A model generated the notes under the pieces. The model was not told where the DNA came from. It made no database searches and saw only the letters and a program-made list of their open reading frames with translations. Of a DNA stretch of 64,000 nucleotides, positions 1 through 64,000 are shown piece after piece. Positions within the stretch are counted from its first letter, which is position 1. Every line of letters begins with the position of its first letter. The stretch comes from Chryseosolibacter histidinae. Lineage in GTDB: Bacteria; Bacteroidota; Bacteroidia; Cytophagales; Cyclobacteriaceae. The DNA lies in assembly GCF_018598225.1 (NCBI RefSeq), contig NZ_JAHESF010000008.1, positions 186,001 to 250,000 of the forward strand, in the 5' to 3' direction. The position numbers were made by a program, and so were the translations under genes.

Positions 1-1
1 G

Positions 2-2677
2 CAGGAAAGGTCGTACGCCAATCCGCCGCATTTCCGCGGGGCGATGCGCGAGGGCGACATCCGTTCCATCACCGAAGATGCACAGGGCAATTTATGGATC
101 GGGTGTTATGGCGACGGCATCTATTCTTATTCACCTTCCACCCAAAAATTCCAGCGGCACTTCAACGATCCGCGTTCGGAAGAGCAGCTGAAGAACGATA
201 TCGTTTTTGCCGTGAAGGCAGACCGGAACGGCAACATCTGGATGGGCACGGGCGGCGGAGGCATCTGCGTTTTCAATCCGCGCAAGCGCACATTCAAAAG
301 ATATACGGAAAAAGACGGGTTGGCGAACAACACCGTTTACGCGGTGCTCACCGATCATGCGGATAATGTGTGGATGAGCAGCAACGCCGGCATTTCGAAG
401 CTCGATGTGAGCAAAAATAAATTCTTCAATTACGGCGCTTCCGACGGCTTGCAAGAGGGGCAGTTTCATCCGGGCTCGGCGCTCTTCAATGGCGTGGGCG
501 GATACATGTGCATGGGTGGCACGCTTGGCCTCAATGTTTTTTTTCCTGACCAGGTGACCGATGGCCTGAAGCAGCCCCAGATCATGCTTACAGGATTTTC
601 GCTCTTCAACAAACCTGTACACATCAACGACAGCCTCGAGGGCAACGCCATCTTAACACAGGTTATCCACCACACCGACAACATCACCCTGAAGCATGAC
701 CAGAACGTGCTCACGTTCGAATTCGTGGGCCTGAACTACACGTATCCCGAGAAAAACATTTACGCTTACAAACTGGAGAACCTCGACAACGACTGGAACT
801 TCGTGGGCAACCAGCGATCGGCCACCTACCGTTATCTGAACCCGGGCACCTATGTTTTTAAAGTGAAGGCATCGAACGTTGAAAATGAATGGGGCAATAC
901 CTTCGCCAGTGTGGCGGTGACCATCAGGCCGCCTTTCTGGATGACCCCGTTGGCGTATTTTCTTTACATGCTCACCACCTGTGCCATTGCTTATGTTATC
1001 ATTCATTTCCGCGCCAAGCAGCTCAAGCTGAGAAGGAGGCTGAAAATTGCCAAGCAGCAGCGCAAGCATGAACGGCACCTGGTGCAGCAGAAGCTCACGT
1101 TCTTTACGGAGATCTCGCACGAGTTCAAAACACCGCTCACGTTAATGATCGGCCCCCTCGAAGAGATGATGGCGAAAGAATCTGTCGAAACCGCCGCAGG
1201 CAGAAAGCTGAGAATGGTATACCGCAATGCGCACAAGCTGCTCAACCTCATCAACAAGCTGCTTGATTACCGGAAAATTGAAAATGGAAAGGTGATCCTG
1301 AAAGTAAGAGAAGACAACATCGTTTCTTTCGTGGAAGAGATCTGCGCCACGTTCAGGGAGCTGGCCAACCACAAGAACATACAGTTTCATGTTCAGGCAG
1401 ACCAGCCTGAGATCATGCTTTGGTTCGACCGCGAGAAGATCGAGATGGTGCTCAACAACATTATTTCAAACTCATTCAAGTACATCGGCCAGGGCAACGA
1501 GATCAGCGTTTACGTGACGCGGCAGGTGAACGACAAATTCCCGAAAGGCAGGGCCTGCATCAAGATCAAAGACAATGGCGTGGGCATACCTAAAAAACAC
1601 CTGGGTAATATTTTCGACTGGTTCTACAAAGGAGAGAACTACGGTGCCATGAGCTCGGGTATCGGCCTCTCGCTTGCGCGGAAGCTGGTGCACCTGCACA
1701 AGGGAGAAGTGTTTGTAGACAGCGTGGAAGGAAACGGATCTACCTTCAGCATCAAGATCCCGCTGGGGAACGAGCACTTCAGGCCCGAGGAGATCGTTGC
1801 CACGCCAGCCCTCGAACAGGACACAGCCACAGCCTTCAAAACAGATTTCCTGCTGCATGACGATCGTGAAGAAGGGCATTCCAAAAAAGGATACAAGAGC
1901 ATCTTGCTCATCGAAGACGATGAAGAGATCCGCGGATTCCTGAAAGAGTATTTTGAGAAGGAATACAAGATCTTCGAAGCCGCCAATGGAAGCGAAGCGC
2001 TTGACGTAGCCGCACAACATCACCCCGACCTGATCATCAGCGACGTGATGATGCCCGAAATGGATGGCATCGCCTTCTGCAAAGCCATTCGCAGCAGCAT
2101 GCGCACAAGCCACATTCCCCTAATATTGTTAACCGCCAAAACCAGTCTCTCCGATCACAAGGAAGGTATCGAAACAGGCGCCGACGCTTACATCACCAAA
2201 CCTTTCAGTCCGGAGATCCTGCGGTTGACGGTTCACAACCTGCTGCAATCGCGCGAGAACGTGATGCGTTTCTACCGCAACCTCTTCACCGCCGACGTTC
2301 AGCAGCCGGCCGCCAAAAATGCCAATGCCCTGGATGAAAATTTCCTGCGCACCATTTATGAGAAGCTCATCGCCAACCTCGACAAGCCGGAATTCAACAT
2401 CAATGAGCTGTGCGACGAGCTGAGCATGAGCCGTTCGCTGGTATATAAAAAAGTGAAAATGCTCACGGGCCTTTCGCCTATAGAATACATCCGCTCGCTG
2501 AGAATGCAGGAGGCTGCCAAGCTGCTCAAGACCAAACAATACAAGGTGTTTGAAGTGGTTTATATGGTGGGCTTCACTGACATGAAATACTTCAGGCGCT
2601 GTTTTACGAAAGAATTCGGCTATTCTCCTTCAGATTTTATCAAACAAACAGAAGAAGGAAAAGTCACTGGTCAGTAG
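2..2677 (+). CDS. Hybrid two-component system protein (sensor kinase + receiver + AraC HTH), 5'-truncated by the window edge
   Basis: One-piece sensor/regulator that normally senses a periplasmic oligosaccharide and activates the adjacent polysaccharide utilisation genes. The frame is open from base 2, so the apparent ATG at 44 is internal. Counting from that ATG: two-component propeller repeats (NLWIGCYGDGI, NIWMGTGGGGI, NVWMSSNAGI), a Y_Y_Y domain at about 223-280, one membrane helix at about 300-322, a HisKA domain with phosphoacceptor H359 (SHEFKTPL), a HATPase with the N box near 473 and DNGVGI near 510, a receiver with phosphoacceptor D667 (SDVMMPEMDG), and an AraC-type double HTH at about 780-866. 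The upstream part of the propeller is missing. It lies directly before susC/susD in the same orientation, typical of a PUL regulator. Family assignment is firm; the ligand is unknown. Confidence 0.95.
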   Translation, partial: QERSYANPPHFRGAMREGDIRSITEDAQGNLWIGCYGDGIYSYSPSTQKFQRHFNDPRSEEQLKNDIVFAVKADRNGNIWMGTGGGGICVFNPRKRTFKRYTEKDGLANNTVYAVLTDHADNVWMSSNAGISKLDVSKNKFFNYGASDGLQEGQFHPGSALFNGVGGYMCMGGTLGLNVFFPDQVTDGLKQPQIMLTGFSLFNKPVHINDSLEGNAILTQVIHHTDNITLKHDQNVLTFEFVGLNYTYPEKNIYAYKLENLDNDWNFVGNQRSATYRYLNPGTYVFKVKASNVENEWGNTFASVAVTIRPPFWMTPLAYFLYMLTTCAIAYVIIHFRAKQLKLRRRLKIAKQQRKHERHLVQQKLTFFTEISHEFKTPLTLMIGPLEEMMAKESVETAAGRKLRMVYRNAHKLLNLINKLLDYRKIENGKVILKVREDNIVSFVEEICATFRELANHKNIQFHVQADQPEIMLWFDREKIEMVLNNIISNSFKYIGQGNEISVYVTRQVNDKFPKGRACIKIKDNGVGIPKKHLGNIFDWFYKGENYGAMSSGIGLSLARKLVHLHKGEVFVDSVEGNGSTFSIKIPLGNEHFRPEEIVATPALEQDTATAFKTDFLLHDDREEGHSKKGYKSILLIEDDEEIRGFLKEYFEKEYKIFEAANGSEALDVAAQHHPDLIISDVMMPEMDGIAFCKAIRSSMRTSHIPLILLTAKTSLSDHKEGIETGADAYITKPFSPEILRLTVHNLLQSRENVMRFYRNLFTADVQQPAAKNANALDENFLRTIYEKLIANLDKPEFNINELCDELSMSRSLVYKKVKMLTGLSPIEYIRSLRMQEAAKLLKTKQYKVFEVVYMVGFTDMKYFRRCFTKEFGYSPSDFIKQTEEGKVTGQ

Positions 2678-2709
2678 TCTATGGTCTATGGTCCATAATC
2701 CATAGACTA
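2675..2709 (+). repeat. Hairpin/word array of the GTCTATGG class overlapping the stop codon
   Basis: TAGTCTATGG (2675-2684) is followed by its exact inverse complement CCATAGACTA (2700-2709), with an internal TATGGTCCATA. The TAG stop of the preceding gene is part of the stem. No U-run follows, so it is not a canonical terminator. It belongs to the permuted-word repeats found in many gaps of this window. Confidence 0.7.
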
Positions 2710-3057
2710 TTTGTTAGACTGGTGACATTATTACGGCTGCACCGAGTAACCGCAACTCCATCCCCCGATCAATCGAAAGACTCCCGTCGTTGGTCATGTC
2801 ATTTCAACACTTAAAAGAGTTTGATCGATTAATGTACTATTCCAGGATTGGAACTGAAACACACCGGTTAAAAAATCATGACGCCCTCAACCGGCCACCT
2901 GGCAACCGGTAACTGGCAACCATTACACAATACCTGATCTGCCATGGGTGAAGTGGCGGAACCTTTTTGTCCACCCCGACAAGTGGCTAATTCTTGCGGA
3001 AAAGCCCTTCTGCACTACATCCGTGCCCCCTTTTATAACAGTTAGCACCCCTTTCCA
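2710..3057. other. Intergenic gap before susC; includes a GGCAACCGG word array
   Basis: No credible coding region is visible. At 2891-2921 there is an array built from GGCCACCT, GGCAACCGGT and AACTGGCAACC, the same word class as at 56234-56265 (inverted) and 60241-60270. The remainder shows two partly related TGATCG-containing stretches near 2768 and 2820 that might be regulator sites, but this is weak. Confidence 0.5.
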
Positions 3058-3090
3058 GAAAACGTTTTCAATGACATTTACAAACGTTTG
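3058..3090 (+). promoter_or_regulatory. Twin palindromes in the susC promoter region (possible operator pair)
   Basis: GAAAACGTTTTC (3058-3069) and CAAACGTTTG (3081-3090) are both perfect palindromes with a central CG. Their centres are 22 bp apart, about two helical turns. The second contains AACGTTTG, one mismatch from the Bacteroidota -7 box TAnnTTTG, so a bound protein could block or position RNA polymerase. The ATG of susC follows 44 bp later. Central-CG palindromes of this kind are typical of LacI-family sites; no LacI gene is present in the window. Confidence 0.5.
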
Positions 3091-3134
3091 AGTCGCCATT
3101 ATCCCCCAGTCATTTTCAATTAAACCCAATAATT

Positions 3135-6100
3135 ATGATTAAACGTCTACCCAGAAGAATCGGACGGATCGCCATCATACCGGTGGTGGTCTTGTTGCAA
3201 TTCAGTTGCCATTTCCTGTATGCGCAGGAAAGTAAGATCAGCGGAAAGGTGCTGGCAGAGAACGGAACCGCCCTGCCGGGAGTTAACGTGATAATAAAAG
3301 GAACCTCCATTGGCACCACCACCGACGCCGATGGTTTGTTCGCGCTCAACGCCCCGAACCAGAGCGCTGTACTTGTTTTTTCTTTCATCGGTTACAAAAC
3401 CACAGAAGTGCCGGTGGGCTCGCAGTCGTCTTTCGAGATCAAGCTGTTGCCGGATGTGGAGACCCTCACTGAAGTTGTGGTGGTAGGTTATGGTGAGACC
3501 AAAAAAGAGTCGCTCACCAGCGCCATCACATCTGTGAAAGGTAAAGAGCTTGTGAAGAGCCCGCAACCCAACCTTTCAAACTCCTTTGCAGGAAGGGTTT
3601 CTGGTGTGGTGGCCAGCACAGCAACCGGCGAACCCGGCAGCGACAACGCGCGACTGCTCATCCGCGGCCAAAGCACCACGGGAGACAATTCTCCCCTTGT
3701 GGTGATCGATGGTGTTGCCAACCGGTTGGGCGGCCTCGAGCGTTTGGATCCCAACGACATCGAAAGCATCTCGGTGCTCAAGGATGCCTCCGCTGCAATT
3801 TACGGAGCACAGGCTGCCAACGGCGTGATCCTCATCACCACCAAACGCGGCTCGACATCCACAGGGCCTGTTTTCAATTTCACTTATAACCAGGGCTTCG
3901 CAAAGCCAACCCGCCTGCCCGAGATGGCAGACGCACCAACGTACGCGCGCATCCTCAACGAGATCCAGTACTATCGCAGCTCATCCGGCGGATTGAACCA
4001 GATCTATTCTGAAGAGGAGATCCAGAAATTTTCCAACGGTTCCGATCCCATCAACTATCCGAACACAGACTGGATCGACGCTGTAATGAAATCTGTTTCG
4101 TTACAAGATCAGCAGAACCTCTCCATCGCTGGCGGGGGAAGTGATGTACAGTATTTTGTTTCCCTGGGAAGAAGGCACCAGGATGGCATCTACAAGAACA
4201 CCAACCTTGAATTCGAACAATTCAACATCCGCTCCAACATCGATGTAAACCTGACGAAGAACCTGCGGATGGGCATCGACCTTTCGGGAAGGATCGAAGA
4301 CCGCGTGTTCCCCACGGAGAGCGCCGGAAGCATTTTCAGGTCAACCTTCAGAACGTATCCTGTGCTGCCCGTATATTATCCCGGCGGATTACCTGCTCCC
4401 GGCATCGAAGCGGGTCTCAATCCCGTGGTGATCGCCACATCGAAGGCAGGCTCCGACAAGCAGCCCAAAACAGTGCTCAACTCGTTGCTCACCCTCGATT
4501 ATAAGCTGCCCTTTGCACCGGGTTTGTCTGTAAAAGGTTTTTATGCGCACGACCGGATCTTCGACGCGCGCAAATTGTTCCGTACGCCCTGGACTGTTTA
4601 CACGTTGAACAGCAGCACCAATCCCGTTACGTTCGATCCCGTGCAGCGCGGACCTGTTACAGCAGAGCTGACACAACGCGAACGCAATGACCGCCTCAGC
4701 ACAGCCAACATCAGCCTCAACTATGAAAAATCGATCGGCTCTAATTTCATCAAAGCCTTTGTCGCTTACGAGCAGAATGTACAGGAGGCCGATTGGTTTG
4801 AAACTTTCAGAAGGGGATACCTCTCTCCGCTGATCCCCGAGATAGACCTTGGCGGTTCGGCTCCTGAAGAGCGGACCAACAGTGGCAACAGCGAAAGGTT
4901 CACCCGTCGTAATTACTTTGGCAGGATCTCATTCGATCATAATCAACGTTACCTTGCCGAAGTGCAGTTCCGCTACGACGGGTCATCGAAGTTCATGAAA
5001 GGCAACCAGTACGGTTTCTTCCCCAGCGCCTCCGTTGGTTGGAGGATCTCGGAAGAATCGTGGTTCGATGTTTCCGCCATCGGAAATTTGAAGCTGCGCG
5101 CGTCTTACGGATTGTTAGGTAACGACAGGATCAGGGCATTCCAATACCTGAACACCTTCAACCTGAGAAGCAGCAACTATGTGCTGGACGGTACACCTGT
5201 GCCCACATTCGGTATCCTGCAGCTCGCCAACCCTGACATTACCTGGGAAACTGCCCGCAAGCTCGACATTGGTGTAGAGACCACGTTGTTCGGCAAGCTG
5301 ACGCTCGAGTTGGATTATTTCAGCGAACGCAGAACCGATCTCTTGATCCCACGCACCGGCTCGATCCCTTATGTGTCGGGTATTGTGAACGAATACCAGA
5401 GTGGCAATCCGCTAACGCCATCACCCATCATCCCTGACGAAAATATCGGCGAGGTGAAGAACAGCGGCGTGGAAGCGCAGCTCGGCTACAACCACGATAT
5501 AGGTGATGTACACCTGACGCTGGGTGGTAATATCACTTACAACAAGAGTGAAGTTGTTTATATGGATGACTCCGATGGAATTCCTTCGTACCAGCGGCGT
5601 GAAGGGCGTCCTTTGGGTGCGCAGTTGTTCTACAAAACAATGGGCATCTTCAAAACGGTGGAAGACCTCAACGGTTATCCGCATGTGCCCGGCGCCGGCC
5701 CTGGTGACCTGATCTATGAAGACGTGAACAAAAGTGGCAGCATCACGGCAGACGACAGGGTGATGCAAAGTCTAAGCAACGTTCCGCAGATCGTGTATGG
5801 ATTCACGGCTGCCGCATCTTTCAGGAACTTCGATCTCACCATTCTGCTGCAAGGCCAGGCGCGATCAGTACAATATGTGCTCACCGAAGCCGGTGAAGTG
5901 GGTAACTTCTTCAATTCATGGGCATCTAACCGCTGGAGCCCGTCGAACCCCAACGGCACGTACCCGCGCGTGGATGTGCGCACCTCATCGAGCATCAACG
6001 GCGCGTTGTACAAGAACGATTTCTGGCTGTACAACACCTCGTTTATGAGGATCAAAAATGTGGAGCTGGGATATAACTTTTCAACGGCGGCTTTCGAGCG

Positions 6101-6254
6101 GCTGAGATTGAAAGGTGCGCGTCTCTATGTGAACGCCTTCAACCTCGCCACTTTCAGCAAGGTGAAAGACTTCGATCCGGAAGGCCAGAGCGAAAGCGGC
6201 CAGTTCTATCCGCAGCAGCAGATCTACAACGTTGGTGTAAACCTCAAATTCTGA
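3135..6254 (+). CDS. SusC/RagA-family TonB-dependent outer-membrane transporter
   Basis: Outer-membrane barrel that imports oligosaccharides together with its SusD partner, driven by TonB. The 1039-residue length is normal for the family. Visible parts: N-terminal signal region ending near AQES (about residue 30), a carboxypeptidase-regulatory-like beta domain at about 34-100 (ISGKVLAENGTALPGVNVII), the SusC signature LTEVVVVGYGETKKESL near 112-128, a plug domain with DASAAIYGAQAANGVILITT near 218-238, then a beta-barrel ending in an aromatic residue (NLKF). It overlaps nothing and is followed after only 4 bp by susD, so the two are co-transcribed. Regulation is probably by the upstream hybrid two-component protein. 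Confidence 0.96.
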   Translation: MIKRLPRRIGRIAIIPVVVLLQFSCHFLYAQESKISGKVLAENGTALPGVNVIIKGTSIGTTTDADGLFALNAPNQSAVLVFSFIGYKTTEVPVGSQSSFEIKLLPDVETLTEVVVVGYGETKKESLTSAITSVKGKELVKSPQPNLSNSFAGRVSGVVASTATGEPGSDNARLLIRGQSTTGDNSPLVVIDGVANRLGGLERLDPNDIESISVLKDASAAIYGAQAANGVILITTKRGSTSTGPVFNFTYNQGFAKPTRLPEMADAPTYARILNEIQYYRSSSGGLNQIYSEEEIQKFSNGSDPINYPNTDWIDAVMKSVSLQDQQNLSIAGGGSDVQYFVSLGRRHQDGIYKNTNLEFEQFNIRSNIDVNLTKNLRMGIDLSGRIEDRVFPTESAGSIFRSTFRTYPVLPVYYPGGLPAPGIEAGLNPVVIATSKAGSDKQPKTVLNSLLTLDYKLPFAPGLSVKGFYAHDRIFDARKLFRTPWTVYTLNSSTNPVTFDPVQRGPVTAELTQRERNDRLSTANISLNYEKSIGSNFIKAFVAYEQNVQEADWFETFRRGYLSPLIPEIDLGGSAPEERTNSGNSERFTRRNYFGRISFDHNQRYLAEVQFRYDGSSKFMKGNQYGFFPSASVGWRISEESWFDVSAIGNLKLRASYGLLGNDRIRAFQYLNTFNLRSSNYVLDGTPVPTFGILQLANPDITWETARKLDIGVETTLFGKLTLELDYFSERRTDLLIPRTGSIPYVSGIVNEYQSGNPLTPSPIIPDENIGEVKNSGVEAQLGYNHDIGDVHLTLGGNITYNKSEVVYMDDSDGIPSYQRREGRPLGAQLFYKTMGIFKTVEDLNGYPHVPGAGPGDLIYEDVNKSGSITADDRVMQSLSNVPQIVYGFTAAASFRNFDLTILLQGQARSVQYVLTEAGEVGNFFNSWASNRWSPSNPNGTYPRVDVRTSSSINGALYKNDFWLYNTSFMRIKNVELGYNFSTAAFERLRLKGARLYVNAFNLATFSKVKDFDPEGQSESGQFYPQQQIYNVGVNLKF

Positions 6255-6258
6255 ACGC

Positions 6259-7959
6259 ATGAAAAAGATTTCATTATATATTCTATTGGCAGCTGCTGTA
6301 ACGGTGCTGTCGTGTAACGATGATTTTCTCAATGTTACGCCCACCTCACTGACGGATGAGGCCATCTGGAAAGATGCCGGCCTGACGGAAGCTTATATCA
6401 TCAACCTCTACACCGGCATCCGCCTGACGGACAAAGAGGCGAGCAAGGATGAACGATACATCGGCTTTGGCCGTGGCTTTCACTGGGCCATGTATGCTTC
6501 GGTGACCGATGAAGCGGTGTACAGCAACAACGACCAGACCTACCTGGTGCAGCGGGCAGAGCTGAGCCCCAGCAACTACGGATGGATGAGCACCGTGTGG
6601 GGAAGAAGTTACAGGAGCATTCGTGAAGCCAACCTGGTGTTGGAAAAGATCCCGTCTACCCCCCTCACGGAAGAACGCAGGGCCATGCTGGTAGCGGAGA
6701 TCCGTTTCATCAGGGCGTTCCGGTATTTCGATTTACTGAAAGGTTTTGGCGGTGTGCCCATTGTTGGCGATGAGGTGACAGAGCTTACCGATGATTTTAC
6801 ACCGCTCTATCAACGGAAAAGTATTGCGGAAACCGTAAGCTACATTGTAAACGAGCTGAATGCCGTGATCGGTACATTGCCGAATGAAGCGGGAAGCACC
6901 TGGGAACGGGGAAGGGCAACAACACCTGCTGCCATGGCGCTGAAGTCACGCGTGCTGTTGTATGCAGCCAGTCCGTTGTATACCGGCGGCACCAGCGATG
7001 TTTCCAAATGGCAGGCGGCCGCCACCGCCGCGAAAAATGTGATGGACCTGAACAAGTTCAGCCTGGTCACCAATCTTTCAGCCAATCCTGCAGAGAACTA
7101 CAGGTTGTACTTCGTTGCACCGCCAACCACCACCGAAGATATTTTCTTCAGGGAATACACCAACACCAGTCCTTCGATGGCCATGGAGCGCATGAACGCA
7201 CCGAATGGTTACGGCGGATGGGGCGGCAACTGCCCGATGCAAAACCTGGTGGATGATTATGAGATGACCAACGGGTTGCCTATTACAGATGCCGGGTCAG
7301 GTTACAATGCGCAGAACCCTTATGTAAACCGCGACCCGCGTTTCTATGGCACCATCTTGTACAATGGCGCAGACTATCGTGGCAGAAAAATCGAAACTTT
7401 CCTTCCCGGAGGCAAAGACAGTCCTGACGGAAATGAGCCCTGGAACTCATCGCCTACCGGTTATTACCTGAGAAAATTCCTGAAGGAGACCATTACGCTT
7501 GACGACTGGAGCAACATGGGCACGGCAACCTGGCGTTACTTCCGCTATGCAGAAATACTGTTGAACTATGCCGAGGCGCAGAACGAGGCAACAGGTCCTG
7601 ACCAGTCTGTGTATGATGCGGTGAACGCCGTGAGATTGCGCGCCGGGATGCCTGCGCTTCCGGGAGGTCTCTCAAAAGACCAGATGCGTGCAAGGATCCG
7701 GAACGAACGGCGTGTGGAGCTGGCGTACGAAGAGCACCGTTACTTTGATGTAAGGCGCTGGATGATCGCAGATGTGCAGGAGAACGAACAGGCCAGCGGC
7801 ATCTCCATCACAAAGAACGGCGACGGCTCTCTTACCTATGCCACCAAAGTAGCGCTGACCAACAAAGCTTTCAAAACACAGCACTATTGGTTCCCGATCC
7901 CGATAGAAGAGATCAATGCTTCGAAGGGTGCGATCACGCAAAACCCCCTCTATGAATAA
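6259..7959 (+). CDS. SusD/RagB-family surface glycan-binding lipoprotein
   Basis: Surface lipoprotein that caps the SusC barrel and binds the target glycan. The signal peptide ends in a lipobox with the lipidated Cys at residue 19 (VLSCND). The 566-residue protein shows the RagB/SusD layout: an N-terminal SusD-like TPR region (SYRSIREANLVLEKI, RAFRYFDLLKGFGGVPIV) and the C-terminal RagB segment with RYAEILLNYAEAQNE, VRLRAGMP, RNERRVELAYEEHRYFDVRRW and a terminal QNPLYE. It starts 4 bp after susC and ends just before a hairpin terminator. Function is clear at family level; the substrate is not readable from sequence. Confidence 0.95.
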   Translation: MKKISLYILLAAAVTVLSCNDDFLNVTPTSLTDEAIWKDAGLTEAYIINLYTGIRLTDKEASKDERYIGFGRGFHWAMYASVTDEAVYSNNDQTYLVQRAELSPSNYGWMSTVWGRSYRSIREANLVLEKIPSTPLTEERRAMLVAEIRFIRAFRYFDLLKGFGGVPIVGDEVTELTDDFTPLYQRKSIAETVSYIVNELNAVIGTLPNEAGSTWERGRATTPAAMALKSRVLLYAASPLYTGGTSDVSKWQAAATAAKNVMDLNKFSLVTNLSANPAENYRLYFVAPPTTTEDIFFREYTNTSPSMAMERMNAPNGYGGWGGNCPMQNLVDDYEMTNGLPITDAGSGYNAQNPYVNRDPRFYGTILYNGADYRGRKIETFLPGGKDSPDGNEPWNSSPTGYYLRKFLKETITLDDWSNMGTATWRYFRYAEILLNYAEAQNEATGPDQSVYDAVNAVRLRAGMPALPGGLSKDQMRARIRNERRVELAYEEHRYFDVRRWMIADVQENEQASGISITKNGDGSLTYATKVALTNKAFKTQHYWFPIPIEEINASKGAITQNPLYE

Positions 7960-7997
7960 TCCGCCGATTAGTTTGGGTTAATATGTGGGAAAAGTAA

Positions 7998-8028
7998 GGT
8001 GAGGGCTCCAGGAGCCTTCACCCCTTTT
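7998..8028 (+). terminator. Intrinsic terminator after susD
   Basis: GGTGAGGGCT and AGCCTTCACC form a 10-bp stem (one G-U pair) around a CCAGG loop at 7998-8022, followed by CCTTTT. It would end or attenuate the susCD transcript before the GH30 gene, giving stronger susCD than enzyme expression. Confidence 0.7.
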
Positions 8029-8147
8029 AAAATCAGCATCCGTTATCCAAAAGAATTTTTCAGCAAGATCCGCGCAATGGTTCGGCATCTCACGGGCCGG
8101 CTGCCAGGGAATGATCATTCAAATTTTCAAAAGTGTAAACCAAAGAG

Positions 8148-9713
8148 ATGAGATACCACACTACAATTTCACCACTGCTTTTAACGCTCGCGTTTGTTTT
8201 TTCGGGATGCTCGAAAAGCGAAACCGCCGAAACGACTCCCGGGGATACAAAAAATGCCATGGTGATCCACCTCGACAGCAGGAAACAAATCATCAGAAGC
8301 TTCGGTGCATCGGATGCCTGGACCTGCCAGTACATCGGCACATGGCCCGACGCAAAACGGAACCAGGCAGCAGACTGGTTGTTCAGCATGGGAGAAGACG
8401 AGAACGGAAAACCCCTGGGCATTGGGTTGTCGCTCTGGCGATTCAACATCGGTGCCGGCAGTGCAGCACAAGACAACATCGGTGACGAGTGGCGAAGAAC
8501 GGAAGGTTTTCTGAAAAATGACCTCACCTACGACTGGTCAAAACAGGCGGGGCAGCGATGGTTCATGCACGCGGCCAAACAAAGAGGCGTGAGCCAGTTG
8601 TTGGGATTTACCAATAGCCCACCCGTGCAGCTCACAAAAAACGGGAAAGCTTTTTCCAGCAATGGCGAGGAAGCCAACGTCGGCCAGGCTAACTATGTAC
8701 GTTATGCCAGGTTTCTGGCGGATGTTTCAAAACATTTGAGTGATGAAGGTGTTCCGCTCACGTACCTGAGTCCTTTTAACGAACCGCAGTGGGACTGGAC
8801 CGGCAACGGGCAGGAAGGCACACCCTATAAGAACACGGAGATCTTTGCCATCACCCGCGTCCTGGATTCGCTGCTGAGCGTGCAAGATCAGAACGTCAAG
8901 ATCCAGATCGCGGAAGCAGCCAAGCTGAACTATCTTTATGAAAAGGCCGACAAGGCTTTGCGTGGTGAACAGATCAGCCAGTTCTTTTCACCAGCGTCTC
9001 CTTTGTATACGGGTAATTTTTCGCATGTGGATAAGGTGATCTCCGGTCACAGCTATTTTACCACGGCGCCGGCCGAAACGATGGTAAGTGTGCGGCAGAA
9101 AGTTTTCGAAGCGATACAACAGGCACCCACGCCACTTGAATTCTACCAAAGTGAGTACTGCATCCTGGGCGACCAAGAAGAAGTGAAGGGAGCCGGAAAA
9201 GATACCGGTATCATTCCCGCGTTGTATGTGGCCAGGCTCATCCATCACGACCTCACCGTTGCCAATGCCGCCGCGTGGCACTGGTGGCTGGCCGTTTCTG
9301 TTTATGACTACAAAGATGGTTTGATCTACGCGGATAAGCACAAGACCGATGGCGCCGTTGAAGACAGCAAGCTGTTGTGGGCACTTGGCAACTACAGCAG
9401 GTTCATCCGCCCGGGTGCACAACGGGTTGCTGTCACCGCTGACAATGTGAACATCAGCAACGCCAACGGCATCATGGCATCGTCATACATCGATGACCAT
9501 CAAAAACAGGTGACCACTGTGATCATCAATTATGGTAATGCGGAATCAACGCTTTCTATCAAACTTGAAGGTGGATCGGTAAGCTCATGGAAGCCGTACA
9601 TCACCGGTGCCGCTGAAGATGAAGACCTGAAACCGCTGAACGAGATCGCTGCAGAAAATGAAATTGTGATCCCGAAAAGATCGATCGTTACGCTGGTGGG
9701 AAAACTGAATTGA
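8148..9713 (+). CDS. GH30-family glycoside hydrolase, lipoprotein (endo-beta-1,6-galactanase/glucanase-like)
   Basis: Retaining glycosidase predicted to cleave the glycan taken up by the neighbouring SusCD. The signal peptide has a lipobox (FSGCSKS, Cys21), so it is probably a surface or periplasmic lipoprotein. Residues 40-60 carry the typical GH30 start (IIRSFGASDAWTC). The acid/base lies in SPFNEPQWDW (E212) and the nucleophile in FYQSEYC (E336), at the spacing expected for GH30. A small beta-sandwich at about 425-520 ends the protein (IIPKRSIVTLVGKLN). The closest annotated relatives I recall are endo-beta-1,6-galactanases of fungi and Bacteroidota; beta-1,6-glucan is an alternative substrate. 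It belongs to the PUL by position and orientation. Confidence 0.85.
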   Translation: MRYHTTISPLLLTLAFVFSGCSKSETAETTPGDTKNAMVIHLDSRKQIIRSFGASDAWTCQYIGTWPDAKRNQAADWLFSMGEDENGKPLGIGLSLWRFNIGAGSAAQDNIGDEWRRTEGFLKNDLTYDWSKQAGQRWFMHAAKQRGVSQLLGFTNSPPVQLTKNGKAFSSNGEEANVGQANYVRYARFLADVSKHLSDEGVPLTYLSPFNEPQWDWTGNGQEGTPYKNTEIFAITRVLDSLLSVQDQNVKIQIAEAAKLNYLYEKADKALRGEQISQFFSPASPLYTGNFSHVDKVISGHSYFTTAPAETMVSVRQKVFEAIQQAPTPLEFYQSEYCILGDQEEVKGAGKDTGIIPALYVARLIHHDLTVANAAAWHWWLAVSVYDYKDGLIYADKHKTDGAVEDSKLLWALGNYSRFIRPGAQRVAVTADNVNISNANGIMASSYIDDHQKQVTTVIINYGNAESTLSIKLEGGSVSSWKPYITGAAEDEDLKPLNEIAAENEIVIPKRSIVTLVGKLN

Positions 9714-9714
9714 G

Positions 9715-9810
9715 AGGTCCACGGTCCACAGACGACAGTCCACAGACGACAGTCCACAGCCTTGTGGTGTGCCTCACCAATCGTACCTCGTATTTCGTAC
9801 CTCGTACCTT
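9715..9810. repeat. Two adjacent permuted-word arrays (GTCCACAGACGACA and TCGTACCTCG classes)
   Basis: 9715-9760 consists of repeated GGTCCACGG/GACGACAGTCCACA units. 9781-9810 repeats TCGTACCTCG and TTTCGTACC. The second class reappears in inverse complement directly after purM (62253-62286). No coding content. Confidence 0.8.
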
Positions 9811-9821
9811 CGGCTTTCGAT

Positions 9822-9855
9822 AGCCCTTCTGACGATTAAATCGGAAGGGCTTTTT
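9822..9855 (+). terminator. Intrinsic terminator of the GH30 gene
   Basis: AGCCCTTC (9822-9829) pairs with GAAGGGCT (9844-9851). An inner CGAT-TAA-ATCG stem (9833-9843) stacks on it with a TGA bulge, and a run of five T follows. An ATG at 9857 lies immediately after the U-tract, which is one reason to place the start of the next gene downstream. Confidence 0.85.
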
Positions 9856-9919
9856 CATGGCTATCCCCATCGAAATTTCCTATCTTTATTACGAGACCAA
9901 CCCCTCGAAGGCAACAGCG

Positions 9920-11107
9920 ATGACTATTTCAATGAACATACTTTTGTTCGTTGTGGGCGCCGGCATCCTGCAGGCGATCTTTCTTGCCTGCCTGATCTTT
10001 TTTTATCCGAAAGGCGATCGTTCGGTAAATGCTTTTTTGGGATGTTACACCCTGTCGATGTGCATTCCGATGTTTGCGCCTATTGTTCAACATTTCTCCT
10101 CATGGCAGCGGCTGATGTTCCTCGATCCGTTCCTGTTGTTGACGGCCCCGTTCCTGTACCTGTACGTCTGCAGCTTCAAAGAGAAAATAACGTTCGGCAA
10201 GGCATGGCCGCATTTTGTGCTGTTCATGCTGATCGTCATCTATGATTATTACCTGTATGTGAACCTGGCGAGCCACTATCCATTAACGCAGCAGGTGCCG
10301 ATGGAGGTTATTCATCATCCATCCGTCATGGCCAGGGTCTTTATCAGGATCGGGCAAATGATCGTATATTCATTGATGGCGGGCAGGGTGCTTACTGCTT
10401 ACCAGCGATCGATCCGGCATTTGTTTTCCGAGACCAGCAAGATCAGCCTGGCCTGGGTAAGATGGCTGATCAACGGCTACTTCATCCTGACGATGATGAT
10501 GGCCATCCTTTATTCGCTCATCCTGCGCAACCCTGAGAACTTCGGGCTGCTCATTCTGATCAATACAGCGCTCGTCACGCCTTATCTGTATGCGGTTACT
10601 TTCAAGGGTGTAACACAACCTACGCTGTGGCAGGTGAGTCACGGCCGCGATAAAGACACAGTGCTGCAGGAGATCCGCGAAGCGGAAGAAACTGAATTGC
10701 TGGTACAACAGGAACCGGAAAAGCTGAAGCCTGCGCCCGCCAGCGAAAAAATGAACGACATCGTAGCCAGAACGCTCGAGCTCATGACAGACGAGAAACT
10801 GTATCTTCAGACCGAGCTCACGTTACAGGATCTTGCCGACAAGCTAAAAACTCCTTCGTACCAGGTTTCACAAGCCATTAACGATGGATTGCAAAAAACT
10901 TTTTACGACCTGGTCAATGGCTACAGGGTGGAGGAAGCCAAACGTTTGCTGCTCGATCCTAAAAGCAGGGCCAACAAGATCCTGGCCGTTGGCTTCGACG
11001 CCGGATTTAATTCAAAGACCACCTTCAACACAGTGTTTAAAAAATTCACCGGGCTCACACCGAGCGATTTTAAAGAGCGCCACCAGCCCGAACCTGCCGT
11101 AGCCTGA
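9920..11107 (+). CDS. AraC-family regulator with N-terminal multi-helix membrane domain
   Basis: Predicted membrane-embedded transcription factor of 395 residues. The first about 250 residues hold six to seven hydrophobic helices (ILLFVVGAGILQAIFLACLIF, FLLLTAPFLYLYVCSF, FVLFMLIVIYDYYLYV, TMMMAILYSLIL). A linker follows and then a C-terminal AraC HTH from about 300 (LTLQDLADKLKTPSYQVSQAIN; VGFDAGFNSKTTFNTVFKKFTGLTPSDFK). I chose the ATG at 9920 because the in-frame ATG at 9857 sits on the U-tract of the upstream terminator; 9932 is also possible. The architecture is common in Bacteroidota and is assumed to sense a membrane or periplasmic signal. Its targets are unknown; the adjacent RND operon or the PUL are candidates. 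Confidence 0.88.
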   Translation: MTISMNILLFVVGAGILQAIFLACLIFFYPKGDRSVNAFLGCYTLSMCIPMFAPIVQHFSSWQRLMFLDPFLLLTAPFLYLYVCSFKEKITFGKAWPHFVLFMLIVIYDYYLYVNLASHYPLTQQVPMEVIHHPSVMARVFIRIGQMIVYSLMAGRVLTAYQRSIRHLFSETSKISLAWVRWLINGYFILTMMMAILYSLILRNPENFGLLILINTALVTPYLYAVTFKGVTQPTLWQVSHGRDKDTVLQEIREAEETELLVQQEPEKLKPAPASEKMNDIVARTLELMTDEKLYLQTELTLQDLADKLKTPSYQVSQAINDGLQKTFYDLVNGYRVEEAKRLLLDPKSRANKILAVGFDAGFNSKTTFNTVFKKFTGLTPSDFKERHQPEPAVA

Positions 11108-11485
11108 TCTTCTTTCGGTAACCCGAACCCGCTGCACCTGGATGTCATCTATTGACACTTCAAATTGAAATCCCGACAGGTCGATGAATGTCTGCGCCCT
11201 GATGGCAACGGATCTCCGGCGTGTTGCGTTTCCGACCCCCATAACCAATGAATTGTAGCCGGGTGATGTACGGACTTTGAAATCCGAACCGGAACAGCGT
11301 TCGGATTGGCCAACCCGAACCTCTTTGCATAGTCGCACCCCAAACATTCGCCGTAAACACAGCCATTCAGATGACAAAACATGCAATGGTGATGGCAGCC
11401 ATTTGACCAGGCCTGGATAGGAGTGCTGCCGTGCATCATCTGAAATGAAAGTGATCAGTAAAAAGTTGAAACAAATCTATCATCC
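11108..11485. other. Intergenic gap upstream of the RND efflux operon
   Basis: About 380 bp without a credible gene. Short open frames here lack a plausible start context and overlap each other. No strong hairpin with a U-run was seen. It presumably carries the promoter of the efflux operon, but I could not identify a clear TTTG/TAnnTTTG pair. Confidence 0.4.
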
Positions 11486-12814
11486 ATGAAAAAATTACTA
11501 ACCCTGATGTTCTTTCCTGCGCTCAGCCTTTGGTGCTGGAACGCAGCTGCCCAAACGTACGCCCTTGAAGCGTGTATCAAGATCGCCCTCGACAACAATC
11601 AGCAGTTTAAAAACAGCCAGCTCGAAAGCCAGGCGGCTGACTATCGCATTAAAGAAGTTAAAAGCGCGCTGATGCCCACCATCGATGTTGTGGGTCAGCT
11701 GATGTACTACCAGGACCTGCCCGAACAATATGCACCCGCTTCGGCTTTTGGAGGTCCCGAGGGTCAGTACAAAAAGCTGAGCATGAACATGAGCCAGACC
11801 ACTTCAGGCAACCTGCAGATGTCACAAACCATTTTTAATCAAACCGTCATCACGGGATTAAAAGCTGCCAAAGCGGTGAAAGAATCCTCCGCACTCCAGC
11901 AGAACGTGGTACGCGAAAACCTGGTCTACAACGTCACTGCCAATTATTACAACATCCAGGTGTTGAACGACAACCTCGCACGACTGGCAGAGAACATCGC
12001 GAACCTCGACAAAACCGCGCAGATCAATAAAGTGCTCAAAGACAATGAGCTCGTTTCATCCAACATCCATAACCGCATATTGATCAGCCTCGAGAACCTT
12101 CGCAATCAGTACGACAACCAGAAGCTGCAGCTGGATAAAAGCATCACCACACTGAAATATCTGATGAATATGCCCATGGACCAGTCGCTGGTGATCGACG
12201 CTTTCAATTATACGGAAGTGCTGCAAGCGATCGAAGAAGAGGATATTGCTCAGCGGCCCGACATCCTGCTACAGCAGTCACAGGTGCGGCTCGCCGAGCT
12301 GGAAAAGAAAAGTGTAGCAGCCGGTTATTTTCCGGTGTTATCGAACCGGTTCTCTTACGGCTACACAGGTTATTATGACGATTTCGCACCGCTTAAACAG
12401 ATCAACAACGACTGGATCAGGAGCAGCTACTTTGTGCTCACGCTGAAGATCCCCGTGTTCGATGGTTTCCAAAAGCAGAACCAGCTCCGGCAAAAAGAGA
12501 TCGCCATCCAGAAGAACATCAACACATTGGCCATGATGAAAAGCAGCGCCAGCAAAGAGGTTGAAGACGCCGTGAAGAACTACCAGACCAATAAGAACCT
12601 GGTGGTGAACAGCAAGAACAGCCTCGACCTCGCCGAACAACTGTTTACCAGCGCACAATCGGAGTATAAGAACGGCATCACTTCGATCACCGAGCTGCTC
12701 GACGCTCAGAACGATCTTTCAAACGCCCGCACCAATTACAGCGCCGCGCTCCTGAATCTCAAACTGGCCGAGCTGTCGCTGAAGAAAGCCAACGGAACCC
12801 TGATCAGATCTTAA
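11486..12814 (+). CDS. TolC-family outer-membrane efflux protein
   Basis: Outer-membrane channel of a tripartite RND pump. The signal peptide (MKKLLTLMFFPALSLWCWNAAAQ) is followed by two OEP repeats: residues about 25-220 with YALEACIKIALDNNQQFKNS, and about 240-440 with RPDILLQQSQVRLAELEKK and a C-terminal ITELLDAQNDLSNARTNY. Both are rich in the long alternating helices of TolC channels. It is 442 residues, normal length. It is the first gene of a three-gene operon; the adaptor begins 21 bp downstream. Confidence 0.93.
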   Translation: MKKLLTLMFFPALSLWCWNAAAQTYALEACIKIALDNNQQFKNSQLESQAADYRIKEVKSALMPTIDVVGQLMYYQDLPEQYAPASAFGGPEGQYKKLSMNMSQTTSGNLQMSQTIFNQTVITGLKAAKAVKESSALQQNVVRENLVYNVTANYYNIQVLNDNLARLAENIANLDKTAQINKVLKDNELVSSNIHNRILISLENLRNQYDNQKLQLDKSITTLKYLMNMPMDQSLVIDAFNYTEVLQAIEEEDIAQRPDILLQQSQVRLAELEKKSVAAGYFPVLSNRFSYGYTGYYDDFAPLKQINNDWIRSSYFVLTLKIPVFDGFQKQNQLRQKEIAIQKNINTLAMMKSSASKEVEDAVKNYQTNKNLVVNSKNSLDLAEQLFTSAQSEYKNGITSITELLDAQNDLSNARTNYSAALLNLKLAELSLKKANGTLIRS

Positions 12815-12835
12815 CACAAAAAAATCAACTCAATC

Positions 12836-13891
12836 ATGAAAGCAAAAATTATCATCACCACCGTTTTTACACTCCTGTTGCTCACCGTAACGTTGAAGCT
12901 GCGCAGCAACAAACACACAGTTGAAGAAAATGTATATCGTCCGGACGCCCATAAAAAAGTACCGGTGCAGGCACACATCACCGCCTTGAAAAGTTTGAAC
13001 AAACAATTCTCCTATACGGGCACGTTCACCGCCAACCGCGAAGTGATGCTCGTGCCCCAGGTACACGGACAAGCCGTGGGTGTCTTTTTCAACGAAGGCG
13101 ACGTAGTGAAAAAAGGAACGTTGCTGGTTCAGGTAGACGATGACCTGCTTCAGGCACAATACATGGCCGCGGACGCCAACCACCAGACCGCCAAACGCAA
13201 CCTTGAGCGGTACGAGAACGCTTCTGAAAGCGGTGGTGTGAGCAAGCTGCAGCTGGATAACTTCAGGCTGAGTCTTACGAGCGCCGAATCACAGCTGAAG
13301 CAACTCGCCAAGCAGATCGACCTCAGCAGAATTATCGCACCTTTTACAGGCACCATTACCCTGCGCGATGTGGAGCCGGGTTCTGTAGTGGGTGGCAGCC
13401 CTGTGGCCAGGATCACCGACCTCACCCAGCTGAAGCTCGAAATATCGGTACCGGAGAAAGAGGTGGTTTTCTTCCGCGAAGGCGAAACGGCCGAAGTGGT
13501 TACTGACATCTATCCCGGCAGGAAAATAACAGGCACCATCGATTTCGTGGCCGACCGCGCCGATCATGCCCACAACTACCTGGTCAGGATCGTCATTGCC
13601 AACAACGATCCGGCGGCAGGTCTCAAGGCCGGCATGTATGGCACTGCGCTGCTGAACAAGTCACTCAGTCACGATGCGGTAATGGTACCGAGGGCTGCAT
13701 TGCTGGGCTCGGCAAAAAATCCCCAGGTATTTGTAGTGGACGCCGAGAAAGCAGTGCTCAGGAATATTAAAACAGGTCAGGCGATCGATGAATCAGTAGA
13801 AGTGCTGCAAGGTTTGCAAGCCGGTGAGGTGGTGGTGACAACAGGTCATATCAACCTCGCCGATGGATCGAGCGTCGCCATTATCAAATAA
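12836..13891 (+). CDS. RND efflux periplasmic adaptor (membrane fusion protein)
   Basis: Links the inner-membrane RND transporter to the TolC channel. The 351-residue protein has an N-terminal hydrophobic anchor (IIITTVFTLLLLTVTLKL) without a lipobox Cys. A split lipoyl/biotinyl domain follows (VPQVHGQAVGVFFNEGDVVKKGTLLVQVDD; IIAPFTGTITLRDVEPGSVV) flanking a short helical hairpin (about 105-155), then the beta-barrel and membrane-proximal domains (VPRAALLGSAKNPQVFVVD). The RND gene starts 24 bp after its stop. Confidence 0.93.
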   Translation: MKAKIIITTVFTLLLLTVTLKLRSNKHTVEENVYRPDAHKKVPVQAHITALKSLNKQFSYTGTFTANREVMLVPQVHGQAVGVFFNEGDVVKKGTLLVQVDDDLLQAQYMAADANHQTAKRNLERYENASESGGVSKLQLDNFRLSLTSAESQLKQLAKQIDLSRIIAPFTGTITLRDVEPGSVVGGSPVARITDLTQLKLEISVPEKEVVFFREGETAEVVTDIYPGRKITGTIDFVADRADHAHNYLVRIVIANNDPAAGLKAGMYGTALLNKSLSHDAVMVPRAALLGSAKNPQVFVVDAEKAVLRNIKTGQAIDESVEVLQGLQAGEVVVTTGHINLADGSSVAIIK

Positions 13892-13915
13892 AGAAATTTT
13901 AAAATCCGGTCATTT

Positions 13916-16900
13916 ATGAACTTAACTGAAATATCGATCAGAAGGCCCTCGGTCATCATTGTGATCTTCGCCGTACTCATGCTGGGTGGCGCATACTGTT
14001 ACACCACGTTGCGCTACGAGCTGTTGCCGCCCATGGAAGTGCCCACGCTGGTGATCACCACACCGTATCCCGGCGCGGCGCCAACGGAAGTGGAGCAATC
14101 TGTAACGAAGAAGATCGAAGACGTGGTGTCGGGCCTCGATGGTGTAAAGAGTATATTGGCGCAATCGTACGAAGGCGTGTCGGTCATCATCGCGGAATTT
14201 ACAGTGGGCACCGACACTGATACCAAACAGCAGGACGCGCAACGGGCTATCAACAATATCCAGAACACGTTGCCTGAAGATGCAGAGACTCCCTCCATTA
14301 CCAAAGTATCGCCCAGCGATCAGCCGATCATCGATCTGATGGTGGTGGCAGACCTGAGCGCGCGTGAATCGTTCGACCTGGTGAAGAACGAAATCCTTCC
14401 CCAGATCCAGCAGATCGAAGGCATCGGTGAGACACGCCTGCTGGGTGGCCAGGAACGCGAGATCAAAGTGAATGTAGACAAGGATAAGCTCGCGCATTAC
14501 AACCTGTCACTCTCGCAGGTTACACAGGCCATCAATTCGGCCAACCTCGATTTTCCTACCGGTAAAGTGAAAGACCGCAACGACCAGATCACGGTGAGGC
14601 TTGCGGGAAAGTTCGAGTCGATATCAGCCATAGAAAACCTGATCATTACCACCGGGGGAAGCAGCCCCGTGCGTGTAGCCGATGTGGCAGACGTAGTTGA
14701 CGGCACCAAAGACCAGGCATCCATCAGCCGTTTCAATGGCCAGGAAGGCATCGCCATCAGCATCAAAAAACAAAGCAAGGCCAACGCCGTGAAGATCAGC
14801 GAAGAGCTTCGGAAGAAGATCACCTCCATCGAAAAGAAGTATGCAGACAACGGCTTGAAGATCATCATCGCCGACGATACTTCTGAGTTTACACTGGAAG
14901 CTGCCGACGCCGTAACACACGACCTGGTGATTGCCGTGATCCTGGTGGCTGCCGTAATGCTGTTATTCTTGCACAGCATCCGTGATTCGCTCATTGTACT
15001 GGTGGCCATCCCTGCTTCGCTGCTCTCGACATTCATTGCCATGTATCTGTTCGGTTATTCGCTCAATCTGATGACGCTGCTGGCGATGTCGCTCGTGATC
15101 GGCATTCTTGTAGACGACTCTATTGTGGTGCTCGAAAATATTCACCGCCACCTTCACATGGGCAAAGACAAGATCAGGGCAACGCTCGATGGACGGAAAG
15201 AGATCGGCTTCTCGGCCATGGCCATCACCATGGTTGACGTAGTGGTGTTCCTGCCCATCGCGCTCATCGACACCATCATCGGCGACGTGCTCAGGCAATA
15301 CTCCGTAACCATCGTGGTCTCTACACTCATGAGCCTGTTCGTCTGCTACACCATCACACCCTGGCTTGCCTCCCGCTTCGGAAGGGTAACACACCTTGAT
15401 GAGAAGAAAGCGTTGCATCGTCCGCTGATTGCATTTGAATCATGGGTGAACCGGCTCACCACCTGGTACACAGGCCAGCTGCGATGGACCCTCCGTCACA
15501 AGCTGATCACTACCATAGCCGTGATCTGTGCTTTCATAGCAACCATCGCTGTAATGAAGATGGGAATCCTGGGGCAGGAAATGGTGGCCTCTGGCGATCG
15601 TGGAAAATTGCTGCTGAAGCTGGAGTACGATAAACGCACATCGCTCACGGAGAATAATATCCGCACGCTTTCCATTGAAAATTATTTACGTTCGCAACCC
15701 GAAGTCAGGACCGTATTCTCAAACGTAGGTGGTGCCAGTACATCAGGCGTGGTTGCCACCATTGGAAGCGAGAACAAAACAGAGCTTACGGTAGGCCTGG
15801 TGGATGTGGATGAAAGAACACTGACCACCGGCGAGTTCATGATCCGCATCCGCAAAGAGCTTGAATCGGCTTATCCCGGCCTGGAAGTGAACTCAACCGT
15901 GATCGGCATCACCAAGTCAGAAGAGCCGATCCAGATCGTGCTCAACAGCGAGCACAAAGGAGACCTGGCGAAAGCTACACGGCAGCTGGAGACGCTGATC
16001 AAGAGTATTCCCGGCGCCAACGATGTTTCGGTGAGCGTGGAAGATGGCAACCCAGAGCTAACGATCGGGCTCGACCGCGAAAAGATGGCGCAGCTCGGAT
16101 TAACGGTAGGGCAGGTGGGCGAGACCCTGCAGAACGCCTATGCCGGAAATACAGACGCCCAATACCGTGTGGGCAACAATGAGTACGACATCAATGTAAG
16201 GCTGGATGAGTTCGACCGGAACAATCCTGCCGACGTTGAGAACATCAGCTTCATCAACAACAAAGGCGAGCGCATCGCGCTCACACAATTTGCCAGCGTG
16301 CAGCAGAGCAGTGGCCCCTCCATGCTAGAACGCAAGAACCGGAGAACATCGGTAACGATCAAAAGCAACGTGCTGGGCATCACTTCGGGCACACTGGCGG
16401 AAAACATCAACAAAAAGATCGCGACTGAACCCCTTCCGACTACGGTAGACATGAACTGGACCGGAGACATTGAACGGCAGGCCGATTCCTTCAGCGCACT
16501 AGGCCTGGCGTTGGCGGCGGCCATCCTGCTGGTGTACCTCGTGATGGTGGTGCTTTACGACAGCTTCATCTACCCGTTTGTGGTGCTGTTCTCGGTGCCG
16601 GTAGCCCTCATCGGCGCACTCATAGCGTTGAACCTCGCCATGAGCACGCTCAGCATCTTCACCATGCTTGGTGTGATCATGCTGATCGGGCTGGTGCTGA
16701 AGAACGGCATCCTCATTGTGGATTTCACCAACCAGCGAAAGCTTGACGGCCTCAGCACCTTCGACGCGCTGATCGATGCAGGGCAATCACGCCTGCGCCC
16801 GATCCTGATGACAACCATCGCGATGGTGATCGGTATGCTTCCCATAGCCTTGGCGGATGGTGCCGGTGCCGAATGGAAGAACGGACTGGCCATTGTCATG

Positions 16901-17086
16901 ATCGGAGGCCTGCTTTCTTCTCTGATGCTCACCGTGTTTGTTGTACCGATGGTCTACTACATCGTAGATCGCCTGAAAGACAAACTGAATAACCTGAAGC
17001 GAACAAGGCAAGCTTCCGTTGAAGAGATTCTCGATCCTTCGCCTGTGCTGCAACCGGTTCGTTCGGACAACGAAACAATATTATAA
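13916..17086 (+). CDS. RND-family inner-membrane efflux transporter (AcrB/HAE1-like)
   Basis: Proton-driven exporter of 1056 residues with the usual duplicated fold: a first helix at residues 10-30, a large periplasmic loop, helices 2-6 from about 335, a second helix and loop, and a final helix cluster at about 865-1030. The TM4 proton-relay acids are in VIGILVDDSIVVLENI (about D400-D401). PYPGAAPTEVEQSVTKKIED and LRPILMTTIAMVIGMLPIALADG are family signatures. The sequence looks like the HAE1 multidrug branch rather than the CusA metal branch, but the metal-type regulator and HMA protein downstream leave a metal substrate possible. Confidence 0.93.
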   Translation: MNLTEISIRRPSVIIVIFAVLMLGGAYCYTTLRYELLPPMEVPTLVITTPYPGAAPTEVEQSVTKKIEDVVSGLDGVKSILAQSYEGVSVIIAEFTVGTDTDTKQQDAQRAINNIQNTLPEDAETPSITKVSPSDQPIIDLMVVADLSARESFDLVKNEILPQIQQIEGIGETRLLGGQEREIKVNVDKDKLAHYNLSLSQVTQAINSANLDFPTGKVKDRNDQITVRLAGKFESISAIENLIITTGGSSPVRVADVADVVDGTKDQASISRFNGQEGIAISIKKQSKANAVKISEELRKKITSIEKKYADNGLKIIIADDTSEFTLEAADAVTHDLVIAVILVAAVMLLFLHSIRDSLIVLVAIPASLLSTFIAMYLFGYSLNLMTLLAMSLVIGILVDDSIVVLENIHRHLHMGKDKIRATLDGRKEIGFSAMAITMVDVVVFLPIALIDTIIGDVLRQYSVTIVVSTLMSLFVCYTITPWLASRFGRVTHLDEKKALHRPLIAFESWVNRLTTWYTGQLRWTLRHKLITTIAVICAFIATIAVMKMGILGQEMVASGDRGKLLLKLEYDKRTSLTENNIRTLSIENYLRSQPEVRTVFSNVGGASTSGVVATIGSENKTELTVGLVDVDERTLTTGEFMIRIRKELESAYPGLEVNSTVIGITKSEEPIQIVLNSEHKGDLAKATRQLETLIKSIPGANDVSVSVEDGNPELTIGLDREKMAQLGLTVGQVGETLQNAYAGNTDAQYRVGNNEYDINVRLDEFDRNNPADVENISFINNKGERIALTQFASVQQSSGPSMLERKNRRTSVTIKSNVLGITSGTLAENINKKIATEPLPTTVDMNWTGDIERQADSFSALGLALAAAILLVYLVMVVLYDSFIYPFVVLFSVPVALIGALIALNLAMSTLSIFTMLGVIMLIGLVLKNGILIVDFTNQRKLDGLSTFDALIDAGQSRLRPILMTTIAMVIGMLPIALADGAGAEWKNGLAIVMIGGLLSSLMLTVFVVPMVYYIVDRLKDKLNNLKRTRQASVEEILDPSPVLQPVRSDNETIL

Positions 17087-17115
17087 CAGAAGGCCTGACG
17101 GGACAGGGCATAGAA

Positions 17116-17146
17116 GGCCTCGCAGACAAAACTGCGGGGCCTTTTT
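17116..17146 (+). terminator. Intrinsic terminator of the RND efflux operon
   Basis: GGCCTCGCAG (17116-17125) pairs with CTGCGGGGCC (17132-17141) through a six-base loop and is followed by TTTTT. It lies 30 bp after the RND stop codon and separates the pump operon from the next gene. Confidence 0.9.
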
Positions 17147-17314
17147 GGCGTGTATAGATCGATCTGTCAATCAATCAGTTATCAGGCACTGTTAGCCGGG
17201 ATGGAACGGTTTGGGCAGCCACCTTGTCTTTATGGTGGTAATTCCAGTAATTATATAAGAGATTTTAGCAATTGTATAATCCGGATAACCGCCGAATTCT
17301 CAACTTGCATCACT

Positions 17315-17890
17315 ATGCTAACGCTTCACATCAAGAACATGGTCTGCAACCGCTGCGTGATGGTAGTCAGGCAGGAGCTGGAGCGCCAGGGGCTTCATCC
17401 TCAGAAGATCTCGCTCGGTGAAGTTGTGCTTGAAGAAAATGAGCTGAGCGATGCACAGCAGGATAAACTGGATGCTGCCCTGGTGAGTCACGGCTTCGAG
17501 CGCATCGACGACCGCAAGGCCAGGCTCATCGAAACGGTCAAGAACAAGATCATTCAGCAGATCCATCACACCAACAAGGTTGACCTGAAACTGAACTGGT
17601 CAACGTACCTTGCCGAAGAGATGCACTACGAGTACAACTATCTCAGCAACCTGTTCTCCAGTGTTGAAGGCATCACCCTCGAGCAATACATCATCCGCCA
17701 GAAAATAGAACGCGTAAAAGAATTGCTGTTCTATGACGAGCTAAGCCTCAGCGAGATTGCCGACAAGCTTGGGTACAGCAGCGTGGCCCACCTCTCCGCA
17801 CAGTTCAAAAAAATAACCGGTTTTACTCCTTCCGAGATGAAAAAATCCAGGGAGATCGAGAGAAACAGAAAGCCACTGGATTCGGTTTAA
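17315..17890 (+). CDS. AraC-family regulator with N-terminal CxxC (HMA-like) domain
   Basis: Compact 191-residue protein. Residues 1-70 resemble a ferredoxin-like heavy-metal-associated domain: IKNMVCNRCVMVVRQEL has Cys11 and Cys14 in the position of the HMA metal-binding loop. A C-terminal AraC double HTH covers about 95-180 (YNYLSNLFSSVEGITLEQYIIRQKIERVKEL; LSEIADKLGYSSVAHLSAQFKKITGFTPSEMK). I chose the ATG at 17315 because the longer frame from 17150 begins in non-conserved, promoter-like sequence. By context (RND pump before, HMA protein after) it is a plausible thiol/metal-responsive activator; this role is inferred. Confidence 0.85.
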   Translation: MLTLHIKNMVCNRCVMVVRQELERQGLHPQKISLGEVVLEENELSDAQQDKLDAALVSHGFERIDDRKARLIETVKNKIIQQIHHTNKVDLKLNWSTYLAEEMHYEYNYLSNLFSSVEGITLEQYIIRQKIERVKELLFYDELSLSEIADKLGYSSVAHLSAQFKKITGFTPSEMKKSREIERNRKPLDSV

Positions 17891-18176
17891 ATGCAGAACG
17901 CAAAGGCCGCAGAGAAGGCGCAAAGACCGCAAAGATTTTTTTTAACCGCGGAGAATGCGGAGGAGACGCAGCGGCAAAGACATTTATACCTTACAGGAAA
18001 GAACCTTCGGGACTTCTGAAACCCGTCACCCTGACTGACGACCGTGTGTCGGCCTGCAGGAACGAAGTATCCCCTGATCGCTTACTGCATACTTAAGAAG
18101 TACCTCCTCCGTATGAGGGATGCTCAAAAATTCTTTGCGCCCTTTGCGCTTCATTGCGGTCTTTGCGTGAACTGCA
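17891..18176. repeat. 286-bp segment bounded by inverted GCAAAG-word arrays
   Basis: The left arm (17891-17935) begins ATGCAGAACGCAAAGGCC and continues with GCGCAAAGACCGCAAAG. The right arm (18132-18176) read on the minus strand begins ATGCAGTTCACGCAAAGACC and ends GCGCAAAGGGCGCAAAG. The two arms align almost end to end as inverted copies. A second related stretch (GCGGAGAATGCGGAGGAGACGC) follows the left arm. The interior has no credible gene. It starts directly at the stop codon of the preceding AraC gene and fills most of the gap to the HMA gene. Confidence 0.8.
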
Positions 18177-18221
18177 TTTTGTCGCTTGCAAATCGCTGCC
18201 CGTTTTATAAATTAGGCAACT

Positions 18222-18482
18222 ATGCAGACCCTGAAACAAACGTACCTGGTAGAAGGCATGACCTGCGCCGGTTGTGAACGAACGGTGCAGAAAGTGATCG
18301 CCAACATCGAGGGTGTTGCTTCTTCGAGGGTTGATCTTGCATCGGCAACGGTTTTTGTCGAATACGATCCATCGAAAGTCAACATCGAGAACATCCGCGC
18401 AGCCGTGAACAAGGTGGGATATAAATTTGTGGGCGAGAGACCTTCCGGCGGGCAAAGGGAAGGAAGTGACGAAGCCGTATAA
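18222..18482 (+). CDS. Heavy-metal-associated (HMA) domain protein, CopZ-like
   Basis: Small cytoplasmic metal chaperone-type protein of 86 residues. The ferredoxin-like HMA domain covers residues 5-70, with the metal-binding loop EGMTCAGCERTV (Cys15, Cys18) and the expected later elements (GVASSRVDLASATVFVEYDP; IRAAVNKVGYKF). The polar tail (PSGGQREGSDEAV) is not part of the fold. Cu(I) is the usual ligand for MTCAGC. A CPx ATPase partner is absent from the window; the nearby CxxC AraC regulator and RND pump are the only local candidates for a shared metal response. Confidence 0.92.
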   Translation: MQTLKQTYLVEGMTCAGCERTVQKVIANIEGVASSRVDLASATVFVEYDPSKVNIENIRAAVNKVGYKFVGERPSGGQREGSDEAV

Positions 18483-18532
18483 AAAGCTTGCTTCGAACAA
18501 GCTTGTCGCTCAAATTAGAAGTAAATTGCTCC

Positions 18533-19612
18533 ATGCAGGACAAGGGATTACTGTTTATACCTGACATCAGCGGCTTTACCCGCTTTGTGAACGAAACCGA
18601 TATTGCACACAGCCGTCTGATCATCCAGGAGCTGCTGGAGACCATCATCAACTCCAACGAGATAGGTCTCGAGGTATCGGAAGTTGAAGGTGACGCCGTA
18701 CTGTTCTATAAATTCTGCAACCCTCCCAGCCTCAGCGAGCTTTTTGCCCAGATCGAAAAAACATTCTGCTCCTTCCACCAGAGCCTCACCTCTTACGAGC
18801 TCCGCCGTTATTGCCAGTGCAACGCCTGCATGTCGGCGGTGAACCTTTCGCTGAAGATCATCACACACTACGGCGAGTTCAGCACGTATTCGGTCAAAAA
18901 TTTCCGCAAGCTCATCGGCAAGGATATCATCGTAGCCCATCAGCTGCTGAAGAACGACATCGACCAGCATGAATACTGGCTGGTGACCACCAACATGCTG
19001 GATCAGAAGACGCCGGAGTCGCTTGCCCAATGGATGAAATGGGTAGAGAGCTCCAAGAAAACAGACTCGGGCGAGATCCAGTTCATGTACACGCAGCTGG
19101 GTGAGCTCAGGGGCCAGGTGAAAGCTTTGCCTCCTCCCGCCATCGATCTGTCGAAAATGCTCAAGGTGGCATCGGCCTCTCACGAGTATGACACCGGCCT
19201 GATCAGGCTGTTCCATGCCGCCGGAGATTTTAACCATCGCCACCAGTGGATGGAGGGCGTGATCAGGGTCGAGGAAGTGGGCCATTTCCTTCCCAGGGTT
19301 GGCATGCGCTGCCGTTGCGTATTCAAAGACCGGGAAGTGATCACCACGGCCAGCAGCTACCGCTACAGCACCGAGAGGATCGAATTCAGCGAGACGGAAG
19401 AAGGAAGCGGTAACACCACCAATTTCATCCTGGAGAAGCTCGACAACGGCAAGGCCAGGTGCACCCTGACCTATTACCTGAAGAAAAATGTTTTTTCATA
19501 CACCGTTTTTTTAACGGGCAAGGCCAAAGTCAAAGAACGTTCTTTCCAGCACTCTTTAAAGAATATTGAAAGTGTGCTTCCGCAGATCCAGCTTCCGCCC
19601 GGGGTGGAGTAG
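18533..19612 (+). CDS. DUF2652 protein: cyclase-like domain plus SRPBCC-like domain
   Basis: Conserved Bacteroidota protein of 359 residues without established function. Residues about 1-185 (MQDKGLLFIPDISGFTRFVN; EVSEVEGDAVLFYKF) resemble the class III nucleotide cyclase fold: DISGFTRF matches the metal-binding DxxGFT start and EGDAVLF the second acidic site. The middle segment is a four-cysteine cluster (RYCQCNACM). Residues about 215-350 look like a START/SRPBCC domain. I chose the ATG at 18533 (MQDKG) because the cyclase-like fold begins there; the frame opens at 18488. It may bind nucleotides or be a true cyclase, but this is unproven. Confidence 0.8.
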   Translation: MQDKGLLFIPDISGFTRFVNETDIAHSRLIIQELLETIINSNEIGLEVSEVEGDAVLFYKFCNPPSLSELFAQIEKTFCSFHQSLTSYELRRYCQCNACMSAVNLSLKIITHYGEFSTYSVKNFRKLIGKDIIVAHQLLKNDIDQHEYWLVTTNMLDQKTPESLAQWMKWVESSKKTDSGEIQFMYTQLGELRGQVKALPPPAIDLSKMLKVASASHEYDTGLIRLFHAAGDFNHRHQWMEGVIRVEEVGHFLPRVGMRCRCVFKDREVITTASSYRYSTERIEFSETEEGSGNTTNFILEKLDNGKARCTLTYYLKKNVFSYTVFLTGKAKVKERSFQHSLKNIESVLPQIQLPPGVE

Positions 19613-19680
19613 GGTGAAGCATCTGTTTACCTTGTTACCGTAAAGGGGTTTCCTGAATAAAAGGGACCAACAAAATATAG

Positions 19681-20334
19681 ATGAGAATACCGGCCTTGCT
19701 TCTTTTACTCACAGCATTGATTGGCTGCAGTGATAAAAATCCTGAAACAACAACGCATGCCGCAGCCCTCACCGTCATCGATGCAAGATTCCCGCTCAAC
19801 CTCGGCACCTTTGATCTTAACCAGGGTAACATCGTACAACTGAACGATGGGATCGTATCCGGGATAATGAATACCGTTCAGGATTATTACACCCATGACT
19901 GCCTGGGCGACAGCCTGCACACTTACATGGACACGTATATCCGCACCCTTCGTTTACACGATAGCCTGACCACCACTTTTGTGATCTTATTAAAGCATTA
20001 TCCCTCTGATGAAGTGACCAGTAAGGTGCTGTTTTACGATAACGGGAAAAAAGAGTTCATCGCCGACCCACTGGATTTTAAGATCTACGCCTTGTTCGAG
20101 TTCAAGGACGGTGCGTTTACACCGACAAGTTTAAAAACCAGCTTTAACATCGATGGACCGGAAATTCAGTTGGTGGATTTTGATAACGATGGTATCCATG
20201 ATCTGAAGTTCACCAGGTTATTCCACAATGGAACTTTTAACGCCATTCATGAGTCCATCCTCACCCTTAAAAATTCCCGTGTCGATACGCTTCATTTTGA
20301 AGAAAGATCACTCCTGAAAAATGTCTCTGAATAA
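19681..20334 (+). CDS. Hypothetical lipoprotein
   Basis: 217 residues with an N-terminal signal and lipobox (LLTALIGCSDKN, Cys16), so probably anchored to a membrane surface. The rest is not recognised. A calcium-loop-like stretch, LVDFDNDGIHDLKF (about 160-174), resembles the DxDxDG repeats of VCBS/dockerin-type proteins. Four acidic or amide ligands are spaced suitably, so it may bind Ca2+. It stands alone, followed by a gap with a hairpin. Confidence 0.75.
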   Translation: MRIPALLLLLTALIGCSDKNPETTTHAAALTVIDARFPLNLGTFDLNQGNIVQLNDGIVSGIMNTVQDYYTHDCLGDSLHTYMDTYIRTLRLHDSLTTTFVILLKHYPSDEVTSKVLFYDNGKKEFIADPLDFKIYALFEFKDGAFTPTSLKTSFNIDGPEIQLVDFDNDGIHDLKFTRLFHNGTFNAIHESILTLKNSRVDTLHFEERSLLKNVSE

Positions 20335-20665
20335 GAATTCCTACGGCCGGTAAGACTCTCCCTTCGACAGACCGGGGAAAGGTTTTCCATTTTTGTGTAA
20401 CAGAGATCTCCTGACAAAATCAAGGCTCCCGCCTGGAGCAGGAGCCTTGGCTAATCCCTTTCCTTACTATGAAATATTTTCCAATTCAGGTCGTGAAGGT
20501 TCTGATCTTGCGATCGCTCCTCGAGAGTTAGCAATATGCGGTGATAAAAAAGTGTTCCTGCACCTCACGACTGCCGTTCGTATGGAACGCGGTAATCAAC
20601 ATTAATGGTTCGTCGGCATGCTGTTTGTCCGCATCAACTGAGCGTTTCAGATAAACAACCTGCAT
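20335..20665. other. Intergenic gap with a 9-bp hairpin
   Basis: CAAGGCTCC (20421-20429) and GGAGCCTTG (20441-20449) form a perfect hairpin with an 11-base loop but no U-run. CTCCCTTCGACAGACC at about 20358 resembles a dispersed Bacteroidota intergenic motif (CCCTTCGACAGGCTCAG). No gene is visible before the small ORF at 20666. Confidence 0.5.
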
Positions 20666-20815
20666 ATGATTCGGAAGCTTAAATCAGGCGAGTACCGGAT
20701 ATACTCGAGGAAGAAAAATTCAAAAACCGGCAAGCGCAGAAACCTCGGTACCTTTAAAAGCAAAGCTGCTGCGCAAAAGCACGAACGTGCGATCCAATAC
20801 TTTAAACATCATTAA
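20666..20815 (+). CDS. Small basic conserved protein (49 residues)
   Basis: ATG at 20666 encodes a complete 49-residue protein: MIRKLKSGEYRIYSRKKN, then SKTGKRRNLGTFKSKAAAQK and HERAIQYFKHH. It is strongly basic (many K and R). The layout is a short beta part (GEYRIYSRK; RRNLGTF) followed by a helix (KAAAQKHERAIQYF), like a small RNA- or DNA-binding domain. I recall near-identical small ORFs annotated as hypothetical in other Bacteroidota and Proteobacteria. Function unknown. Coding is supported by its internal pattern rather than by length. Confidence 0.75.
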   Translation: MIRKLKSGEYRIYSRKKNSKTGKRRNLGTFKSKAAAQKHERAIQYFKHH

Positions 20816-20995
20816 CGAGGTAAGATCGTTGGGCGTACGGCTAAAACTCAAAGCACCACCTTTACCCTAAGGTACGCAGGCTGCAATCGATCATAATATT
20901 GTAAAAAATTGTCACCACCGGTGCTGGTCCGCTATCATCTGCTTAGCTTTAGTAATATTCTATTCAGTCGTTATTCACCAAAAATCAATGCAGCC

Positions 20996-23396
20996 ATGAT
21001 CTCCAGCTACTTTAAAACGGCCAGGCGCGTGATCACACGCAACAGGGTATTTTCACTCATCAATATCATCGGTCTTGCAGCCAGCATGTCTGTGGGACTA
21101 TTATTCATCTCCATTCTCACCGATGTTCTGAAGTATGACCGGTTCCACGAAAAGAAAGACAGAACGGTACGCGTGATCACCAACCATCGCGACAGCCAGA
21201 ACGAGGTGAAGCTGGCAACGTCATCCTTTGCCCTGGCGCAGGAGATCCGGGATGATGTTCCGGAAGCGGAGACCGTTACAACGGTGGGTTATGGCTTTGG
21301 CGGTGATTTTATGTTTGAGAACAAGGTTCAGCCGTTGAAAGGATTTTGGGCGCAACCTTCATTCTTCGACGTCTTTAGTTTTTCCATTGCTGCAGGGTGA
21401 TGCGTCAACGGCGCTGCGTGAACCGAATTCGGTGGTGATCACAGAATCTGCCGCATTGCGGATCTTTGGTACTACAGACGTTCTTGGAAGGAGCCTGGCC
21501 AAAGGTAGCGCTGAACCAGCTAACAATACGGAGTTCATTATTACCGGCGTGATGCGCGGTGTTCCGAAATTTTCGCATATGCAATTCGAAGCGCTGGCAT
21601 CCTTTTCAACGCAAGATCTGAATGGTTCTGAGCTGAACAGCTGGACGAATGTCTGGGGGAACTATACTTATGTAGTGATGCGTGAAGGTGTGAACACCCG
21701 CCAAATCGAGGAAGCGCTTCAGGGGATCGCGGAAAAACGAAACGTAGCCTCCAACAACGACAATCGCCAGGTAATTTCATTCGGCGTGCAGCCTTTGACG
21801 AAGATCGTATTTTTCGGACCGCGGCTGGATAACCAGATCGGCTTATCGATGCCAACAAGGTTTCTTTGGCTGATCTCAGGCTTATCGATCATTGTACTGA
21901 TAACAGCCTGTTTCAACTACACCAATCTTTCAGTAGCCCGGGCCTCTACACGCATGCGCGAGGTGGGCATCCGCAAGGTGATTGGCGCAAAGCGAAGCCA
22001 GGTCATGGCCCAGTTCATAGCCGAGTCTACAGTGATCTCGCTGATGGCATTGTTATTCGCATTCGTGATCTTCACGCTGATCAGGTCACAGTTCCTGTCG
22101 CTGACACCAAACCTCAGCCGTTTGTTCGATCTCGCGCTGACCCCGGCACACATCGCACTCTTTGTGGTCTTTGCCGTTGCCACGGGATTGTTCAGCGGGT
22201 TGGTTCCTGGGATGTTCTTCTCGAAAGTTAACGCCGCCTATGTACTGCGTGGTACCGGATGGAAAGGGTCTGCGCGCATGGGCGTGCGAAAAGCGCTGAT
22301 CGTTGTGCAGTATGTTTTTGCATTGGCGTTCATCACGTCTACCGTGATCCTGTACAAGCAGTATCGTGACTTCGTGAGCTTCGACCTGGGTTTTAACACA
22401 AACAACATTGTGAACATTGCGCTCAGGGGAAACAAGGCTGATGTGCTTGAATCGAAGCTGGCGGCGCTTCCTGAAGTGAAAGAAACATCGCGCTCGTTTA
22501 TGATCACCAGCACCGGAAATAATTACTACACACATGTGAAGGGCGCGGATCCAAATGACTCGTTGCGTGCCTGGTACAACAAGATCGACGAGCATTACCT
22601 GGATCTGTTTGATTTCAGATTGATAGCAGGTCGCAACATTGCGGGCCGGGTGGAAGGCGCGCCGGAACGTGAGGTGATCGTGAACAGAACATTGATCCGG
22701 CAGCTGCAGATCGCTGGCGGTGATCCTCGCAAGGCGATAGGCGAAACGGTGACGATCGATGGCAACGAGCTTACGATCGTAGGTGTGACGGAAGATTTTC
22801 ATTACAGCACGCTCGACAGACAGATCGGTCCGTTCGTTTTCCGGCAACTGGATCGCGCTAAGATCCTCAACGTGCGCATTGCGTCAGCTGATCTTCAGGC
22901 CACGATGGCAAAGCTCGAAAAGGTCTGGCGCACCATTGATGACGCCCATCCCATGGAAGCGGAGCTTTATAACCATCAGATCGAATCGGCCTACCGTGAA
23001 TATTCATCCATCGGAAAAGTTGTCGGGTTCCTGGCGTTCCTCACCGTGATAATATGTTCGCTCGGACTTTTGGGAATGGTGATCTTTGCTGCCGAAACCC
23101 GCATGAAAGAAATGAGCATCCGCCGGGTGATGGGCGCTCCAGCATGGAACGTAACCTACCTGCTGAGTCGAAACTTCCTGCTGCTGTTATCGCTCTCCGC
23201 GGCCATCGCTATTCCGTTAACTTGGGTATTCTTTACAAAAGTGGTGCTGGTGAACGTGGTCTATCACAACCCCATCACCTTCGCTGAGCTTTTCACTGGT
23301 GCCTTTGTGGTTGCCGCCATCGCCCTGGCCATGGTAACATCGCAGGGTTTGCGTGTGGCCAGGAAAAATCCCGCGGAGGTGTTACGAAGCGAATGA
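20996..23396 (+). pseudogene. FtsX/MacB-type ABC permease, interrupted by a +1 frameshift
   Basis: Two frames together make one typical lone permease of about 800 residues. The first frame (from ATG 20996, MISSYFKTARRVITRNR) carries helix 1 and the start of the periplasmic MacB_PCD domain and stops at 21398-21400 after FSFSIAAG. The second frame resumes with DASTALREPNSVVITESAAL. Removing one G from the GGG at 21396-21398 restores SIAAGDASTALREPNSVVIT, the normal family sequence. The second part contains helices 2-4, a second MacB_PCD domain and the last three helices, ending NPAEVLRSE. It is either a natural inactivation or an assembly error. No ATPase gene is adjacent. Confidence 0.88.
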
Positions 23397-23470
23397 GTTA
23401 AACGATCGCGGAAGCGTATTTTTCTGTATTTTTATTCTATCTCTTTTTATCAACTGCGATACCCACTGTT

Positions 23471-24958
23471 ATGAAATCCCTCGTCCCTTCCATCCTTCTG
23501 ATGATCTTGCTGTCGGCCTGCAGCGGGTCCGTTACCGAAACGGCTCCCGAGCCTGCGCTCACAAAGAAGTTAAATGCCTATCTCATCGAAACAGCAGACC
23601 AGCTGAATCTTGCGGGACTGACCGTAGCCATCACCCGAAACGACTCGGTGATCTATACCGGCGCGTTCGGGTATCGCAACATTGAAACCAAAGAGCCGAT
23701 GACCCCGCGTAACGTTTTTCATTGGGCATCGGTTTCGAAAACTTTTGTGGCAACGGCCATCATGCAGCTGTGGGAGCAAAAGAAGATCAACCTCGACGAA
23801 AAGCTCATCACTTATCTTCCTTACTTCAAGCAGCAGGATGCATTTTATAAAGACATCACCATCCGGCAGATGCTGAACCACACGTCTGGCATCGGCGATG
23901 TAGACGATTACGAATGGCACAATCCACAGTACGACTCGGGTGCGCTTGAACGTTTTGTGAGACGCATCGCCAACGACAAGATGCTGTTTGCTCCCGGAAC
24001 GGATATGCAGTACAGCAACACGGCCTTCGAAACGCTGGGGGACGTGATCGCTAAAATATCAGGGATGTCGTTTGAGACCTATGTACGCAAAAACATTCTG
24101 ACACCGCTCGGAATGAACACCACCAGCTTTTTGTACCCGGAAATACCAGACTCACTTCGCGTGAGCGGACATCAATGGGCGGGCATGCCGGTGGTAAGCA
24201 AACATTATCCCTACAACCGCATGCATGGCCCCAGCAGCACCCTCAACTCGAACGTGCTGGAGATGACCCACTATGCCTTCGCTCACCTGAATCGAGGCGT
24301 ATATAAAAACACGCGCATCCTTGCCGACTCTACTTATGACCTTTGGTGGAAGAACTCCGTAAACCTGGAAGGTAAATCACAGATCGGCATTGCCTGGTGG
24401 CTGGGCGAGCGCAACGGCGTGAAAACGGTGGGGCACTCTGGTGGAGATACCGGCTTCCGCAGCTACTTCATGCTTGTGCCCGAAAAAGATCTCTCCATTA
24501 TGCTGGTGGCCAACGACGAGCTGTTGCGTACCTATGATCTTGCGGCTGCTCTGTTAGACATCACCATGGGTATCGAACCACTGCCAGGAAGGCGGCAGAT
24601 CGGGTTCAAATTTGCAGAAGTAATGAAGGTAGAGGGCATTGACAAAGCAAAAGCATTTTTCAACAAGACAAAAGAAGACACCGTTCAACGAAAGTTCTAC
24701 CTCTGGAAAGAAGATGAAGCCGCGTTTGCCTATCCGGGATACCTGTACATGGAACACGAGATGTACCCGGAAGCAATTGAAATGTTCAAGTTCAACCTCG
24801 AGCAATTCCCAAACTCAGCCTGGGCATATTCTCATCTGGCAACAGGCGTTGCGAGGTCGGGAGATAAAACACTCGCAAAACAATATTATAAAAAGGCGAT
24901 CGAGCTGTTGCCCGAAGAGCAGTCTTTTAAGGACGAATTGAAGAAGCTTGGAAAATAA
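23471..24958 (+). CDS. Serine hydrolase (class C beta-lactamase/PBP4* family) with C-terminal TPR-like tail, lipoprotein
   Basis: Exported hydrolase of the beta-lactamase superfamily. The lipobox is LLSACSGS (Cys17). Catalytic motifs are SxxK at 87-90 (SVSK), YSN at 181-183 (MQYSNTAF) and HSGG near 330 (VGHSGGDTGF), all intact. Residues about 370-495 form an extra helical region ending in a TPR-like unit (SAWAYSHLATGVARSGDKTLAKQYYKKAIELLP). Members act on D-Ala peptides or small esters; the substrate cannot be read from sequence. It starts 74 bp after the permease remnant and has no operon partner. Confidence 0.9.
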   Translation: MKSLVPSILLMILLSACSGSVTETAPEPALTKKLNAYLIETADQLNLAGLTVAITRNDSVIYTGAFGYRNIETKEPMTPRNVFHWASVSKTFVATAIMQLWEQKKINLDEKLITYLPYFKQQDAFYKDITIRQMLNHTSGIGDVDDYEWHNPQYDSGALERFVRRIANDKMLFAPGTDMQYSNTAFETLGDVIAKISGMSFETYVRKNILTPLGMNTTSFLYPEIPDSLRVSGHQWAGMPVVSKHYPYNRMHGPSSTLNSNVLEMTHYAFAHLNRGVYKNTRILADSTYDLWWKNSVNLEGKSQIGIAWWLGERNGVKTVGHSGGDTGFRSYFMLVPEKDLSIMLVANDELLRTYDLAAALLDITMGIEPLPGRRQIGFKFAEVMKVEGIDKAKAFFNKTKEDTVQRKFYLWKEDEAAFAYPGYLYMEHEMYPEAIEMFKFNLEQFPNSAWAYSHLATGVARSGDKTLAKQYYKKAIELLPEEQSFKDELKKLGK

Positions 24959-24984
24959 AGAAGACTACAGTCCCTCGTACCAGC

Positions 24985-25734
24985 TTAAAATATGATCCGC
25001 CACTTTTTCCCATCCAGGTTCTCCGCAGATGAGTGACTTTTGTCTTCGAAGATTTTTACATCAACACGGCTGTTCTTATCCTTGTAACTGCCGGCGATGG
25101 TTTGGGTTAGCGTATGTGGGAAAATATGATCCTTTCCGCCGCCGATGAACAACAACGGCACATGGGGCTTCTTAAAATCTATATTGGCAAATGAGTTCAG
25201 CACCAGCTGCCGGCTTACCTTATAACTTTCAGGCACGGCAACGACTTCAAATGCTTTTGCTCTTTCTGCTTCTGGCAACGTGTTGAAAAAAGCTTTATCG
25301 TACCACTCACGCGTACCCATGAAATAATCCTTTCCCGAGAGGAAACCAAAGGCAGGCAGCACGATCTTTACCGTTGAAAAAGGAGGAAATATATTTTTTG
25401 GAGGAGCACCGTCGATGCTCACGGCTGCTGTCGCTTTGCCCAGCTCCACCAGTTTTTGCACAGCCATGCCTGCCATGGAGTGGCCGATCACGAGCGGTTT
25501 CTCAGGCAGCGAATCGATCAGTCTGACGATGTTCATGACCACATCTGTAAAACCTGTTTTGACAAGATCAGGATGTACCTGTGCTCTTAGTGCAGCAGGG
25601 TTGCCTTCATGTCCCGGGTTGGCGGGTGTATGAACGGTGTAGCCCTTCTGTTCATAGTAGCGTTTCCATGCTGCCCAGCTCGTGTTGTTTACGAAATTTC
25701 CATGAATGAGAACGATGGTTTTTGGCTTTGCCAT
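24985..25734 (-). CDS. Alpha/beta hydrolase
   Basis: Cytoplasmic 249-residue alpha/beta hydrolase. The oxyanion motif is VLIHGNFVN (residues 8-16), the nucleophile elbow is GHSMAG with Ser86, and the likely catalytic His is in FEDKSHSSAENL near the C-terminus, with the acid probably in GGGKDHIFP. There is no signal peptide. It is convergent with the serine hydrolase before it (26-bp gap) and divergent from GH32 after it. Esterase or lactonase activity is possible; the substrate is unknown. Confidence 0.88.
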   Translation of the reverse strand: MAKPKTIVLIHGNFVNNTSWAAWKRYYEQKGYTVHTPANPGHEGNPAALRAQVHPDLVKTGFTDVVMNIVRLIDSLPEKPLVIGHSMAGMAVQKLVELGKATAAVSIDGAPPKNIFPPFSTVKIVLPAFGFLSGKDYFMGTREWYDKAFFNTLPEAERAKAFEVVAVPESYKVSRQLVLNSFANIDFKKPHVPLLFIGGGKDHIFPHTLTQTIAGSYKDKNSRVDVKIFEDKSHSSAENLDGKKWRIIF

Positions 25735-25924
25735 AAATGATGAGTGTTGGGGTTTAAAGAGATCTTACGGTGGTACTTCAATATAAGCGCATTTTGACTT
25801 TTAACTATCCGCCGGCTGCATAATTCTTTTCTATTGCTTCTTCGGATACGTTTTCGGAAACGCCTCAGGTCATCTGGCGAAAAGAATCGAATTATCGTAG
25901 ATTGGTATTGATAAGATAAAACTT

Positions 25925-27691
25925 ATGAGATACCTGTTCATTGCGTTATGCAGCATCGGTCTGACGGTTCAAAGTTTTGGACAACTTTCCGAAAGCAAAA
26001 AAATAAAGATCAAAAAAGGACAGCAGTACCTGAACTTCCCGGTGAACCAGGCAGCGCCCTCTGTAAAAGCTTCCATTATGCTGGATGGCAAGACGCTGGA
26101 TCAGTTCACCATCAACCTTGCCAATGGTAATCCTCAATTCTGGGCTTACTTTGATGTGTCCGAATACCAGGGCAAAACATTGGTAATTGAAATCGAAAAT
26201 AAACGTGACGGCTCGCGGGTTGAATCGGACGTGAGCACAACTGCTAAAGGATTAGCGCTGATCTTTGCCGATGTCACCTACCCGGGGCAGGACAGTGTTT
26301 ACAGGGAGAAAGGCAGGCCGCAGGTACACTTCTCGGCGCAACGTGGATGGCTGAACGATCCGAACGGACTTCTTTACGAGGATGGAGAATATCACCTGTA
26401 CTTTCAACACAACCCCTACGGATGGCCGTGGGGAAATATGCACTGGGGTCATGCCGTGAGCACCGACCTGCTCCATTGGAAACAATTGAAGGAAGCAATT
26501 TATCCCGTAATAAAAGAAGGAGTCACAGATGATGCCGCATTTTCGGGTACCGCAGTCGTTGACCCCGAAAACACAGCAGGCTTCCGGAAGAATGGCGTTG
26601 ATCCCATCATTGCCGTGTACACCAGCACGGGGCGGGGAGAGTGCCTTCAGCTGAGCTACGACAAAGGCAGAACCTTCACCGATTATGAAGGCAATCCTGT
26701 TTTAAAACATCAGGGCGAAGGCCGCGACCCGAAAGTATTTTGGTATGACCTAGATAAGCACTGGGTGATGGTGGTATGGGACGCCGGCATGCCGAAGAAA
26801 CTGAGCAACGGCGACCAGGCCATGGTGCGTGAGCATTCGATCTATACATCGCCTGATCTCAAACGCTGGACGTATCAGTCGGGTGTAGCAGGTTTCTTCG
26901 AATGTCCCGATCTTTTTGAGCTGCCTGTGGAAGGAAAATCAGGCGTGAAGAAGTGGGTGATGTACGATGCATCCGGTAAATATGTGGTGGGTGATTTTGA
27001 TGGAAAGAAATTTAACATCGAGCAACATCTCACGCGGTATGAGCATGGCGGCGGATATTTTTATGCGGCACAAACTTTCAACAACGCGCCGAATGGAAGA
27101 AGGGTCCAGATCGGTTGGGGACGCGACATCACACATCCAGGCATGCCGTTTAACCAGGCCATGTTGTTTCCCACAGCCCTCACGTTAAGAATGACTACAG
27201 ATGGATACAGACTGTGCCCTACACCGGTGAACGAGATCAATTCGCTGCACAAGAACAGCAAGGTGCTGGAAAACCGTGTGGTTACCGCGGGCGAAAATGT
27301 CAGCCTGCCCGTAAACCCGGACACGCCCCTGCACGTGATCGCCGAGTTTGAAAGAGGTGATGCGCCTATCGTATTCAGGATGCTCGGTTACGAAATGCGG
27401 TTTGATAATGAATGGATCTTTTCCACCACGCCACTTCAAGGTTCGGATCAACGGGATACGCAGCCTGTGATGTATGCGCCGAAGTCGGATCTTTTTAAGA
27501 TCGAAGTTATTGCAGACAAAAACATACTGGAGTTTTTCATCAACGATGGCGAGCTTTACTATGTGGTGCCCTTCAACGGCAAAAAAACCGGAAAGATCGA
27601 AGCGGTGGCATCAAGAGACGTGAGCCGCAAGTTTATCGTTAAACGGCTCGAGGTTCATGAGCTCAACCCGGTCTGGACCAATGGCCGGTAA
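25925..27691 (+). CDS. GH32 fructan hydrolase (levanase/inulinase/invertase-like), exported
   Basis: Secreted enzyme of 588 residues releasing fructose from beta-fructans or sucrose. Signal peptide about 1-20. N-terminal extension about 25-118 (a beta domain often found before Bacteroidota levanases). The five-blade GH32 propeller starts at WLNDPNG with nucleophile D145, the transition-state RDP motif is R267-D268-P269, and the acid/base lies in FECPDLF (E326). A C-terminal beta-sandwich covers about 430-588. There is no SusCD or fructokinase beside it, so it is a stand-alone enzyme. The DoxX gene follows after about 100 bp. Confidence 0.93.
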   Translation: MRYLFIALCSIGLTVQSFGQLSESKKIKIKKGQQYLNFPVNQAAPSVKASIMLDGKTLDQFTINLANGNPQFWAYFDVSEYQGKTLVIEIENKRDGSRVESDVSTTAKGLALIFADVTYPGQDSVYREKGRPQVHFSAQRGWLNDPNGLLYEDGEYHLYFQHNPYGWPWGNMHWGHAVSTDLLHWKQLKEAIYPVIKEGVTDDAAFSGTAVVDPENTAGFRKNGVDPIIAVYTSTGRGECLQLSYDKGRTFTDYEGNPVLKHQGEGRDPKVFWYDLDKHWVMVVWDAGMPKKLSNGDQAMVREHSIYTSPDLKRWTYQSGVAGFFECPDLFELPVEGKSGVKKWVMYDASGKYVVGDFDGKKFNIEQHLTRYEHGGGYFYAAQTFNNAPNGRRVQIGWGRDITHPGMPFNQAMLFPTALTLRMTTDGYRLCPTPVNEINSLHKNSKVLENRVVTAGENVSLPVNPDTPLHVIAEFERGDAPIVFRMLGYEMRFDNEWIFSTTPLQGSDQRDTQPVMYAPKSDLFKIEVIADKNILEFFINDGELYYVVPFNGKKTGKIEAVASRDVSRKFIVKRLEVHELNPVWTNGR

Positions 27692-27790
27692 ACGGACGAT
27701 ACTCATATGCAATCCGCGTTCATCGCATAACAATTTTTGATTAGGAGGAAGGCGCGGACATTAATTACCTTTATCACAACATTCTGTATC

Positions 27791-28198
27791 ATGAACGCTT
27801 CTTTTTCAGATTCCCTATCCAACCGTGGCCTTGCTATTGTGAGGATCATCGTTGGTCTGCTGTTGGTCTATCATGGTCTCGAAGTGTTTAATGCCGAATT
27901 AATGAAGGGCTATACGGAGTGGGATAAGTTCAAGGGCCAGGCCGCTGCGTTCAAAGTGTATGCGGGAAAGTCGGCTGAGTTAGTGACGGGTGTGCTTCTT
28001 TGCCTTGGCCTGATCACCCGTGTTTGTGGCGTGCTCATCATCGGGACTTTTTCATATATCACTTTTTTTGTGGGCAACGGCAGGTTCTGGTATGAAGACC
28101 AGCATCCCTTCATGTTCGCGCTGTTCGGCTTACTGTTTCTTTTCACAGGCCCGGGAGCGTGGAGTCTGGACAGGATACTGTTTAAGAAAAAGAATTAA
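27791..28198 (+). CDS. DoxX-family membrane protein
   Basis: 135-residue protein with four hydrophobic helices: about 13-30 (AIVRIIVGLLLVYHGLEVF), 60-75 (LVTGVLLCLGLITRV), 78-95 (VLIIGTFSYITFFVG) and 105-123 (FMFALFGLLFLFTGPGAWSLD). RIIVGLLLVYHG and the final GPGAWSLDRIL are typical of DoxX/SURF4-like proteins of unknown precise role. I chose the ATG at 27791; a longer frame from 27737 adds a non-conserved leader. It ends 2 bp before the AraC gene, so the two are co-transcribed. Confidence 0.85.
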   Translation: MNASFSDSLSNRGLAIVRIIVGLLLVYHGLEVFNAELMKGYTEWDKFKGQAAAFKVYAGKSAELVTGVLLCLGLITRVCGVLIIGTFSYITFFVGNGRFWYEDQHPFMFALFGLLFLFTGPGAWSLDRILFKKKN

Positions 28199-28200
28199 GA

Positions 28201-29124
28201 ATGATCGTTCGGCATCAACTACCGGAAGTTAAACTTACGGGCGTACAGGATATCACTCCCGCTTATGCCGATCATTATCTCTTTACGGACTCTTTGCCTG
28301 CATCCTTCCGGTATCCGGAACATTTTACAGCGCTGGGCATCGTGGCCATGCTGAAGGGCAAAGGTGAATTCAAGATCAATGACGAAACCGCTGCGCTTGA
28401 TGAAAATGCCTTCCTCATTGTAAACCGGGGGAGCAGGTTGTCATTCGCGCTGCAGGGATCTGACAATATTCCGGTGCTGTTGTATTTTAATACGATACTT
28501 TGTGATCTGTTAATCCGTGCCATTTTTTACCGCGATGTGCCTGCCGATGCGGAGCGTGACATTGAAACGTATGATTTTTCGTTGCTGGAGCATATCCATT
28601 TTCAGCATGCCACTTTAAAGAACCATTTACCGTGGCTGATCAACCTGGGCTCAAGCTGCTCGTCGTTCCATGCGCTGAAGGCCGACATGCTGCTACGCAA
28701 TTTGCTCGACAACATCATCGCCGAAAATTATGCCGCTGTCACGGTGTCAAAGAACCTGGATGTGGTAAAACAATCGACGCGTAAAACGCTGTACAAACGC
28801 CTTACCGTGGCCAAACAATGGATGGAGGCAAACTGTGCTGCGGCGTTCACCATCGATCACGTTGCCGACATTGCCATGCTGAACACGCACCATTTTTTAC
28901 GGCTCTTCAAAAAAGCTTTCCGGACAACGCCGCATCAATACCTGATCGACCTTCGTATTAAGCGGGCCAGCAACCTGCTGATCGCTACTGACAGCCCGGT
29001 GTCAGAGATCTGCCAGGATGTAGGTTTCGAAAGCCTTTCTTCCTTCAGCACTTTGTTTAAAGTCCGGTGTGGCATGTCACCCACGCAGTTTCGTGAGCTG
29101 AACCGCGCGCAGGTGGAAAAATAA
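28201..29124 (+). CDS. AraC-family transcriptional regulator
   Basis: 307 residues. An N-terminal cupin-like sensing domain covers about 30-100 (FTALGIVAMLKGKGEFKINDETAALDENAFLIVNRGS), a helical linker follows, and the C-terminal AraC double HTH lies at about 195-300 (AAFTIDHVADIAMLNTHHFLRLFKKAFRTTPHQYLIDLRIKRA; VSEICQDVGFESLSSFSTLFKVRCGMSPTQFRE). The start is two bases after the DoxX stop, so it probably regulates or is controlled together with that gene. Effector unknown. Confidence 0.92.
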   Translation: MIVRHQLPEVKLTGVQDITPAYADHYLFTDSLPASFRYPEHFTALGIVAMLKGKGEFKINDETAALDENAFLIVNRGSRLSFALQGSDNIPVLLYFNTILCDLLIRAIFYRDVPADAERDIETYDFSLLEHIHFQHATLKNHLPWLINLGSSCSSFHALKADMLLRNLLDNIIAENYAAVTVSKNLDVVKQSTRKTLYKRLTVAKQWMEANCAAAFTIDHVADIAMLNTHHFLRLFKKAFRTTPHQYLIDLRIKRASNLLIATDSPVSEICQDVGFESLSSFSTLFKVRCGMSPTQFRELNRAQVEK

Positions 29125-29170
29125 AATTGTCAATTTTCGAGAAGCAACCATCCGGGCTGCTCCGTTAATT

Positions 29171-29695
29171 TTGCTGAAGAAAAAAAACAACATCTATGGA
29201 AAGCAAGACTGGAGCAAATTCAAATTAAGGGTGAACATTGGTGCCAAAGCAATGGATGCCTACGCACGCTGGATCACCTCAGCAGCATTGGAATCATGGT
29301 TCCTGCGCAAAGCCATTTTCAAAGATCCGCAAGGGAACGTACGCGGAAAACATGAGCCTGTGAAACCCGGCGACACATATGAATGGTACTGGCACGGCTA
29401 CCCCGACACCATTTCAGAAAAAGGAAAAGTGCTGCACGCCAACGGTGAGAATAAGTTCGGCTTTACTTTTTCGATGGGTTGTCCTGTGACGATCTCCCTA
29501 TACACGGAAGCTGGCGAAACCATTGTTGAGCTTGTTGAAAGCGATCTGCCCATCGACGAAAGTACTGCGCTGAAACACTTTGTGGGCGACTCGCGGGGAT
29601 GGATCTTTTACCTGGTGAACCTGAAGTCGGTGCTTGAAGGTGGCCTTGATCTGAGAAATAAAAAAGAGGAGATCACGAATGTGATTACGTCTTAG
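29171..29695 (+). CDS. START/SRPBCC (AHSA1-like) protein with unclear start
   Basis: About 174 residues; the body DWSKFKLRVNIGAKAMDAYARWITSAALESWFLRKAIF is typical of AHSA1-type ligand-binding proteins of Bacteroidota. In-frame initiation needs TTG at 29171. An ATG at 29196 starts MESKT in another frame; a single missing base before GACTGG would give MESKDWSKF, which is what relatives usually look like. The gene may therefore have a small 5' frameshift or sequencing error, or truly use TTG. Function unknown; hydrophobic ligand or stress-related role by family. Confidence 0.75.
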   Translation: MLKKKNNIYGKQDWSKFKLRVNIGAKAMDAYARWITSAALESWFLRKAIFKDPQGNVRGKHEPVKPGDTYEWYWHGYPDTISEKGKVLHANGENKFGFTFSMGCPVTISLYTEAGETIVELVESDLPIDESTALKHFVGDSRGWIFYLVNLKSVLEGGLDLRNKKEEITNVITS

Positions 29696-29855
29696 TCGAA
29701 AGAGCCATCAGTCCATGCTGTGAATGAACTGCACTGCATAAAATACAACACGCCGATGGCTTTATGTCAGCCCATGAAGGTAGTCCATCTGTCAGACTTT
29801 CATTTTTCATGATGAAGTTATAGTATTGACTACATCGCCAAAACAAAGCGTTCTT

Positions 29856-30383
29856 ATGAATTTCAAATTCACGACCCTTCTTTTGATCGTTTCATGCAGC
29901 CTTGGCTATGCACAAGGTTCCGGCAACAATCCATTCAAAAAGTTCATTGGAGAATGGACTTTGAAAGCTGATGACTGGACCCAAAACTGGGGGCAAGGTA
30001 TGGAGCATATCAAGATCCCCCATCATCACACAGTTTGCAAACCGCTCAATACCGATAACAGCCTTCTCGCAGTGATCGATGGCACACCACCTTTTGGACA
30101 TATCTTCTGGACATACAACCCGGTGAAAAAGGAAGTACATCATTTATCAAGTTTTGGTGAGATCAGGTGCGGCGTGGGCAAGGGAACAGTGAACGACAAT
30201 GGCGATGTTACTTTAAAAGTATCATTTGAAGGTGAAGCCGAGGGAACGTATCGCATCTATACTTATAAGTGGATCTCTGAAAACGAATACGAGCTGAGAT
30301 CAACGCAATACGACAATAAAGATAAACCAACAGGACTTTTCTACGGCGGAAACTTTATCCGGATCAATGCAGGCAAGAAATAG
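29856..30383 (+). CDS. Exported hypothetical protein (DUF1579/lipocalin-like)
   Basis: 175 residues from ATG 29856 with a cleavable signal peptide (MNFKFTTLLLIVSCSLGYAQ). The mature part starts with NPFKKFIGEWTLKADDW, a pattern seen in small beta-barrel proteins (FxGxW near the N-terminus), and is rich in beta strands throughout. A cluster of His at about 60-64 (IPHHHTVCK) could bind metal. Upstream in-frame codons back to 29826 lack a signal-like sequence, so I chose the later ATG. Function unknown. Confidence 0.75.
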   Translation: MNFKFTTLLLIVSCSLGYAQGSGNNPFKKFIGEWTLKADDWTQNWGQGMEHIKIPHHHTVCKPLNTDNSLLAVIDGTPPFGHIFWTYNPVKKEVHHLSSFGEIRCGVGKGTVNDNGDVTLKVSFEGEAEGTYRIYTYKWISENEYELRSTQYDNKDKPTGLFYGGNFIRINAGKK

Positions 30384-30415
30384 CCGGATTTGGCGTATGA
30401 TCCTTCACTGATTCA

Positions 30416-31510
30416 CTATTTCTTAAACGATTCGCTCATCTTTTTAAAGAGCAACGTTACATCAAAGAAAAGCCCTTCTTTTTTTCCATCGCGGTCTTCG
30501 ATGCTGAGCTCATCTGCCCTGGCTCCGTTGCACGTCACTAAAGATTGCATGCCGGTGCTGTAAAGTCCGAGGTAGCCAATGAGGCCGTACTCATCAGTAG
30601 TGGTGAGTGTTACATAAGGTTTGTCGCACGTACCATCACCTGTGAAGATCATGGCCTCGTACAATCGCTGGGCGCGGCGCTGGTAAAGATCTGCAATTTC
30701 ATTTTCTCCCTTACGGCGATGTGCGTACATTAATTCACGGTACACCGAGGCATTTACCGGGTTTTTCTTCAACAGCTCCTGCCCTTGCGCAAGCGTTTTG
30801 TCGTAGTCACCAGCTTTGTTAGACTTATAAAGATCGCCGGAGGCATTCGAGTATGGGCTATAGTTGTTCGTCTTTGCATAACCCAGACAGAGAAGATAAG
30901 TTTCCCATTCGCTTAGCAGATCATCTTCCAAAAATCGTTTGAGCAGCTTTTCATACGCATAAGGGCTTTCAGTGTTCGTGGTCATCATCTGCAAAGAATC
31001 GAAGTTGGATATCACCGAATATTTGATGCCGTGATCGATCTTTCTGCGCATGGACCTGCCGATGCTTCGAAGGTGGGTGGTTTCCTCGATCTGCTGCATG
31101 TTTTTTGTCAGCACGTCTACCTTGCCCTGAAGTGTTTTATTGTCCGGTTCCAGGTTGAGTGCGCGTTCATATAAGTACAGCGCCGTTTTCATATCCTGAT
31201 GTACCTTCAGCAGATAGTCGCCGAAGTCAGACCAGATAGCAGCGTTGGTAGAATCGATCTTCAGTGCCTTGTCATAAAACCTCCACGCCTCTTCCGCCTC
31301 TTTGAAGTCGAATGCTCCAACAATATTGGCATGCCGCCAGTGTGGCTCCGCACTGTAGGGATGGTCCTCGAGGTCTTTTTCATAGCGCTTGTTTTCCGCT
31401 TTCGAGATCTTATCGTTCTTTTTATAATTGTCTTTTTGTGAAAACCCGTATATGGGAATCAGCAGGCCGAACAAGATCATCAAAGGGGTGGTCAATCGGA
31501 GGCGAAGCAT
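30416..31510 (-). CDS. TPR-repeat protein, exported or membrane-anchored
   Basis: 364 residues from ATG 31510 with an N-terminal signal (LTTPLMILFGLLIPIYGFSQ). The mature part holds TPR-type helix pairs (HPYSAEPHWRHANIVGAFDFKEAEEAWRFYDKALKIDSTNAAIWSDFGDYL; MKTALYLYERALNLEPDNKTLQ; later NPVNASVYRELMYAHRRKGENEIADLYQRRA). A C-terminal region of about 70 residues is not recognised. Probably a scaffold in the periplasm. It is the last gene on this minus-strand stretch; the ECF sigma gene lies about 180 bp upstream. Confidence 0.8.
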   Translation of the reverse strand: MLRLRLTTPLMILFGLLIPIYGFSQKDNYKKNDKISKAENKRYEKDLEDHPYSAEPHWRHANIVGAFDFKEAEEAWRFYDKALKIDSTNAAIWSDFGDYLLKVHQDMKTALYLYERALNLEPDNKTLQGKVDVLTKNMQQIEETTHLRSIGRSMRRKIDHGIKYSVISNFDSLQMMTTNTESPYAYEKLLKRFLEDDLLSEWETYLLCLGYAKTNNYSPYSNASGDLYKSNKAGDYDKTLAQGQELLKKNPVNASVYRELMYAHRRKGENEIADLYQRRAQRLYEAMIFTGDGTCDKPYVTLTTTDEYGLIGYLGLYSTGMQSLVTCNGARADELSIEDRDGKKEGLFFDVTLLFKKMSESFKK

Positions 31511-31686
31511 AGATTGGTGCGTAAACCTGTTTAAAGTACGAGTTTGCTCCAAATTTATTGCTTTTTATTAGCAGGAAAATCTTACAGGCATGCGTTGACG
31601 TGGGTGGAATGTGACTCCTTGCAGTCTGAACACAGTGACCATCATCTGAGGCAGTTTGAGAGGTAGTGAGATGCAAGCCCATTTTT

Positions 31687-32550
31687 CTATGTTTTATCTT
31701 CACTCCGGTCAAAAAAATCAATTTCTCCAATGGCCGTTCTAAGACACCTCATGATTTCCTCGTGGAAGTCGGTGCCGGCAGCGTTCAACGGGTCTATTGC
31801 CTTTGCCAGTAGCGTACGCAACTCAAAAAGTTGTTCGCGATTATATTTTTTTGAAGCTTTTACCAGTTCCAGCTTCATCAGCTCTTCCTGCTGATTTTGT
31901 TTAGGATTGAAGATCTCATTGATATGACTGCACTGGTGGCAAACCCCATTCTGGTTGACTAACGCACACCGGTGTTCAAAAATATCGGTCATCGTATTTT
32001 TGGCATCATTCAATAAGTGCTTTATAACGCCTTCGGTTTTATCGAGGATAAGACAAATTTCTTTTACCTGGAAGTCATAAATATTTCTCAGGATCAGTGC
32101 GACCTGCTTTTCTATTGGTAAAGTTTTTGAAATACAGGTGAAACAGTAGTCTATATGCTCTCTCATTTCGTAAGCGCCTGCAGGAGAAGTATCATGAACC
32201 ATCCAAAAAACTTTTCTGATCTCCTCCGAACCTATGGCTAAGTTTGCCGCCCGATCCTGTGCATCGGTCTGCCATCTTTTTGATTTCCGCAAATGATCAT
32301 AGGCAAGGTTTGTGGCTATCTTGAATACCCAGGTTTTCAGAGAAGATTCCTGATTAAAAGTGGATATTTTAGTGTAGGCCTTGATAAAGGTATCATGCGC
32401 CAGATCATTTACATCGTTTCGATCGGTTAGCAAACGGTACAGATAAGATTTCAGTTGATTTTGAAATTCTGCAAACAGTGTTTGGAACGCGTTGATGTCT
32501 CCGGCCAAAGCCGACTGAAGTATTTTTTCTCTTTCCATCATTAAATTCAT
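31687..32550 (-). CDS. ECF sigma factor with C-terminal zinc-finger-like extension
   Basis: 287 residues. Sigma-70 region 2 covers about 10-85 (QNQLKSYLYRLLTDRNDVNDLAHDTFIKAYTKISTFNQESSLKTWVFKIATNLAYDHLRK) and region 4 about 135-190 (LPIEKQVALILRNIYDFQVKEICLILDKTEGVIKHLL). It then has an about 90-residue extension with CALVNQNGVCHQCSHINE, three Cys and one His spaced like a metal site, and a helical tail. Extensions of this type may sense a signal in place of an anti-sigma factor; none is encoded nearby. ATG at 32550 chosen; 32574 also possible. The SDR gene ends 58 bp upstream and may be co-transcribed. Confidence 0.87.
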   Translation of the reverse strand: MNLMMEREKILQSALAGDINAFQTLFAEFQNQLKSYLYRLLTDRNDVNDLAHDTFIKAYTKISTFNQESSLKTWVFKIATNLAYDHLRKSKRWQTDAQDRAANLAIGSEEIRKVFWMVHDTSPAGAYEMREHIDYCFTCISKTLPIEKQVALILRNIYDFQVKEICLILDKTEGVIKHLLNDAKNTMTDIFEHRCALVNQNGVCHQCSHINEIFNPKQNQQEELMKLELVKASKKYNREQLFELRTLLAKAIDPLNAAGTDFHEEIMRCLRTAIGEIDFFDRSEDKT

Positions 32551-32608
32551 TACAAGATAAAACGAAGGTTGCAAGCTTCAGCCGGAAGATTGCAACCTGC
32601 GCTTTGTA

Positions 32609-33412
32609 TTACAAAATATTCAACTTACCACAATCCACATCTACAACATGACTATTGAAAGCCTGCCCGGTTTCAGAAGCAAGGAACGCTGCTGTTTCAC
32701 CCACTTGTTTCAATGTCGGGCTTGTTTTTAATATGTCGAAAGCTTTGTACTGTGCCACCAGCTGTTCAACAGGCATTCCGTACTGTTGTGCAGCGGCCTC
32801 GATCCATCCTGATATTCTTTTTGTCTCCATGAGCGCACCAGGACAAATACAGATCACTTTTATACCGTCTCCGCCCCATTCGGCTGCCATCACCCGTGTT
32901 AATCCTTCAATGGCTGCACTGGCAGCTGTGATGCCTGCCACATTAGAAAGCTTGGATCTTGACAATGCAGCAGTTAAAAGTAAAATGGTTCCCCCGGATT
33001 GAGTTTGTATCATGTGCTTCGCGGCTATCCGCGAGGTAAGAAACTGCGAGCCACATATCTTTTCAATCGGGGCCATAAATTGTCCAAAGGTAGCCATGGT
33101 TGTAGGAGGGCGCCCACCCATTTCACTGTAGCTGGCACCGATACCATTGAACACAACATCGAGCTTGCCATTGTCTGCAACTACCTTTTTTAAGAAGGTG
33201 TCAATTTCGGTTTCATTCAATGCATCTACTTTGGCGGCTTCCACATTTCCACCATTGGCTTTGATCTCCTGCGTCAATGCCTTTATGGCTTCCGGATTTC
33301 GGGCGGTAACATACACCTTTGCACCGTGCTGAGAAAATGATCGGGCAACTGCCCCCGCAATATCTCCCGATGCGGCAAATACGACGGCTACTTTGTCTTT
33401 CAGATTTTTCAT
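32609..33412 (-). CDS. SDR-family protein lacking the catalytic Tyr and Lys
   Basis: 267 residues with the Rossmann fold of short-chain dehydrogenases: VAVVFAASGDIAGAVARSFSQHGAKVYVTARN at the N-terminus, VFNGIGAS in place of NNAG, and the C-terminal GIKVICICPGALMETKR and GETAAFLASETGQAFNSHVVDVDCG. The cofactor loop is altered (ASGDIAGA instead of TGxxxGIG). At the active site, where YxxxK is expected, the sequence reads NVAGITAASAAIEGLTR, placing Ile and Ser at the Tyr and Lys positions. It is therefore probably not a classical oxidoreductase. Directly upstream of the ECF sigma gene on the same strand. Confidence 0.85.
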   Translation of the reverse strand: MKNLKDKVAVVFAASGDIAGAVARSFSQHGAKVYVTARNPEAIKALTQEIKANGGNVEAAKVDALNETEIDTFLKKVVADNGKLDVVFNGIGASYSEMGGRPPTTMATFGQFMAPIEKICGSQFLTSRIAAKHMIQTQSGGTILLLTAALSRSKLSNVAGITAASAAIEGLTRVMAAEWGGDGIKVICICPGALMETKRISGWIEAAAQQYGMPVEQLVAQYKAFDILKTSPTLKQVGETAAFLASETGQAFNSHVVDVDCGKLNIL

Positions 33413-33730
33413 TTTGTTAAAATTTGTCTTTTGACGGTTGAGCCTCGCCAAACGATCGGGATTTTTGAAAAAAAGAAAGAAAAATTTAAGAGAAGCCGAG
33501 CCAGAAAGATCACAAACCGGTCAATTTAGCTGCTTAAAATCAATTGGAGATCGATAAGAAGTAAAATGCCGGGCCTATCAAGCTCCCGGACCAACTGCTT
33601 TCTTAAGGGCGTAGGTTTTAGAATTTCTATAGGGGTACCGAACCGCACAGCTCGAGTAAGGTCGTGATGAAGGCACATATGCGCTTTATCACGATGATGT
33701 TGAGTTCTATGTACTACCGTCGGAATCTTC
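33413..33730. other. Intergenic gap at the edge of the AT-rich accessory region
   Basis: About 320 bp with no convincing gene. A minus-strand frame at 33526-33777 (83 codons) overlaps the end of the next gene and has no family resemblance. From here to about 41.4 kb the DNA is visibly richer in A and T than the flanks. Confidence 0.4.
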
Positions 33731-34717
33731 CTATCCAAACAAAAGTTGATCAAACCATTTTTGCAACTCTTGATCATTCAGTGTAAAAGGAGTGTGGTCA
33801 TCTAATATTTTACGAAATAAGCGACGACACAAAGCATCCATTTTTGTCGACGTGTCTTGCAATTTCTCCTTAGTTCCGCCAGCTACTTTCTGCCCATGCA
33901 AATAACTAGAACGCACTGCATATCCAGCTTTTAATGTTTTAAAAATTCCTAGGGCTTCTATTCTATCATTGGCCAAATAAAACGCTCCACGCTCAGATAC
34001 TTTATGAGTCACTTCTGAATGATCATTTGTGAATAAGCACTCGAAAGAAGCTACATAAAGAGAAATCTTTAAGGGAAGAAGAGAACTTTGTCGAGCTAAG
34101 CTAATGAAGCTGAACGCTCTGCCAATGCGATCATGGTTGTTGTAAGGTTCCTCAACAAACGAGGATCTCGTCGTTCTCGAAAAATCAACATCCATATGAA
34201 ATTGCTTGCTATCGACACGCCTAAAAGAAGTTATAATTGACCGGAAGCGATTTGATATATGCAACGCCTCATTAAGTTCCCTTTCTTTGAATTCAACCAC
34301 CTCGTATTCACCCTTCGAGTTAGATTGTCCAGATGTTCGCCATTTATTAAATGCTGTTTCAGCCTCCGAACAATAAAGATGCAACATTGCTGTAGAACAG
34401 GCATTATCTTTTAGAAACCAAAGGGAAGCTGTAAAAAAGTCTATTTCATCGTGAATAATATGAGCAGCTGTATAAAGATTAGAAGAGTTGTAAATCTGCA
34501 TTAAACTTTGCGCTGATTGCCGAACCAAAAAATATGGACAAGATGCTATGGCCTCTAGGCTGATAGTGCCGAAAGTAATAAGCGCATGATCTCTATACTG
34601 TGTTACAAATTCTTCAACAATAGCTCGACTATTTGTTAGGGTAACTTGCCGGAACGAAAAAAAGGTATTCGGAGGTAGATCAAGGTGCCTCGTTGAACAA
34701 AATATATACGTGTTCAT
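33731..34717 (-). CDS. Apea-type HEPN domain protein
   Basis: 328 residues, cytoplasmic, no signal peptide. The C-terminal half fits the Apea-like HEPN family: a helix SLLPLKISLYVASFECLFT (about 212-230), HKVSERGAFYLANDRIEALGIFKTLKAGYAV (239-268), then R269-SSYL-H274 followed by G, the RX4H motif of HEPN ribonucleases. The N-terminal half (about 1-200) is not recognised. HEPN proteins of this kind are known from phage defence (ApeA) and toxin systems, where the R/H pair cleaves RNA. No nucleotidyltransferase partner lies beside it. Family match is good; defence role is inferred. Confidence 0.75.
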   Translation of the reverse strand: MNTYIFCSTRHLDLPPNTFFSFRQVTLTNSRAIVEEFVTQYRDHALITFGTISLEAIASCPYFLVRQSAQSLMQIYNSSNLYTAAHIIHDEIDFFTASLWFLKDNACSTAMLHLYCSEAETAFNKWRTSGQSNSKGEYEVVEFKERELNEALHISNRFRSIITSFRRVDSKQFHMDVDFSRTTRSSFVEEPYNNHDRIGRAFSFISLARQSSLLPLKISLYVASFECLFTNDHSEVTHKVSERGAFYLANDRIEALGIFKTLKAGYAVRSSYLHGQKVAGGTKEKLQDTSTKMDALCRRLFRKILDDHTPFTLNDQELQKWFDQLLFG

Positions 34718-34829
34718 CCAGACAAGTTACAAAAAAGCCCTATTTCAAGAGCTCTTAGATACCCTAATAAACCTCGAAACCTGTGATCTTGACCAGTGGA
34801 TACTGTGATGGACTTTCGTTTCGACCTTG

Positions 34830-35255
34830 TTAACACAACGCATCGCGTCCGCAACGCCTGCACCGATGTGCCCCAAAATCAGCAAGCGTTACAGGAAACG
34901 AATGAACTTTGACCGGATCTTTTGGAATTACCACTTTTATTACATCCGCTGTATTGGTGAATGACCCGTTTACATAGCGGTTTCCGATGATTTCGTTAGC
35001 GTTCCATACAATGTTCGTTTTTCCGCGATCAATTTGGGTCGATCCCGATATCAACGCGGTGATAGTGAGTGCGCTGTAGGATGAATATGACGTATCGAGA
35101 TATGTTGAGACTACGCCCGTTAGAATAGACATCGTTGTGTGCTTATGGAATTTGTCGACCATGTACGTGCTCCCAGTAAAGTTGATATTGTTGGTGATAA
35201 TACCTGTTCTATATCCCAGAGATACCGAGCAAGCAAAGCAATAAAGACTACTCAT
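34830..35255 (-). CDS. Hypothetical protein with terminal Cys pairs
   Basis: 141 residues, not recognised. It begins MSSLYCFACSVSLGYRTGI and ends FGAHRCRRCGRDALC, so CxxC-like pairs sit at both ends and could join in one metal site. The middle is rich in Ser, Thr, Asn and beta-prone residues (GSTYMVDKFHKHTT; NANEIIGNRYVNGSFTNTADVIKVVIPKDP). There is no signal peptide. Coding potential is moderate: the frame is complete, lies in a gap without competing ORFs and has a plausible AT-rich upstream region. It may be specific to the accessory region. Confidence 0.5.
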   Translation of the reverse strand: MSSLYCFACSVSLGYRTGIITNNINFTGSTYMVDKFHKHTTMSILTGVVSTYLDTSYSSYSALTITALISGSTQIDRGKTNIVWNANEIIGNRYVNGSFTNTADVIKVVIPKDPVKVHSFPVTLADFGAHRCRRCGRDALC

Positions 35256-35794
35256 ATGTTTTGGTTTTTATATAAATAGGGGCGATTGCCATTTTCCTAC
35301 CTGGTTCGTGTGTTAAGAAATTGTTAAATTTTTGGGGGCGTTTAGGCTATTTCAACGACCTGTGAAGCTCTCGTATTAACTCTCATGGGCTTGGGTGTCA
35401 AGCGAGCTTGCTTCTTTGCTTGACTTAGGACTAACCTGTCGGAAGTCTCTTAAAGTGCCTACAGGGTGTTTTACAGCCATTTTTACGACTCGATACTGGG
35501 TCGGGAATGTACCGCGATGGTCAGAAAGTCGAACCAGTTTATTGAGGATTTTGGAGCTGTTGTATCGGCTGGAGCCAATTCTCAATCAGTTGATAAAGAA
35601 ATTTCCTCTTCGACACGACTATGTCAAGCTAAGTGTCTCTAACAACCTGTCTGCTGAAATCGAGTTTGTTACTTGCCTTTTGGTTGAGAGGTGGATTGTT
35701 CCCCCTTCCTCCGCCAGAGGGCTTGCCGGTGGTGCTTGGACCATTCGGCGGTCTGGTTCCTCCTTTAGCCATAGTTATTTGAACGATTTAGTAA
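35256..35794. other. AT-rich gap with no supported gene
   Basis: About 540 bp. A plus-strand frame at 35395-35850 (151 codons) overlaps the end of the opposite gene and shows no protein-like pattern, so I do not call it. No repeats of the word-array classes and no hairpin with a U-run were seen. Confidence 0.4.
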
Positions 35795-36526
35795 TCAATC
35801 CTGATATTCACCCGGTTTTTCTCCTGCCTGCAGCTCTTCAAACGTCTTGAAAAAGTTTGGATCAAATTGTTTTATGTCACTGACTTCAATTCGGAATACA
35901 TCATGGGGAATCAACGCATGCGTTTGCCAGAAGGGAAGTGCTTCAGCCGTTGCTTTTCTATCCCAAGGCTCGGGTGGGGTCTTTGGTCCAAAGTAAGCTG
36001 CAAGAACTTCATAAAATCCCTCCTGATCGTTGTACCTAATAATTACAGTGAAGCGATCAGTTTCAGATCCAGCTTTGTTCTTTACAAATCTCGAGTAGTT
36101 TCTCCGTTTATGACGCTTGGCGAAAAACACTTCATCGTCTGGTGTTGTTTCAATTGCTAATGACACCCCAATATTGTGATCAAACTTACGTTCGATCACG
36201 ATTTCTTCAGTCGTCAATGACTCGATCCTTATTTCAGGCAAGATTTTCAGTAAGAAAACCTTTGCTTCAGGGACAATCCTAAGGTTCATGCCTAAAATAA
36301 GTTTTGTCCCATCTGGTTGAGTATGGATCTTGCGAACAGCTATAGCTTCTGGTTTCTCGTCAGCACTTCTTGGCTCGCCCAGCAAGAAAAAGACCTTGTC
36401 TCCCTGCTTTAAAGGCTCAAGAGTTTTCTTGCTGTGAAAAAATATGGATTCACCTTCATTATATCTTATGAAACCATAGGATTTGTTGTCCAATGGCGAA
36501 GCGATAGTACCAATGTGTCGCAGCAT
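35795..36526 (-). CDS. Cold-shock-domain protein fused to an unrecognised C-terminal domain
   Basis: 243 residues. Residues 1-68 match the cold-shock OB fold (HIGTIASPLDNKSYGFIRYN, then IFFHSK, GDKVFFLLGE, AIAVRKI), which binds single-stranded RNA or DNA. The rest is a separate domain with strands around IVIERKFDHNIGVSLAI, DDEVFFAKRHKRRNYSRFV, DRFTVIIRYNDQEGFYEVLAAYFG and FWQTHALIP. The conserved-looking His, Arg and Lys residues (H116 region, KRHKRR, FWxxHAL) resemble the pattern of small nuclease toxins, but I cannot assign a family. Isolated on the minus strand in the accessory region. Confidence 0.75.
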   Translation of the reverse strand: MLRHIGTIASPLDNKSYGFIRYNEGESIFFHSKKTLEPLKQGDKVFFLLGEPRSADEKPEAIAVRKIHTQPDGTKLILGMNLRIVPEAKVFLLKILPEIRIESLTTEEIVIERKFDHNIGVSLAIETTPDDEVFFAKRHKRRNYSRFVKNKAGSETDRFTVIIRYNDQEGFYEVLAAYFGPKTPPEPWDRKATAEALPFWQTHALIPHDVFRIEVSDIKQFDPNFFKTFEELQAGEKPGEYQD

Positions 36527-36789
36527 ATTCTAAATGTATAGTCGAATTTATTACTTATTGAGATTAAATGACAATAATCTTTGGATTAAAAATCCAAGCA
36601 AGAACATGCGTAGTCATTTTAAAAACTATATTAACTTCAAGCCATTAAGGGTTTACGGTTTCCATTGTCATTCCCTTAGAACCTTTTTCTTGAACTTGGA
36701 CTTCAGGAAAGAAACCAGGGCGTTTCAGGGATAAACAAAATGAAACGCGTCTTTAAAAAAGCAGTGAGCCTCCAGCAAATTTACTCCGT

Positions 36790-37620
36790 TCACTTCTTGC
36801 CTGTAAACATCTCAACGGTTGATGGCATGGCAAAAGGCTTATTAAAAAAATCCATTACCACCGCATTGAACAGTTCAGGCTTCTCGATCGATCCAAAGTG
36901 TGTTGCACCGGGCATGATAAAAAGGTTGGATCTTTTGATGTTATAAAACATGGTGAGCGCATGCTCAAGTCGTATTACGTCGCGATCACCAAAGATCAGC
37001 AGGAACGGACACGTAATTTTCTGCAGATCCTTTTCAGTAATATCAGGCTGCTGACCCATCAATTCGAAGAGTCTTCTTGTCTGAAAATTCTTCGTAAGCC
37101 GCAACGTATCCATGATCATTTTATCAATAACGTCAGGAATTGCTTTGTTTCCAGGAAACATATTGGCGCCAAAGGTCACCACTTTTGATACTTTATTCGG
37201 GTGATTGATCGCGAGCAGCAATCCAAGGATGCCGCCGTCACTTTGCCCCGACACATAGACACTATCCAGGTGAAGTGAATCGAGTAACGCGGCCACATCT
37301 TCCGTCATTTGCATATAGGTCAGATGAGGGGAAGGATCTGCCGATTTTCCATGACCACGGTTGTCGATAGCAATGACCTGGAAGTACTTTTTAAAGTATT
37401 CTATTTTGTTGCGGGCACCTTTGATCGAACCGCCGTTGCCGTGGAGAAGAACCAATGGTTTTCCGCTACCATATGTTTCGTAGTATAAGTTGATGCCGTT
37501 GATCTTTTTGAATGCGCCGGTTTCCGGGTTGTTGCCATAGGGTGTCGCCGGACTCTGCCCAAAGGACGGGAGCATGGCAACAAAAAACAGCGCAAAGAAT
37601 AAAATTGTTTTTCTCATCAT
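36790..37620 (-). CDS. Exported alpha/beta hydrolase
   Basis: 276 residues with a signal peptide (MMRKTILFFALFFVAMLPSFGQ). Alpha/beta hydrolase landmarks: LVLLHGNGGSI (oxyanion), IAIDNRGHGKSADP, the nucleophile in VSGQSDGGILG (Ser about 132), acid in LIFGDRDVIR and His in MPGATHFGSIE. All are intact. This type is close to proline iminopeptidase- or epoxide-hydrolase-like secreted enzymes; the substrate is unknown. It is followed by a long untranslated leader region and is not in an operon. Confidence 0.9.
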   Translation of the reverse strand: MMRKTILFFALFFVAMLPSFGQSPATPYGNNPETGAFKKINGINLYYETYGSGKPLVLLHGNGGSIKGARNKIEYFKKYFQVIAIDNRGHGKSADPSPHLTYMQMTEDVAALLDSLHLDSVYVSGQSDGGILGLLLAINHPNKVSKVVTFGANMFPGNKAIPDVIDKMIMDTLRLTKNFQTRRLFELMGQQPDITEKDLQKITCPFLLIFGDRDVIRLEHALTMFYNIKRSNLFIMPGATHFGSIEKPELFNAVVMDFFNKPFAMPSTVEMFTGKK

Positions 37621-37780
37621 GGTCTTAGCGTTACCAGCCTAAGACGCCGATCAGGTTGATCAACGTTACGATAATGTTCGAAAAAATTGTATGTGTTTCA
37701 TGTAAGGCCAGTGAAGCGGGTTAAAGTTTGAACCAGGTTTGTGGAGGATTGAAGCTTTTGTACAGGTTAGAACCGGTTAT

Positions 37781-37815
37781 AGGCCGCTCAGAATTTCTGA
37801 GACGGCCTTTTTTTT
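37781..37815 (+). terminator. Strong plus-strand terminator with no plus-strand gene before it
   Basis: AGGCCG-CTCAG (37781-37791) pairs with CTGAG-A-CGGCCT (37797-37808) around AATTT and is followed by eight T. The U-run is on the plus strand only, yet both neighbouring genes are on the minus strand. It could end a small RNA starting between 37621 and 37780, or act as a hairpin at the 3' end of the minus-strand SRPBCC message. Confidence 0.75.
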
Positions 37816-37836
37816 AGTGGCGTAAAATTTCACGTT

Positions 37837-38370
37837 TTATTTGGCGGTAGCATGAAATTTCTCTTCGTGTGTAGTCTTTGGCTTGCCGGTACTATTCGGT
37901 TGACCCTTCCCAAGTGTGATGAGGTTCAACAAACTCGCCCGTATGTAAAAATTCCATCCGTTTGAACAAACTTCAAAACATTCAAATTCGGGGACTAAGC
38001 CCAGGTGGGTGAAGCGGATCTGCGTTCGACGGCTATCAGACTTGTTATCCGCTTTAGAGATCTCAAAAATAATTTTTGTGCCTGTCCATTCAGCCTGGTT
38101 CGAGAACGGTATTGAAAGAGCAGCAAAGAATTCGGGCTTAAAATAGTTATCCAACACAAGCCATACAACTTTTTCGTTGGGAACCACTTCAATTAGTTTT
38201 AAGTGGGCGCGATGATTGTCTTCAAAATGGTACTTGAACTCGTCATTGAGTTTCTCAGTGTCGCCTTCAATTTCCTCAGACCACCATCCCCGAACGTTGT
38301 TGATGGCATTAAAAGCTTCCTGAGGAGTGCTATCTACCAGTATTGTAGTTGTAAAATCTTTTGTAGTCAT
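37837..38370 (-). CDS. SRPBCC/AHSA1-like protein
   Basis: 177 residues from ATG 38370. N-terminal FTTTILVDSTPQEAFNAINNVRGWWSEEIEG is the standard opening of the AHSA1-type START fold, with EVVPNEKVVWLVLDN and a C-terminal FYIRASLLNLITLGKGQP helix. This type binds small hydrophobic ligands in a cavity. It is the last gene of a run of three on the minus strand (SRPBCC, ArsR, SRPBCC), a common Bacteroidota arrangement in which the ArsR protein regulates the set. Confidence 0.88.
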   Translation of the reverse strand: MTTKDFTTTILVDSTPQEAFNAINNVRGWWSEEIEGDTEKLNDEFKYHFEDNHRAHLKLIEVVPNEKVVWLVLDNYFKPEFFAALSIPFSNQAEWTGTKIIFEISKADNKSDSRRTQIRFTHLGLVPEFECFEVCSNGWNFYIRASLLNLITLGKGQPNSTGKPKTTHEEKFHATAK

Positions 38371-38424
38371 AGTTTTCGTTGTTTTTTGATTCAATTAACT
38401 CGGGATTTTCCCTTCATAGAATTT

Positions 38425-38757
38425 TTAATTTCCCTTATCCGGCAGCTTGTTATTTAATAAGGTTTCCAACTTTTTCAGTTTTGATGCCCAGAACGCGTCG
38501 AAGTAAGAGATCCACGCCTGCAATTCTTCAAAGCCATCCTTCTTCAAGGTGCAATACCGTTCGCGTCCGATGTTGTGGACGGAAATGAATCCCGCTCCGT
38601 AGAGGATCTTAACATGCTTTGAAACAGCAGGCCGGCTCATCTTGAAATTCCCGGCCAGGTTGTTGATCGTCAAACTCTCCCTGGAAAGCAGCATCAGCAT
38701 CCTTCTTCTGCTGGGATCTCCAATAACCTGAAAGGTGTCAAGGCTTCGTTGTGTCAT
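38425..38757 (-). CDS. ArsR-family winged-helix repressor
   Basis: 110 residues with the winged helix at about 8-90: LDTFQVIGDPSRRRMLMLLSRESLTINNLAGNFKMSRPAVSKHVKILYGAGFISVHNIGRERYCTL. No Cys ligands of the metal-sensing ArsR types are present (no ELCVCDL motif). It is the metal-independent subtype usually paired with SRPBCC proteins. Its start overlaps the end of the upstream SRPBCC gene by 20 bp, so they are translationally coupled. Confidence 0.93.
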   Translation of the reverse strand: MTQRSLDTFQVIGDPSRRRMLMLLSRESLTINNLAGNFKMSRPAVSKHVKILYGAGFISVHNIGRERYCTLKKDGFEELQAWISYFDAFWASKLKKLETLLNNKLPDKGN

Positions 38758-39190
38758 GTTGCGCAGCCTGTAAAAGATTCGCGATCTTTTGCACGTTTTT
38801 GGCCCAGCCCTCCGTCATACCTGCATAGAAATTCAGGTTTTCTTCTTTCCCAAAACCGCTATGCTCCAGGAGAAGCTCGGTACCGGTGTCGCTGGGTACG
38901 AGCTTCCAGACCACGACTGTGTCAAGGGTGATCTGGCCCGTACCCGGACCTCCTCTCCAGGAATATGAAAGTTTTTTAAAGGGAATGATCTCCAATACCT
39001 TGCAATAACATATCCCGTCAAAATTTAGGCTGGGTATTGGATTCGTTCTGAATTGAAAGTCATGGCCCGCTACAGGCATGAAATCATTTTTCATGAGCCA
39101 TTGCTCCAGCAGTTCTGATTTCGTCAGGTATTCCCACACCATCTCCTTTGGGTGAGGGAAGAAAAACCGGTGTTTAATAATCTTCGTCAT
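38738..39190 (-). CDS. SRPBCC/AHSA1-like protein
   Basis: 150 residues. KIIKHRFFFPHPKEMVWEYLTKSELLEQWLM opens the START fold, followed by the typical LSYSWRGGPGTGQITLDTVVVWKLVPSDTGTELLLEHSGFG and a C-terminal helix GMTEGWAKNVQKIANLL. It is the first gene of the SRPBCC-ArsR-SRPBCC operon; its 3' end overlaps the ArsR start. Ligand unknown. Confidence 0.9.
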   Translation of the reverse strand: MTKIIKHRFFFPHPKEMVWEYLTKSELLEQWLMKNDFMPVAGHDFQFRTNPIPSLNFDGICYCKVLEIIPFKKLSYSWRGGPGTGQITLDTVVVWKLVPSDTGTELLLEHSGFGKEENLNFYAGMTEGWAKNVQKIANLLQAAQHDTTKP

Positions 39191-39560
39191 AATAGGTAAC
39201 TTAAAAGTTACTCAAAAGTATGGTTGTGCCTTGAGATGAGGGTGGTGTGAAATGGACTTTAATGGGGGGTGGATCAGACAAAAGATTGCCAGTGATACTT
39301 CACTAGCCACAGGATTTTCAATTCATTTTAGACACGGCTGCTCAGTACGCAGCGAGATTTCCGGAAGGCAGATAATAAGATAAAACCCATTCTACATCAC
39401 TGGGTGTGAAAGAAAAATATAATCGAGGCTGAATTGTTGTCAACGTCGCAGGCCTTAATGGATCTTTTGCGGGATACTGGAAAATCCGCATAACTCTAAT
39501 CTACTCACTCAAACGAATAGGTAAACAGTTGTCAATATCGATGGGGAAAGCTGAGGGCTT
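39191..39560. other. Intergenic gap, nothing recognised
   Basis: About 370 bp between two minus-strand genes. No gene, tRNA, terminator hairpin or word array was found. It presumably holds the promoter of the SRPBCC-ArsR operon. Confidence 0.4.
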
Positions 39561-39902
39561 TCATTTTTGTTTCATTTTCCTCCTGCCGATGCCCTTCATG
39601 GGAATTTTATAATAAGCACACAGATTGGCCAGTTTGAGCAGCTCAAAATTATAGAGGCCGTTTTCAAGCAGCTCCATGTTATCAGGGGTTATACCTGCTG
39701 CCTGGGCCGCACTTTCGAGATCGATATTTTTCGCCAGTCGTGCGTTGCGCAGGTTTTCACCGATTATCTCAAAGAAGTCATCAAAGTCTTCTTTCGGCGC
39801 CATACGGACGCCGACGGTCTTGAGGATCTCGCCTAGTTCTTCAAATGATAGCGCCATGTGTTTATTGGTTTGGTTTGAAGTGACATGCCTATCCATGTCC
39901 AT
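39561..39902 (-). CDS. XRE-type helix-turn-helix protein (divergent partner 1)
   Basis: 113 residues. A HTH_3-like segment at about 46-106 (IGENLRNARLAKNIDLESAAQAAGITPDNMELLENGLYNFELLKLANLCAYYKIPMKGI) has the five-helix XRE spacing, though the recognition helix is less basic than usual. The upstream part (ALSFEELGEILKTVGVRMAPKEDFDDFF) is a short helical arm. ATG at 39902 gives the full frame; the ATG at 39857 (MALSFEEL) is a reasonable alternative. It is divergent from a second XRE gene across about 100 bp with palindromes. Confidence 0.75.
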   Translation of the reverse strand: MDMDRHVTSNQTNKHMALSFEELGEILKTVGVRMAPKEDFDDFFEIIGENLRNARLAKNIDLESAAQAAGITPDNMELLENGLYNFELLKLANLCAYYKIPMKGIGRRKMKQK

Positions 39903-39911
39903 AATTGATGC

Positions 39912-39973
39912 GTCATACTATTGTATGACAATCTTAATCATTACAAATCAGTTTGTCAACTTATAATATGACA
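39912..39973. promoter_or_regulatory. Palindromic operator region between divergent XRE genes
   Basis: GTCATAC (39912-39918) and GTATGAC (39923-39929) form a perfect inverted repeat with a 4-base TATT spacer. Related half-sites follow: TGACAA (39926-39931), TTGTCA (39953-39958) and TATGACA (39967-39973). This is typical of XRE repressor binding to overlapping divergent promoters. Which of the two XRE proteins binds is not decided by the sequence. Confidence 0.7.
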
Positions 39974-40005
39974 TCTTTCTCACACGCAAACTGGAAATTT
40001 GTTAT

Positions 40006-40221
40006 GTGACCAAGGACAAGCTTAAGAAACTGATAGGGCAGCGGGTTGTAGACCTCCGGACAAAGAAGGGGTGGACCCAATCTGACCTCGCCCGTGCAGT
40101 TGGCAAAGACCGTCAGGCTATTGAAAAGCTTGAGAATGGAAAGGTGAATCCTACCTTATATAGCCTTTCCGAGATCGCTGATGCGTTGAATATTTCGCTA
40201 CCGGTGTTGGTGGATTTCTGA
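40006..40221 (+). CDS. XRE-type helix-turn-helix regulator (divergent partner 2), GTG start
   Basis: 71 residues, almost entirely an HTH_3 domain: LKKLIGQRVVDLRTKKGWTQSDLARAVGKDRQAIEKLENGKVNPTLYSLSEIADALNISLPVLVDF. The frame starts with GTG at 40006; an overlapping ATG at 40004 is immediately followed by TGA in its own frame. It is divergent from the XRE-like gene at 39561-39902, with palindromic sites between, giving a switch-like arrangement. Confidence 0.88.
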   Translation: MTKDKLKKLIGQRVVDLRTKKGWTQSDLARAVGKDRQAIEKLENGKVNPTLYSLSEIADALNISLPVLVDF

Positions 40222-40315
40222 ACGTACTCTTCCGATACGAATCCGACTGTGTGTCATCTATTTATAGGACACCGGGCTCATATCCAAAAAAAGCTAATAA
40301 ATTCGCATAGACGTT

Positions 40316-40603
40316 ATGGAAGATATGTCAGGCGATGCAATATTAAAGACGCCGTTGGTGCAGCGGAAAGAACTTTTCTGGGACATTAGCCCCGAACGTG
40401 TGGAAACAGTCCTGCGCGAAAACGACGACTGGGCCATTGTCCGGATATTTGAGTACGGCAAGATTGCGGATATCTTTGATGCCATCGAATTCTACGGCCC
40501 TCAGAAAACAGCCAGAGTCCTTAGCCGTGAAAAATTGAGACCAACAGCACGCGTTATGGCGTACCTATTCCTCAATGTTGACCCTGAACACAGGTATTTG
40601 TGA
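40316..40603 (+). CDS. DUF6922-like small protein (antitoxin-type)
   Basis: 95 residues. The pattern LFWDISPERVETVLRENDDWAIVRIFEYGKIADIFDAIEFYGPQKTARVLS is typical of small Bacteroidota proteins annotated DUF6922, often found before AbiEii-type nucleotidyltransferase toxins as probable antitoxins. Here no such toxin follows; the next gene, 6 bp downstream, is a sulfatase-modifying-factor-like protein. This may be an orphan antitoxin or a broken pair. Family name from memory, moderately sure. Confidence 0.7.
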   Translation: MEDMSGDAILKTPLVQRKELFWDISPERVETVLRENDDWAIVRIFEYGKIADIFDAIEFYGPQKTARVLSREKLRPTARVMAYLFLNVDPEHRYL

Positions 40604-40609
40604 TTTACC

Positions 40610-41395
40610 ATGATTCATTCCGAAACAACTATGACAGATTTTGATATTCACTTTCCTGAAATTAATTATCGTTTTCCTCTGACCTTTGTGAAAGGTACAG
40701 GAGAGACAACTTACTTGTTTGGCGACGGTGATAAAGTAGGTATTCATGTCAACGATTTTTTTATTTCAAAATTCCAGATAACCCAAAAACTTTGGGAATA
40801 CATTATGGGCAATAGCCCTTCACATTTTGGTGGACAAGACAAGCCTGTAGAGAATGTTTCGTTCAACGACATTACGCAAAAAAGTGGCTTCTTGGATAAA
40901 CTAAATCTTATTACAGGAGACGAGTATAAATTGACATTTCGTTTGCCGTCAGAGACCGAATGGGAATACGCTGCAAGAGGCGGCACACATTGGATTGATG
41001 ATTTTCAATTTAGCGGTAGTAATAACATCAATGATGTTGGTTGGTACGACCAAAATAGCGGAAAATATAATGACCTTGAGATTTTGTCCAAACTAAAAAA
41101 TCGTGAAAAAGGTACGACTACTCACGACGTAGGACAGAAACAGCCAAATCAGTTAGGCATTTTTGATATGAGTGGTAACATTTGGGAATGGTGCCAGGAC
41201 TATTTTCAAAGTGATATTCGTTTACTACCAAAAGATGGAACACCTTATTTGGAAGAAGGTAATGAAATAGTTCTTCGGGGAGGATGTCATCATAATTGGG
41301 CAAATCACTGCACCGTTTCAAAAAGATATGCAATTGTTCCTGACGCAAAAGACGAGTGCATTGGCTTCAGAATTGCGGCATCAATTAACGTATAA
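40610..41395 (+). CDS. Formylglycine-generating enzyme/SUMF1-like protein
   Basis: 261 residues with the FGE-sulfatase fold: ISKFQITQKLWEYIMGNSPSHFGGQDKPVENVSFNDI, RLPSETEWEYAARGG, GIFDMSGNIWEWCQDYF, IVLRGGCHHNWANHC and a final IGFRIA. Cys residues occur in RGGC and NHC, but the CxxxxC pair of true formylglycine-generating enzymes is not clear, so it is more likely a SUMF1-like binding domain. There is no signal peptide and no sulfatase in the window. ATG 40610 or 40631 (MTDFDIHF). AT-rich and different in base use from flanking core genes. Confidence 0.85.
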   Translation: MIHSETTMTDFDIHFPEINYRFPLTFVKGTGETTYLFGDGDKVGIHVNDFFISKFQITQKLWEYIMGNSPSHFGGQDKPVENVSFNDITQKSGFLDKLNLITGDEYKLTFRLPSETEWEYAARGGTHWIDDFQFSGSNNINDVGWYDQNSGKYNDLEILSKLKNREKGTTTHDVGQKQPNQLGIFDMSGNIWEWCQDYFQSDIRLLPKDGTPYLEEGNEIVLRGGCHHNWANHCTVSKRYAIVPDAKDECIGFRIAASINV

Positions 41396-41396
41396 A

Positions 41397-41471
41397 GGGC
41401 AGACGCACAACAGTGGGTTTAGCTTTCATCTCATCTCGTGTTCCCATGGTTCAAATTCCGGTTCTGGCCCA
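41397..41471 (+). other. tRNA-3'-end-like or cassette-tail-like sequence
   Basis: Directly after the SUMF1-like stop codon. GGGCAGA (41397-41403) could pair, with one mismatch, with TCTGGCC (41463-41469), and CATGGTTCAAATTCCGG resembles a T-arm. The D-arm and anticodon parts do not fold convincingly, so it is not a functional tRNA. The stretch GCACAACAGTGGGTTT also resembles recurrent tails after accessory genes. It may mark the border of the AT-rich region beside the real tRNA genes. Confidence 0.3.
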
Positions 41472-41473
41472 AT

Positions 41474-41511
41474 AAAAAAAGCCTTCAAATTTTAAACAAT
41501 TCGAAGGCTTT
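41474..41511 (-). terminator. Terminator of tRNA-Leu
   Basis: On the minus strand AAGCCTTC (complement of 41503-41510 side) pairs with GAAGGCTT (41479-41486 side) through an AT-rich loop and is followed by a T-run. It lies nine bases past the tRNA-Leu 3' end. Confidence 0.85.
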
Positions 41512-41519
41512 CTGCTGAG

Positions 41520-41605
41520 TACCCAGGACGGGAGTCGAACCCGTACAGCAATTACTTGCCACAGGATTTTAAGTCCTGCGTGTCTACCAATTCCACCACC
41601 CGGGC
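41520..41605 (-). tRNA. tRNA-Leu (anticodon UAA)
   Basis: 86 nt read on the minus strand. The acceptor GCCCGGG pairs with CCTGGGT (two G-U), discriminator A. D-arm GGTGGAATTGGTAGACAC. Anticodon stem CAGGA/TCCTG with loop CTTAAAA, anticodon UAA. Long variable arm (GTGGCAAGTAATTGC). T-arm CGGGTTCGACTCCCG. The CCA end is not encoded. Confidence 0.95.
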
Positions 41606-41611
41606 GGGTTC

Positions 41612-41671
41612 TTAGGCATTGGGCATCAGGCATTAGGAAAATGCATCATGCAGAATTACCCATTAGCCTAA
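41612..41671. repeat. GGCATTAGG-class word array between the two tRNA genes
   Basis: TTAGGCATTGGGCATCAGG followed by CATTAGG (41612-41637) is answered by ACCCATTAGCCTAA (41658-41671) in near-inverse orientation, with GCATCATGC between. It is another class of the permuted-word repeats seen across the window. Confidence 0.65.
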
Positions 41672-41680
41672 AATAAAAAA

Positions 41681-41705
41681 TGTGAGCCATTAACTCACAC
41701 TTTTT
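41681..41705. terminator. Bidirectional hairpin terminator after tRNA-Gly
   Basis: TGTGAG (41681-41686) and CTCACA (41694-41699) form a stem with a 7-base loop; T-rich runs follow on both strands (TTTTT on plus, ATTTTTTATTTT on minus). On the minus strand it ends the tRNA-Gly transcript. Confidence 0.75.
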
Positions 41706-41716
41706 AAGGTTAAACT

Positions 41717-41790
<74 letters not shown>

Positions 41791-41921
41791 TTGTTACTTC
41801 CAAAAGTTACGATTTTCGACTAAAATCCCTGATTTTGACATCAGAAACCCTGTCTCCGCAAATCCTAACCCGAAAGGGACTGCAAATTTAATCGCCAAGA
41901 CTAAATTTCCAAATTCCGGAC

Positions 41922-42479
41922 TTAAGCTTTATCTGTAAAATGACGGATTGTTTTTTCCTGCGCGAATTTATCCTGGTTATAACCCTGTGAACCACCCTTC
42001 GGGATGGAAAGCCACTTCCAATCGTCACCCTTCAGCATCTTGGCGATGTACACAATCTGCCCAACATGGTGCGGATAATGCGCCAGCTGCCGCTGAAGGG
42101 CATCCATCACCGACTGCCCCTCGTTACGGATGTAAATGATCCTGTCCAGGTCGGCCTCCGTAAGGCTATCGATGGTAAGAAACAGCTGGTTCCAACCCTT
42201 TTCCCAGGCGGCCAGCAGCTCGGCCTTATCCTTATAACCCACTTCAAATTCAGCCTCCCGGTCGCGCCAGGGCTTCTCACCATCGCTGGTAAGAAAATCC
42301 GTGAACCGCGACAGCATGTTGCCACTCAGGTGATGCACGATCAGGGCAATGCTATTACTGGCCTCATTCGGGCGCCAGCTTACCTGCTCATCGTTAAGCT
42401 GCGCAATGGCCTTGTCGCCAAGACCCTTATAATACTGAAAGAGCTTTTTGGTACCGGTGAGAAAAGCAGTGTTGTTCAT
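41922..42479 (-). CDS. DinB/DUF1572-family protein
   Basis: 185 residues from ATG 42479 (MNNTAFLTG). Four-helix DinB-like fold with three potential metal-binding His: one in IALIVHHLSGNMLSRF (about 47-48), and one or two in LAHYPHHVGQIVYIAKML (about 148-153). This DUF1572 subtype is widespread in Bacteroidota and Firmicutes, possibly metal- or thiol-linked, with no proven function. The longer frame (to 42503) only adds eight residues. It is divergent from the AraC gene. Confidence 0.9.
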   Translation of the reverse strand: MNNTAFLTGTKKLFQYYKGLGDKAIAQLNDEQVSWRPNEASNSIALIVHHLSGNMLSRFTDFLTSDGEKPWRDREAEFEVGYKDKAELLAAWEKGWNQLFLTIDSLTEADLDRIIYIRNEGQSVMDALQRQLAHYPHHVGQIVYIAKMLKGDDWKWLSIPKGGSQGYNQDKFAQEKTIRHFTDKA

Positions 42480-42605
42480 AGTTACAAGATAAGTTACAGC
42501 CACGCTTGTATTGAGACGGCAACGGCACGATTAGGTTTCGCGTTTCTATTCATTATCGATGCCTCCTTTTTAGTTAGTTGTTTACGCCGGTTCTTCAACG
42601 AAGAT

Positions 42606-43430
42606 ATGGTCTACAAAAGTTTTTTACCCAGCCCTCAGCTCAGTGCGATCGTAAGGAACTACACGATCATACGTTTTCAATTCGATATACATCAGTCGGT
42701 TCCTGCCAAACCAAGAGCACCTAAGCCTGAACAGAAAATTGTTTTTTATATCAAGGGATCGGTAAACCAGTACAACGTTGAAACGGGTGGCGTGCTCACA
42801 CCTCCACCGGTAGCGGTTTTCACCCATCAGCTGGACCGGAAGAATATCCAGGTCTCGCCCGAGTTTTTCGCGCTCATCATTTTTCTGCAGCCAGGTGCCT
42901 TGCATCGAATGATCCGGCTGCCTGTGTCGGAGCTTCTCCAGGAATATTGTTGTGATGCTGAGCTGTTTTTCGGCACTGAAGTCAGGTTTGTAAGCGAACA
43001 ATTGGCTGAAGCAGATAGCCTCTCCGATATGGTAGCCATTGCAGAGCAGTTTATGCTGGCCAAATGTAAACAACTGGAAATACAGGCTTCCGTGGATACC
43101 GTTGCGACGGAATTGCTATCAGATCCCACCTGCTTTTCTTTAGACTGGGTAGCTGAACAGGCCTGCTTAAGCACGAAGCAGTTCCGCAGAAAATTCACGC
43201 AGAGAATAGGCATGAGCCCCAAATTATTCAGCAGGCTCTCCCGCTTCAACCATGCCTATCGTTACAAATTAACACACCCTGATACCCAGTGGTCGTCCAT
43301 TGCGCAGGAGTTTAGTTATACAGACTACCACCACATGGAGAAAGAGTTTAAACAGTTTACCGGGCTCACGCCGCAGGAATGGTTCAAAGCTGAATTATCT
43401 GCCCCCGAAAGAATTTTGAAGCTGCGATAA
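42606..43430 (+). CDS. AraC-family transcriptional regulator
   Basis: 274 residues from ATG 42606 (MVYKSFLPSPQLSAIVRNY), which matches the usual N-terminus of this subfamily. The frame is open much further upstream (to 42066), but that part is the complement of the DinB gene and is rejected. Residues about 1-140 form the DUF6597-type sensing domain (QKIVFYIKGSVNQ; FALIIFLQPGALHRMIRLPVSEL). The AraC HTH lies at about 180-265 (FSLDWVAEQACLSTKQFRRKFTQRIGMSPKLFSRLSRF; WSSIAQEFSYTDYHHMEKEFKQFTGLTPQEW). Confidence 0.9.
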   Translation: MVYKSFLPSPQLSAIVRNYTIIRFQFDIHQSVPAKPRAPKPEQKIVFYIKGSVNQYNVETGGVLTPPPVAVFTHQLDRKNIQVSPEFFALIIFLQPGALHRMIRLPVSELLQEYCCDAELFFGTEVRFVSEQLAEADSLSDMVAIAEQFMLAKCKQLEIQASVDTVATELLSDPTCFSLDWVAEQACLSTKQFRRKFTQRIGMSPKLFSRLSRFNHAYRYKLTHPDTQWSSIAQEFSYTDYHHMEKEFKQFTGLTPQEWFKAELSAPERILKLR

Positions 43431-43497
43431 ACAAAGTCCTTTTTTTACCCAATCTTTTCTCTGACACAATAGATTTTTGTACAAGTACCGGGCGGTA

Positions 43498-43660
43498 GTG
43501 CTACGAAGGTGGTTTGTTGGTGAAGAACACCAACAGGGGCCCAGGAGTAGTGCTTCGAAGGTGGCTTGGCTGGGGTTGTTGGTGAAGAACACCAACAACG
43601 GCACACCAACAATGGCATAGGGCAGGGCACACCAAAAACGGCACACCAACAAAGAAGCTG
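43498..43660. repeat. Tandem hairpin repeats (GTTGGTG-AAGAA-CACCAAC)
   Basis: Two direct units, GTGCTACGAAGGTGGTTTG at 43498 and GTGCTTCGAAGGTGGCTTGG at 43550, each lead into a perfect hairpin with the same AAGAA loop: 8-bp stem 43515-43522/43528-43535, 10-bp stem 43575-43584/43590-43599. They are followed by three further CACACCAACAA-type half units (43602-43654). This fills the gap between the AraC gene and the DUF4440 gene. Confidence 0.85.
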
Positions 43661-43694
43661 CCCGGATAATCTTGTAACATCAATTAAATCTATT

Positions 43695-44144
43695 ATGAAA
43701 AACATCATTGTCTTTTTGCTCATCGGTTCGGCATGCTTATCGCACGTTGCCTTTGCGCAACATCCACAAGAAGCCGAGATCAGGCGATTGGATGCCCTGG
43801 AAGTGGCGTCGGTTTTGAAAAGTGATTCTCTTGTATTGTTTGACAAGCTCTGGTCACCCAATATGATCGTCAATACGCCGGCCAACGTGGTGGGCACTGT
43901 GCAGGGAACCAAAGCGCTCCTGAGGAATGGTGGGCTGAAGTATCTGGCCTTTGAAAGAAACATTGAAAAGATCTCTTTCTATGACAACGTAGCGGTGGTG
44001 ATGGGAAGTGAAGTAATAAAACCTCAGGGCACACAGCCCAACGCAGGCAAAACGGTGACCAGGCGGTTTACCAATGTCTGGATGTTCAAGAATAATTCCT
44101 GGAGTGTTATTGCGCGGCAGGCAACGATCATAAAAGTGGAGTGA
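43695..44144 (+). CDS. Exported DUF4440/SnoaL-like (NTF2-fold) protein
   Basis: 149 residues from ATG 43695 with a signal peptide (MKNIIVFLLIGSACLSHVAFAQ). The mature part has the NTF2-like layout: an N-terminal helix (QEAEIRRLDALEVASVLKSDSLVLFDKLWSPNMIVNTP) and curved strands (NIEKISFYDNVAVVMGSEVIKP; VTRRFTNVWMFKNNSWSVIARQATII). Function unknown; small-molecule binding or isomerase-like by fold. The longer frame from 43566 runs through the repeat and is rejected. Confidence 0.88.
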   Translation: MKNIIVFLLIGSACLSHVAFAQHPQEAEIRRLDALEVASVLKSDSLVLFDKLWSPNMIVNTPANVVGTVQGTKALLRNGGLKYLAFERNIEKISFYDNVAVVMGSEVIKPQGTQPNAGKTVTRRFTNVWMFKNNSWSVIARQATIIKVE

Positions 44145-44188
44145 TGTATCTTCCGCACTAAGGTTCTACTCCCTTCTGGGGGTATATA

Positions 44189-44226
44189 AAGAGCCGACCT
44201 CTCTTGGGGTCAGCTCTTATTCTTTT
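44189..44226 (+). terminator. Terminator of the DUF4440 gene
   Basis: AAGAGC-C-GACC (44189-44199) pairs with GGTC-A-GCTCTT (44208-44218), followed by ATTCTTTTT. It lies 45 bp after the stop codon. Confidence 0.8.
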
Positions 44227-44352
44227 TAATTACCGTTGTTTTCACCTTCCTTTCCTAAAAACCTGACCGATAATCTCCTGCGAGGAACGCTTTGTTTTGA
44301 CCGGATGGGTGATGAGTAAAAGAGACTTTTGCGCTCTTTTTTGCGCATTCAC

Positions 44353-44384
44353 TTTGAAAATCAAAGTTCTTTTAAATACATTTG
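44353..44384 (+). promoter_or_regulatory. Bacteroidota sigma-A promoter of the phospholipid operon
   Basis: TTTG at 44353-44356 and TACATTTG at 44377-44384 match the -33 and -7 consensus (TTTG, TAnnTTTG) with a 20-bp spacer. The first gene starts about 50 bp downstream. Confidence 0.7.
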
Positions 44385-44435
44385 TTGAGGGCACAAAAAG
44401 GAAAGACTAAGCGGACTGAAAATATTTAATGAACA

Positions 44436-45029
44436 ATGATTAACAACTCAGAAAAATTCTATGATCGATTAACCTTCCTGTATCCGATTATTGACTTTTT
44501 CTTAAAGCCCCAGAAACATAAATTCTTCAGCAGAATCAACAGCTGCCCGTATGGGCGGTTGCTCGAAATCGGCGTCGGAAACGGAACGCATTTCAATTAT
44601 TATAATACACATGAAATTATTGGTATCGACACTTCCAGAAGTATGCTCGCCAGCGCACGCAAGCATCTGAAGGGTAATATTCGACTCTTACATATGAGTG
44701 GAGAAAACCTTTTGTTCCAGAATAAAACTTTTGACTACGTTATTCTCTCACACGTCATTGCAGTAGTCGAGGATCCGGAAAAATTATTGGAAGAAGTTTA
44801 TCGTGTGTTGAAACCCAATGGAAAAGTCTTTATCCTCAATCACTTCACACCCAATAATTGGCTGAAGTACTTAGACAAAACCTTTGAAAGCCTCTCCAGG
44901 CTATTCTACTTTAAATCAGTGTTTCATATATCCAGTTTACGTAAGCTTGAAAAATTTAAACTGCTGGAAGAATTCAATGCAGGGCTGTTTTCTTATTTCA
45001 AAATCCTGATCTATGAAAAGAGCTTATAG
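44436..45029 (+). CDS. Class I SAM methyltransferase, phospholipid N-methyltransferase-like
   Basis: 197 residues. SAM-binding motif I LLEIGVGNGTHFNYY (about 43-57), acidic IIGIDTS (about 62-68), motif FDYVILSHVIAVVEDPEKLLEEVYRVLKPNGKVFILNHF. N-terminal FYDRLTFLYPIIDFFLKPQKHKFF and the C-terminal half resemble PmtA-type phosphatidylethanolamine methyltransferases. The next gene starts inside its last codons (17-bp overlap), and a diacylglycerol kinase follows, which supports a membrane-lipid role. Activity on PE is inferred. Confidence 0.78.
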   Translation: MINNSEKFYDRLTFLYPIIDFFLKPQKHKFFSRINSCPYGRLLEIGVGNGTHFNYYNTHEIIGIDTSRSMLASARKHLKGNIRLLHMSGENLLFQNKTFDYVILSHVIAVVEDPEKLLEEVYRVLKPNGKVFILNHFTPNNWLKYLDKTFESLSRLFYFKSVFHISSLRKLEKFKLLEEFNAGLFSYFKILIYEKSL

Positions 45030-45513
45030 CATAGTTATAGCACTATCCATTAGCCTGTTTATTTACCTGTTCTATCGATCCGAAAAGACAGTCGTGAATG
45101 AGTTCATGATTTTAATTCTGTCATTTGAAACTTACACTGCGATAAAAAACTACATTATCAATACAATACCGTTGAACAAGCCAGCAATATTTTCACTGCC
45201 GGGAGGCCTATGGGTGTTTTGTGCAACAGCGCTTTCGCAAGATTTTTATATAAAAATCAGGCGATATAAAATACAAGTTGTTCTTGTGCCGATACTATTT
45301 GCCGTGGGATTGGAATTTTGTCAGCTCGTTCATGTCACTAATGGAAGGTTTGATATTTGGGATATTGCATTTTACCTGCTGTTTTGGTTGCTTGCCTATT
45401 GCTCATTTCAATCTCACGGTTCGCAACAAAACATATTATCTCCTTTTACGCTCCATGGTTTTATCTGCCTGGCATGTTTCCTTTCGGTTTACCTGGCACA
45501 TGTGAGTCGATAA
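45013..45513 (+). CDS. VanZ-like membrane protein
   Basis: 166 residues, four to five hydrophobic helices (YSIVIALSISLFIYLFY; FSLPGGLWVFCATALS; IQVVLVPILFAVGLEFCQLV; DIAFYLLFWLLAYCSF; LHGFICLACFLSVYLAHV). The segment AVGLEFCQLVHVTNGRFDIWDI matches the conserved core of VanZ-like proteins (E..Q, R.FD..D). It overlaps the methyltransferase by 17 bp, indicating translational coupling. The role is unknown; lipid or cell-envelope function is suggested by its neighbours. Confidence 0.7.
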   Translation: MKRAYSIVIALSISLFIYLFYRSEKTVVNEFMILILSFETYTAIKNYIINTIPLNKPAIFSLPGGLWVFCATALSQDFYIKIRRYKIQVVLVPILFAVGLEFCQLVHVTNGRFDIWDIAFYLLFWLLAYCSFQSHGSQQNILSPFTLHGFICLACFLSVYLAHVSR

Positions 45514-45570
45514 ATGCAATTAAAATCACCCGCGAAGTTCTAGTAAAAAATGAACAAAAGAAGATGAACC

Positions 45571-45921
45571 ATGATTAGGAAACACCTGGCCAGCTATCGA
45601 TATGCCATGCGCGGAATATCGCTCGCGTTCCGTTATGAGCGTAATATGGTTTTTCATTTGGTGGCGGCAGTGGCGGTGCTTATCGTAAATTGTCTGCTCG
45701 CTGTCAGCCGAACCGAGTGGCTAATTACATTGATGCTCATAGGCATCGTGTGGATGGCGGAGATTTTCAATACCGCCATTGAAAAGTTAGCGGATCGGGT
45801 TACTGAGAATCCTGATCCAATGATAGGCCAGGCAAAAGACCTGGCCGCAGGAGCGGTACTTATCATCTGCATTGCCGCGGTGGTATGCGCCTTGATCATT
45901 TATTGCCCTTATCTATCTTAA
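45571..45921 (+). CDS. dgkA: Diacylglycerol kinase (DgkA family)
   Basis: Small integral membrane lipid kinase of 116 residues with three helices: about 28-47 (MVFHLVAAVAVLIVNCLLAV), 50-66 and 94-114. The catalytic and metal-binding motif EIFNTAIEKLADRV (about 64-77) and KDLAAGAVLI (about 90-99) are intact. This type phosphorylates diacylglycerol or undecaprenol. It follows the VanZ-like gene by 58 bp and is probably the third gene of the lipid operon. Confidence 0.93.
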   Translation: MIRKHLASYRYAMRGISLAFRYERNMVFHLVAAVAVLIVNCLLAVSRTEWLITLMLIGIVWMAEIFNTAIEKLADRVTENPDPMIGQAKDLAAGAVLIICIAAVVCALIIYCPYLS

Positions 45922-45949
45922 GACCTGCGCACCACAACAAATTGAAATG

Positions 45950-46450
45950 TCAATTCGTGAATTTGGTGAACACAAACTCCGTACTTGCCTGAGCCTGGTG
46001 GCAACTTTTAAAACAGCTTTGTTGACGCTCCACAGAAAGCCGTCCTTCAGTTTTAGAGTCTCCGGTAAATTCTTCGAAGCCCCAGCCGCCTGTATCGGCA
46101 AAAGCTTTACTGTCTTTATACATCACGTTGATAAATTTCCGGCTACCTGATTTTATCACGTTCCTGGCGGTATCTGCAACCTGCTTGTCAAAAACAATGA
46201 TGGCGCCGTCGGGGAAATGTCCCGTTTCATATCCTGTTATTGCTTTTTCATTGGCGTAGATGTGGTGAAAGCCGTCAAGTTTTGTTTGCGGCACACGGCC
46301 AAAACCTGTCAACGTTGTTTTTATATGTACCCATTTCCGAAAACCCTCCGGATAAGGCATGGACCGATCGTTGATGTCTTCGACTGACATGAATGCCATA
46401 GCCACAATACCAACCATGCATAGTGATAGAATGAAATTATCTCTTTTCAT
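45950..46450 (-). CDS. Cytochrome P460-family protein with CX3CH haem motif
   Basis: 166 residues with an N-terminal signal (FILSLCMVGIVAMAFMS). The P460 fold is indicated by YPEGFRKWVHIKTTL, GFHHIYANEKAITGY, FPDGAIIVFDK and a C-terminal haem site. The site reads SCFKSCHQAQASTEFVF, i.e. CX3CH instead of CX2CH; I checked the codons at about 45990-46020 and the extra residue is real in this sequence. The cross-linking Lys could lie in the central region. Probable periplasmic electron-transfer or detoxification role, not proven. Confidence 0.82.
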   Translation of the reverse strand: MKRDNFILSLCMVGIVAMAFMSVEDINDRSMPYPEGFRKWVHIKTTLTGFGRVPQTKLDGFHHIYANEKAITGYETGHFPDGAIIVFDKQVADTARNVIKSGSRKFINVMYKDSKAFADTGGWGFEEFTGDSKTEGRLSVERQQSCFKSCHQAQASTEFVFTKFTN

Positions 46451-46568
46451 ACAGATAGCGTTTTATGAAAAAATACCGGTTATCAGTTTCCTGACACAGA
46501 CTGTTCAAATTTCAGCGGCAGCTATCAAAATTAGCTGTATGATCTTGCGGAATTTTTAACTCAAGGTC

Positions 46569-47384
46569 TCAGCCTGGTATCCGCTCCGAAATCTTTTGCT
46601 CGTATTGTGGCACCTCCGCCTGGGAGGCGATGGTAAGCGCAATACCCGTGAATGCCAGGCACTGGAAGCAGGCCGTTATATTCTCTCCGCCGTTCCAGTT
46701 GGGATATTTGATGGCGAGCACCAGGTGTATCGTTAGCAACCAAATGAAAAGCATGATCGCTAAAAGCTGGGCCACCAGTTTCACTTTGATGTTAGTCACG
46801 ATCGATATTGCTGAGCCTAACAACGCAATGCCTGTGAAGTACGTCCAAAACAACGGCAGCGGTATCCATTTAGGCACGAGGCTGCTTACAAAGTCGCGGT
46901 AAATAAAATGATCGATCCCGAAAATGAACAGCATGATACAAAAGAAGTATTTGCCGAAAGGCGCCAGCCTTGACAAACCTGTCATAAAATTACCCGGCAT
47001 ATTTTCAGCGCGGCTGCCAAGCGCAATCAGCAGCGCTCCTCCGGCAAATGCGCTCAGCTTGAGTGTGTTCGTGAAAGCGCCAAGCTCCAGGCTGTCCGGA
47101 ATATGGATAAATACCCATGGGATGTGACTGAACACGATAAACAGAATTAACACATAAGCCAGGATCACCGAAGTGATTCTTAGTTTTTTGTCAAATGTTA
47201 TCAGCAGACCGGATATCAGGAAATAGATCCCAACAATGTAAATTATGAATCCATAAGACTCTCCGGCCGGTATGGGTGAGATAAATCGCCTGAATTCGCC
47301 GGACAAAAGTTGTAAGATGCCCACGCCAGCGATCGAGACGCCATAGAAAATGCGTCCAAAAAGGTTGAATTTTGATGTTAACAT
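46569..47384 (-). CDS. Multi-pass membrane protein (DoxX-like, unknown)
   Basis: 271 residues with about eight hydrophobic helices (FGRIFYGVSIAGVGILQLL; FIIYIVGIYFLISGLLITF; SVILAYVLILFIVFSHIPW; LSAFAGGALLIALG; YFFCIMLFIFGIDHFIYRDFV; TYFTGIALLGSAISIV; LLAIMLFIWLLTIHLV; CLAFTGIALTIAS). The repeated FGxxxxGVGxxxL and FGIDHFIY patterns suggest two DoxX-type halves. No catalytic motif is visible. It is divergent from the membrane-anchored HTH gene across 136 bp. Confidence 0.78.
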   Translation of the reverse strand: MLTSKFNLFGRIFYGVSIAGVGILQLLSGEFRRFISPIPAGESYGFIIYIVGIYFLISGLLITFDKKLRITSVILAYVLILFIVFSHIPWVFIHIPDSLELGAFTNTLKLSAFAGGALLIALGSRAENMPGNFMTGLSRLAPFGKYFFCIMLFIFGIDHFIYRDFVSSLVPKWIPLPLFWTYFTGIALLGSAISIVTNIKVKLVAQLLAIMLFIWLLTIHLVLAIKYPNWNGGENITACFQCLAFTGIALTIASQAEVPQYEQKISERIPG

Positions 47385-47520
47385 ATGTCTTAAATTGGTC
47401 GTTTATTTTTTTGATCGAACCGTTGTAAAAAAACGGATGATCCGTTGATCCGTCTTCGCCAAAAGCCAGACAAAAGGCTACAAAAGCCAAACAAAACATA
47501 TTAAAATCCCGCATCGGGTT

Positions 47521-48816
47521 ATGGAAGAGCAAACAATTGTCAAAAACAGCCTCCTGAAAATCTTCAGGCTGAACGGGTTCCCGGACGCTGCAAAAATGAC
47601 GCAACGCAACTACGAACACATCAGCACCGAGATCAAAAACAAGACAGGGATTATGCTGAGCAGCACCACGATCAAAAGGCTTTCACATGGTGAATTCAGC
47701 AAACTTCCCCAGGTAGCAACCCTCGACGCCATCGCCCGTTATTTTGGCTTCACCAACTGGCAGGAGTACAAAGCATCGGAAGCAGGTCCGGATACAAGGC
47801 TGACATCCTCCGAAAGGATGGCATCCTTAACAGACCTGCCTGTGAGCACAACACCGGCCAGGCCACTGTTCCGGGTGGTTATCGTAGCGCTGGTTGTCGT
47901 CTCAGTGCTGGTGACGGCATTTGTCATGACCCGGCGCAAAACTGTTTCGGGTGATTGGAATAAGGTGGTGTTCTCTGCCAAAAAGATCACTGAAAACCAA
48001 TTGCCCAATACGGTTGTGTTTACCTATAATGTTGACAATGTAGATGCGGACAGTTTTTTCATACAGCAATCGTGGGATGACCGCAAAAGGATCCGGATCT
48101 ATAAAAATCACTATACGGTTACCGACATCTACTATGAGCCCGGCTACCATCTTGCCAAGTTGATAGCGAACGATTCGGCCATCAGGGTGGTGGAGGTGAG
48201 CATACCCACTGACCGGTGGGTGTTCTACGCCAATGAGCAGAAGGAAAAGTACAAGACTGAATACATCGAGGTCGAAAAGCCGATCTCAAACGGCGCATTG
48301 GGAATATCAAAAGAAACGCTGATCCAAAACGGCATCGACACCAGGCAAAATTTCTTCTACACCTATTCATTTTTTCCCACGCAGCAGAACGTATCCGGCG
48401 ACAACTTTACAATGAAAACAAGGGTGCGGATGAAGGACGTCAAAAACAGTCTCTGTCCGTTTATTACGCTGGAAATCTTTTGCCAGCGATACTATATGAT
48501 CATCAAGAGCACCGAAAAAGGATGTGCATCAGAGGCTTTTGTTCTTTTAGGAAACAAAAAGCTGGAAGGCAAACAAATGAACCTGGAAAATATTGCCTAC
48601 AACCTCACGGAATGGAATGAAGTTGAGCTGCATGCCGAAAACAAGAACGTCACGATCAGGATCAACGGAGCGGTTGCCCTCGAAACGTCCTATGAACAGT
48701 CCACCAAAAATATTGCAGGGCTCGCCTTCATCTCTAATGGCCTATGCGAAGTGGATTATGTCGATGTAACCGGTAACGACGGCACTGTGGTCTACAAAAG
48801 TGAATTCGACAATTGA
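47521..48816 (+). CDS. Membrane-anchored HTH protein with extracytoplasmic beta domains
   Basis: 431 residues in three parts. 1-85 is a helical DNA-binding-like domain (LSSTTIKRLSHGEFSKLPQVATLDAIARYFGFTNWQEYKAS) known in many Bacteroidota signalling proteins. 115-138 is a single membrane helix (PLFRVVIVALVVVSVLVTAFVMTRRK). 150-431 faces the periplasm: a PKD-like strand region (LPNTVVFTYNVDNVDADSFFIQQSWD) and a concanavalin/LamG-like sandwich (MKTRVRMKDVKN; WNEVELHAENKNVTIRINGAVALET). It could transmit an external signal to DNA directly. Its end touches the stop of the opposite permease gene (no gap). Confidence 0.82.
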   Translation: MEEQTIVKNSLLKIFRLNGFPDAAKMTQRNYEHISTEIKNKTGIMLSSTTIKRLSHGEFSKLPQVATLDAIARYFGFTNWQEYKASEAGPDTRLTSSERMASLTDLPVSTTPARPLFRVVIVALVVVSVLVTAFVMTRRKTVSGDWNKVVFSAKKITENQLPNTVVFTYNVDNVDADSFFIQQSWDDRKRIRIYKNHYTVTDIYYEPGYHLAKLIANDSAIRVVEVSIPTDRWVFYANEQKEKYKTEYIEVEKPISNGALGISKETLIQNGIDTRQNFFYTYSFFPTQQNVSGDNFTMKTRVRMKDVKNSLCPFITLEIFCQRYYMIIKSTEKGCASEAFVLLGNKKLEGKQMNLENIAYNLTEWNEVELHAENKNVTIRINGAVALETSYEQSTKNIAGLAFISNGLCEVDYVDVTGNDGTVVYKSEFDN

Positions 48817-51204
48817 TCACTCATGCCTCAATGTGTCCGCAGGATTAAGCCCCGACGCGCGCACGCCCTGACCGAGAATGGTAAGCCATCCCAGCATGAG
48901 CAGCCAGAACGCAGCCTGTAAAAATATGCCGGCAGACCATGATGTATGATATGGAAATGTTTGAAGCCAGAAATTGCCGATGACATACGCCAGTGGCATG
49001 GCAATGACCAGCGAAATGAATACAGGCCTGAGAAAATTACGCGAGAGCAAGATCAGCAGCTGAAGCGAAGTGGCGCCCATGATCTTGCGGATACCGAGCT
49101 CTTTGATGCGCTGCTCTCCTTCGTAAGCCGAGAGCGCATATAATCCAAGACAACCAATGATGATGGCCAGGGTGGCGAAGAAAGTAAACAGCTGACCCAT
49201 TTTCTCTTCGAGCATGTAAACACTGTCCAGGTAATCGTCCATGAGCTTGGCTTCGAATGTTGTGCCGGAAACGAGCGGTGTCGCTGCCTGCTTCACCAGA
49301 TCGCGCGTCTGCGCAAGGTTGCCACTTTCAAGCCGTGCAATGTAGCGGTTATTGACTGCTTGATAGCTCAGGGCCAGCGGCATGATCTCTTTGCGAAGGG
49401 ACGACACGTGATAATCTTTGATAACACCGATCACTTCACCAGGCAGCGAGTCGCGGAAAATAAATCCTGATACTTTTTTGCCGATAGCCTCTTCGGGTGT
49501 CCAACCCAATGCCTGTACGGCTTTTTCATTCAGGATGATACCGGTATCAGTGTCAGCGCCGTTCACATGAAAATTCCTTCCGGCCAGCAGGGTAAGCCTG
49601 AGTGTTGGAATGTAGTCATGATCAACAGAGACAAACCCGATCTTGAGGTTCTCCGCCTCCGGTGTGTTGACCCTGCGAAGCCCAGTGGTGTTGATGAGCC
49701 TGCCCGGTAATGTTGAGGCAACTGTGATCTGCTTCACGCCCGCGATCTTCTGCAACTCGGCTTTGAATGAGGCAACACTGGTATTGCTGTTCGGCACTGC
49801 CGCAAACAGCAGCAATCCCTCTTTGTTAAAACCCAGGTCTTTGGATTTCATGTAGTGTACTTGCCTGAAGATCACTGTAACCAGCACAACAAGAATGGCC
49901 GTGAGGGTGAACTGTACAGACACCAGCGTTCTCCGCATCTTCCGGCTGGAGTCGCTCATCTTCCTTCCCTTGAGCACCGAAACCGGAATAAAGCGCGAAA
50001 GAAAGAATGCAGGATAACATCCCGCCACCAGGGCCAGCAGAAAATTACATAGTATCAGCCCTGCCACCAGCCTGTAGTCGCTGAAGAAGTTGCTGAGATC
50101 GAAGCGCATCATTTCTATCTGCGAGGCATTGGTGAACGACTGAAAGAAAGGAAGGGCAAGGTCTGCCCAGAGAATGGCCAGCAGAAAGCTGAATGTGCAG
50201 ATGATAAAAGACTCCATTAGAAATTGCGCGATCAGCTGACGGCGATAGGCACCCATCACTTTCCGGATGCCCACCTCCAGCGCGCGCCTGGCAGACCGTG
50301 CCGTGGCCATGTTCATATAATTGAAACACGCCAGCAGCAGGATCACCAGTCCCACAGCAGCAAACGCATACGCATACGTTTTGCCGATGGCTGGCATTGG
50401 ATTGCCGGTATACGTTGTGTCAACATAGATCTCCGTGAGAGGCTGCAGAAAAAACTCGAACGACTTCCACGACTCGGGTGTATGCTTGTGCACAAAAGTG
50501 TCGATGCGTTTGCCGATGACCTTTGCGTCGTCACGCTGCGCCAGTAACACATAATTGTAGAATGAATTAAAATTCCATGACGATGCGTGTGGCTGTGTCT
50601 TTTCAACCCAGGTGAAAGAAATAATGTAGCCGCTGCGCAGGTGAGAGCGAAGCATATCTTTGTACACGCCAACAACCCTGAACGAGGCCATGTCCTGAAC
50701 GGTGATGACCTTACCGATGGGATCATCCTTGCCGAAGAGTGTAACGGCTTCCGATTCGCTGATCAGGATGCCATCGTCAGGCAACACATTCTTTTTCGAT
50801 GAAGCGGTCTTGAACGGAATGGTGAAGATGGAAAAGAACGCCGGGTCAACAGCGATGATCTTTCTTTCCATGGGCTCTTTATTCTCGATCAGCACATTCT
50901 CCTGTAAGATGCCCACACGCGTTGCTTCTTTGATCTCGGCAAAATTCCGGATCAGCTCCGGCCCGAGCACGCCCTGCGTGTACGCAACATTCATTGTTTG
51001 ATTTCCGTCTACCTGGCGGTGAACAACACGGAAAATATCTTTGGCATGTACGTTATCACGATCAAAGCTCAGTTGATCCAGCACCAGCAATGAAAGGATG
51101 AGGCAGCAGGCAATGCCGATGGAAAGCCCTACAACATTAATGATTGAATACAGGGTGCTGTTCTTCAGGTTCCGTGTGGCTATGACAAAGTAATTGCGGA
51201 TCAT
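48817..51204 (-). CDS. FtsX/MacB-type ABC permease
   Basis: 795 residues, intact. Layout: helix at about 20-42 (SIINVVGLSIGIACCLILSLLVL), first MacB_PCD periplasmic domain about 50-270, helices at about 285, 335 and 385 (AYAFAAVGLVILLLACFNYMNMATARSARRALEVGIRKVMGA), then a second helix and domain, and three C-terminal helices ending NPADTLRHE. The GIRKVMGA and GIRKIMGA motifs are the coupling helices to an ATPase, which is not encoded beside it. It is the intact counterpart of the frameshifted gene at 20996. Confidence 0.92.
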   Translation of the reverse strand: MIRNYFVIATRNLKNSTLYSIINVVGLSIGIACCLILSLLVLDQLSFDRDNVHAKDIFRVVHRQVDGNQTMNVAYTQGVLGPELIRNFAEIKEATRVGILQENVLIENKEPMERKIIAVDPAFFSIFTIPFKTASSKKNVLPDDGILISESEAVTLFGKDDPIGKVITVQDMASFRVVGVYKDMLRSHLRSGYIISFTWVEKTQPHASSWNFNSFYNYVLLAQRDDAKVIGKRIDTFVHKHTPESWKSFEFFLQPLTEIYVDTTYTGNPMPAIGKTYAYAFAAVGLVILLLACFNYMNMATARSARRALEVGIRKVMGAYRRQLIAQFLMESFIICTFSFLLAILWADLALPFFQSFTNASQIEMMRFDLSNFFSDYRLVAGLILCNFLLALVAGCYPAFFLSRFIPVSVLKGRKMSDSSRKMRRTLVSVQFTLTAILVVLVTVIFRQVHYMKSKDLGFNKEGLLLFAAVPNSNTSVASFKAELQKIAGVKQITVASTLPGRLINTTGLRRVNTPEAENLKIGFVSVDHDYIPTLRLTLLAGRNFHVNGADTDTGIILNEKAVQALGWTPEEAIGKKVSGFIFRDSLPGEVIGVIKDYHVSSLRKEIMPLALSYQAVNNRYIARLESGNLAQTRDLVKQAATPLVSGTTFEAKLMDDYLDSVYMLEEKMGQLFTFFATLAIIIGCLGLYALSAYEGEQRIKELGIRKIMGATSLQLLILLSRNFLRPVFISLVIAMPLAYVIGNFWLQTFPYHTSWSAGIFLQAAFWLLMLGWLTILGQGVRASGLNPADTLRHE

Positions 51205-51355
51205 AAAGTTTTTTTGCCGATGCTTTGCGCGAACCCTGTACCAGATTCACAGGAAGGGTTTTAAGCAGCTGTAGCGACGTTCCCGACAATAAACTTAAGC
51301 AATGTGCCCATTTTCAGAAAGTTGACTGTCCAGCCATGGACAATCAGGGCATAAA

Positions 51356-51387
51356 AAAAGCCGCCTGATGTTACTCAAACGGCTTTT
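51356..51387 (-). terminator. Terminator of the desaturase gene
   Basis: Read on the minus strand, AAAAGCCG (from 51387) and CGGCTTTT (to 51356) flank a 16-base loop, and the T-run continues (seven T). It lies about 20 bp after the desaturase stop. Confidence 0.85.
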
Positions 51388-51407
51388 AACCTGTTCTATT
51401 TTATCTT

Positions 51408-52361
51408 CTAGGCAGCCTGCTCTTCAAGCTGCTTCTCTTTCTGTGCGTCATATTGTTTTCTCAGCTCTTTGGCATGCTCCTTATTTTTGGAGTATTTGAT
51501 GTGATTGGGCACACCTTTCAGATCCCAGATGAGGCCCACAGCCTGCAGCGCTCTTAATCCATAGTAAGTGATATCGATCTCCCACCAGAAAAATCCCTGA
51601 CGTGCAGAGGTCTCGTAGTAGTGGTGGTTGTTGTGCCATCCTTCACCGAGTGTAAGCAATGCCAGCCATACACTGTTCTTCGATTCTTCGCCGGTCTCAT
51701 AACGCTGCTTGCCGAACTTGTGCATGATGGAGTTGATGGAGAACGTGCCGTGATACAGGATCACCGTGCTCAGGAAAAATCCGATGAACAAGGTAGAAAA
51801 ACCGGCCGCTGTAAACATTGTAGTGATGCTTCCGCCGTTCACAATTCCACCGAGGGCCATCATAGCAACGGCCAGGATGGTGGGCGGCACGAGGTAATGT
51901 TTGTTCAGCCACACCAGCTCGGGATATTTGGCATAATCGCCGATGGTTTTGAAGTCGGTTTCTTTAAAGTCGGGACCTACGATCCAGCCGATGTGCGAAT
52001 ACCAGAAGCCGTAGATCTTCATTGAATGCGGATCTGCAGGTGTATCGCTGTGGCGGTGATGATGGCGATGATGCGCTGCCCACCAGAGCACGCCTTTCTG
52101 CGCAGTGGTTTCAGAACAGAAGGCGATCACGGCCTGGAACCAGCGTGAGGTCTTGTACGATTTATGCGCGAAGTAACGGTGATATCCACCGGTAACCCAG
52201 AACATACGCGTAACATACAGTACGCCGCATACGATCCAGTCGAACATAGTAGCGCCTGTCCAGATAGCGCCCAGCGGCAGTAGGTGCACAGCTAGAAATG
52301 CTATTTCCTGTTTAACTACAGGTTTCTTGCGTGCTTGTGGTGTGATGGTTGTTTGACTCAT
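51408..52361 (-). CDS. Acyl-CoA/fatty-acid delta-9-type desaturase
   Basis: Integral membrane di-iron desaturase of 317 residues. The three histidine boxes are intact: HRYFAH (61-66), HHRHH (97-101) and WHNNHH (about 237-242). Four membrane helices are visible (AFLAVHLLPLGAIWTGATMF; WIVCGVLYVTRMFWV; PPTILAVAMMALGGIV; GFSTLFIGFFLSTVILYHGTF). The C-terminal charged tail is rich in Lys and Glu. Introduces a double bond into membrane fatty acids, which often helps adaptation to cold. It has its own promoter and terminator. Confidence 0.94.
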   Translation of the reverse strand: MSQTTITPQARKKPVVKQEIAFLAVHLLPLGAIWTGATMFDWIVCGVLYVTRMFWVTGGYHRYFAHKSYKTSRWFQAVIAFCSETTAQKGVLWWAAHHRHHHRHSDTPADPHSMKIYGFWYSHIGWIVGPDFKETDFKTIGDYAKYPELVWLNKHYLVPPTILAVAMMALGGIVNGGSITTMFTAAGFSTLFIGFFLSTVILYHGTFSINSIMHKFGKQRYETGEESKNSVWLALLTLGEGWHNNHHYYETSARQGFFWWEIDITYYGLRALQAVGLIWDLKGVPNHIKYSKNKEHAKELRKQYDAQKEKQLEEQAA

Positions 52362-52432
52362 GTCTGATGCTAACAGCAGAGGTATTTAATAAAGTTCGTA
52401 AGCGCCTGCTGAATTTCACTTTTCAAACTTTG

Positions 52433-52440
52433 CAAAGGTA
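52433..52440 (-). promoter_or_regulatory. -7 box of the desaturase promoter
   Basis: Read on the minus strand, TACCTTTG (followed by CA) matches TAnnTTTG exactly and lies 72 bp upstream of the ATG. The matching -33 TTTG is not clear. Confidence 0.6.
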
Positions 52441-52497
52441 CGGGGAATTTTTTCAGTATCCGCCTTTAAACAGGTGATTTGGTCATGAACGGGTGTT

Positions 52498-52701
52498 AGG
52501 GTGTGCTGAAGGTGCTTAGGAGTAAAGGCTAGAAGTCAGGAGCCAGGAGTCAGAAGCCAGAAGGGAACCGGCGTTGTAACATGGTACGGTGTACCAACTG
52601 AAGTCACTTTTTTGCTGTACATCGGAGGAAGAAGCTCCTTGACCGGCTCCGTCCCTCCTGACTCCTGGCTTCTGACTTCTGGCTCCTAGTCAGCACACCC
52701 T
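52498..52701. mobile_element. 204-bp element with 12-bp terminal inverted repeats and inverted word arrays (MITE-like)
   Basis: AGGGTGTGCTGA (52498-52509) and its exact inverse complement TCAGCACACCCT (52690-52701) bound the element. Inside, TAGGAG (52517-52522) pairs with CTCCTA (52683-52688), and AGTCAGGAGCC-type words (52531-52563) face CTCCTGACTCC-type words (52655-52689). The centre (52565-52654) is unique. It has no gene and could fold into a long imperfect hairpin. Type assignment (miniature inverted-repeat element) is inferred from the structure; no target-site duplication was established. Confidence 0.65.
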
Positions 52702-52816
52702 CTCCGTTCAGAATTTCCTAACCGAGATCAATACAATATTCCTTTTTACCTAACCGACATCAAGGATGGATAGGGGCCCGGGCCGGCAATTTTGTCGTAA
52801 TAACAACTCAACACCC

Positions 52817-55219
52817 ATGAAAACAAATCCTTTACTGCTGACAGGCACACTGATCATGTTCTTTTTCGCTGTTACGGCGGCGGCGCAATCCACACAAACC
52901 GTTCGCGGCCGGGTGCTGGATGAGGTCTCGCAAACACCACTCATCGGGGTGAATGTGGTTGTCATGTCGGGCCCGGGTGCTGTGCTCGGAAGCACTACCG
53001 ATGAAAGTGGCGAGTACCGCATTGAAAAAGTACCCGTGGGCAGGCAAACGCTCAAGATCAGCTATATCGGTTACGAAGATCAAACCATCCCCAACGTAAT
53101 GGTTACTGCCGGAAAAGAAGTGGTGATGAACATAACCCTTACGGAAAAGGTGAGCCAGCTCAGCGAGGTCACGGTAATCGCCGACACAAAAGAAGACAAA
53201 ACAGCCACCAACAACGACCTGGCCGTGGTGAGCGCCAGGTCTTTTAACGTTGACGACACCAAACGTTATGCAGGCGCGCTGGGTGATCCTTCGCGCATGG
53301 CAGCCAATTTCGCGGGCGTGGTAGGCGGCAATGACTCCCGCAACGACATCGTAGTGCGCGGCAATTCGCCTACCGGCATGTTGTGGCAGATGGAGGGACT
53401 GAACATTCCCAACCCCAATCACTTCGGCGCCCTGGTGGCTACGGGCGGACCGGTGAGCATCCTCAACAACAACAACATCGACAAATCCGATTTCATCACC
53501 AGCGCCTTCCCCGCACAATACGGCAATGCCACCGCAGGTGTTTTTGATCTGAAGCTTCGCGATGGCAACAATCAGAAGAACGAGTTCCTGGGCCAGATCG
53601 GCTTCAATGGTTTTGAGCTCGGCGCAGAAGGGCATTTCGGCAAAAATTCCAAAGCATCGTACATTATCAACTATCGTTATTCGACGCTGGCCGTATTTCA
53701 GACGCTGGGCATCGAGTTCGGCACCGGCTCCAACACACCGCTGTACCAGGACCTGAACTTCAAGGTGAGTCTGCCTGCCGGCAAGAATGGAAAGATCTCG
53801 ATATTCGGACTCGGCGGCGCCAGCGAGATCGACCTGCTGGGAAGTGAGGCAGACCTGGATAATGACACAGACCTGTACGGAAGCGAGAACATAGATTCTT
53901 ACCCGCGCTACCAGACGGGTGTGGCCGGTATCAGCTATGAAAAAAGTGTGTCGGAAAAAACTTTCCTGAAGCTCACGGCAGGCATCAGCGCTACCAGCGA
54001 GAATTTTTATGCCGATTCCCTGGTGAGGGATGAGACTAATGAAGTGGTGGCCAAATATCTTACCAGCGAAGCCGATTTCACCACACGGAAATATTCACTG
54101 AACTTTTACACCCGCACCAAGCTCGATACCAAGAACAGTCTTACCTCAGGATTTTACATCGACGCCATGAGCTTCGATCTGTTCAACCGCGATGCGTATG
54201 CCAACCTGAACCGCGATACGGTACGGCTGGATGTTGACGAGAATGCCACGCTCTACCAGTTCTACACCACATGGCGTCACCGGTTCACCAACCGCTTTTC
54301 GCTGAACACCGGCATCCATGGCCAATACTACTCACTGAACGAACAGATCGTGGCCGAACCGCGCGTGAGTCTTCAGTATGTGATCAACGGTTCGCATGCA
54401 CTGAGCCTGGGGTACGGCCTGCATCACCAAATGCAAAACATCACCACGTCTTTTATCCAAACTAAAACACAGGACGGTACCATGGTGCTGACGAACAAAG
54501 GCCTCGACTTTACCGCGAGCCAGCATTATGTGCTCACCTACGACTGGAATATCTCCGGCAACACCAGGCTGAAAGCCGAAGCCTATTACCAGCGCCTGAA
54601 CGATGTACCGGTTGAACGGAAACCAACTTCTTTTTCGGCCCTCAACACCGGCGCCAGCTTTGCGCCCCTGGACCAGGATAGCCTCGTGAACAGCGGCACC
54701 GGAACCAACTACGGCCTTGAGCTTACACTCGAGCGTTTTTACAGCCGCGGATTTTATTACCTGCTCACCACATCGCTGTTCGACTCACGTTACGAAGGCA
54801 GCGACGGCATAGAACGCAACACCGCTTTTAACACCAGGTTTGTATTCAATGCGCTGGCGGGCAAAGAATGGAAGCTGGGCAACAATGGAAGGTTCTTTTC
54901 ACTCAACCTGAAGCTCACCACCATCGGCGGAAAATTTCTTACACCGATAGACTTCGCGAAGTCGCAGGAATTTGGCCGCACCATTTACCGTAATAGTGAC
55001 GCCTACAGTGAGCGGCAAAGCAGTTATTTCCGCACCGACCTGCGATTGGCCTACCGCAAGGAGTATGCAAAGAGCACACTCGAGGTATCGCTCGATCTTC
55101 AGAACCTCACCAACAACAAAAACATTTTCAGCCAGAGCTATAACCCGCGCACCAACAGTATCGCTACCCAATATCAGCAGGCGTTCTTCCCTGTTCCTTA
55201 TGTGAGATTTACATTTTGA
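52817..55219 (+). CDS. TonB-dependent receptor (carboxypeptidase-regulatory-like N-terminal domain)
   Basis: 800 residues from ATG 52817. Signal peptide (LLLTGTLIMFFFAVTAAAQ). A CarboxypepD_reg-like domain covers about 26-110 (TVRGRVLDEVSQTPLIGVNVVV), then a plug (NDIVVRGNSPTGMLWQMEGLNIPNPNHFG) and a barrel ending in FPVPYVRFTF with a C-terminal Phe. The plug resembles the Bacteroidota receptors without a SusD partner. No SusD or binding lipoprotein follows. The frame opens at 52766, but the ATG at 52817 begins the signal peptide. Substrate unknown. Confidence 0.93.
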   Translation: MKTNPLLLTGTLIMFFFAVTAAAQSTQTVRGRVLDEVSQTPLIGVNVVVMSGPGAVLGSTTDESGEYRIEKVPVGRQTLKISYIGYEDQTIPNVMVTAGKEVVMNITLTEKVSQLSEVTVIADTKEDKTATNNDLAVVSARSFNVDDTKRYAGALGDPSRMAANFAGVVGGNDSRNDIVVRGNSPTGMLWQMEGLNIPNPNHFGALVATGGPVSILNNNNIDKSDFITSAFPAQYGNATAGVFDLKLRDGNNQKNEFLGQIGFNGFELGAEGHFGKNSKASYIINYRYSTLAVFQTLGIEFGTGSNTPLYQDLNFKVSLPAGKNGKISIFGLGGASEIDLLGSEADLDNDTDLYGSENIDSYPRYQTGVAGISYEKSVSEKTFLKLTAGISATSENFYADSLVRDETNEVVAKYLTSEADFTTRKYSLNFYTRTKLDTKNSLTSGFYIDAMSFDLFNRDAYANLNRDTVRLDVDENATLYQFYTTWRHRFTNRFSLNTGIHGQYYSLNEQIVAEPRVSLQYVINGSHALSLGYGLHHQMQNITTSFIQTKTQDGTMVLTNKGLDFTASQHYVLTYDWNISGNTRLKAEAYYQRLNDVPVERKPTSFSALNTGASFAPLDQDSLVNSGTGTNYGLELTLERFYSRGFYYLLTTSLFDSRYEGSDGIERNTAFNTRFVFNALAGKEWKLGNNGRFFSLNLKLTTIGGKFLTPIDFAKSQEFGRTIYRNSDAYSERQSSYFRTDLRLAYRKEYAKSTLEVSLDLQNLTNNKNIFSQSYNPRTNSIATQYQQAFFPVPYVRFTF

Positions 55220-55236
55220 TGGTTTCGGTGGGTTTC

Positions 55237-55456
55237 AGGAGTCAGAAGTCAGGAGCCAGGAGTCAGGAGAGGTTCGAGTTAAGTTGAAGTCTTGTGTACT
55301 TTTCAGGTGTAGGGATGCTCAACTGACAATTTTGCGGCTGCTATAAGAATCTGACATTAGCTATATAGGAGGCTGTATTCTCAGTTTTATGAAGCTTTCA
55401 GTCAACTCACACCTTCCCCTTCTGACTCCTGGCTTCTGGCTCCTGACTTCTAGCTT
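55237..55456. repeat. 220-bp segment bounded by inverted AGTCAGGAGCC word arrays
   Basis: AGGAGTCAGAAGTCAGGAGC with following words (55237-55269) is answered by TTCTGACTCCTGGCTTCTGG with following words (55419-55456) in inverse orientation. GAGTTAAGTTGA and the inverse of TCAGTCAACTC give a weaker inner pair. The segment begins 18 bp after the TonB receptor stop. No terminal repeat as clean as that at 52498 was found. Confidence 0.7.
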
Positions 55457-55615
55457 CTTCTTGCTTCTTTACCCGCCGCAGCTCGCGATGGAATTAGCGC
55501 GATGGAGTGAAGGCGGGGGATTTTTAGACCAACAAACGTTTGAGGTGCGGCAAACGACAGAAAACTTAATATTGTGAGGCATATCATTTGACAGGAGTTT
55601 GCCGTTAAAAGCAAC
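55457..55615. repeat. CCCGCCG-type hairpin repeat copy 1 and leader of the Crp/Fnr gene
   Basis: CCCGCCGCAGCTCGCGATGG followed by AATTAGCGCG and GTGAAGGCGGG (55471-55516) has CCCGCC and GGCGGG at its ends. Related copies lie at 56269-56299 and 56430-56477. It sits in the gap before the Crp/Fnr gene and has no coding content. Confidence 0.6.
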
Positions 55616-56212
55616 ATGTCAGCTGATGAATACACACCCCTGCGTCAGTTCATAGCCGGAGTCGTTGATGCAACGAACGAAGAATGGAAGGCGCACCGCG
55701 ATTGTCTTACGCGCAGGTTCCTCCGGAAAGGCGAATTCCTGGTCTCCGAAGGCCAGGTGGTAAACAATGTATCGTTCATCAACAAGGGATCGTTCAGGGT
55801 GTTCAAGACCATGAACGGCCAGGACCTCACCAAACATTTTTTCTTTGCGAACGAATATGCCACCGAATACATCAGCTTTCTCACGCGCAAACCTTCCGAC
55901 ATCTGTGTAAAGGCGCTGGAAGAATCCGAGCTGATCGAGCTGCACTACGATAAGGTGCAGGCATTGTATGAACAGTATCCCGTATGGCAGAAGTACGGCA
56001 GGCTGATGGCAGAACATTTGTTCATCGTGCTGGCAGAGCGCACACACCGGTTGCTCTATCATTCTCCCGAAGAGAATTATCTTCACCTCATCGAAAGCCG
56101 TCCTGATATCATCGAAAGAATTCCCCAGCAGTACATTGCATCGTATCTGGGTATTCAACCGGAGTCGCTTAGTCGGATCAGGAAACGGTTAATGGAGGTT
56201 AGGAGAGTTTGA
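55616..56212 (+). CDS. Crp/Fnr-family regulator
   Basis: 198 residues. Cyclic-nucleotide-binding-like beta roll about 15-115 (KGEFLVSEGQVVNNVSFINKGSFRVFKTMNGQDLTKHFFFANEYATEYISFLTRKPSDICVKALEESELIEL), the long C-helix (about 125-150), and a short winged-helix at the end (ERIPQQYIASYLGIQPESLSRIRKRL). The cAMP-contact residues of Crp are not conserved, and there are no Fe-S Cys residues as in Fnr, so the ligand is unknown. Flanked on both sides by word-array repeats. Confidence 0.9.
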   Translation: MSADEYTPLRQFIAGVVDATNEEWKAHRDCLTRRFLRKGEFLVSEGQVVNNVSFINKGSFRVFKTMNGQDLTKHFFFANEYATEYISFLTRKPSDICVKALEESELIELHYDKVQALYEQYPVWQKYGRLMAEHLFIVLAERTHRLLYHSPEENYLHLIESRPDIIERIPQQYIASYLGIQPESLSRIRKRLMEVRRV

Positions 56213-56483
56213 AGTTTAAGGTTTCAAGTTTCAGGTTGCCGGTTGCCAGTTGCCGGTTACCAGTTTTACCCGCCGAAGCTTTAGCGTAGGTTGGGTTGCC
56301 GGTTCAGACCCTGGTGAAACTCACTTTCCCAGCTCCGTTCCCCTAGAGTCACAACACCATCACTTGATCCACACCGCCTTCTTCTGACTCCTTGCTCCTG
56401 ACTCCTGACTTCTATTCCCAGCTCCCTTCGCCCGCCGTAGCACGCCGTGGCATTAGTGCGAGAGCAGCGAAGGAGGGTTACTC
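56213..56483. repeat. Cluster of word arrays downstream of the Crp/Fnr gene
   Basis: AAGTTTAAGGTTTCAAG words (56212-56234), GGTTGCCGGTTGCCAG words (56234-56265, inverse of the GGCAACCGG class), a CCCGCCG copy (56269-56299), TCTGACTCCTTGCTCC words (56379-56413) and another CCCGCCG copy (56430-56477). Four classes therefore share one gap between a Crp/Fnr gene and mutS. No gene was seen. Confidence 0.75.
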
Positions 56484-59090
56484 CTACTTCTTCAAAACTC
56501 CTATCACCTCGTTCAGTTTGAGCAAAGCCTCCACCGGACTCAACGTGTTGATATCTACCTTACTCAACATATCCTGGATCTGCATGAAGCGGGGGTCGGC
56601 TTCGAAGAGGTTCATTTGAGGTGTAGCTTTCGGAAGCTCCTGGATCTTTTTCTTTTCGTTCTTGTGTTTGTCTTTCTCCAGGAAGTGAAGGATCTCGTTG
56701 GCGCGGAACACCACCTTGTTGGGCATACCGGCCAGTTGCGCCACATGGATCCCGAAGCTGTGCTCGCTGCCGCCTTCCTTCAGCTTGCGCATGAAGATGA
56801 TCTTGTCGCCGATCTCTTTGACTGACACATTGAAGTTCTTCACACGGGTGAGGTCTTCTGCCAGCTGGTTCAGCTCATGATAGTGTGTGGCAAACAGGGT
56901 CTTGGGCTTACAGTCTTTATGGCCGTGGTTGTGAAGATATTCTACAATGGCCCAGGCAATAGACACACCGTCATAAGTGCTGGTGCCTCTTCCGATCTCA
57001 TCCATGAGGATCAGGCTTCGGTGGCTGAGGTTGTTGAGAATGCTGGCCGTCTCCGTCATCTCCACCATGAACGTTGATTCACCTCTCGATAAATTATCGG
57101 AAGCACCCACGCGGGTGAAGATCTTGTCTACGATGCCGATGCTGGCGCTTTCCGCAGGCACAAAGCTACCCATCTGGGCCAGCAGCACAATGAGCGCGGT
57201 TTGCCGCAGCAACGCCGACTTACCTGCCATGTTAGGACCGGTAATGATCAGGATCTGCTGTTGATCGCTATCGAGGTAAATATCATTGGGCACGTATGAT
57301 TCGCCCACAGGCAACTGCTTTTCGATCACGGGGTGCCTGCCGGCTTTGATGTCGAGGATCAGCGAATCGTTGATCTCCGGTTTGTTATAACGATTGGCAC
57401 GCGCCACAGAAGCGAAGGAGAGCAGGCAATCGAGCTGGCCGATCACCCGTGCATTCTGCTGGATCTGCGAGATGAACGTAGCTGCGTGCTGCACCATGGC
57501 GTTGAAGATGCGCTGCTCGATCACCACGAGCTTTTCTTCGGCGTGAAGGATCTTCTCTTCGTATACTTTCAGCTCTTCGGTAATGAAACGTTCGGCATTC
57601 ACCAGGGTTTGTTTCCGGATCCAGTCGGCCGGAACTTTATCTTTATTGGCGTTGCTTACTTCGAGGTAGTATCCGAAAACTTTATTGTACGAGATCTTCA
57701 GCGACGAGATGCCGGTGCGTTCCACTTCCCGCTTCTGCACCTGCAGCAGGTAATCTTTGCCGGAGAAGGCTATTTTCTGCAGTTCGTCAAGCTCGGCGTC
57801 TATACCTTCCTTGATGATGTTGCCCTGGTTGCTGTTGATGGATACGTCTTCGCGCAGCTCACGTTCGATCTTGTCGATGAGGTCTTCGCAGGGATGAAGC
57901 TGCTCCGCCATTCGCTGAAGCTCAACAGAAGTATGGTCTTTCAACGCCTGGCGTATGGGCACAATACATTTCAGCGAACGCTTCAGCTGCAGCAGCTCGC
58001 GCGGGTTGATGCGGTTCACGGCCACCTTGGATATCAATCGCTCGAGGTCAACGATCTGCTTCAGAGGCTCCCGTACTTTGTCGGCAAAGTAATCGTCGGC
58101 ATGGAAGGTCTCCACAACCCTGAGCCTTTCGTCGATGGCCTCCTTACTCTTCAGTGGCAGGATCATCCACTTGCGCAGCTGGCGCGAGCCCATGGGGGTA
58201 ACGGTATGATCGAGGATCTCGATCAGCGGAACACCTCCTTCATGCTGTGAATGAACGATCTCCAGGTTGCGGATGGTGAACTTATCGAGCCACACATACC
58301 GGTCTTCATCGATGCGCGATATGGACGCGATATGCGAGGTGTCTTTGTGCTCCGTATCGTCCAGATAATGGAGAATGGCACCTGCCGCGATGATGGCTTC
58401 ACCGGAGCCGTCGATGCCAAATCCCTTGAGGGAGGCGGTTTTGAACTGGCTGATCAGCTTGTCATAACCATAGTCGTAGGCGTAAACCCACTCATCGAGG
58501 GCAAAGGTGTTATACTCGGCACCAAAAAGTTTTTCAAATCTTTCGCGCGAGCTTTTGCTGAAAATGACTTCAGAAGGTGCAAAGCTCTGGAGCAGCTTCA
58601 GCACATAGTTCTCATTACCCTGCGCCACATAAAACTCGCCCGTGGAAACATCCAGGAACGAGATGCCCAGCTCCTTGCCGGCGAATATGGAAGCGAGAAA
58701 GTTATTTTGTTTTTTATCGAGAACGTTGTCGTTGTAAGAAAGCCCTGGTGTGACCAATTCTGTAACACCACGTTTCACAATGCCCTTTACAAACCGCGGA
58801 TCTTCCAGCTGATCGCAGATGGCGACCCTGTGCCCTGCACGCACTAGCTTCGGCAGATACGTATCCAGCGCATGATGAGGAAAGCCTGCAAGCTCGGTTT
58901 CGGAGGTTGATCCGGCGCCACGTTTCGTGAGCACGATATCCAGCACTTTGCTCGCCGCCACCGCATCCTGGCCGAACGTTTCGTAAAAATCACCTACACG
59001 AAAAAGCAGCAATGCCCCGGGATACTTCACCTTAATGGCGTTGTATTGTTTCATCAACGGGGTTTCAACGGTGGTCTTAGCTTCAGACAT
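56484..59090 (-). CDS. mutS: DNA mismatch repair protein MutS
   Basis: 868 residues. The N-terminal mismatch-binding domain contains LLFRVGDFYETFG, with the Phe-x-Glu that stacks on the mismatched base. Connector, lever and clamp domains follow. The ATPase has Walker A GPNMAGKS (about 615-622), LMDEIGRGTSTYDG (Walker B), and the signature NLSRGESTFMVEM. The C-terminal HTH region is present (LLKLNEVIGVLKK). Start ATG 59090 lies immediately after a TATCTTTG box on the minus strand, so the message may be nearly leaderless. Confidence 0.96.
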   Translation of the reverse strand: MSEAKTTVETPLMKQYNAIKVKYPGALLLFRVGDFYETFGQDAVAASKVLDIVLTKRGAGSTSETELAGFPHHALDTYLPKLVRAGHRVAICDQLEDPRFVKGIVKRGVTELVTPGLSYNDNVLDKKQNNFLASIFAGKELGISFLDVSTGEFYVAQGNENYVLKLLQSFAPSEVIFSKSSRERFEKLFGAEYNTFALDEWVYAYDYGYDKLISQFKTASLKGFGIDGSGEAIIAAGAILHYLDDTEHKDTSHIASISRIDEDRYVWLDKFTIRNLEIVHSQHEGGVPLIEILDHTVTPMGSRQLRKWMILPLKSKEAIDERLRVVETFHADDYFADKVREPLKQIVDLERLISKVAVNRINPRELLQLKRSLKCIVPIRQALKDHTSVELQRMAEQLHPCEDLIDKIERELREDVSINSNQGNIIKEGIDAELDELQKIAFSGKDYLLQVQKREVERTGISSLKISYNKVFGYYLEVSNANKDKVPADWIRKQTLVNAERFITEELKVYEEKILHAEEKLVVIEQRIFNAMVQHAATFISQIQQNARVIGQLDCLLSFASVARANRYNKPEINDSLILDIKAGRHPVIEKQLPVGESYVPNDIYLDSDQQQILIITGPNMAGKSALLRQTALIVLLAQMGSFVPAESASIGIVDKIFTRVGASDNLSRGESTFMVEMTETASILNNLSHRSLILMDEIGRGTSTYDGVSIAWAIVEYLHNHGHKDCKPKTLFATHYHELNQLAEDLTRVKNFNVSVKEIGDKIIFMRKLKEGGSEHSFGIHVAQLAGMPNKVVFRANEILHFLEKDKHKNEKKKIQELPKATPQMNLFEADPRFMQIQDMLSKVDINTLSPVEALLKLNEVIGVLKK

Positions 59091-59095
59091 TGAAG

Positions 59096-59103
59096 CAAAG
59101 ATA
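59096..59103 (-). promoter_or_regulatory. -7 box of mutS, very close to the start codon
   Basis: TATCTTTG on the minus strand matches TAnnTTTG exactly and ends 5 bp before the ATG of mutS. Transcription would start at or inside the first codon, suggesting a leaderless message. The -33 box is not clear. If the box is functional, the true translation start might alternatively lie a few codons further in. Confidence 0.5.
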
Positions 59104-59202
59104 GAAAAGATAGAAAAGCATGGAGGCGACGAATGGTTTTTTTGTTAAAAATTGATGATCAGTGGGTTAGTGAGTTGCGAGCCGTTAGCGATGAGCGGAA
59201 TA

Positions 59203-59392
59203 GTAGCAGTAGGCAAATTGTGATGGCTTCGCTATCACAACAGTAGGCAAAGGATTGTGCAAGCCATCATGAGCGTTTTACTGTTGAAATTGGAACAGCG
59301 CATGTGATGCCCGTAGCCTTACTATTGCTACTGCTCCGATCGCCTGCGATCGGTCCCGATAGCTATCGGGATGCCTACTGCCTACTTTTCAG
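59203..59392. repeat. Segment with AGTAGCAGTAGGCA words and three near-perfect hairpins
   Basis: TAGTAGCAGTAGGCA (59211 on) and CAGTAGGCAAAGG face TTACTATTGCTACTGCTCC and TGCCTACTGCCTAC (59372-59385) in inverse orientation. Inside are TTGTGATGGC-TTC-GCTATCACAA (59218-59240), CCGATCGC-CT-GCGATCGG (59336-59353) and the palindrome TCCCGATAGCTATCGGGA (59354-59371). No gene. Confidence 0.75.
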
Positions 59393-60035
59393 CTACGATC
59401 ACCCACATCTTATCCCCTTTCTCCTTTGTACGATCGACAAACGGGTCTTTCTGGTGGACGATGCTGAACCCGGCTTTGGTGAGGTCTTCCAGCGCGTAGC
59501 TCATGCCCAGCTCGTGTTTGCCTTCCTGCACCGAACGCGAGAGCTTTCGGCGTTCATCCGCGATCGGTTCACAGATCACCAGCCTGCCACCTTTTTTCAG
59601 TGCCCTCTTTACGTGCTGCAGGATCTCATCGTGGTCGTCCATTTCATGATAAGTATCGAGAATGATCACGGCGTCGAGCTGCTCCTGCGGAAGCTTTGGG
59701 TTATCGTAGTCGCCTTTGACGGTCTGGATGTTGGTCAGTTTTTTGTTGGCGATATAACCGTCCAACTTCGTGAGCTTCGACTGGTCCACATCCACCGCAT
59801 ATACCTTGCCTGCGTTGTTCACTACCCTGGCCAGCTTGAAGGTCATATACCCTTCGTGACATCCAATATCGGCAACGTGGCTTCCTTCTGCGATCTTCAT
59901 CATCGAAATAAGCTCGTCTGCCCGCTGCCATTTATCGCGTGCTTCCCACGCAGGTTTTGAATAAATGTTCTTCCAGGGATTCTGGGCTGAAGCCGTGATG
60001 GTGATGGTGAAGAGGAGGATCGTGATCAGGCGCAT
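59382..60035 (-). CDS. Exported class I SAM-dependent methyltransferase
   Basis: 217 residues with an apparent signal peptide (LITILLFTITITASAQ). The Rossmann core has VADIGCHEGYMTFKLARVV (motif I), VYAVDVDQSKLTKL, QTVKGDYDNPKLP, LDAVIILDTYHEMDDHDEILQHVKRALKKGGRLVICEP. The SAM site looks intact. Export is unexpected since SAM is cytosolic; related exported proteins are common in Bacteroidota. Target unknown. On the minus strand, isolated between repeats. Confidence 0.85.
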   Translation of the reverse strand: MRLITILLFTITITASAQNPWKNIYSKPAWEARDKWQRADELISMMKIAEGSHVADIGCHEGYMTFKLARVVNNAGKVYAVDVDQSKLTKLDGYIANKKLTNIQTVKGDYDNPKLPQEQLDAVIILDTYHEMDDHDEILQHVKRALKKGGRLVICEPIADERRKLSRSVQEGKHELGMSYALEDLTKAGFSIVHQKDPFVDRTKEKGDKMWVIVAEK

Positions 60036-60322
60036 GTATTTACAACGTGGTTCCCGGTATCGAAGGTGGTGCTTTTCAGGGGGAAGAAAAAGGAGTAAGG
60101 AGTAAGAATTAAGTAGTAAGGAGTTGAGACTAGAAGTCAGGAGCCAGGAGTCAGAAGCCAGAAGAAGACGAGGTATGATCGAAGTGTCGGTGTTGGAACC
60201 GAAGAATAGAACCGGAATTGAGTTTTACAACGATCACGAACCGGCAACCGGGAACTGGCAACTGGCAACCAGCACGCCCAACTTTAAACTTCAAACTTTA
60301 AATTTTCAACTAACTTCGCCCG
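60036..60322. repeat. Gap carrying four successive word arrays
   Basis: GGAGTAAGGAGTAAGAATT words (60091-60124), TAGAAGTCAGGAGCCAGG words (60131-60164), CCGGCAACCGGGAACTGG words (60241-60270) and AACTTTAAACTTCAAAC words (60280-60310). The gap between the two head-to-head genes holds no ORF of interest. A TAACTTCG just before the ATG at 60323 might be its -7 box. Confidence 0.8.
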
Positions 60323-60853
60323 ATGAAAAAACTGCAACTAGAAGAGCTGGGGCGGATCTCGGTGGATGAGTTCAAGGGGTCTGATAAGCTCCCGGTTTGT
60401 ATTGTGCTTGACAACGTGCGCAGTTTGCACAATGTGGGTTCGGCTTTTCGCACGGCGGATGCTTTCCGGCTCGAAAAAATATTCCTCACAGGCATTACCG
60501 GCACACCGCCGCATCGCGAGATAGAGAAGTCTGCCCTCGGCGCTACCAGATCTGTGGATTGGGAATATGCTGAATCGACAGGCGCACTTCTGAAAACAAT
60601 GAAAGAGAAAGATTACACGATCGTGATCATTGAACAGACCACGGAAAGTAAACCGCTGCAGCAGTTCGATCCCGAGCCCGGCAAAAAGTACTGTCTTGTT
60701 TTTGGCAACGAAGTGAATGGCGTGAGCGAGGAGGCACTTCCAAACGCAGATCTGGCACTGGAAGTTCCTCAACATGGAACAAAACATTCACTTAATGTTT
60801 CAGTATGTCTCGGCATCATTACCTGGGAATTTTTTCGAAAACTTCAGCTGTGA
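60323..60853 (+). CDS. SpoU/TrmH-family RNA 2'-O-methyltransferase
   Basis: 176 residues of the SPOUT fold (knotted). Three family motifs: VLDNVRSLHNVGSAFRTADAF (motif 1, N and R for RNA/SAM), YCLVFGNEVNGVSEEAL (motif 2) and HGTKHSLNVSVCLGIITWEF (motif 3). No N-terminal RNA-binding domain, so closer to TrmL/TrmH-like tRNA or rRNA enzymes of Bacteroidota than to RlmB. The exact nucleotide target is unknown. It is followed by a long-loop terminator. Confidence 0.92.
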   Translation: MKKLQLEELGRISVDEFKGSDKLPVCIVLDNVRSLHNVGSAFRTADAFRLEKIFLTGITGTPPHREIEKSALGATRSVDWEYAESTGALLKTMKEKDYTIVIIEQTTESKPLQQFDPEPGKKYCLVFGNEVNGVSEEALPNADLALEVPQHGTKHSLNVSVCLGIITWEFFRKLQL

Positions 60854-60913
60854 CGTTGAAACCTTTTTAGCTGCGAACAGTATTTAAACATAAGGAAAAC
60901 AATAGTTATATAC

Positions 60914-60976
60914 CCCGTCAGGCAAAGCGTGTTCGTACTGTGATGGAAGGAGCAGTTGTCTGACGGGTCTTTTTTT
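60914..60976 (+). terminator. Long-loop terminator of the SpoU methyltransferase gene
   Basis: CCCGTCAGGCAA (60914-60925) pairs with TTGTCTGACGGG (60956-60967), including one G-U pair, and is followed by C and TTTTTTT. The loop is about 30 bases, longer than usual, so a small structured RNA is an alternative reading. Confidence 0.7.
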
Positions 60977-60983
60977 GTCCAAT

Positions 60984-61018
60984 AAGGGATGACATCTTTT
61001 GAAAAGATGTCATCCCTT
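60984..61018. terminator. 17-bp perfect palindromic hairpin
   Basis: AAGGGATGACATCTTTT (60984-61000) and AAAAGATGTCATCCCTT (61002-61018) are exact inverse complements with a single-base centre. T-rich on both strands, so it could work as a bidirectional terminator; only plus-strand genes are nearby. It lies about 70 bp before purM. Confidence 0.75.
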
Positions 61019-61048
61019 TTAATTTTAAAATTTGCAACTTTGCAGAGA

Positions 61049-61068
61049 CATCCCGGAGTTACGGGATG
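61049..61068 (+). promoter_or_regulatory. 5'-leader hairpin of purM
   Basis: CATCCCG (61049-61055) pairs with CGGGATG (61062-61068) through a GAGTTA loop, 20 bp before the GTG start of purM and just after CAACTTTG (61035-61042), a near match to the -7 box. The hairpin would lie at the very 5' end of the message and could affect stability or initiation. Confidence 0.45.
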
Positions 61069-61087
61069 GTAAAAAGTATTTCATTCA

Positions 61088-62254
61088 GTGTCTGACCGTT
61101 ACAACCAGCGCGGGGTTTCTGCCTCCAAAGAAGATGTTCACCAGGCCATCAGCAAACTGGACAAGGGCTTATATCCCAAAGCTTTCTGCAAGATCGTGCC
61201 CGATTATTTGGGCAATGACGAGGAATATTGCGCTGTGATGCACGCAGATGGCGCCGGTACAAAATCGTCGCTGGCGTATATCTACTGGAAAGAAACGGGA
61301 GATCTCTCGGTATGGAAAGGTATTGCACAGGACGCCATCGTTATGAACATTGACGACCTGTTGTGCGTAGGCGCCACTGAAAACATTCTGCTCTCATCCA
61401 CCATCGGCAGGAACAAAAATCTCATCCCCGGTGAAGTGATCGCCGCCATCATCAACGGCACCGAAGAAGTGCTGGCCATGCTGCGCAAACACGGTCTCAA
61501 CATCATCAGCACCGGTGGCGAGACCGCAGACCTCGGCGACCTGGTGCGCACCATCGTGGTAGACAGCACCGTGGTATGCCGCATGAAACGCAACCATGTG
61601 ATCGACAACAGCAGGATCAAAGCCGGCAATGTTATCGTGGGCTTATCGTCGTTCGGACAAGCCGCCTACGAAGACGAATACAACGGAGGCATGGGCAGCA
61701 ATGGCCTTACTTCCGCGCGGCACGATGTGTTCAACAACGAATATGCTTCGAAATATCCCGAGACCTACGATAGGGATGTTCCCGCCAAGCTCATCTATTC
61801 CGGGTCGTACAAAGTGACCGATAAATCCAATGGCACGGATGTGAATGTAGGCAAGCTCGTATTATCACCTACCCGCACCTACGCACCCATTATCGTTGAG
61901 GTGCTTACGCGATATCGCAGGCTCATCCACGGCATGGTGCACTGCAGCGGCGGCGCGCAAACCAAGGTGCTTCACTTCATCGATAACCTGCACGTGATCA
62001 AAGACAATCTGTTCGATGTGCCACCTTTATTCCGGATCATCCGCGAGCAGAGCGGCACCGAATGGAAAGAAATGTACAAGGTCTTCAACATGGGCCACCG
62101 CATGGAGCTCTATGTAGACGAAGAGCTGGCCCCCGAGATCATCCGCATCTCCGAAAATTTTGGCGTAGAAGCCCGCATCATCGGTAGAGTAGAACCTTCA
62201 ACCCAAAAGAAAGTTACAATCAAGAGTGAGTTCGGAGAGTTCGTCTATTCGTAA
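61088..62254 (+). CDS. purM: Phosphoribosylformylglycinamidine cyclo-ligase (AIR synthetase)
   Basis: Fifth step of purine synthesis: ATP-dependent closure of FGAM to AIR. 388 residues. AIRS N-domain with HADGAGTKSSLAYIYWK, DAIVMNIDDLLCVGA and GETADLGDLV (substrate and metal site); C-domain with GMVHCSGGAQTKVL and FNMGHRMELYVDEELAPEI. Starts with GTG (MSDRYNQRGVSASKEDVH), which fits relatives; no in-frame ATG precedes it. Longer than E. coli PurM (345), as usual for this branch of Bacteroidota. It stands alone, not in a pur operon. Confidence 0.95.
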   Translation: MSDRYNQRGVSASKEDVHQAISKLDKGLYPKAFCKIVPDYLGNDEEYCAVMHADGAGTKSSLAYIYWKETGDLSVWKGIAQDAIVMNIDDLLCVGATENILLSSTIGRNKNLIPGEVIAAIINGTEEVLAMLRKHGLNIISTGGETADLGDLVRTIVVDSTVVCRMKRNHVIDNSRIKAGNVIVGLSSFGQAAYEDEYNGGMGSNGLTSARHDVFNNEYASKYPETYDRDVPAKLIYSGSYKVTDKSNGTDVNVGKLVLSPTRTYAPIIVEVLTRYRRLIHGMVHCSGGAQTKVLHFIDNLHVIKDNLFDVPPLFRIIREQSGTEWKEMYKVFNMGHRMELYVDEELAPEIIRISENFGVEARIIGRVEPSTQKKVTIKSEFGEFVYS

Positions 62255-62426
62255 GTACGAAGTACGATTTACGAGGTACGATTTGATCTCCTATAGAAGG
62301 TAATGCTTCGTGTATGCACACCGTTTCCCCAAACGGTAGGCGTTCTCCTTGCTTCTTAATTCTTACTCCTTACTACTTTTCATACACTCCTCTTCTGGCT
62401 CCTGACTCCTTGCTTCTAACTTCTGA
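62253..62426. repeat. Three word arrays after purM
   Basis: AAGTACGAAGTACGATTTAC words (62253-62286) start at the stop codon of purM; TGCTTCTTAATTCTTACTCC words (62350-62380) and TTCTGGCTCCTGACTCC words (62390-62426) follow. The last two are inverse versions of the arrays at 60091-60164. No gene. Confidence 0.8.
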
Positions 62427-62479
62427 TTTTTGGCCCCTCATTTGCATTTATCCCCGTGAAGGGATTTAACCCCGAGAAT

Positions 62480-63016
62480 ATGAGAACGAAAAGCACAATT
62501 TTTTCACTGCTCATGAGTTTGGCAGTAATCGGTGTTTCAATGGATGCAGTGGCGCAAGGACGAGGAAGAGACAAAGGCCGGGATGATGATAACCATGAAC
62601 GGCATGGCAACAACGGGCACGACGATCGTGACCATCACGACAGTTACAGCAACAACAGGAGAGACCATGACCATGACAGGGATCGTCACCATCACCATGA
62701 TTACAGGAGACGCGACGTGCACATTCACTATCACGACCGTTATTGTGGTCACAGGCCCGTGGTAGTACATCATCATCACAATCGCCCGCGGTATATCTAC
62801 TATCGCGATTACGATGTATACTATGACTTCCAGCGGAGCGTTTACATATCGTACGCCGGAAACAACTGGACAGTGAGCGCAGCACTTCCCGTAGCCATGC
62901 GCCATGTTAACGTACGCACAACAAGAAGTTATGAAGTAGACTACTACAACGACGATATGCCCTCCTATCTTGAAAGGAGCAGGCCATCTTGCGGACGGGA
63001 GTTTAATGGTTGGTAA
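62480..63016 (+). CDS. His-rich exported protein
   Basis: 178 residues from ATG 62480. Signal peptide (TIFSLLMSLAVIGVSMDAVAQ). Residues about 24-105 are extremely rich in His, Asp and Arg (HDDRDHHDSYSN; DRDRHHHHDYRRRD; HIHYHDRYCGHRPVVVHHHH), likely to bind Zn, Ni or Cu. The C-terminal part (YDFQRSVYISYAGNNWTVSAALP) is a small beta region seen in exported Bacteroidota proteins. Function unknown; metal storage or cell-envelope binding is possible. A strong terminator follows. Confidence 0.85.
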   Translation: MRTKSTIFSLLMSLAVIGVSMDAVAQGRGRDKGRDDDNHERHGNNGHDDRDHHDSYSNNRRDHDHDRDRHHHHDYRRRDVHIHYHDRYCGHRPVVVHHHHNRPRYIYYRDYDVYYDFQRSVYISYAGNNWTVSAALPVAMRHVNVRTTRSYEVDYYNDDMPSYLERSRPSCGREFNGW

Positions 63017-63039
63017 GGTTATTATTAACCCCGTTAGCG

Positions 63040-63067
63040 AAGGCAGTCATCGTGACTGCCTTTTTTT
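63040..63067 (+). terminator. Terminator of the His-rich gene
   Basis: AAGGCAGTCA and TGACTGCCTT form a 10-bp stem around TCG, followed by a run of T (63061-63067). Confidence 0.92.
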
Positions 63068-63102
63068 ATGCTTAGTTGTCGGATCACTGCGGGCATTTGT
63101 TT

Positions 63103-63155
63103 AGTCGTCGGACCATCGCGCACTACCCCCGACGCATGCCAGTGGTCTGACGACT
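63103..63155. repeat. 13-bp inverted repeat between the His-rich gene and the aminopeptidase
   Basis: AGTCGTCGGACCA (63103-63115) and TGGTCTGACGACT (63143-63155) pair with one G-U, around a 27-base loop. A partial extra copy of the left arm (AGTTGTCGGATCA) lies at about 63074. No U-run, so not a terminator. Confidence 0.65.
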
Positions 63156-63263
63156 GCTCATCGCGCGGAAGTTACTTCCACAACCCGGCCTGACGAAGCA
63201 TCGTTGCTGCTTTCGCTTCATCAAAAAGTTTCCGTTCTTGCAGGCAGAAAAAATACTCAACGC

Positions 63264-64000
63264 ATGTTCTCAAAAATATCCGGTTTCGTGATCGCGCTCA
63301 TGATCGTGAGCGGCTGCGGAACCAAAACAACACCGGAAAAAATCGTTATGCCACAAGATCCACATTCATTCGCCAAACCTTCTGAAGCCAAAGTCACGCA
63401 CCTGAGCTGGAAGGCCACGGTCAGCTTCGACACCAAAACGATCAGCGCCACGGCTTCGTGGAAAATAGAAGCCACACCCGATGCCGATGTGATCATCCTC
63501 GACACCAAGGGACTCACCATACAGAAAGTGACCCTCGACAATGACCAACCCACTCAGTTCAAGCTCGCTGACAATGACGCCATTCTGGGGCAGGCGCTCG
63601 CGGTGCTGATCAAACCGGGAACAAAAGTGGTGAACATACAATACGAGACCAGTCCTGATGCCGAGGCGCTGCAATGGCTCAGCGCTCAGCAGACCGCAGG
63701 CAAGAAGTTTCCGTTCCTCTTCACACAGTCGCAGGCTATCCTGGCCCGCAGCTGGGTACCTTGCCAGGACTCGCCGGGCATCCGCTTCACCTACGATGCA
63801 GAGGTCACCGTTCCCAAAGACCTGCTGGCACTGATGAGCGCCTCCAATCCGAAAGACAAGAACAACACAGGCACTTACCGTTTTGAAATGAAACAACCTA
63901 TCTCGTCATACCTGCTGGCGCTGGCGGTAGGCGATGTAGCCTTCAAACCTATTAGCGAACGGGCTGGTATTTATGCTGAGCATTCTTTACTAGACACAGC
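63264..64000 (+). CDS. M1-family aminopeptidase (leukotriene A4 hydrolase-like), N-terminal part
   Basis: The gene runs off the window; 245 residues are visible. Lipobox in MIVSGCGTK (Cys18), so an exported lipoprotein. The visible part is the N-terminal beta domain of M1 metallopeptidases: SHLSWK-type strand (VTHLSWKATVSFDTKTISATASWKIE), LDTKGLTI, and the conserved SWVPCQDSPGIRFTYDAEVTVPKDLLALMSA and QPISSYLLALAVGDVAFKPISER. These match the LTA4H/cold-active aminopeptidase group. The HExxH zinc site lies beyond the window. Confidence 0.93.
   Translation, partial: MFSKISGFVIALMIVSGCGTKTTPEKIVMPQDPHSFAKPSEAKVTHLSWKATVSFDTKTISATASWKIEATPDADVIILDTKGLTIQKVTLDNDQPTQFKLADNDAILGQALAVLIKPGTKVVNIQYETSPDAEALQWLSAQQTAGKKFPFLFTQSQAILARSWVPCQDSPGIRFTYDAEVTVPKDLLALMSASNPKDKNNTGTYRFEMKQPISSYLLALAVGDVAFKPISERAGIYAEHSLLDT

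What the first reader, a model, noticed from the sequence alone, without database searches (positions are those of the whole stretch)
2675..62426. Many intergenic gaps carry arrays of permuted short words, in at least eight classes
Arrays are built from shuffled near-repeats: AGTCAGGAGCCAGG (52531, 52655, 55237, 55419, 56379, 60131, 62390), GGCAACCGGTAACTGG (2891, 56234, 60241), AAGTACGAGG (9781, 62253), GGAGTAAGAATTAAG (60091, 62350), TTTAAACTTCAAA (56212, 60280), GGTCCACAG/GTCTATGG (2675, 9715), GCAAAGACCGC (17891, 18132) and GGCATTAGG (41612). Each word differs from its neighbour by one or two bases, as if the array were assembled combinatorially rather than by simple slippage. All lie between genes. 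Several gaps carry up to four classes. I know of no family that explains them.
Basis: partly seen in the sequence, partly recalled or inferred. Interest (0 to 1): 0.75.

Follow-up and report, generated by a model that had tools for sequence, protein, structure and literature searches.

The report
Seven-letter repeats tied to ring protein
The odd word arrays between genes are paired, mirror-facing blocks of about four seven-letter units, and such blocks also frame many genes for a small protein of unknown function (S23, or "four-helix bundle") in varied bacteria, each gene with its own word; this suggests an unrecognised kind of DNA element that scatters such words through genomes.

Summary
The arrays are real: in the first 448 kb examined, 156 period-7 segments against 0 in a shuffle. 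They are arms of bipartite elements: about four heptads, a spacer whose length depends on the class, then about four inverted heptads. Orientation is nearly fixed (92 '+-' neighbours; two '-+', each between tandem elements). In elements with two parsed arms, outer ends lie a median 4 bp from stop codons; 49 of 77 convergent gaps of 100 bp or more carry arrays. Units follow a grammar, and the two arms of one element are anti-matched in hairpin register (z -5.3), so this is not slippage.

The words lead to a gene family, PF05635 (S23 / 23S-rRNA-intervening-sequence protein, related to Avd). Six of this genome's seven PF05635 genes are framed by arms of one class each; a truncated seventh has an arm on one side. 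Over all genomes tested, 46 of 77 such genes have inverted, word-matched heptad arms (14 of 29 in relatives, 32 of 48 in genomes picked for one heptad word; control positions 3 of 308). Protein similarity tracks word similarity (0 of 2000 permutations). One cassette sits where six relatives have none. RAYT, reverse transcriptase, RNA-hairpin and G-quadruplex explanations failed their tests. DNA binding and movement are inferred, not shown.

The parts
2662..2710 (+). class D arm (GTCBATR), inward sense, overlapping the stop of the preceding gene
2890..2920 (-). class F arm (GTTRCCR), right side of a mixed D/F pair
9716..9759 (+). class C arm (GTCSACR), left side
9780..9809 (-). class I arm (KTACGAR), right side of a mixed C/I pair
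41612..41652 (+). class J array (GGCATYA), next to a tRNA-Leu gene (41519-41605); similar words in sister G002 at L062:5249-5278
52528..52563 (+). class A arm, left; four units
52564..52654 (.). 91-bp spacer
52655..52687 (-). class A arm, right (inverted)
55235..55269 (+). class A arm, left, just after the stop at 55219
55419..55469 (-). class A arm, right
56206..56265 (+). class G arm running into class F units, left, at the stop of the gene 55616-56212
56381..56413 (-). class A arm, right, on the mutS side of a convergent gap
60090..60164 (+). class B then class A arms, left
60238..60274 (-). class F arm, right
60280..60311 (-). class G arm, right
62253..62284 (+). class I arm, left, starting at the purM stop codon (in G002 another word begins 2 bp after the purM stop)
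62345..62378 (-). class B arm, right
62392..62432 (-). class A arm, right

Best explanation
The arrays are the arms of elements built around S23-type proteins (PF05635, TIGR02436 'four helix bundle'; the solved relatives 2GSC and 2RLD have five chains each, and 2GSC, XCC0516, is described as a toroidal homopentamer). SHOWN by calculation: a parent form arm - PF05635 gene - inverted arm, with one heptad word per gene; word and protein co-vary; at one locus the cassette occupies a site that relatives lack; the many arm - spacer - arm elements carry the same words without the gene. INFERRED: the protein recognises its own word, perhaps one heptad per ring subunit (about 4.5 units per arm, five subunits); it acts on single-stranded DNA when the element is exposed; it enables the element and gene-less copies to spread with host functions, as a transposase serves MITEs or a RAYT serves REPs. 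Copies survive where they do little harm, mainly directly behind stop codons. Perfect palindromes are lost, so surviving arms are mismatched about every seventh pair. Words turn over between relatives because gene and word change together.
For: Six of seven own PF05635 genes framed by one class each, by array detection or (class K) by eye; the seventh, 5'-truncated, has a class H arm on one side. 46 of 77 PF05635 loci with inverted word-matched period-7 arms, shifted control positions in the same loci 3 of 308, periods 5, 6, 8, 9, 10, 11 giving 2, 0, 4, 4, 2, 0. Protein-word Mantel rho 0.31, 0 of 2000 permutations, 43 genes; own class C and D proteins 63% identical, words GTCCAC and GTCCAT. 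59 of 65 genomes reached only through class A words have PF05635 against 76 of 369 Gammaproteobacteria and 0 of 14 control genomes. In G490, an unnamed gammaproteobacterial genome with 64 GGGAATC doublets (one mismatch allowed), one ends 16 bases before its only PF05635 match on + and one begins 212 bp after it on -. metH: own reads KYKPR then MVHGPLSMVHGS* out of the arm; G001 and G002 read KYKPREV... and the halves overlap. Coxiella IVS: tandem heptads and a degenerate one before the S23p ORF, 28-bp terminal stem. PDB 2GSC E 1.8e-21.
Against: No binding or movement is shown. Classes B, F, I, J and L have no PF05635 gene found in this genome (a disrupted gene with the F word is in sister G001, L336). 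31 of 77 loci lack detectable arms; only 14 of 29 have them in relatives not picked for heptads. G001, G017, G027 and G036 have 5-9 genes but 0 or 1 period-7 array in 40-112 kb. No near-identical distant copies: 68 spacers gave local duplicates, embedded arms, a palindromic repeat, and a 19-51 bp sequence shared by two class C spacers and other places. C-termini of genes abutted by arms are not altered relative to G002 (18 against 75, p 0.58), so the exact abutment on stop codons is unexplained; in G002 the abutment is weaker (23 of 68 3' sides, 9 of 38 5' sides within 20 bp). 19 of 92 pairs combine different words, which a simple two-ended element does not predict. The Gammaproteobacteria baseline differs in taxonomy from the class A genomes.
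Confidence: 0.62

Rival explanations
1. The PF05635 protein binds the heptads as a DNA- or RNA-binding regulator or nucleoid protein; genome-wide arms are its selected sites and the framing of its own gene is autoregulation. Nothing moves.
For: Arms anchored at stop codons (median 4 bp, 83 of 95 within 20 bp) and enriched in convergent gaps (49 of 77); grammar under constraint; co-variation of protein and word.
Against: Six relatives lack the cassette at metH; different words at the same gene end in sister species; G001 with six genes but one array in 112 kb.
Confidence: 0.2
2. Both the gene and the arms are passengers of another enzyme acting in trans that recognises heptad arms.
For: PF05635 has no known catalytic domain; classes without a PF05635 gene persist.
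Against: Words co-vary with the PF05635 protein itself. The two candidates tried fail: the best own Y1 transposase is flanked by CCCTTTCAGGG repeats, not heptads, and the genome has no RVT_1 match. Other enzymes were not tried.
Confidence: 0.13
3. 3'-end RNA hairpins (terminators or mRNA protectors) selected at the RNA level.
For: Position directly behind stops and in convergent gaps; whole-element folding mean z -4.5 in 70 elements.
Against: In tandem gaps G-U and A-C mismatches are about equal (73 and 69); arms avoid perfect pairing; mixed-word pairs cannot pair but keep the orientation; a canonical terminator precedes the G002 element at trmH (by eye).
Confidence: 0.04
4. Ordinary slippage microsatellites, or G-quadruplex elements as proposed for GGGAATC.
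For: Heptamer repeats are over-represented in bacteria (PMC4692102).
Against: One odd unit per class C arm (37 of 43; variance 0.14 against 0.75), alternation in class A, fixed orientation; the four-unit preference also holds for words without GGG (C 43 of 51, D 25 of 29, I 24 of 30), so G4 does not explain it there.
Confidence: 0.01

Closest known systems
GGGAATC heptamer repeats of Xanthomonas / GGGGA(C/T)T of Nostoc (Rehm 2015, PMC4692102; abstract, sections 10, 13, 15, 16 and passages read)
   Same: Heptads, four-unit preference, convergent inverted pairs (70 and 75 cases in two Xanthomonas), close behind stop codons, rare in divergent gaps.
   Different: One word studied, ascribed to G-quadruplex; no gene linked in what I read. 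Here many words, most without G tracts, tied to PF05635; in one GGGAATC-rich genome (G490) the PF05635 match is framed by the word.
23S rRNA intervening sequences with S23p ORF (Coxiella, PMC4990558; introduction and passages read)
   Same: S23p ORF; two or three tandem heptamers by strain plus one degenerate before it; terminal inverted repeats forming a 28-bp stem; proposed to have been mobile.
   Different: Lies in 23S rRNA and is cut by RNase III; no dispersed gene-less copies or word classes described in what I read.
TAACTGA heptamers in Beggiatoaceae, cyanobacteria and Bacteroidetes (MacGregor 2015, PMC4679880; passages and one section read)
   Same: Heptads, intergenic, patchy distribution across phyla.
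   Different: In the Beggiatoaceae genome mostly upstream of start codons, direct arrays, a translational regulator proposed; no gene family like PF05635 linked in what I read.
Geobacter metallireducens multicopy elements (PMC2700814; passages read)
   Same: Sites of five tandem heptads, consensus MTYCTGA (the class A word read on the other strand), drawn as a looped pair; another family with four tandem heptads.
   Different: Described as putative regulator (IHF/HU) or regulatory RNA sites; no gene linked in what I read.
REP/BIME elements and RAYT transposases (recalled)
   Same: Gene with cognate dispersed intergenic inverted repeats, classes that turn over between species.
   Different: Other protein fold (HUH nuclease), other repeat anatomy; the own RAYT-like gene has its own, different repeats.

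Membership tests
REP/BIME with RAYT | Y1 (PF01797) transposase gene flanked by the same repeats | tested here: not met
   Of 30 loci read, the best own match L249 is flanked by CCCTTTCAGGG repeats without heptads; a weak own match (L265) has a class I element about 500 bp off, L243 (G002) a one-sided heptad array about 200 bp off, a few others AT-rich or one-sided arrays; no two-sided framing seen.
Diversity-generating retroelement / retroelement | Reverse transcriptase gene (PF00078) | tested here: not met
   No match in G000, the genome richest in arrays of the 18 sampled.
IS/MITE pair | Parent gene between the same inverted ends as the gene-less copies | tested here: met
   Six of seven own PF05635 genes framed by a dispersed class; classes K and M are rare in the sample (2 and 6 arrays).
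IS/MITE pair | Parent gene encodes a transposase nuclease | tested here: not met
   Matches are TIGR02436 / PF05635 four-helix bundle and related uncharacterised models.
IS/MITE pair | Target-site duplications and near-identical copies | tested here: inconclusive
   No distant copies among 68 spacers searched against 1.25 Mb; duplications not scored.
S23p-encoding intervening sequences | S23p ORF inside terminal inverted repeats | tested here: met
S23p-encoding intervening sequences | Location in 23S rRNA, excision by RNase III | not tested
   The elements studied lie between protein genes; processing not assayed, rRNA genes not examined.
Heptameric simple repeats (STRR, GGGAATC, TAACTGA) | Period-7 degenerate tandem words between genes | tested here: met
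Intrinsic terminator | Stem selected for pairing in the transcript | tested here: not met
   Anti-matched arms, no wobble bias.

The most novel reading that the evidence does not exclude
A pan-bacterial class of mobile elements without transposase or reverse transcriptase: their only gene encodes an Avd/S23-type ring protein that reads four to five heptads at each end, one per subunit, and each protein lineage writes its own word. The heptameric 'microsatellites' of cyanobacteria, Xanthomonas, Geobacter and Bacteroidota, and the 23S rRNA intervening sequences, would be one family.
Probability: 0.42. Interest if true: 0.95.

Novelty: categorically new. Interest (0 to 1): 0.87.

Why it matters
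Heptameric repeats in bacteria have been noted for years without a maker, and S23 / four-helix-bundle proteins are widespread with no known function. Tying them together makes both testable with one binding assay, suggests that DGR Avd shares ancestry with proteins that read heptads, and offers a common origin for rRNA intervening sequences and intergenic repeats. If the elements move, they seem to do so without a reverse transcriptase of the RVT_1 family and without any transposase of their own.

Tried and rejected
Slippage or microsatellite: contradicted by grammar and orientation. G-quadruplex: words without G tracts keep four units. RAYT. Reverse transcriptase. RNA hairpin. Structured spacer: mean z -0.43 in 70 spacers against -0.21 in 80 control pieces. 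Spacer copies across the sample: none beyond local duplicates, embedded arms and short dispersed repeats. Truncation of genes by insertion as the cause of stop-codon abutment: no difference. Inner-flank motif (GGTGTG and the like): enriched, 16 against 1.7 expected, but in few arms. A REPtron-like neighbour common to all classes: not seen. Orthologous gaps with G001: none found; with G002, 49 gaps where the longer is 60 bp or more: own only 6, both 3, G002 only 9, neither 31. Paper searches for a link; none found in that library.
Full report
WHAT IS THERE. The window is G000:C111:186001-250000 of an unnamed 8.04 Mb genome in 122 contigs. In the first 447,665 bp examined, period 7 gives 156 segments and an order-2 shuffle 0; the other periods from 5 to 13 give 0 to 14. 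In 1,247,665 bp, 361 arrays were found, 324 fitted one of twelve word classes, and 312 of those lie in gaps by my own gene calls. The first stretches were chosen for class A hits; 800,000 bp not so chosen hold 156 classed arrays, about 1,570 for the genome.

ANATOMY. Arrays come as a left arm, a spacer and an inverted right arm. The sense '+' of each class was written after seeing that left arms read RGTnnnn or the like, so one sign per class is fitted. With that, the order within 184 gaps, eight core classes only, is +- 81, +-- 4, ++- 3, +-+- 2, + 35, - 38, ++ 3, -- 5, and 13 gaps hold only other classes. Neighbours of opposite sense are '+-' 92 times (73 same class, 19 mixed) and '-+' twice, both between two tandem elements. 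Spacer length depends on class: F mostly 78-92, D around 70, H 1-49. Spacers are not more structured than control gaps. Gaps of 100 bp or more carry arrays in 49 of 77 convergent, 81 of 276 tandem and 25 of 127 divergent cases (convergent against the rest p 6e-10; at 60 bp or more 63 of 104, 87 of 347 and 25 of 135). In gaps with exactly one '+' and one '-' parsed arm, outer ends lie a median 4 bp from gene 3' ends (83 of 95 within 20 bp) and 76 bp from 5' ends (n 53); 41 of 43 tandem-gap elements are nearer the upstream stop. Counting every array against both neighbours, 158 of 354 3' sides and 23 of 226 5' sides lie within 20 bp; in sister G002 23 of 68 and 9 of 38, a weaker contrast.

GRAMMAR. 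Most arms hold exactly four units (C 43 of 51, D 25 of 29, I 24 of 30, A 27 of 41; F 26 of 50, with 22 of three units; H only 10 of 27). Class C has exactly one odd unit in 37 of 43 four-unit arms, at the second or third place in 40 of 43 odd units (variance 0.14 against 0.75 binomial); F and D are under-dispersed too; class A alternates T and C (lag 1 same 0.23 against 0.41, lag 2 0.69). The seventh base is A or G at near-equal frequency in classes A, C, D, F and H (G and I less so). In hairpin register the two arms of one element are less alike than arms with partners swapped within the class (0.789 against 0.822 +- 0.006, z -5.3, 63 pairs); offsets of one or two units show nothing. The seven classes with at least three pairs listed (A, C, D, F, G, H, I) all point the same way; B was not listed. 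The longest perfect stem run averages 7.7 against 9.5. In tandem gaps G-U and A-C mismatches are 73 and 69, so the signal is not one of RNA pairing. My reading: the arms meet as DNA, and perfect palindromes and pure repeats are lost.

TURNOVER. The sister genome G002 has 0 matches to the class A pattern but is rich in other heptad words, also in inverted pairs; behind purM the two species carry different words, each at the stop codon. Among 49 orthologous gaps, arrays are own-only in 6, in both in 3 (words differ in at least two), G002-only in 9, in neither in 31. G001 has one array in 112 kb.

THE GENE. Genes flanked on both sides by one class number 24 of 870 interior genes; two of the 24 encode four-helix-bundle proteins. 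PF05635 was then searched. G000 has seven such matches. Their flanks: C59 class G, C30 class K (by eye; the detector missed it), C56 class C (with an extra inner arm), C47 class D, C27 class M, C111:101763-102062 class A, and C122 a 5'-truncated gene with a class H arm on one side. So seven genes, seven classes. Loci around the tool's best matches were tested by script: 35 of 56 have inverted arms matching in at least 12 of 14 bases, shifted control positions in the same loci 3 of 224 (four of 60 loci too short); second batch 11 of 21, control 0 of 84 (five of 26 too short). By origin: 14 of 29 in this genome's relatives (two own loci included), 32 of 48 in genomes reached through the class A word, which are biased towards heptads. 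Over all 77, periods 5, 6, 8, 9, 10 and 11 give 2, 0, 4, 4, 2 and 0. These are the loci the tool cut, best matches first, not all genes.

COGNATE WORDS. For 43 loci with both word and protein (of 76 examined), word similarity rises with protein identity: 0.40 below 20% identity, 0.56 from 50%; Mantel rho 0.31, 0 of 2000 permutations. Shared descent of gene and word would also give this; either way they travel together. Of 65 distinct genomes behind 70 of the 80 class A loci shown, 59 have PF05635 (46 of 48; 13 of 17 new ones), against 76 of 369 Gammaproteobacteria; the taxonomic mix differs. In 18 genomes gene number and array density correlate weakly (rho 0.50, p 0.034; most samples 20-60 kb).

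A PREDICTION THAT HELD. The published GGGAATC repeats (PMC4692102) should frame a PF05635 gene. Of the 76 gammaproteobacterial genomes with PF05635 I took 16 larger ones; one (G490) has 64 GGGAATC doublets allowing one mismatch, the others 0 to 5. Its single PF05635 match (C14:68006-68197) has one at 67976-67989 on + and one at 68409-68422 on -. Chance for both is about 2e-6 by my estimate. The PF05635 match is partial (positions 1-64).

AN EMPTY SITE. The class D gene lies between the two halves of metH. In G001 and G002 the halves overlap by a few bases, in G003, G009 and G018 they overlap or lie within some 50 bp, and in G012 they seem to be one frame, all without arms by eye; in G017 the gap is longer, without arms by eye; an eighth relative, G027, was fetched but not looked at. 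In this genome the first half reads KYKPR and then MVHGPLSMVHGS* out of the left arm, where G002 reads KYKPREVVLENV* and G001 KYKPREVAVEHA*. So the cassette was most simply gained here, with loss of a few codons. This is one locus; 18 genes abutted by arms show no altered C-terminus as a group.

PROTEIN. Six own proteins match TIGR02436 'four helix bundle protein', three of them also the DGR protein Avd below its cut-off. The class M protein matches 2GSC (XCC0516, E 1.8e-21) and 2RLD (E 4e-5), each with five chains. PMC4990558 describes XCC0516 as a toroidal homopentamer, and PMC10053308 notes homology of PF05635 and Avd. There is no RVT_1 match in this genome, so movement cannot rest on such an enzyme here.

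LITERATURE. The Coxiella 23S rRNA intervening sequence has two or three tandem heptamers, by strain, and a degenerate one before its S23p ORF, and a 28-bp terminal stem: much the same anatomy at another site, not connected with dispersed heptads in the passages I read. Geobacter metallireducens has five-heptad paired elements with the class A consensus. I found no paper linking PF05635 and heptad repeats in general in the ten searches of this library; most subscription journals are absent.

VERDICT. Association of heptad arms with PF05635 genes: about 0.95. Recognition of the word by the protein: about 0.7, inferred. Mobility: about 0.6, resting on one clear empty site, sporadic distribution and seven different cassettes. 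One heptad per subunit of a ring: an untested idea, about 0.3. Unexplained: why arms abut stop codons so exactly, the classes without a gene, and the mixed-word pairs.

Noticed in passing
window 17891-17935 and 18131-18167: Inverted pair of CGCAAAGRCCGC words about 200 bp apart, period near 9-10 rather than 7; a similar CGCGGAG/CTCCGCG pair is in sister L061 near 15035 and 15190 (by eye).
   Followed up: partly
window 59202-59220 and 59373-59389: Two short heptad runs (AGTAGGCA / GCCTACT) in the gap upstream of mutS, below the detector's threshold; the same word frames a PF05635 gene in G002 (L324).
   Followed up: no
window 43574-43652: Part of a dispersed palindromic repeat (GTTGTTGGTGTTCTTCACCAACAAC) with a dozen or more hits in the 1.25 Mb sample.
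   Followed up: no
L249 (G000:C36:40157-40486): RAYT-like Y1 transposase flanked by CCCTTTCAGGG repeats, by eye an ordinary REP system in the same genome.
   Followed up: partly
G002:C4:200392-200700, G017:C6:336431-336739, G018:C31:274439-274744: PF05635 genes also lie about 2.2 kb from the matched part of the metH second half in three relatives, so the metH end may be a repeated landing place.
   Followed up: no
G448:C1: A 1.5 Mb gammaproteobacterial genome with 11 weak PF05635 matches, seven with the same score, perhaps recent multiplication.
   Followed up: no
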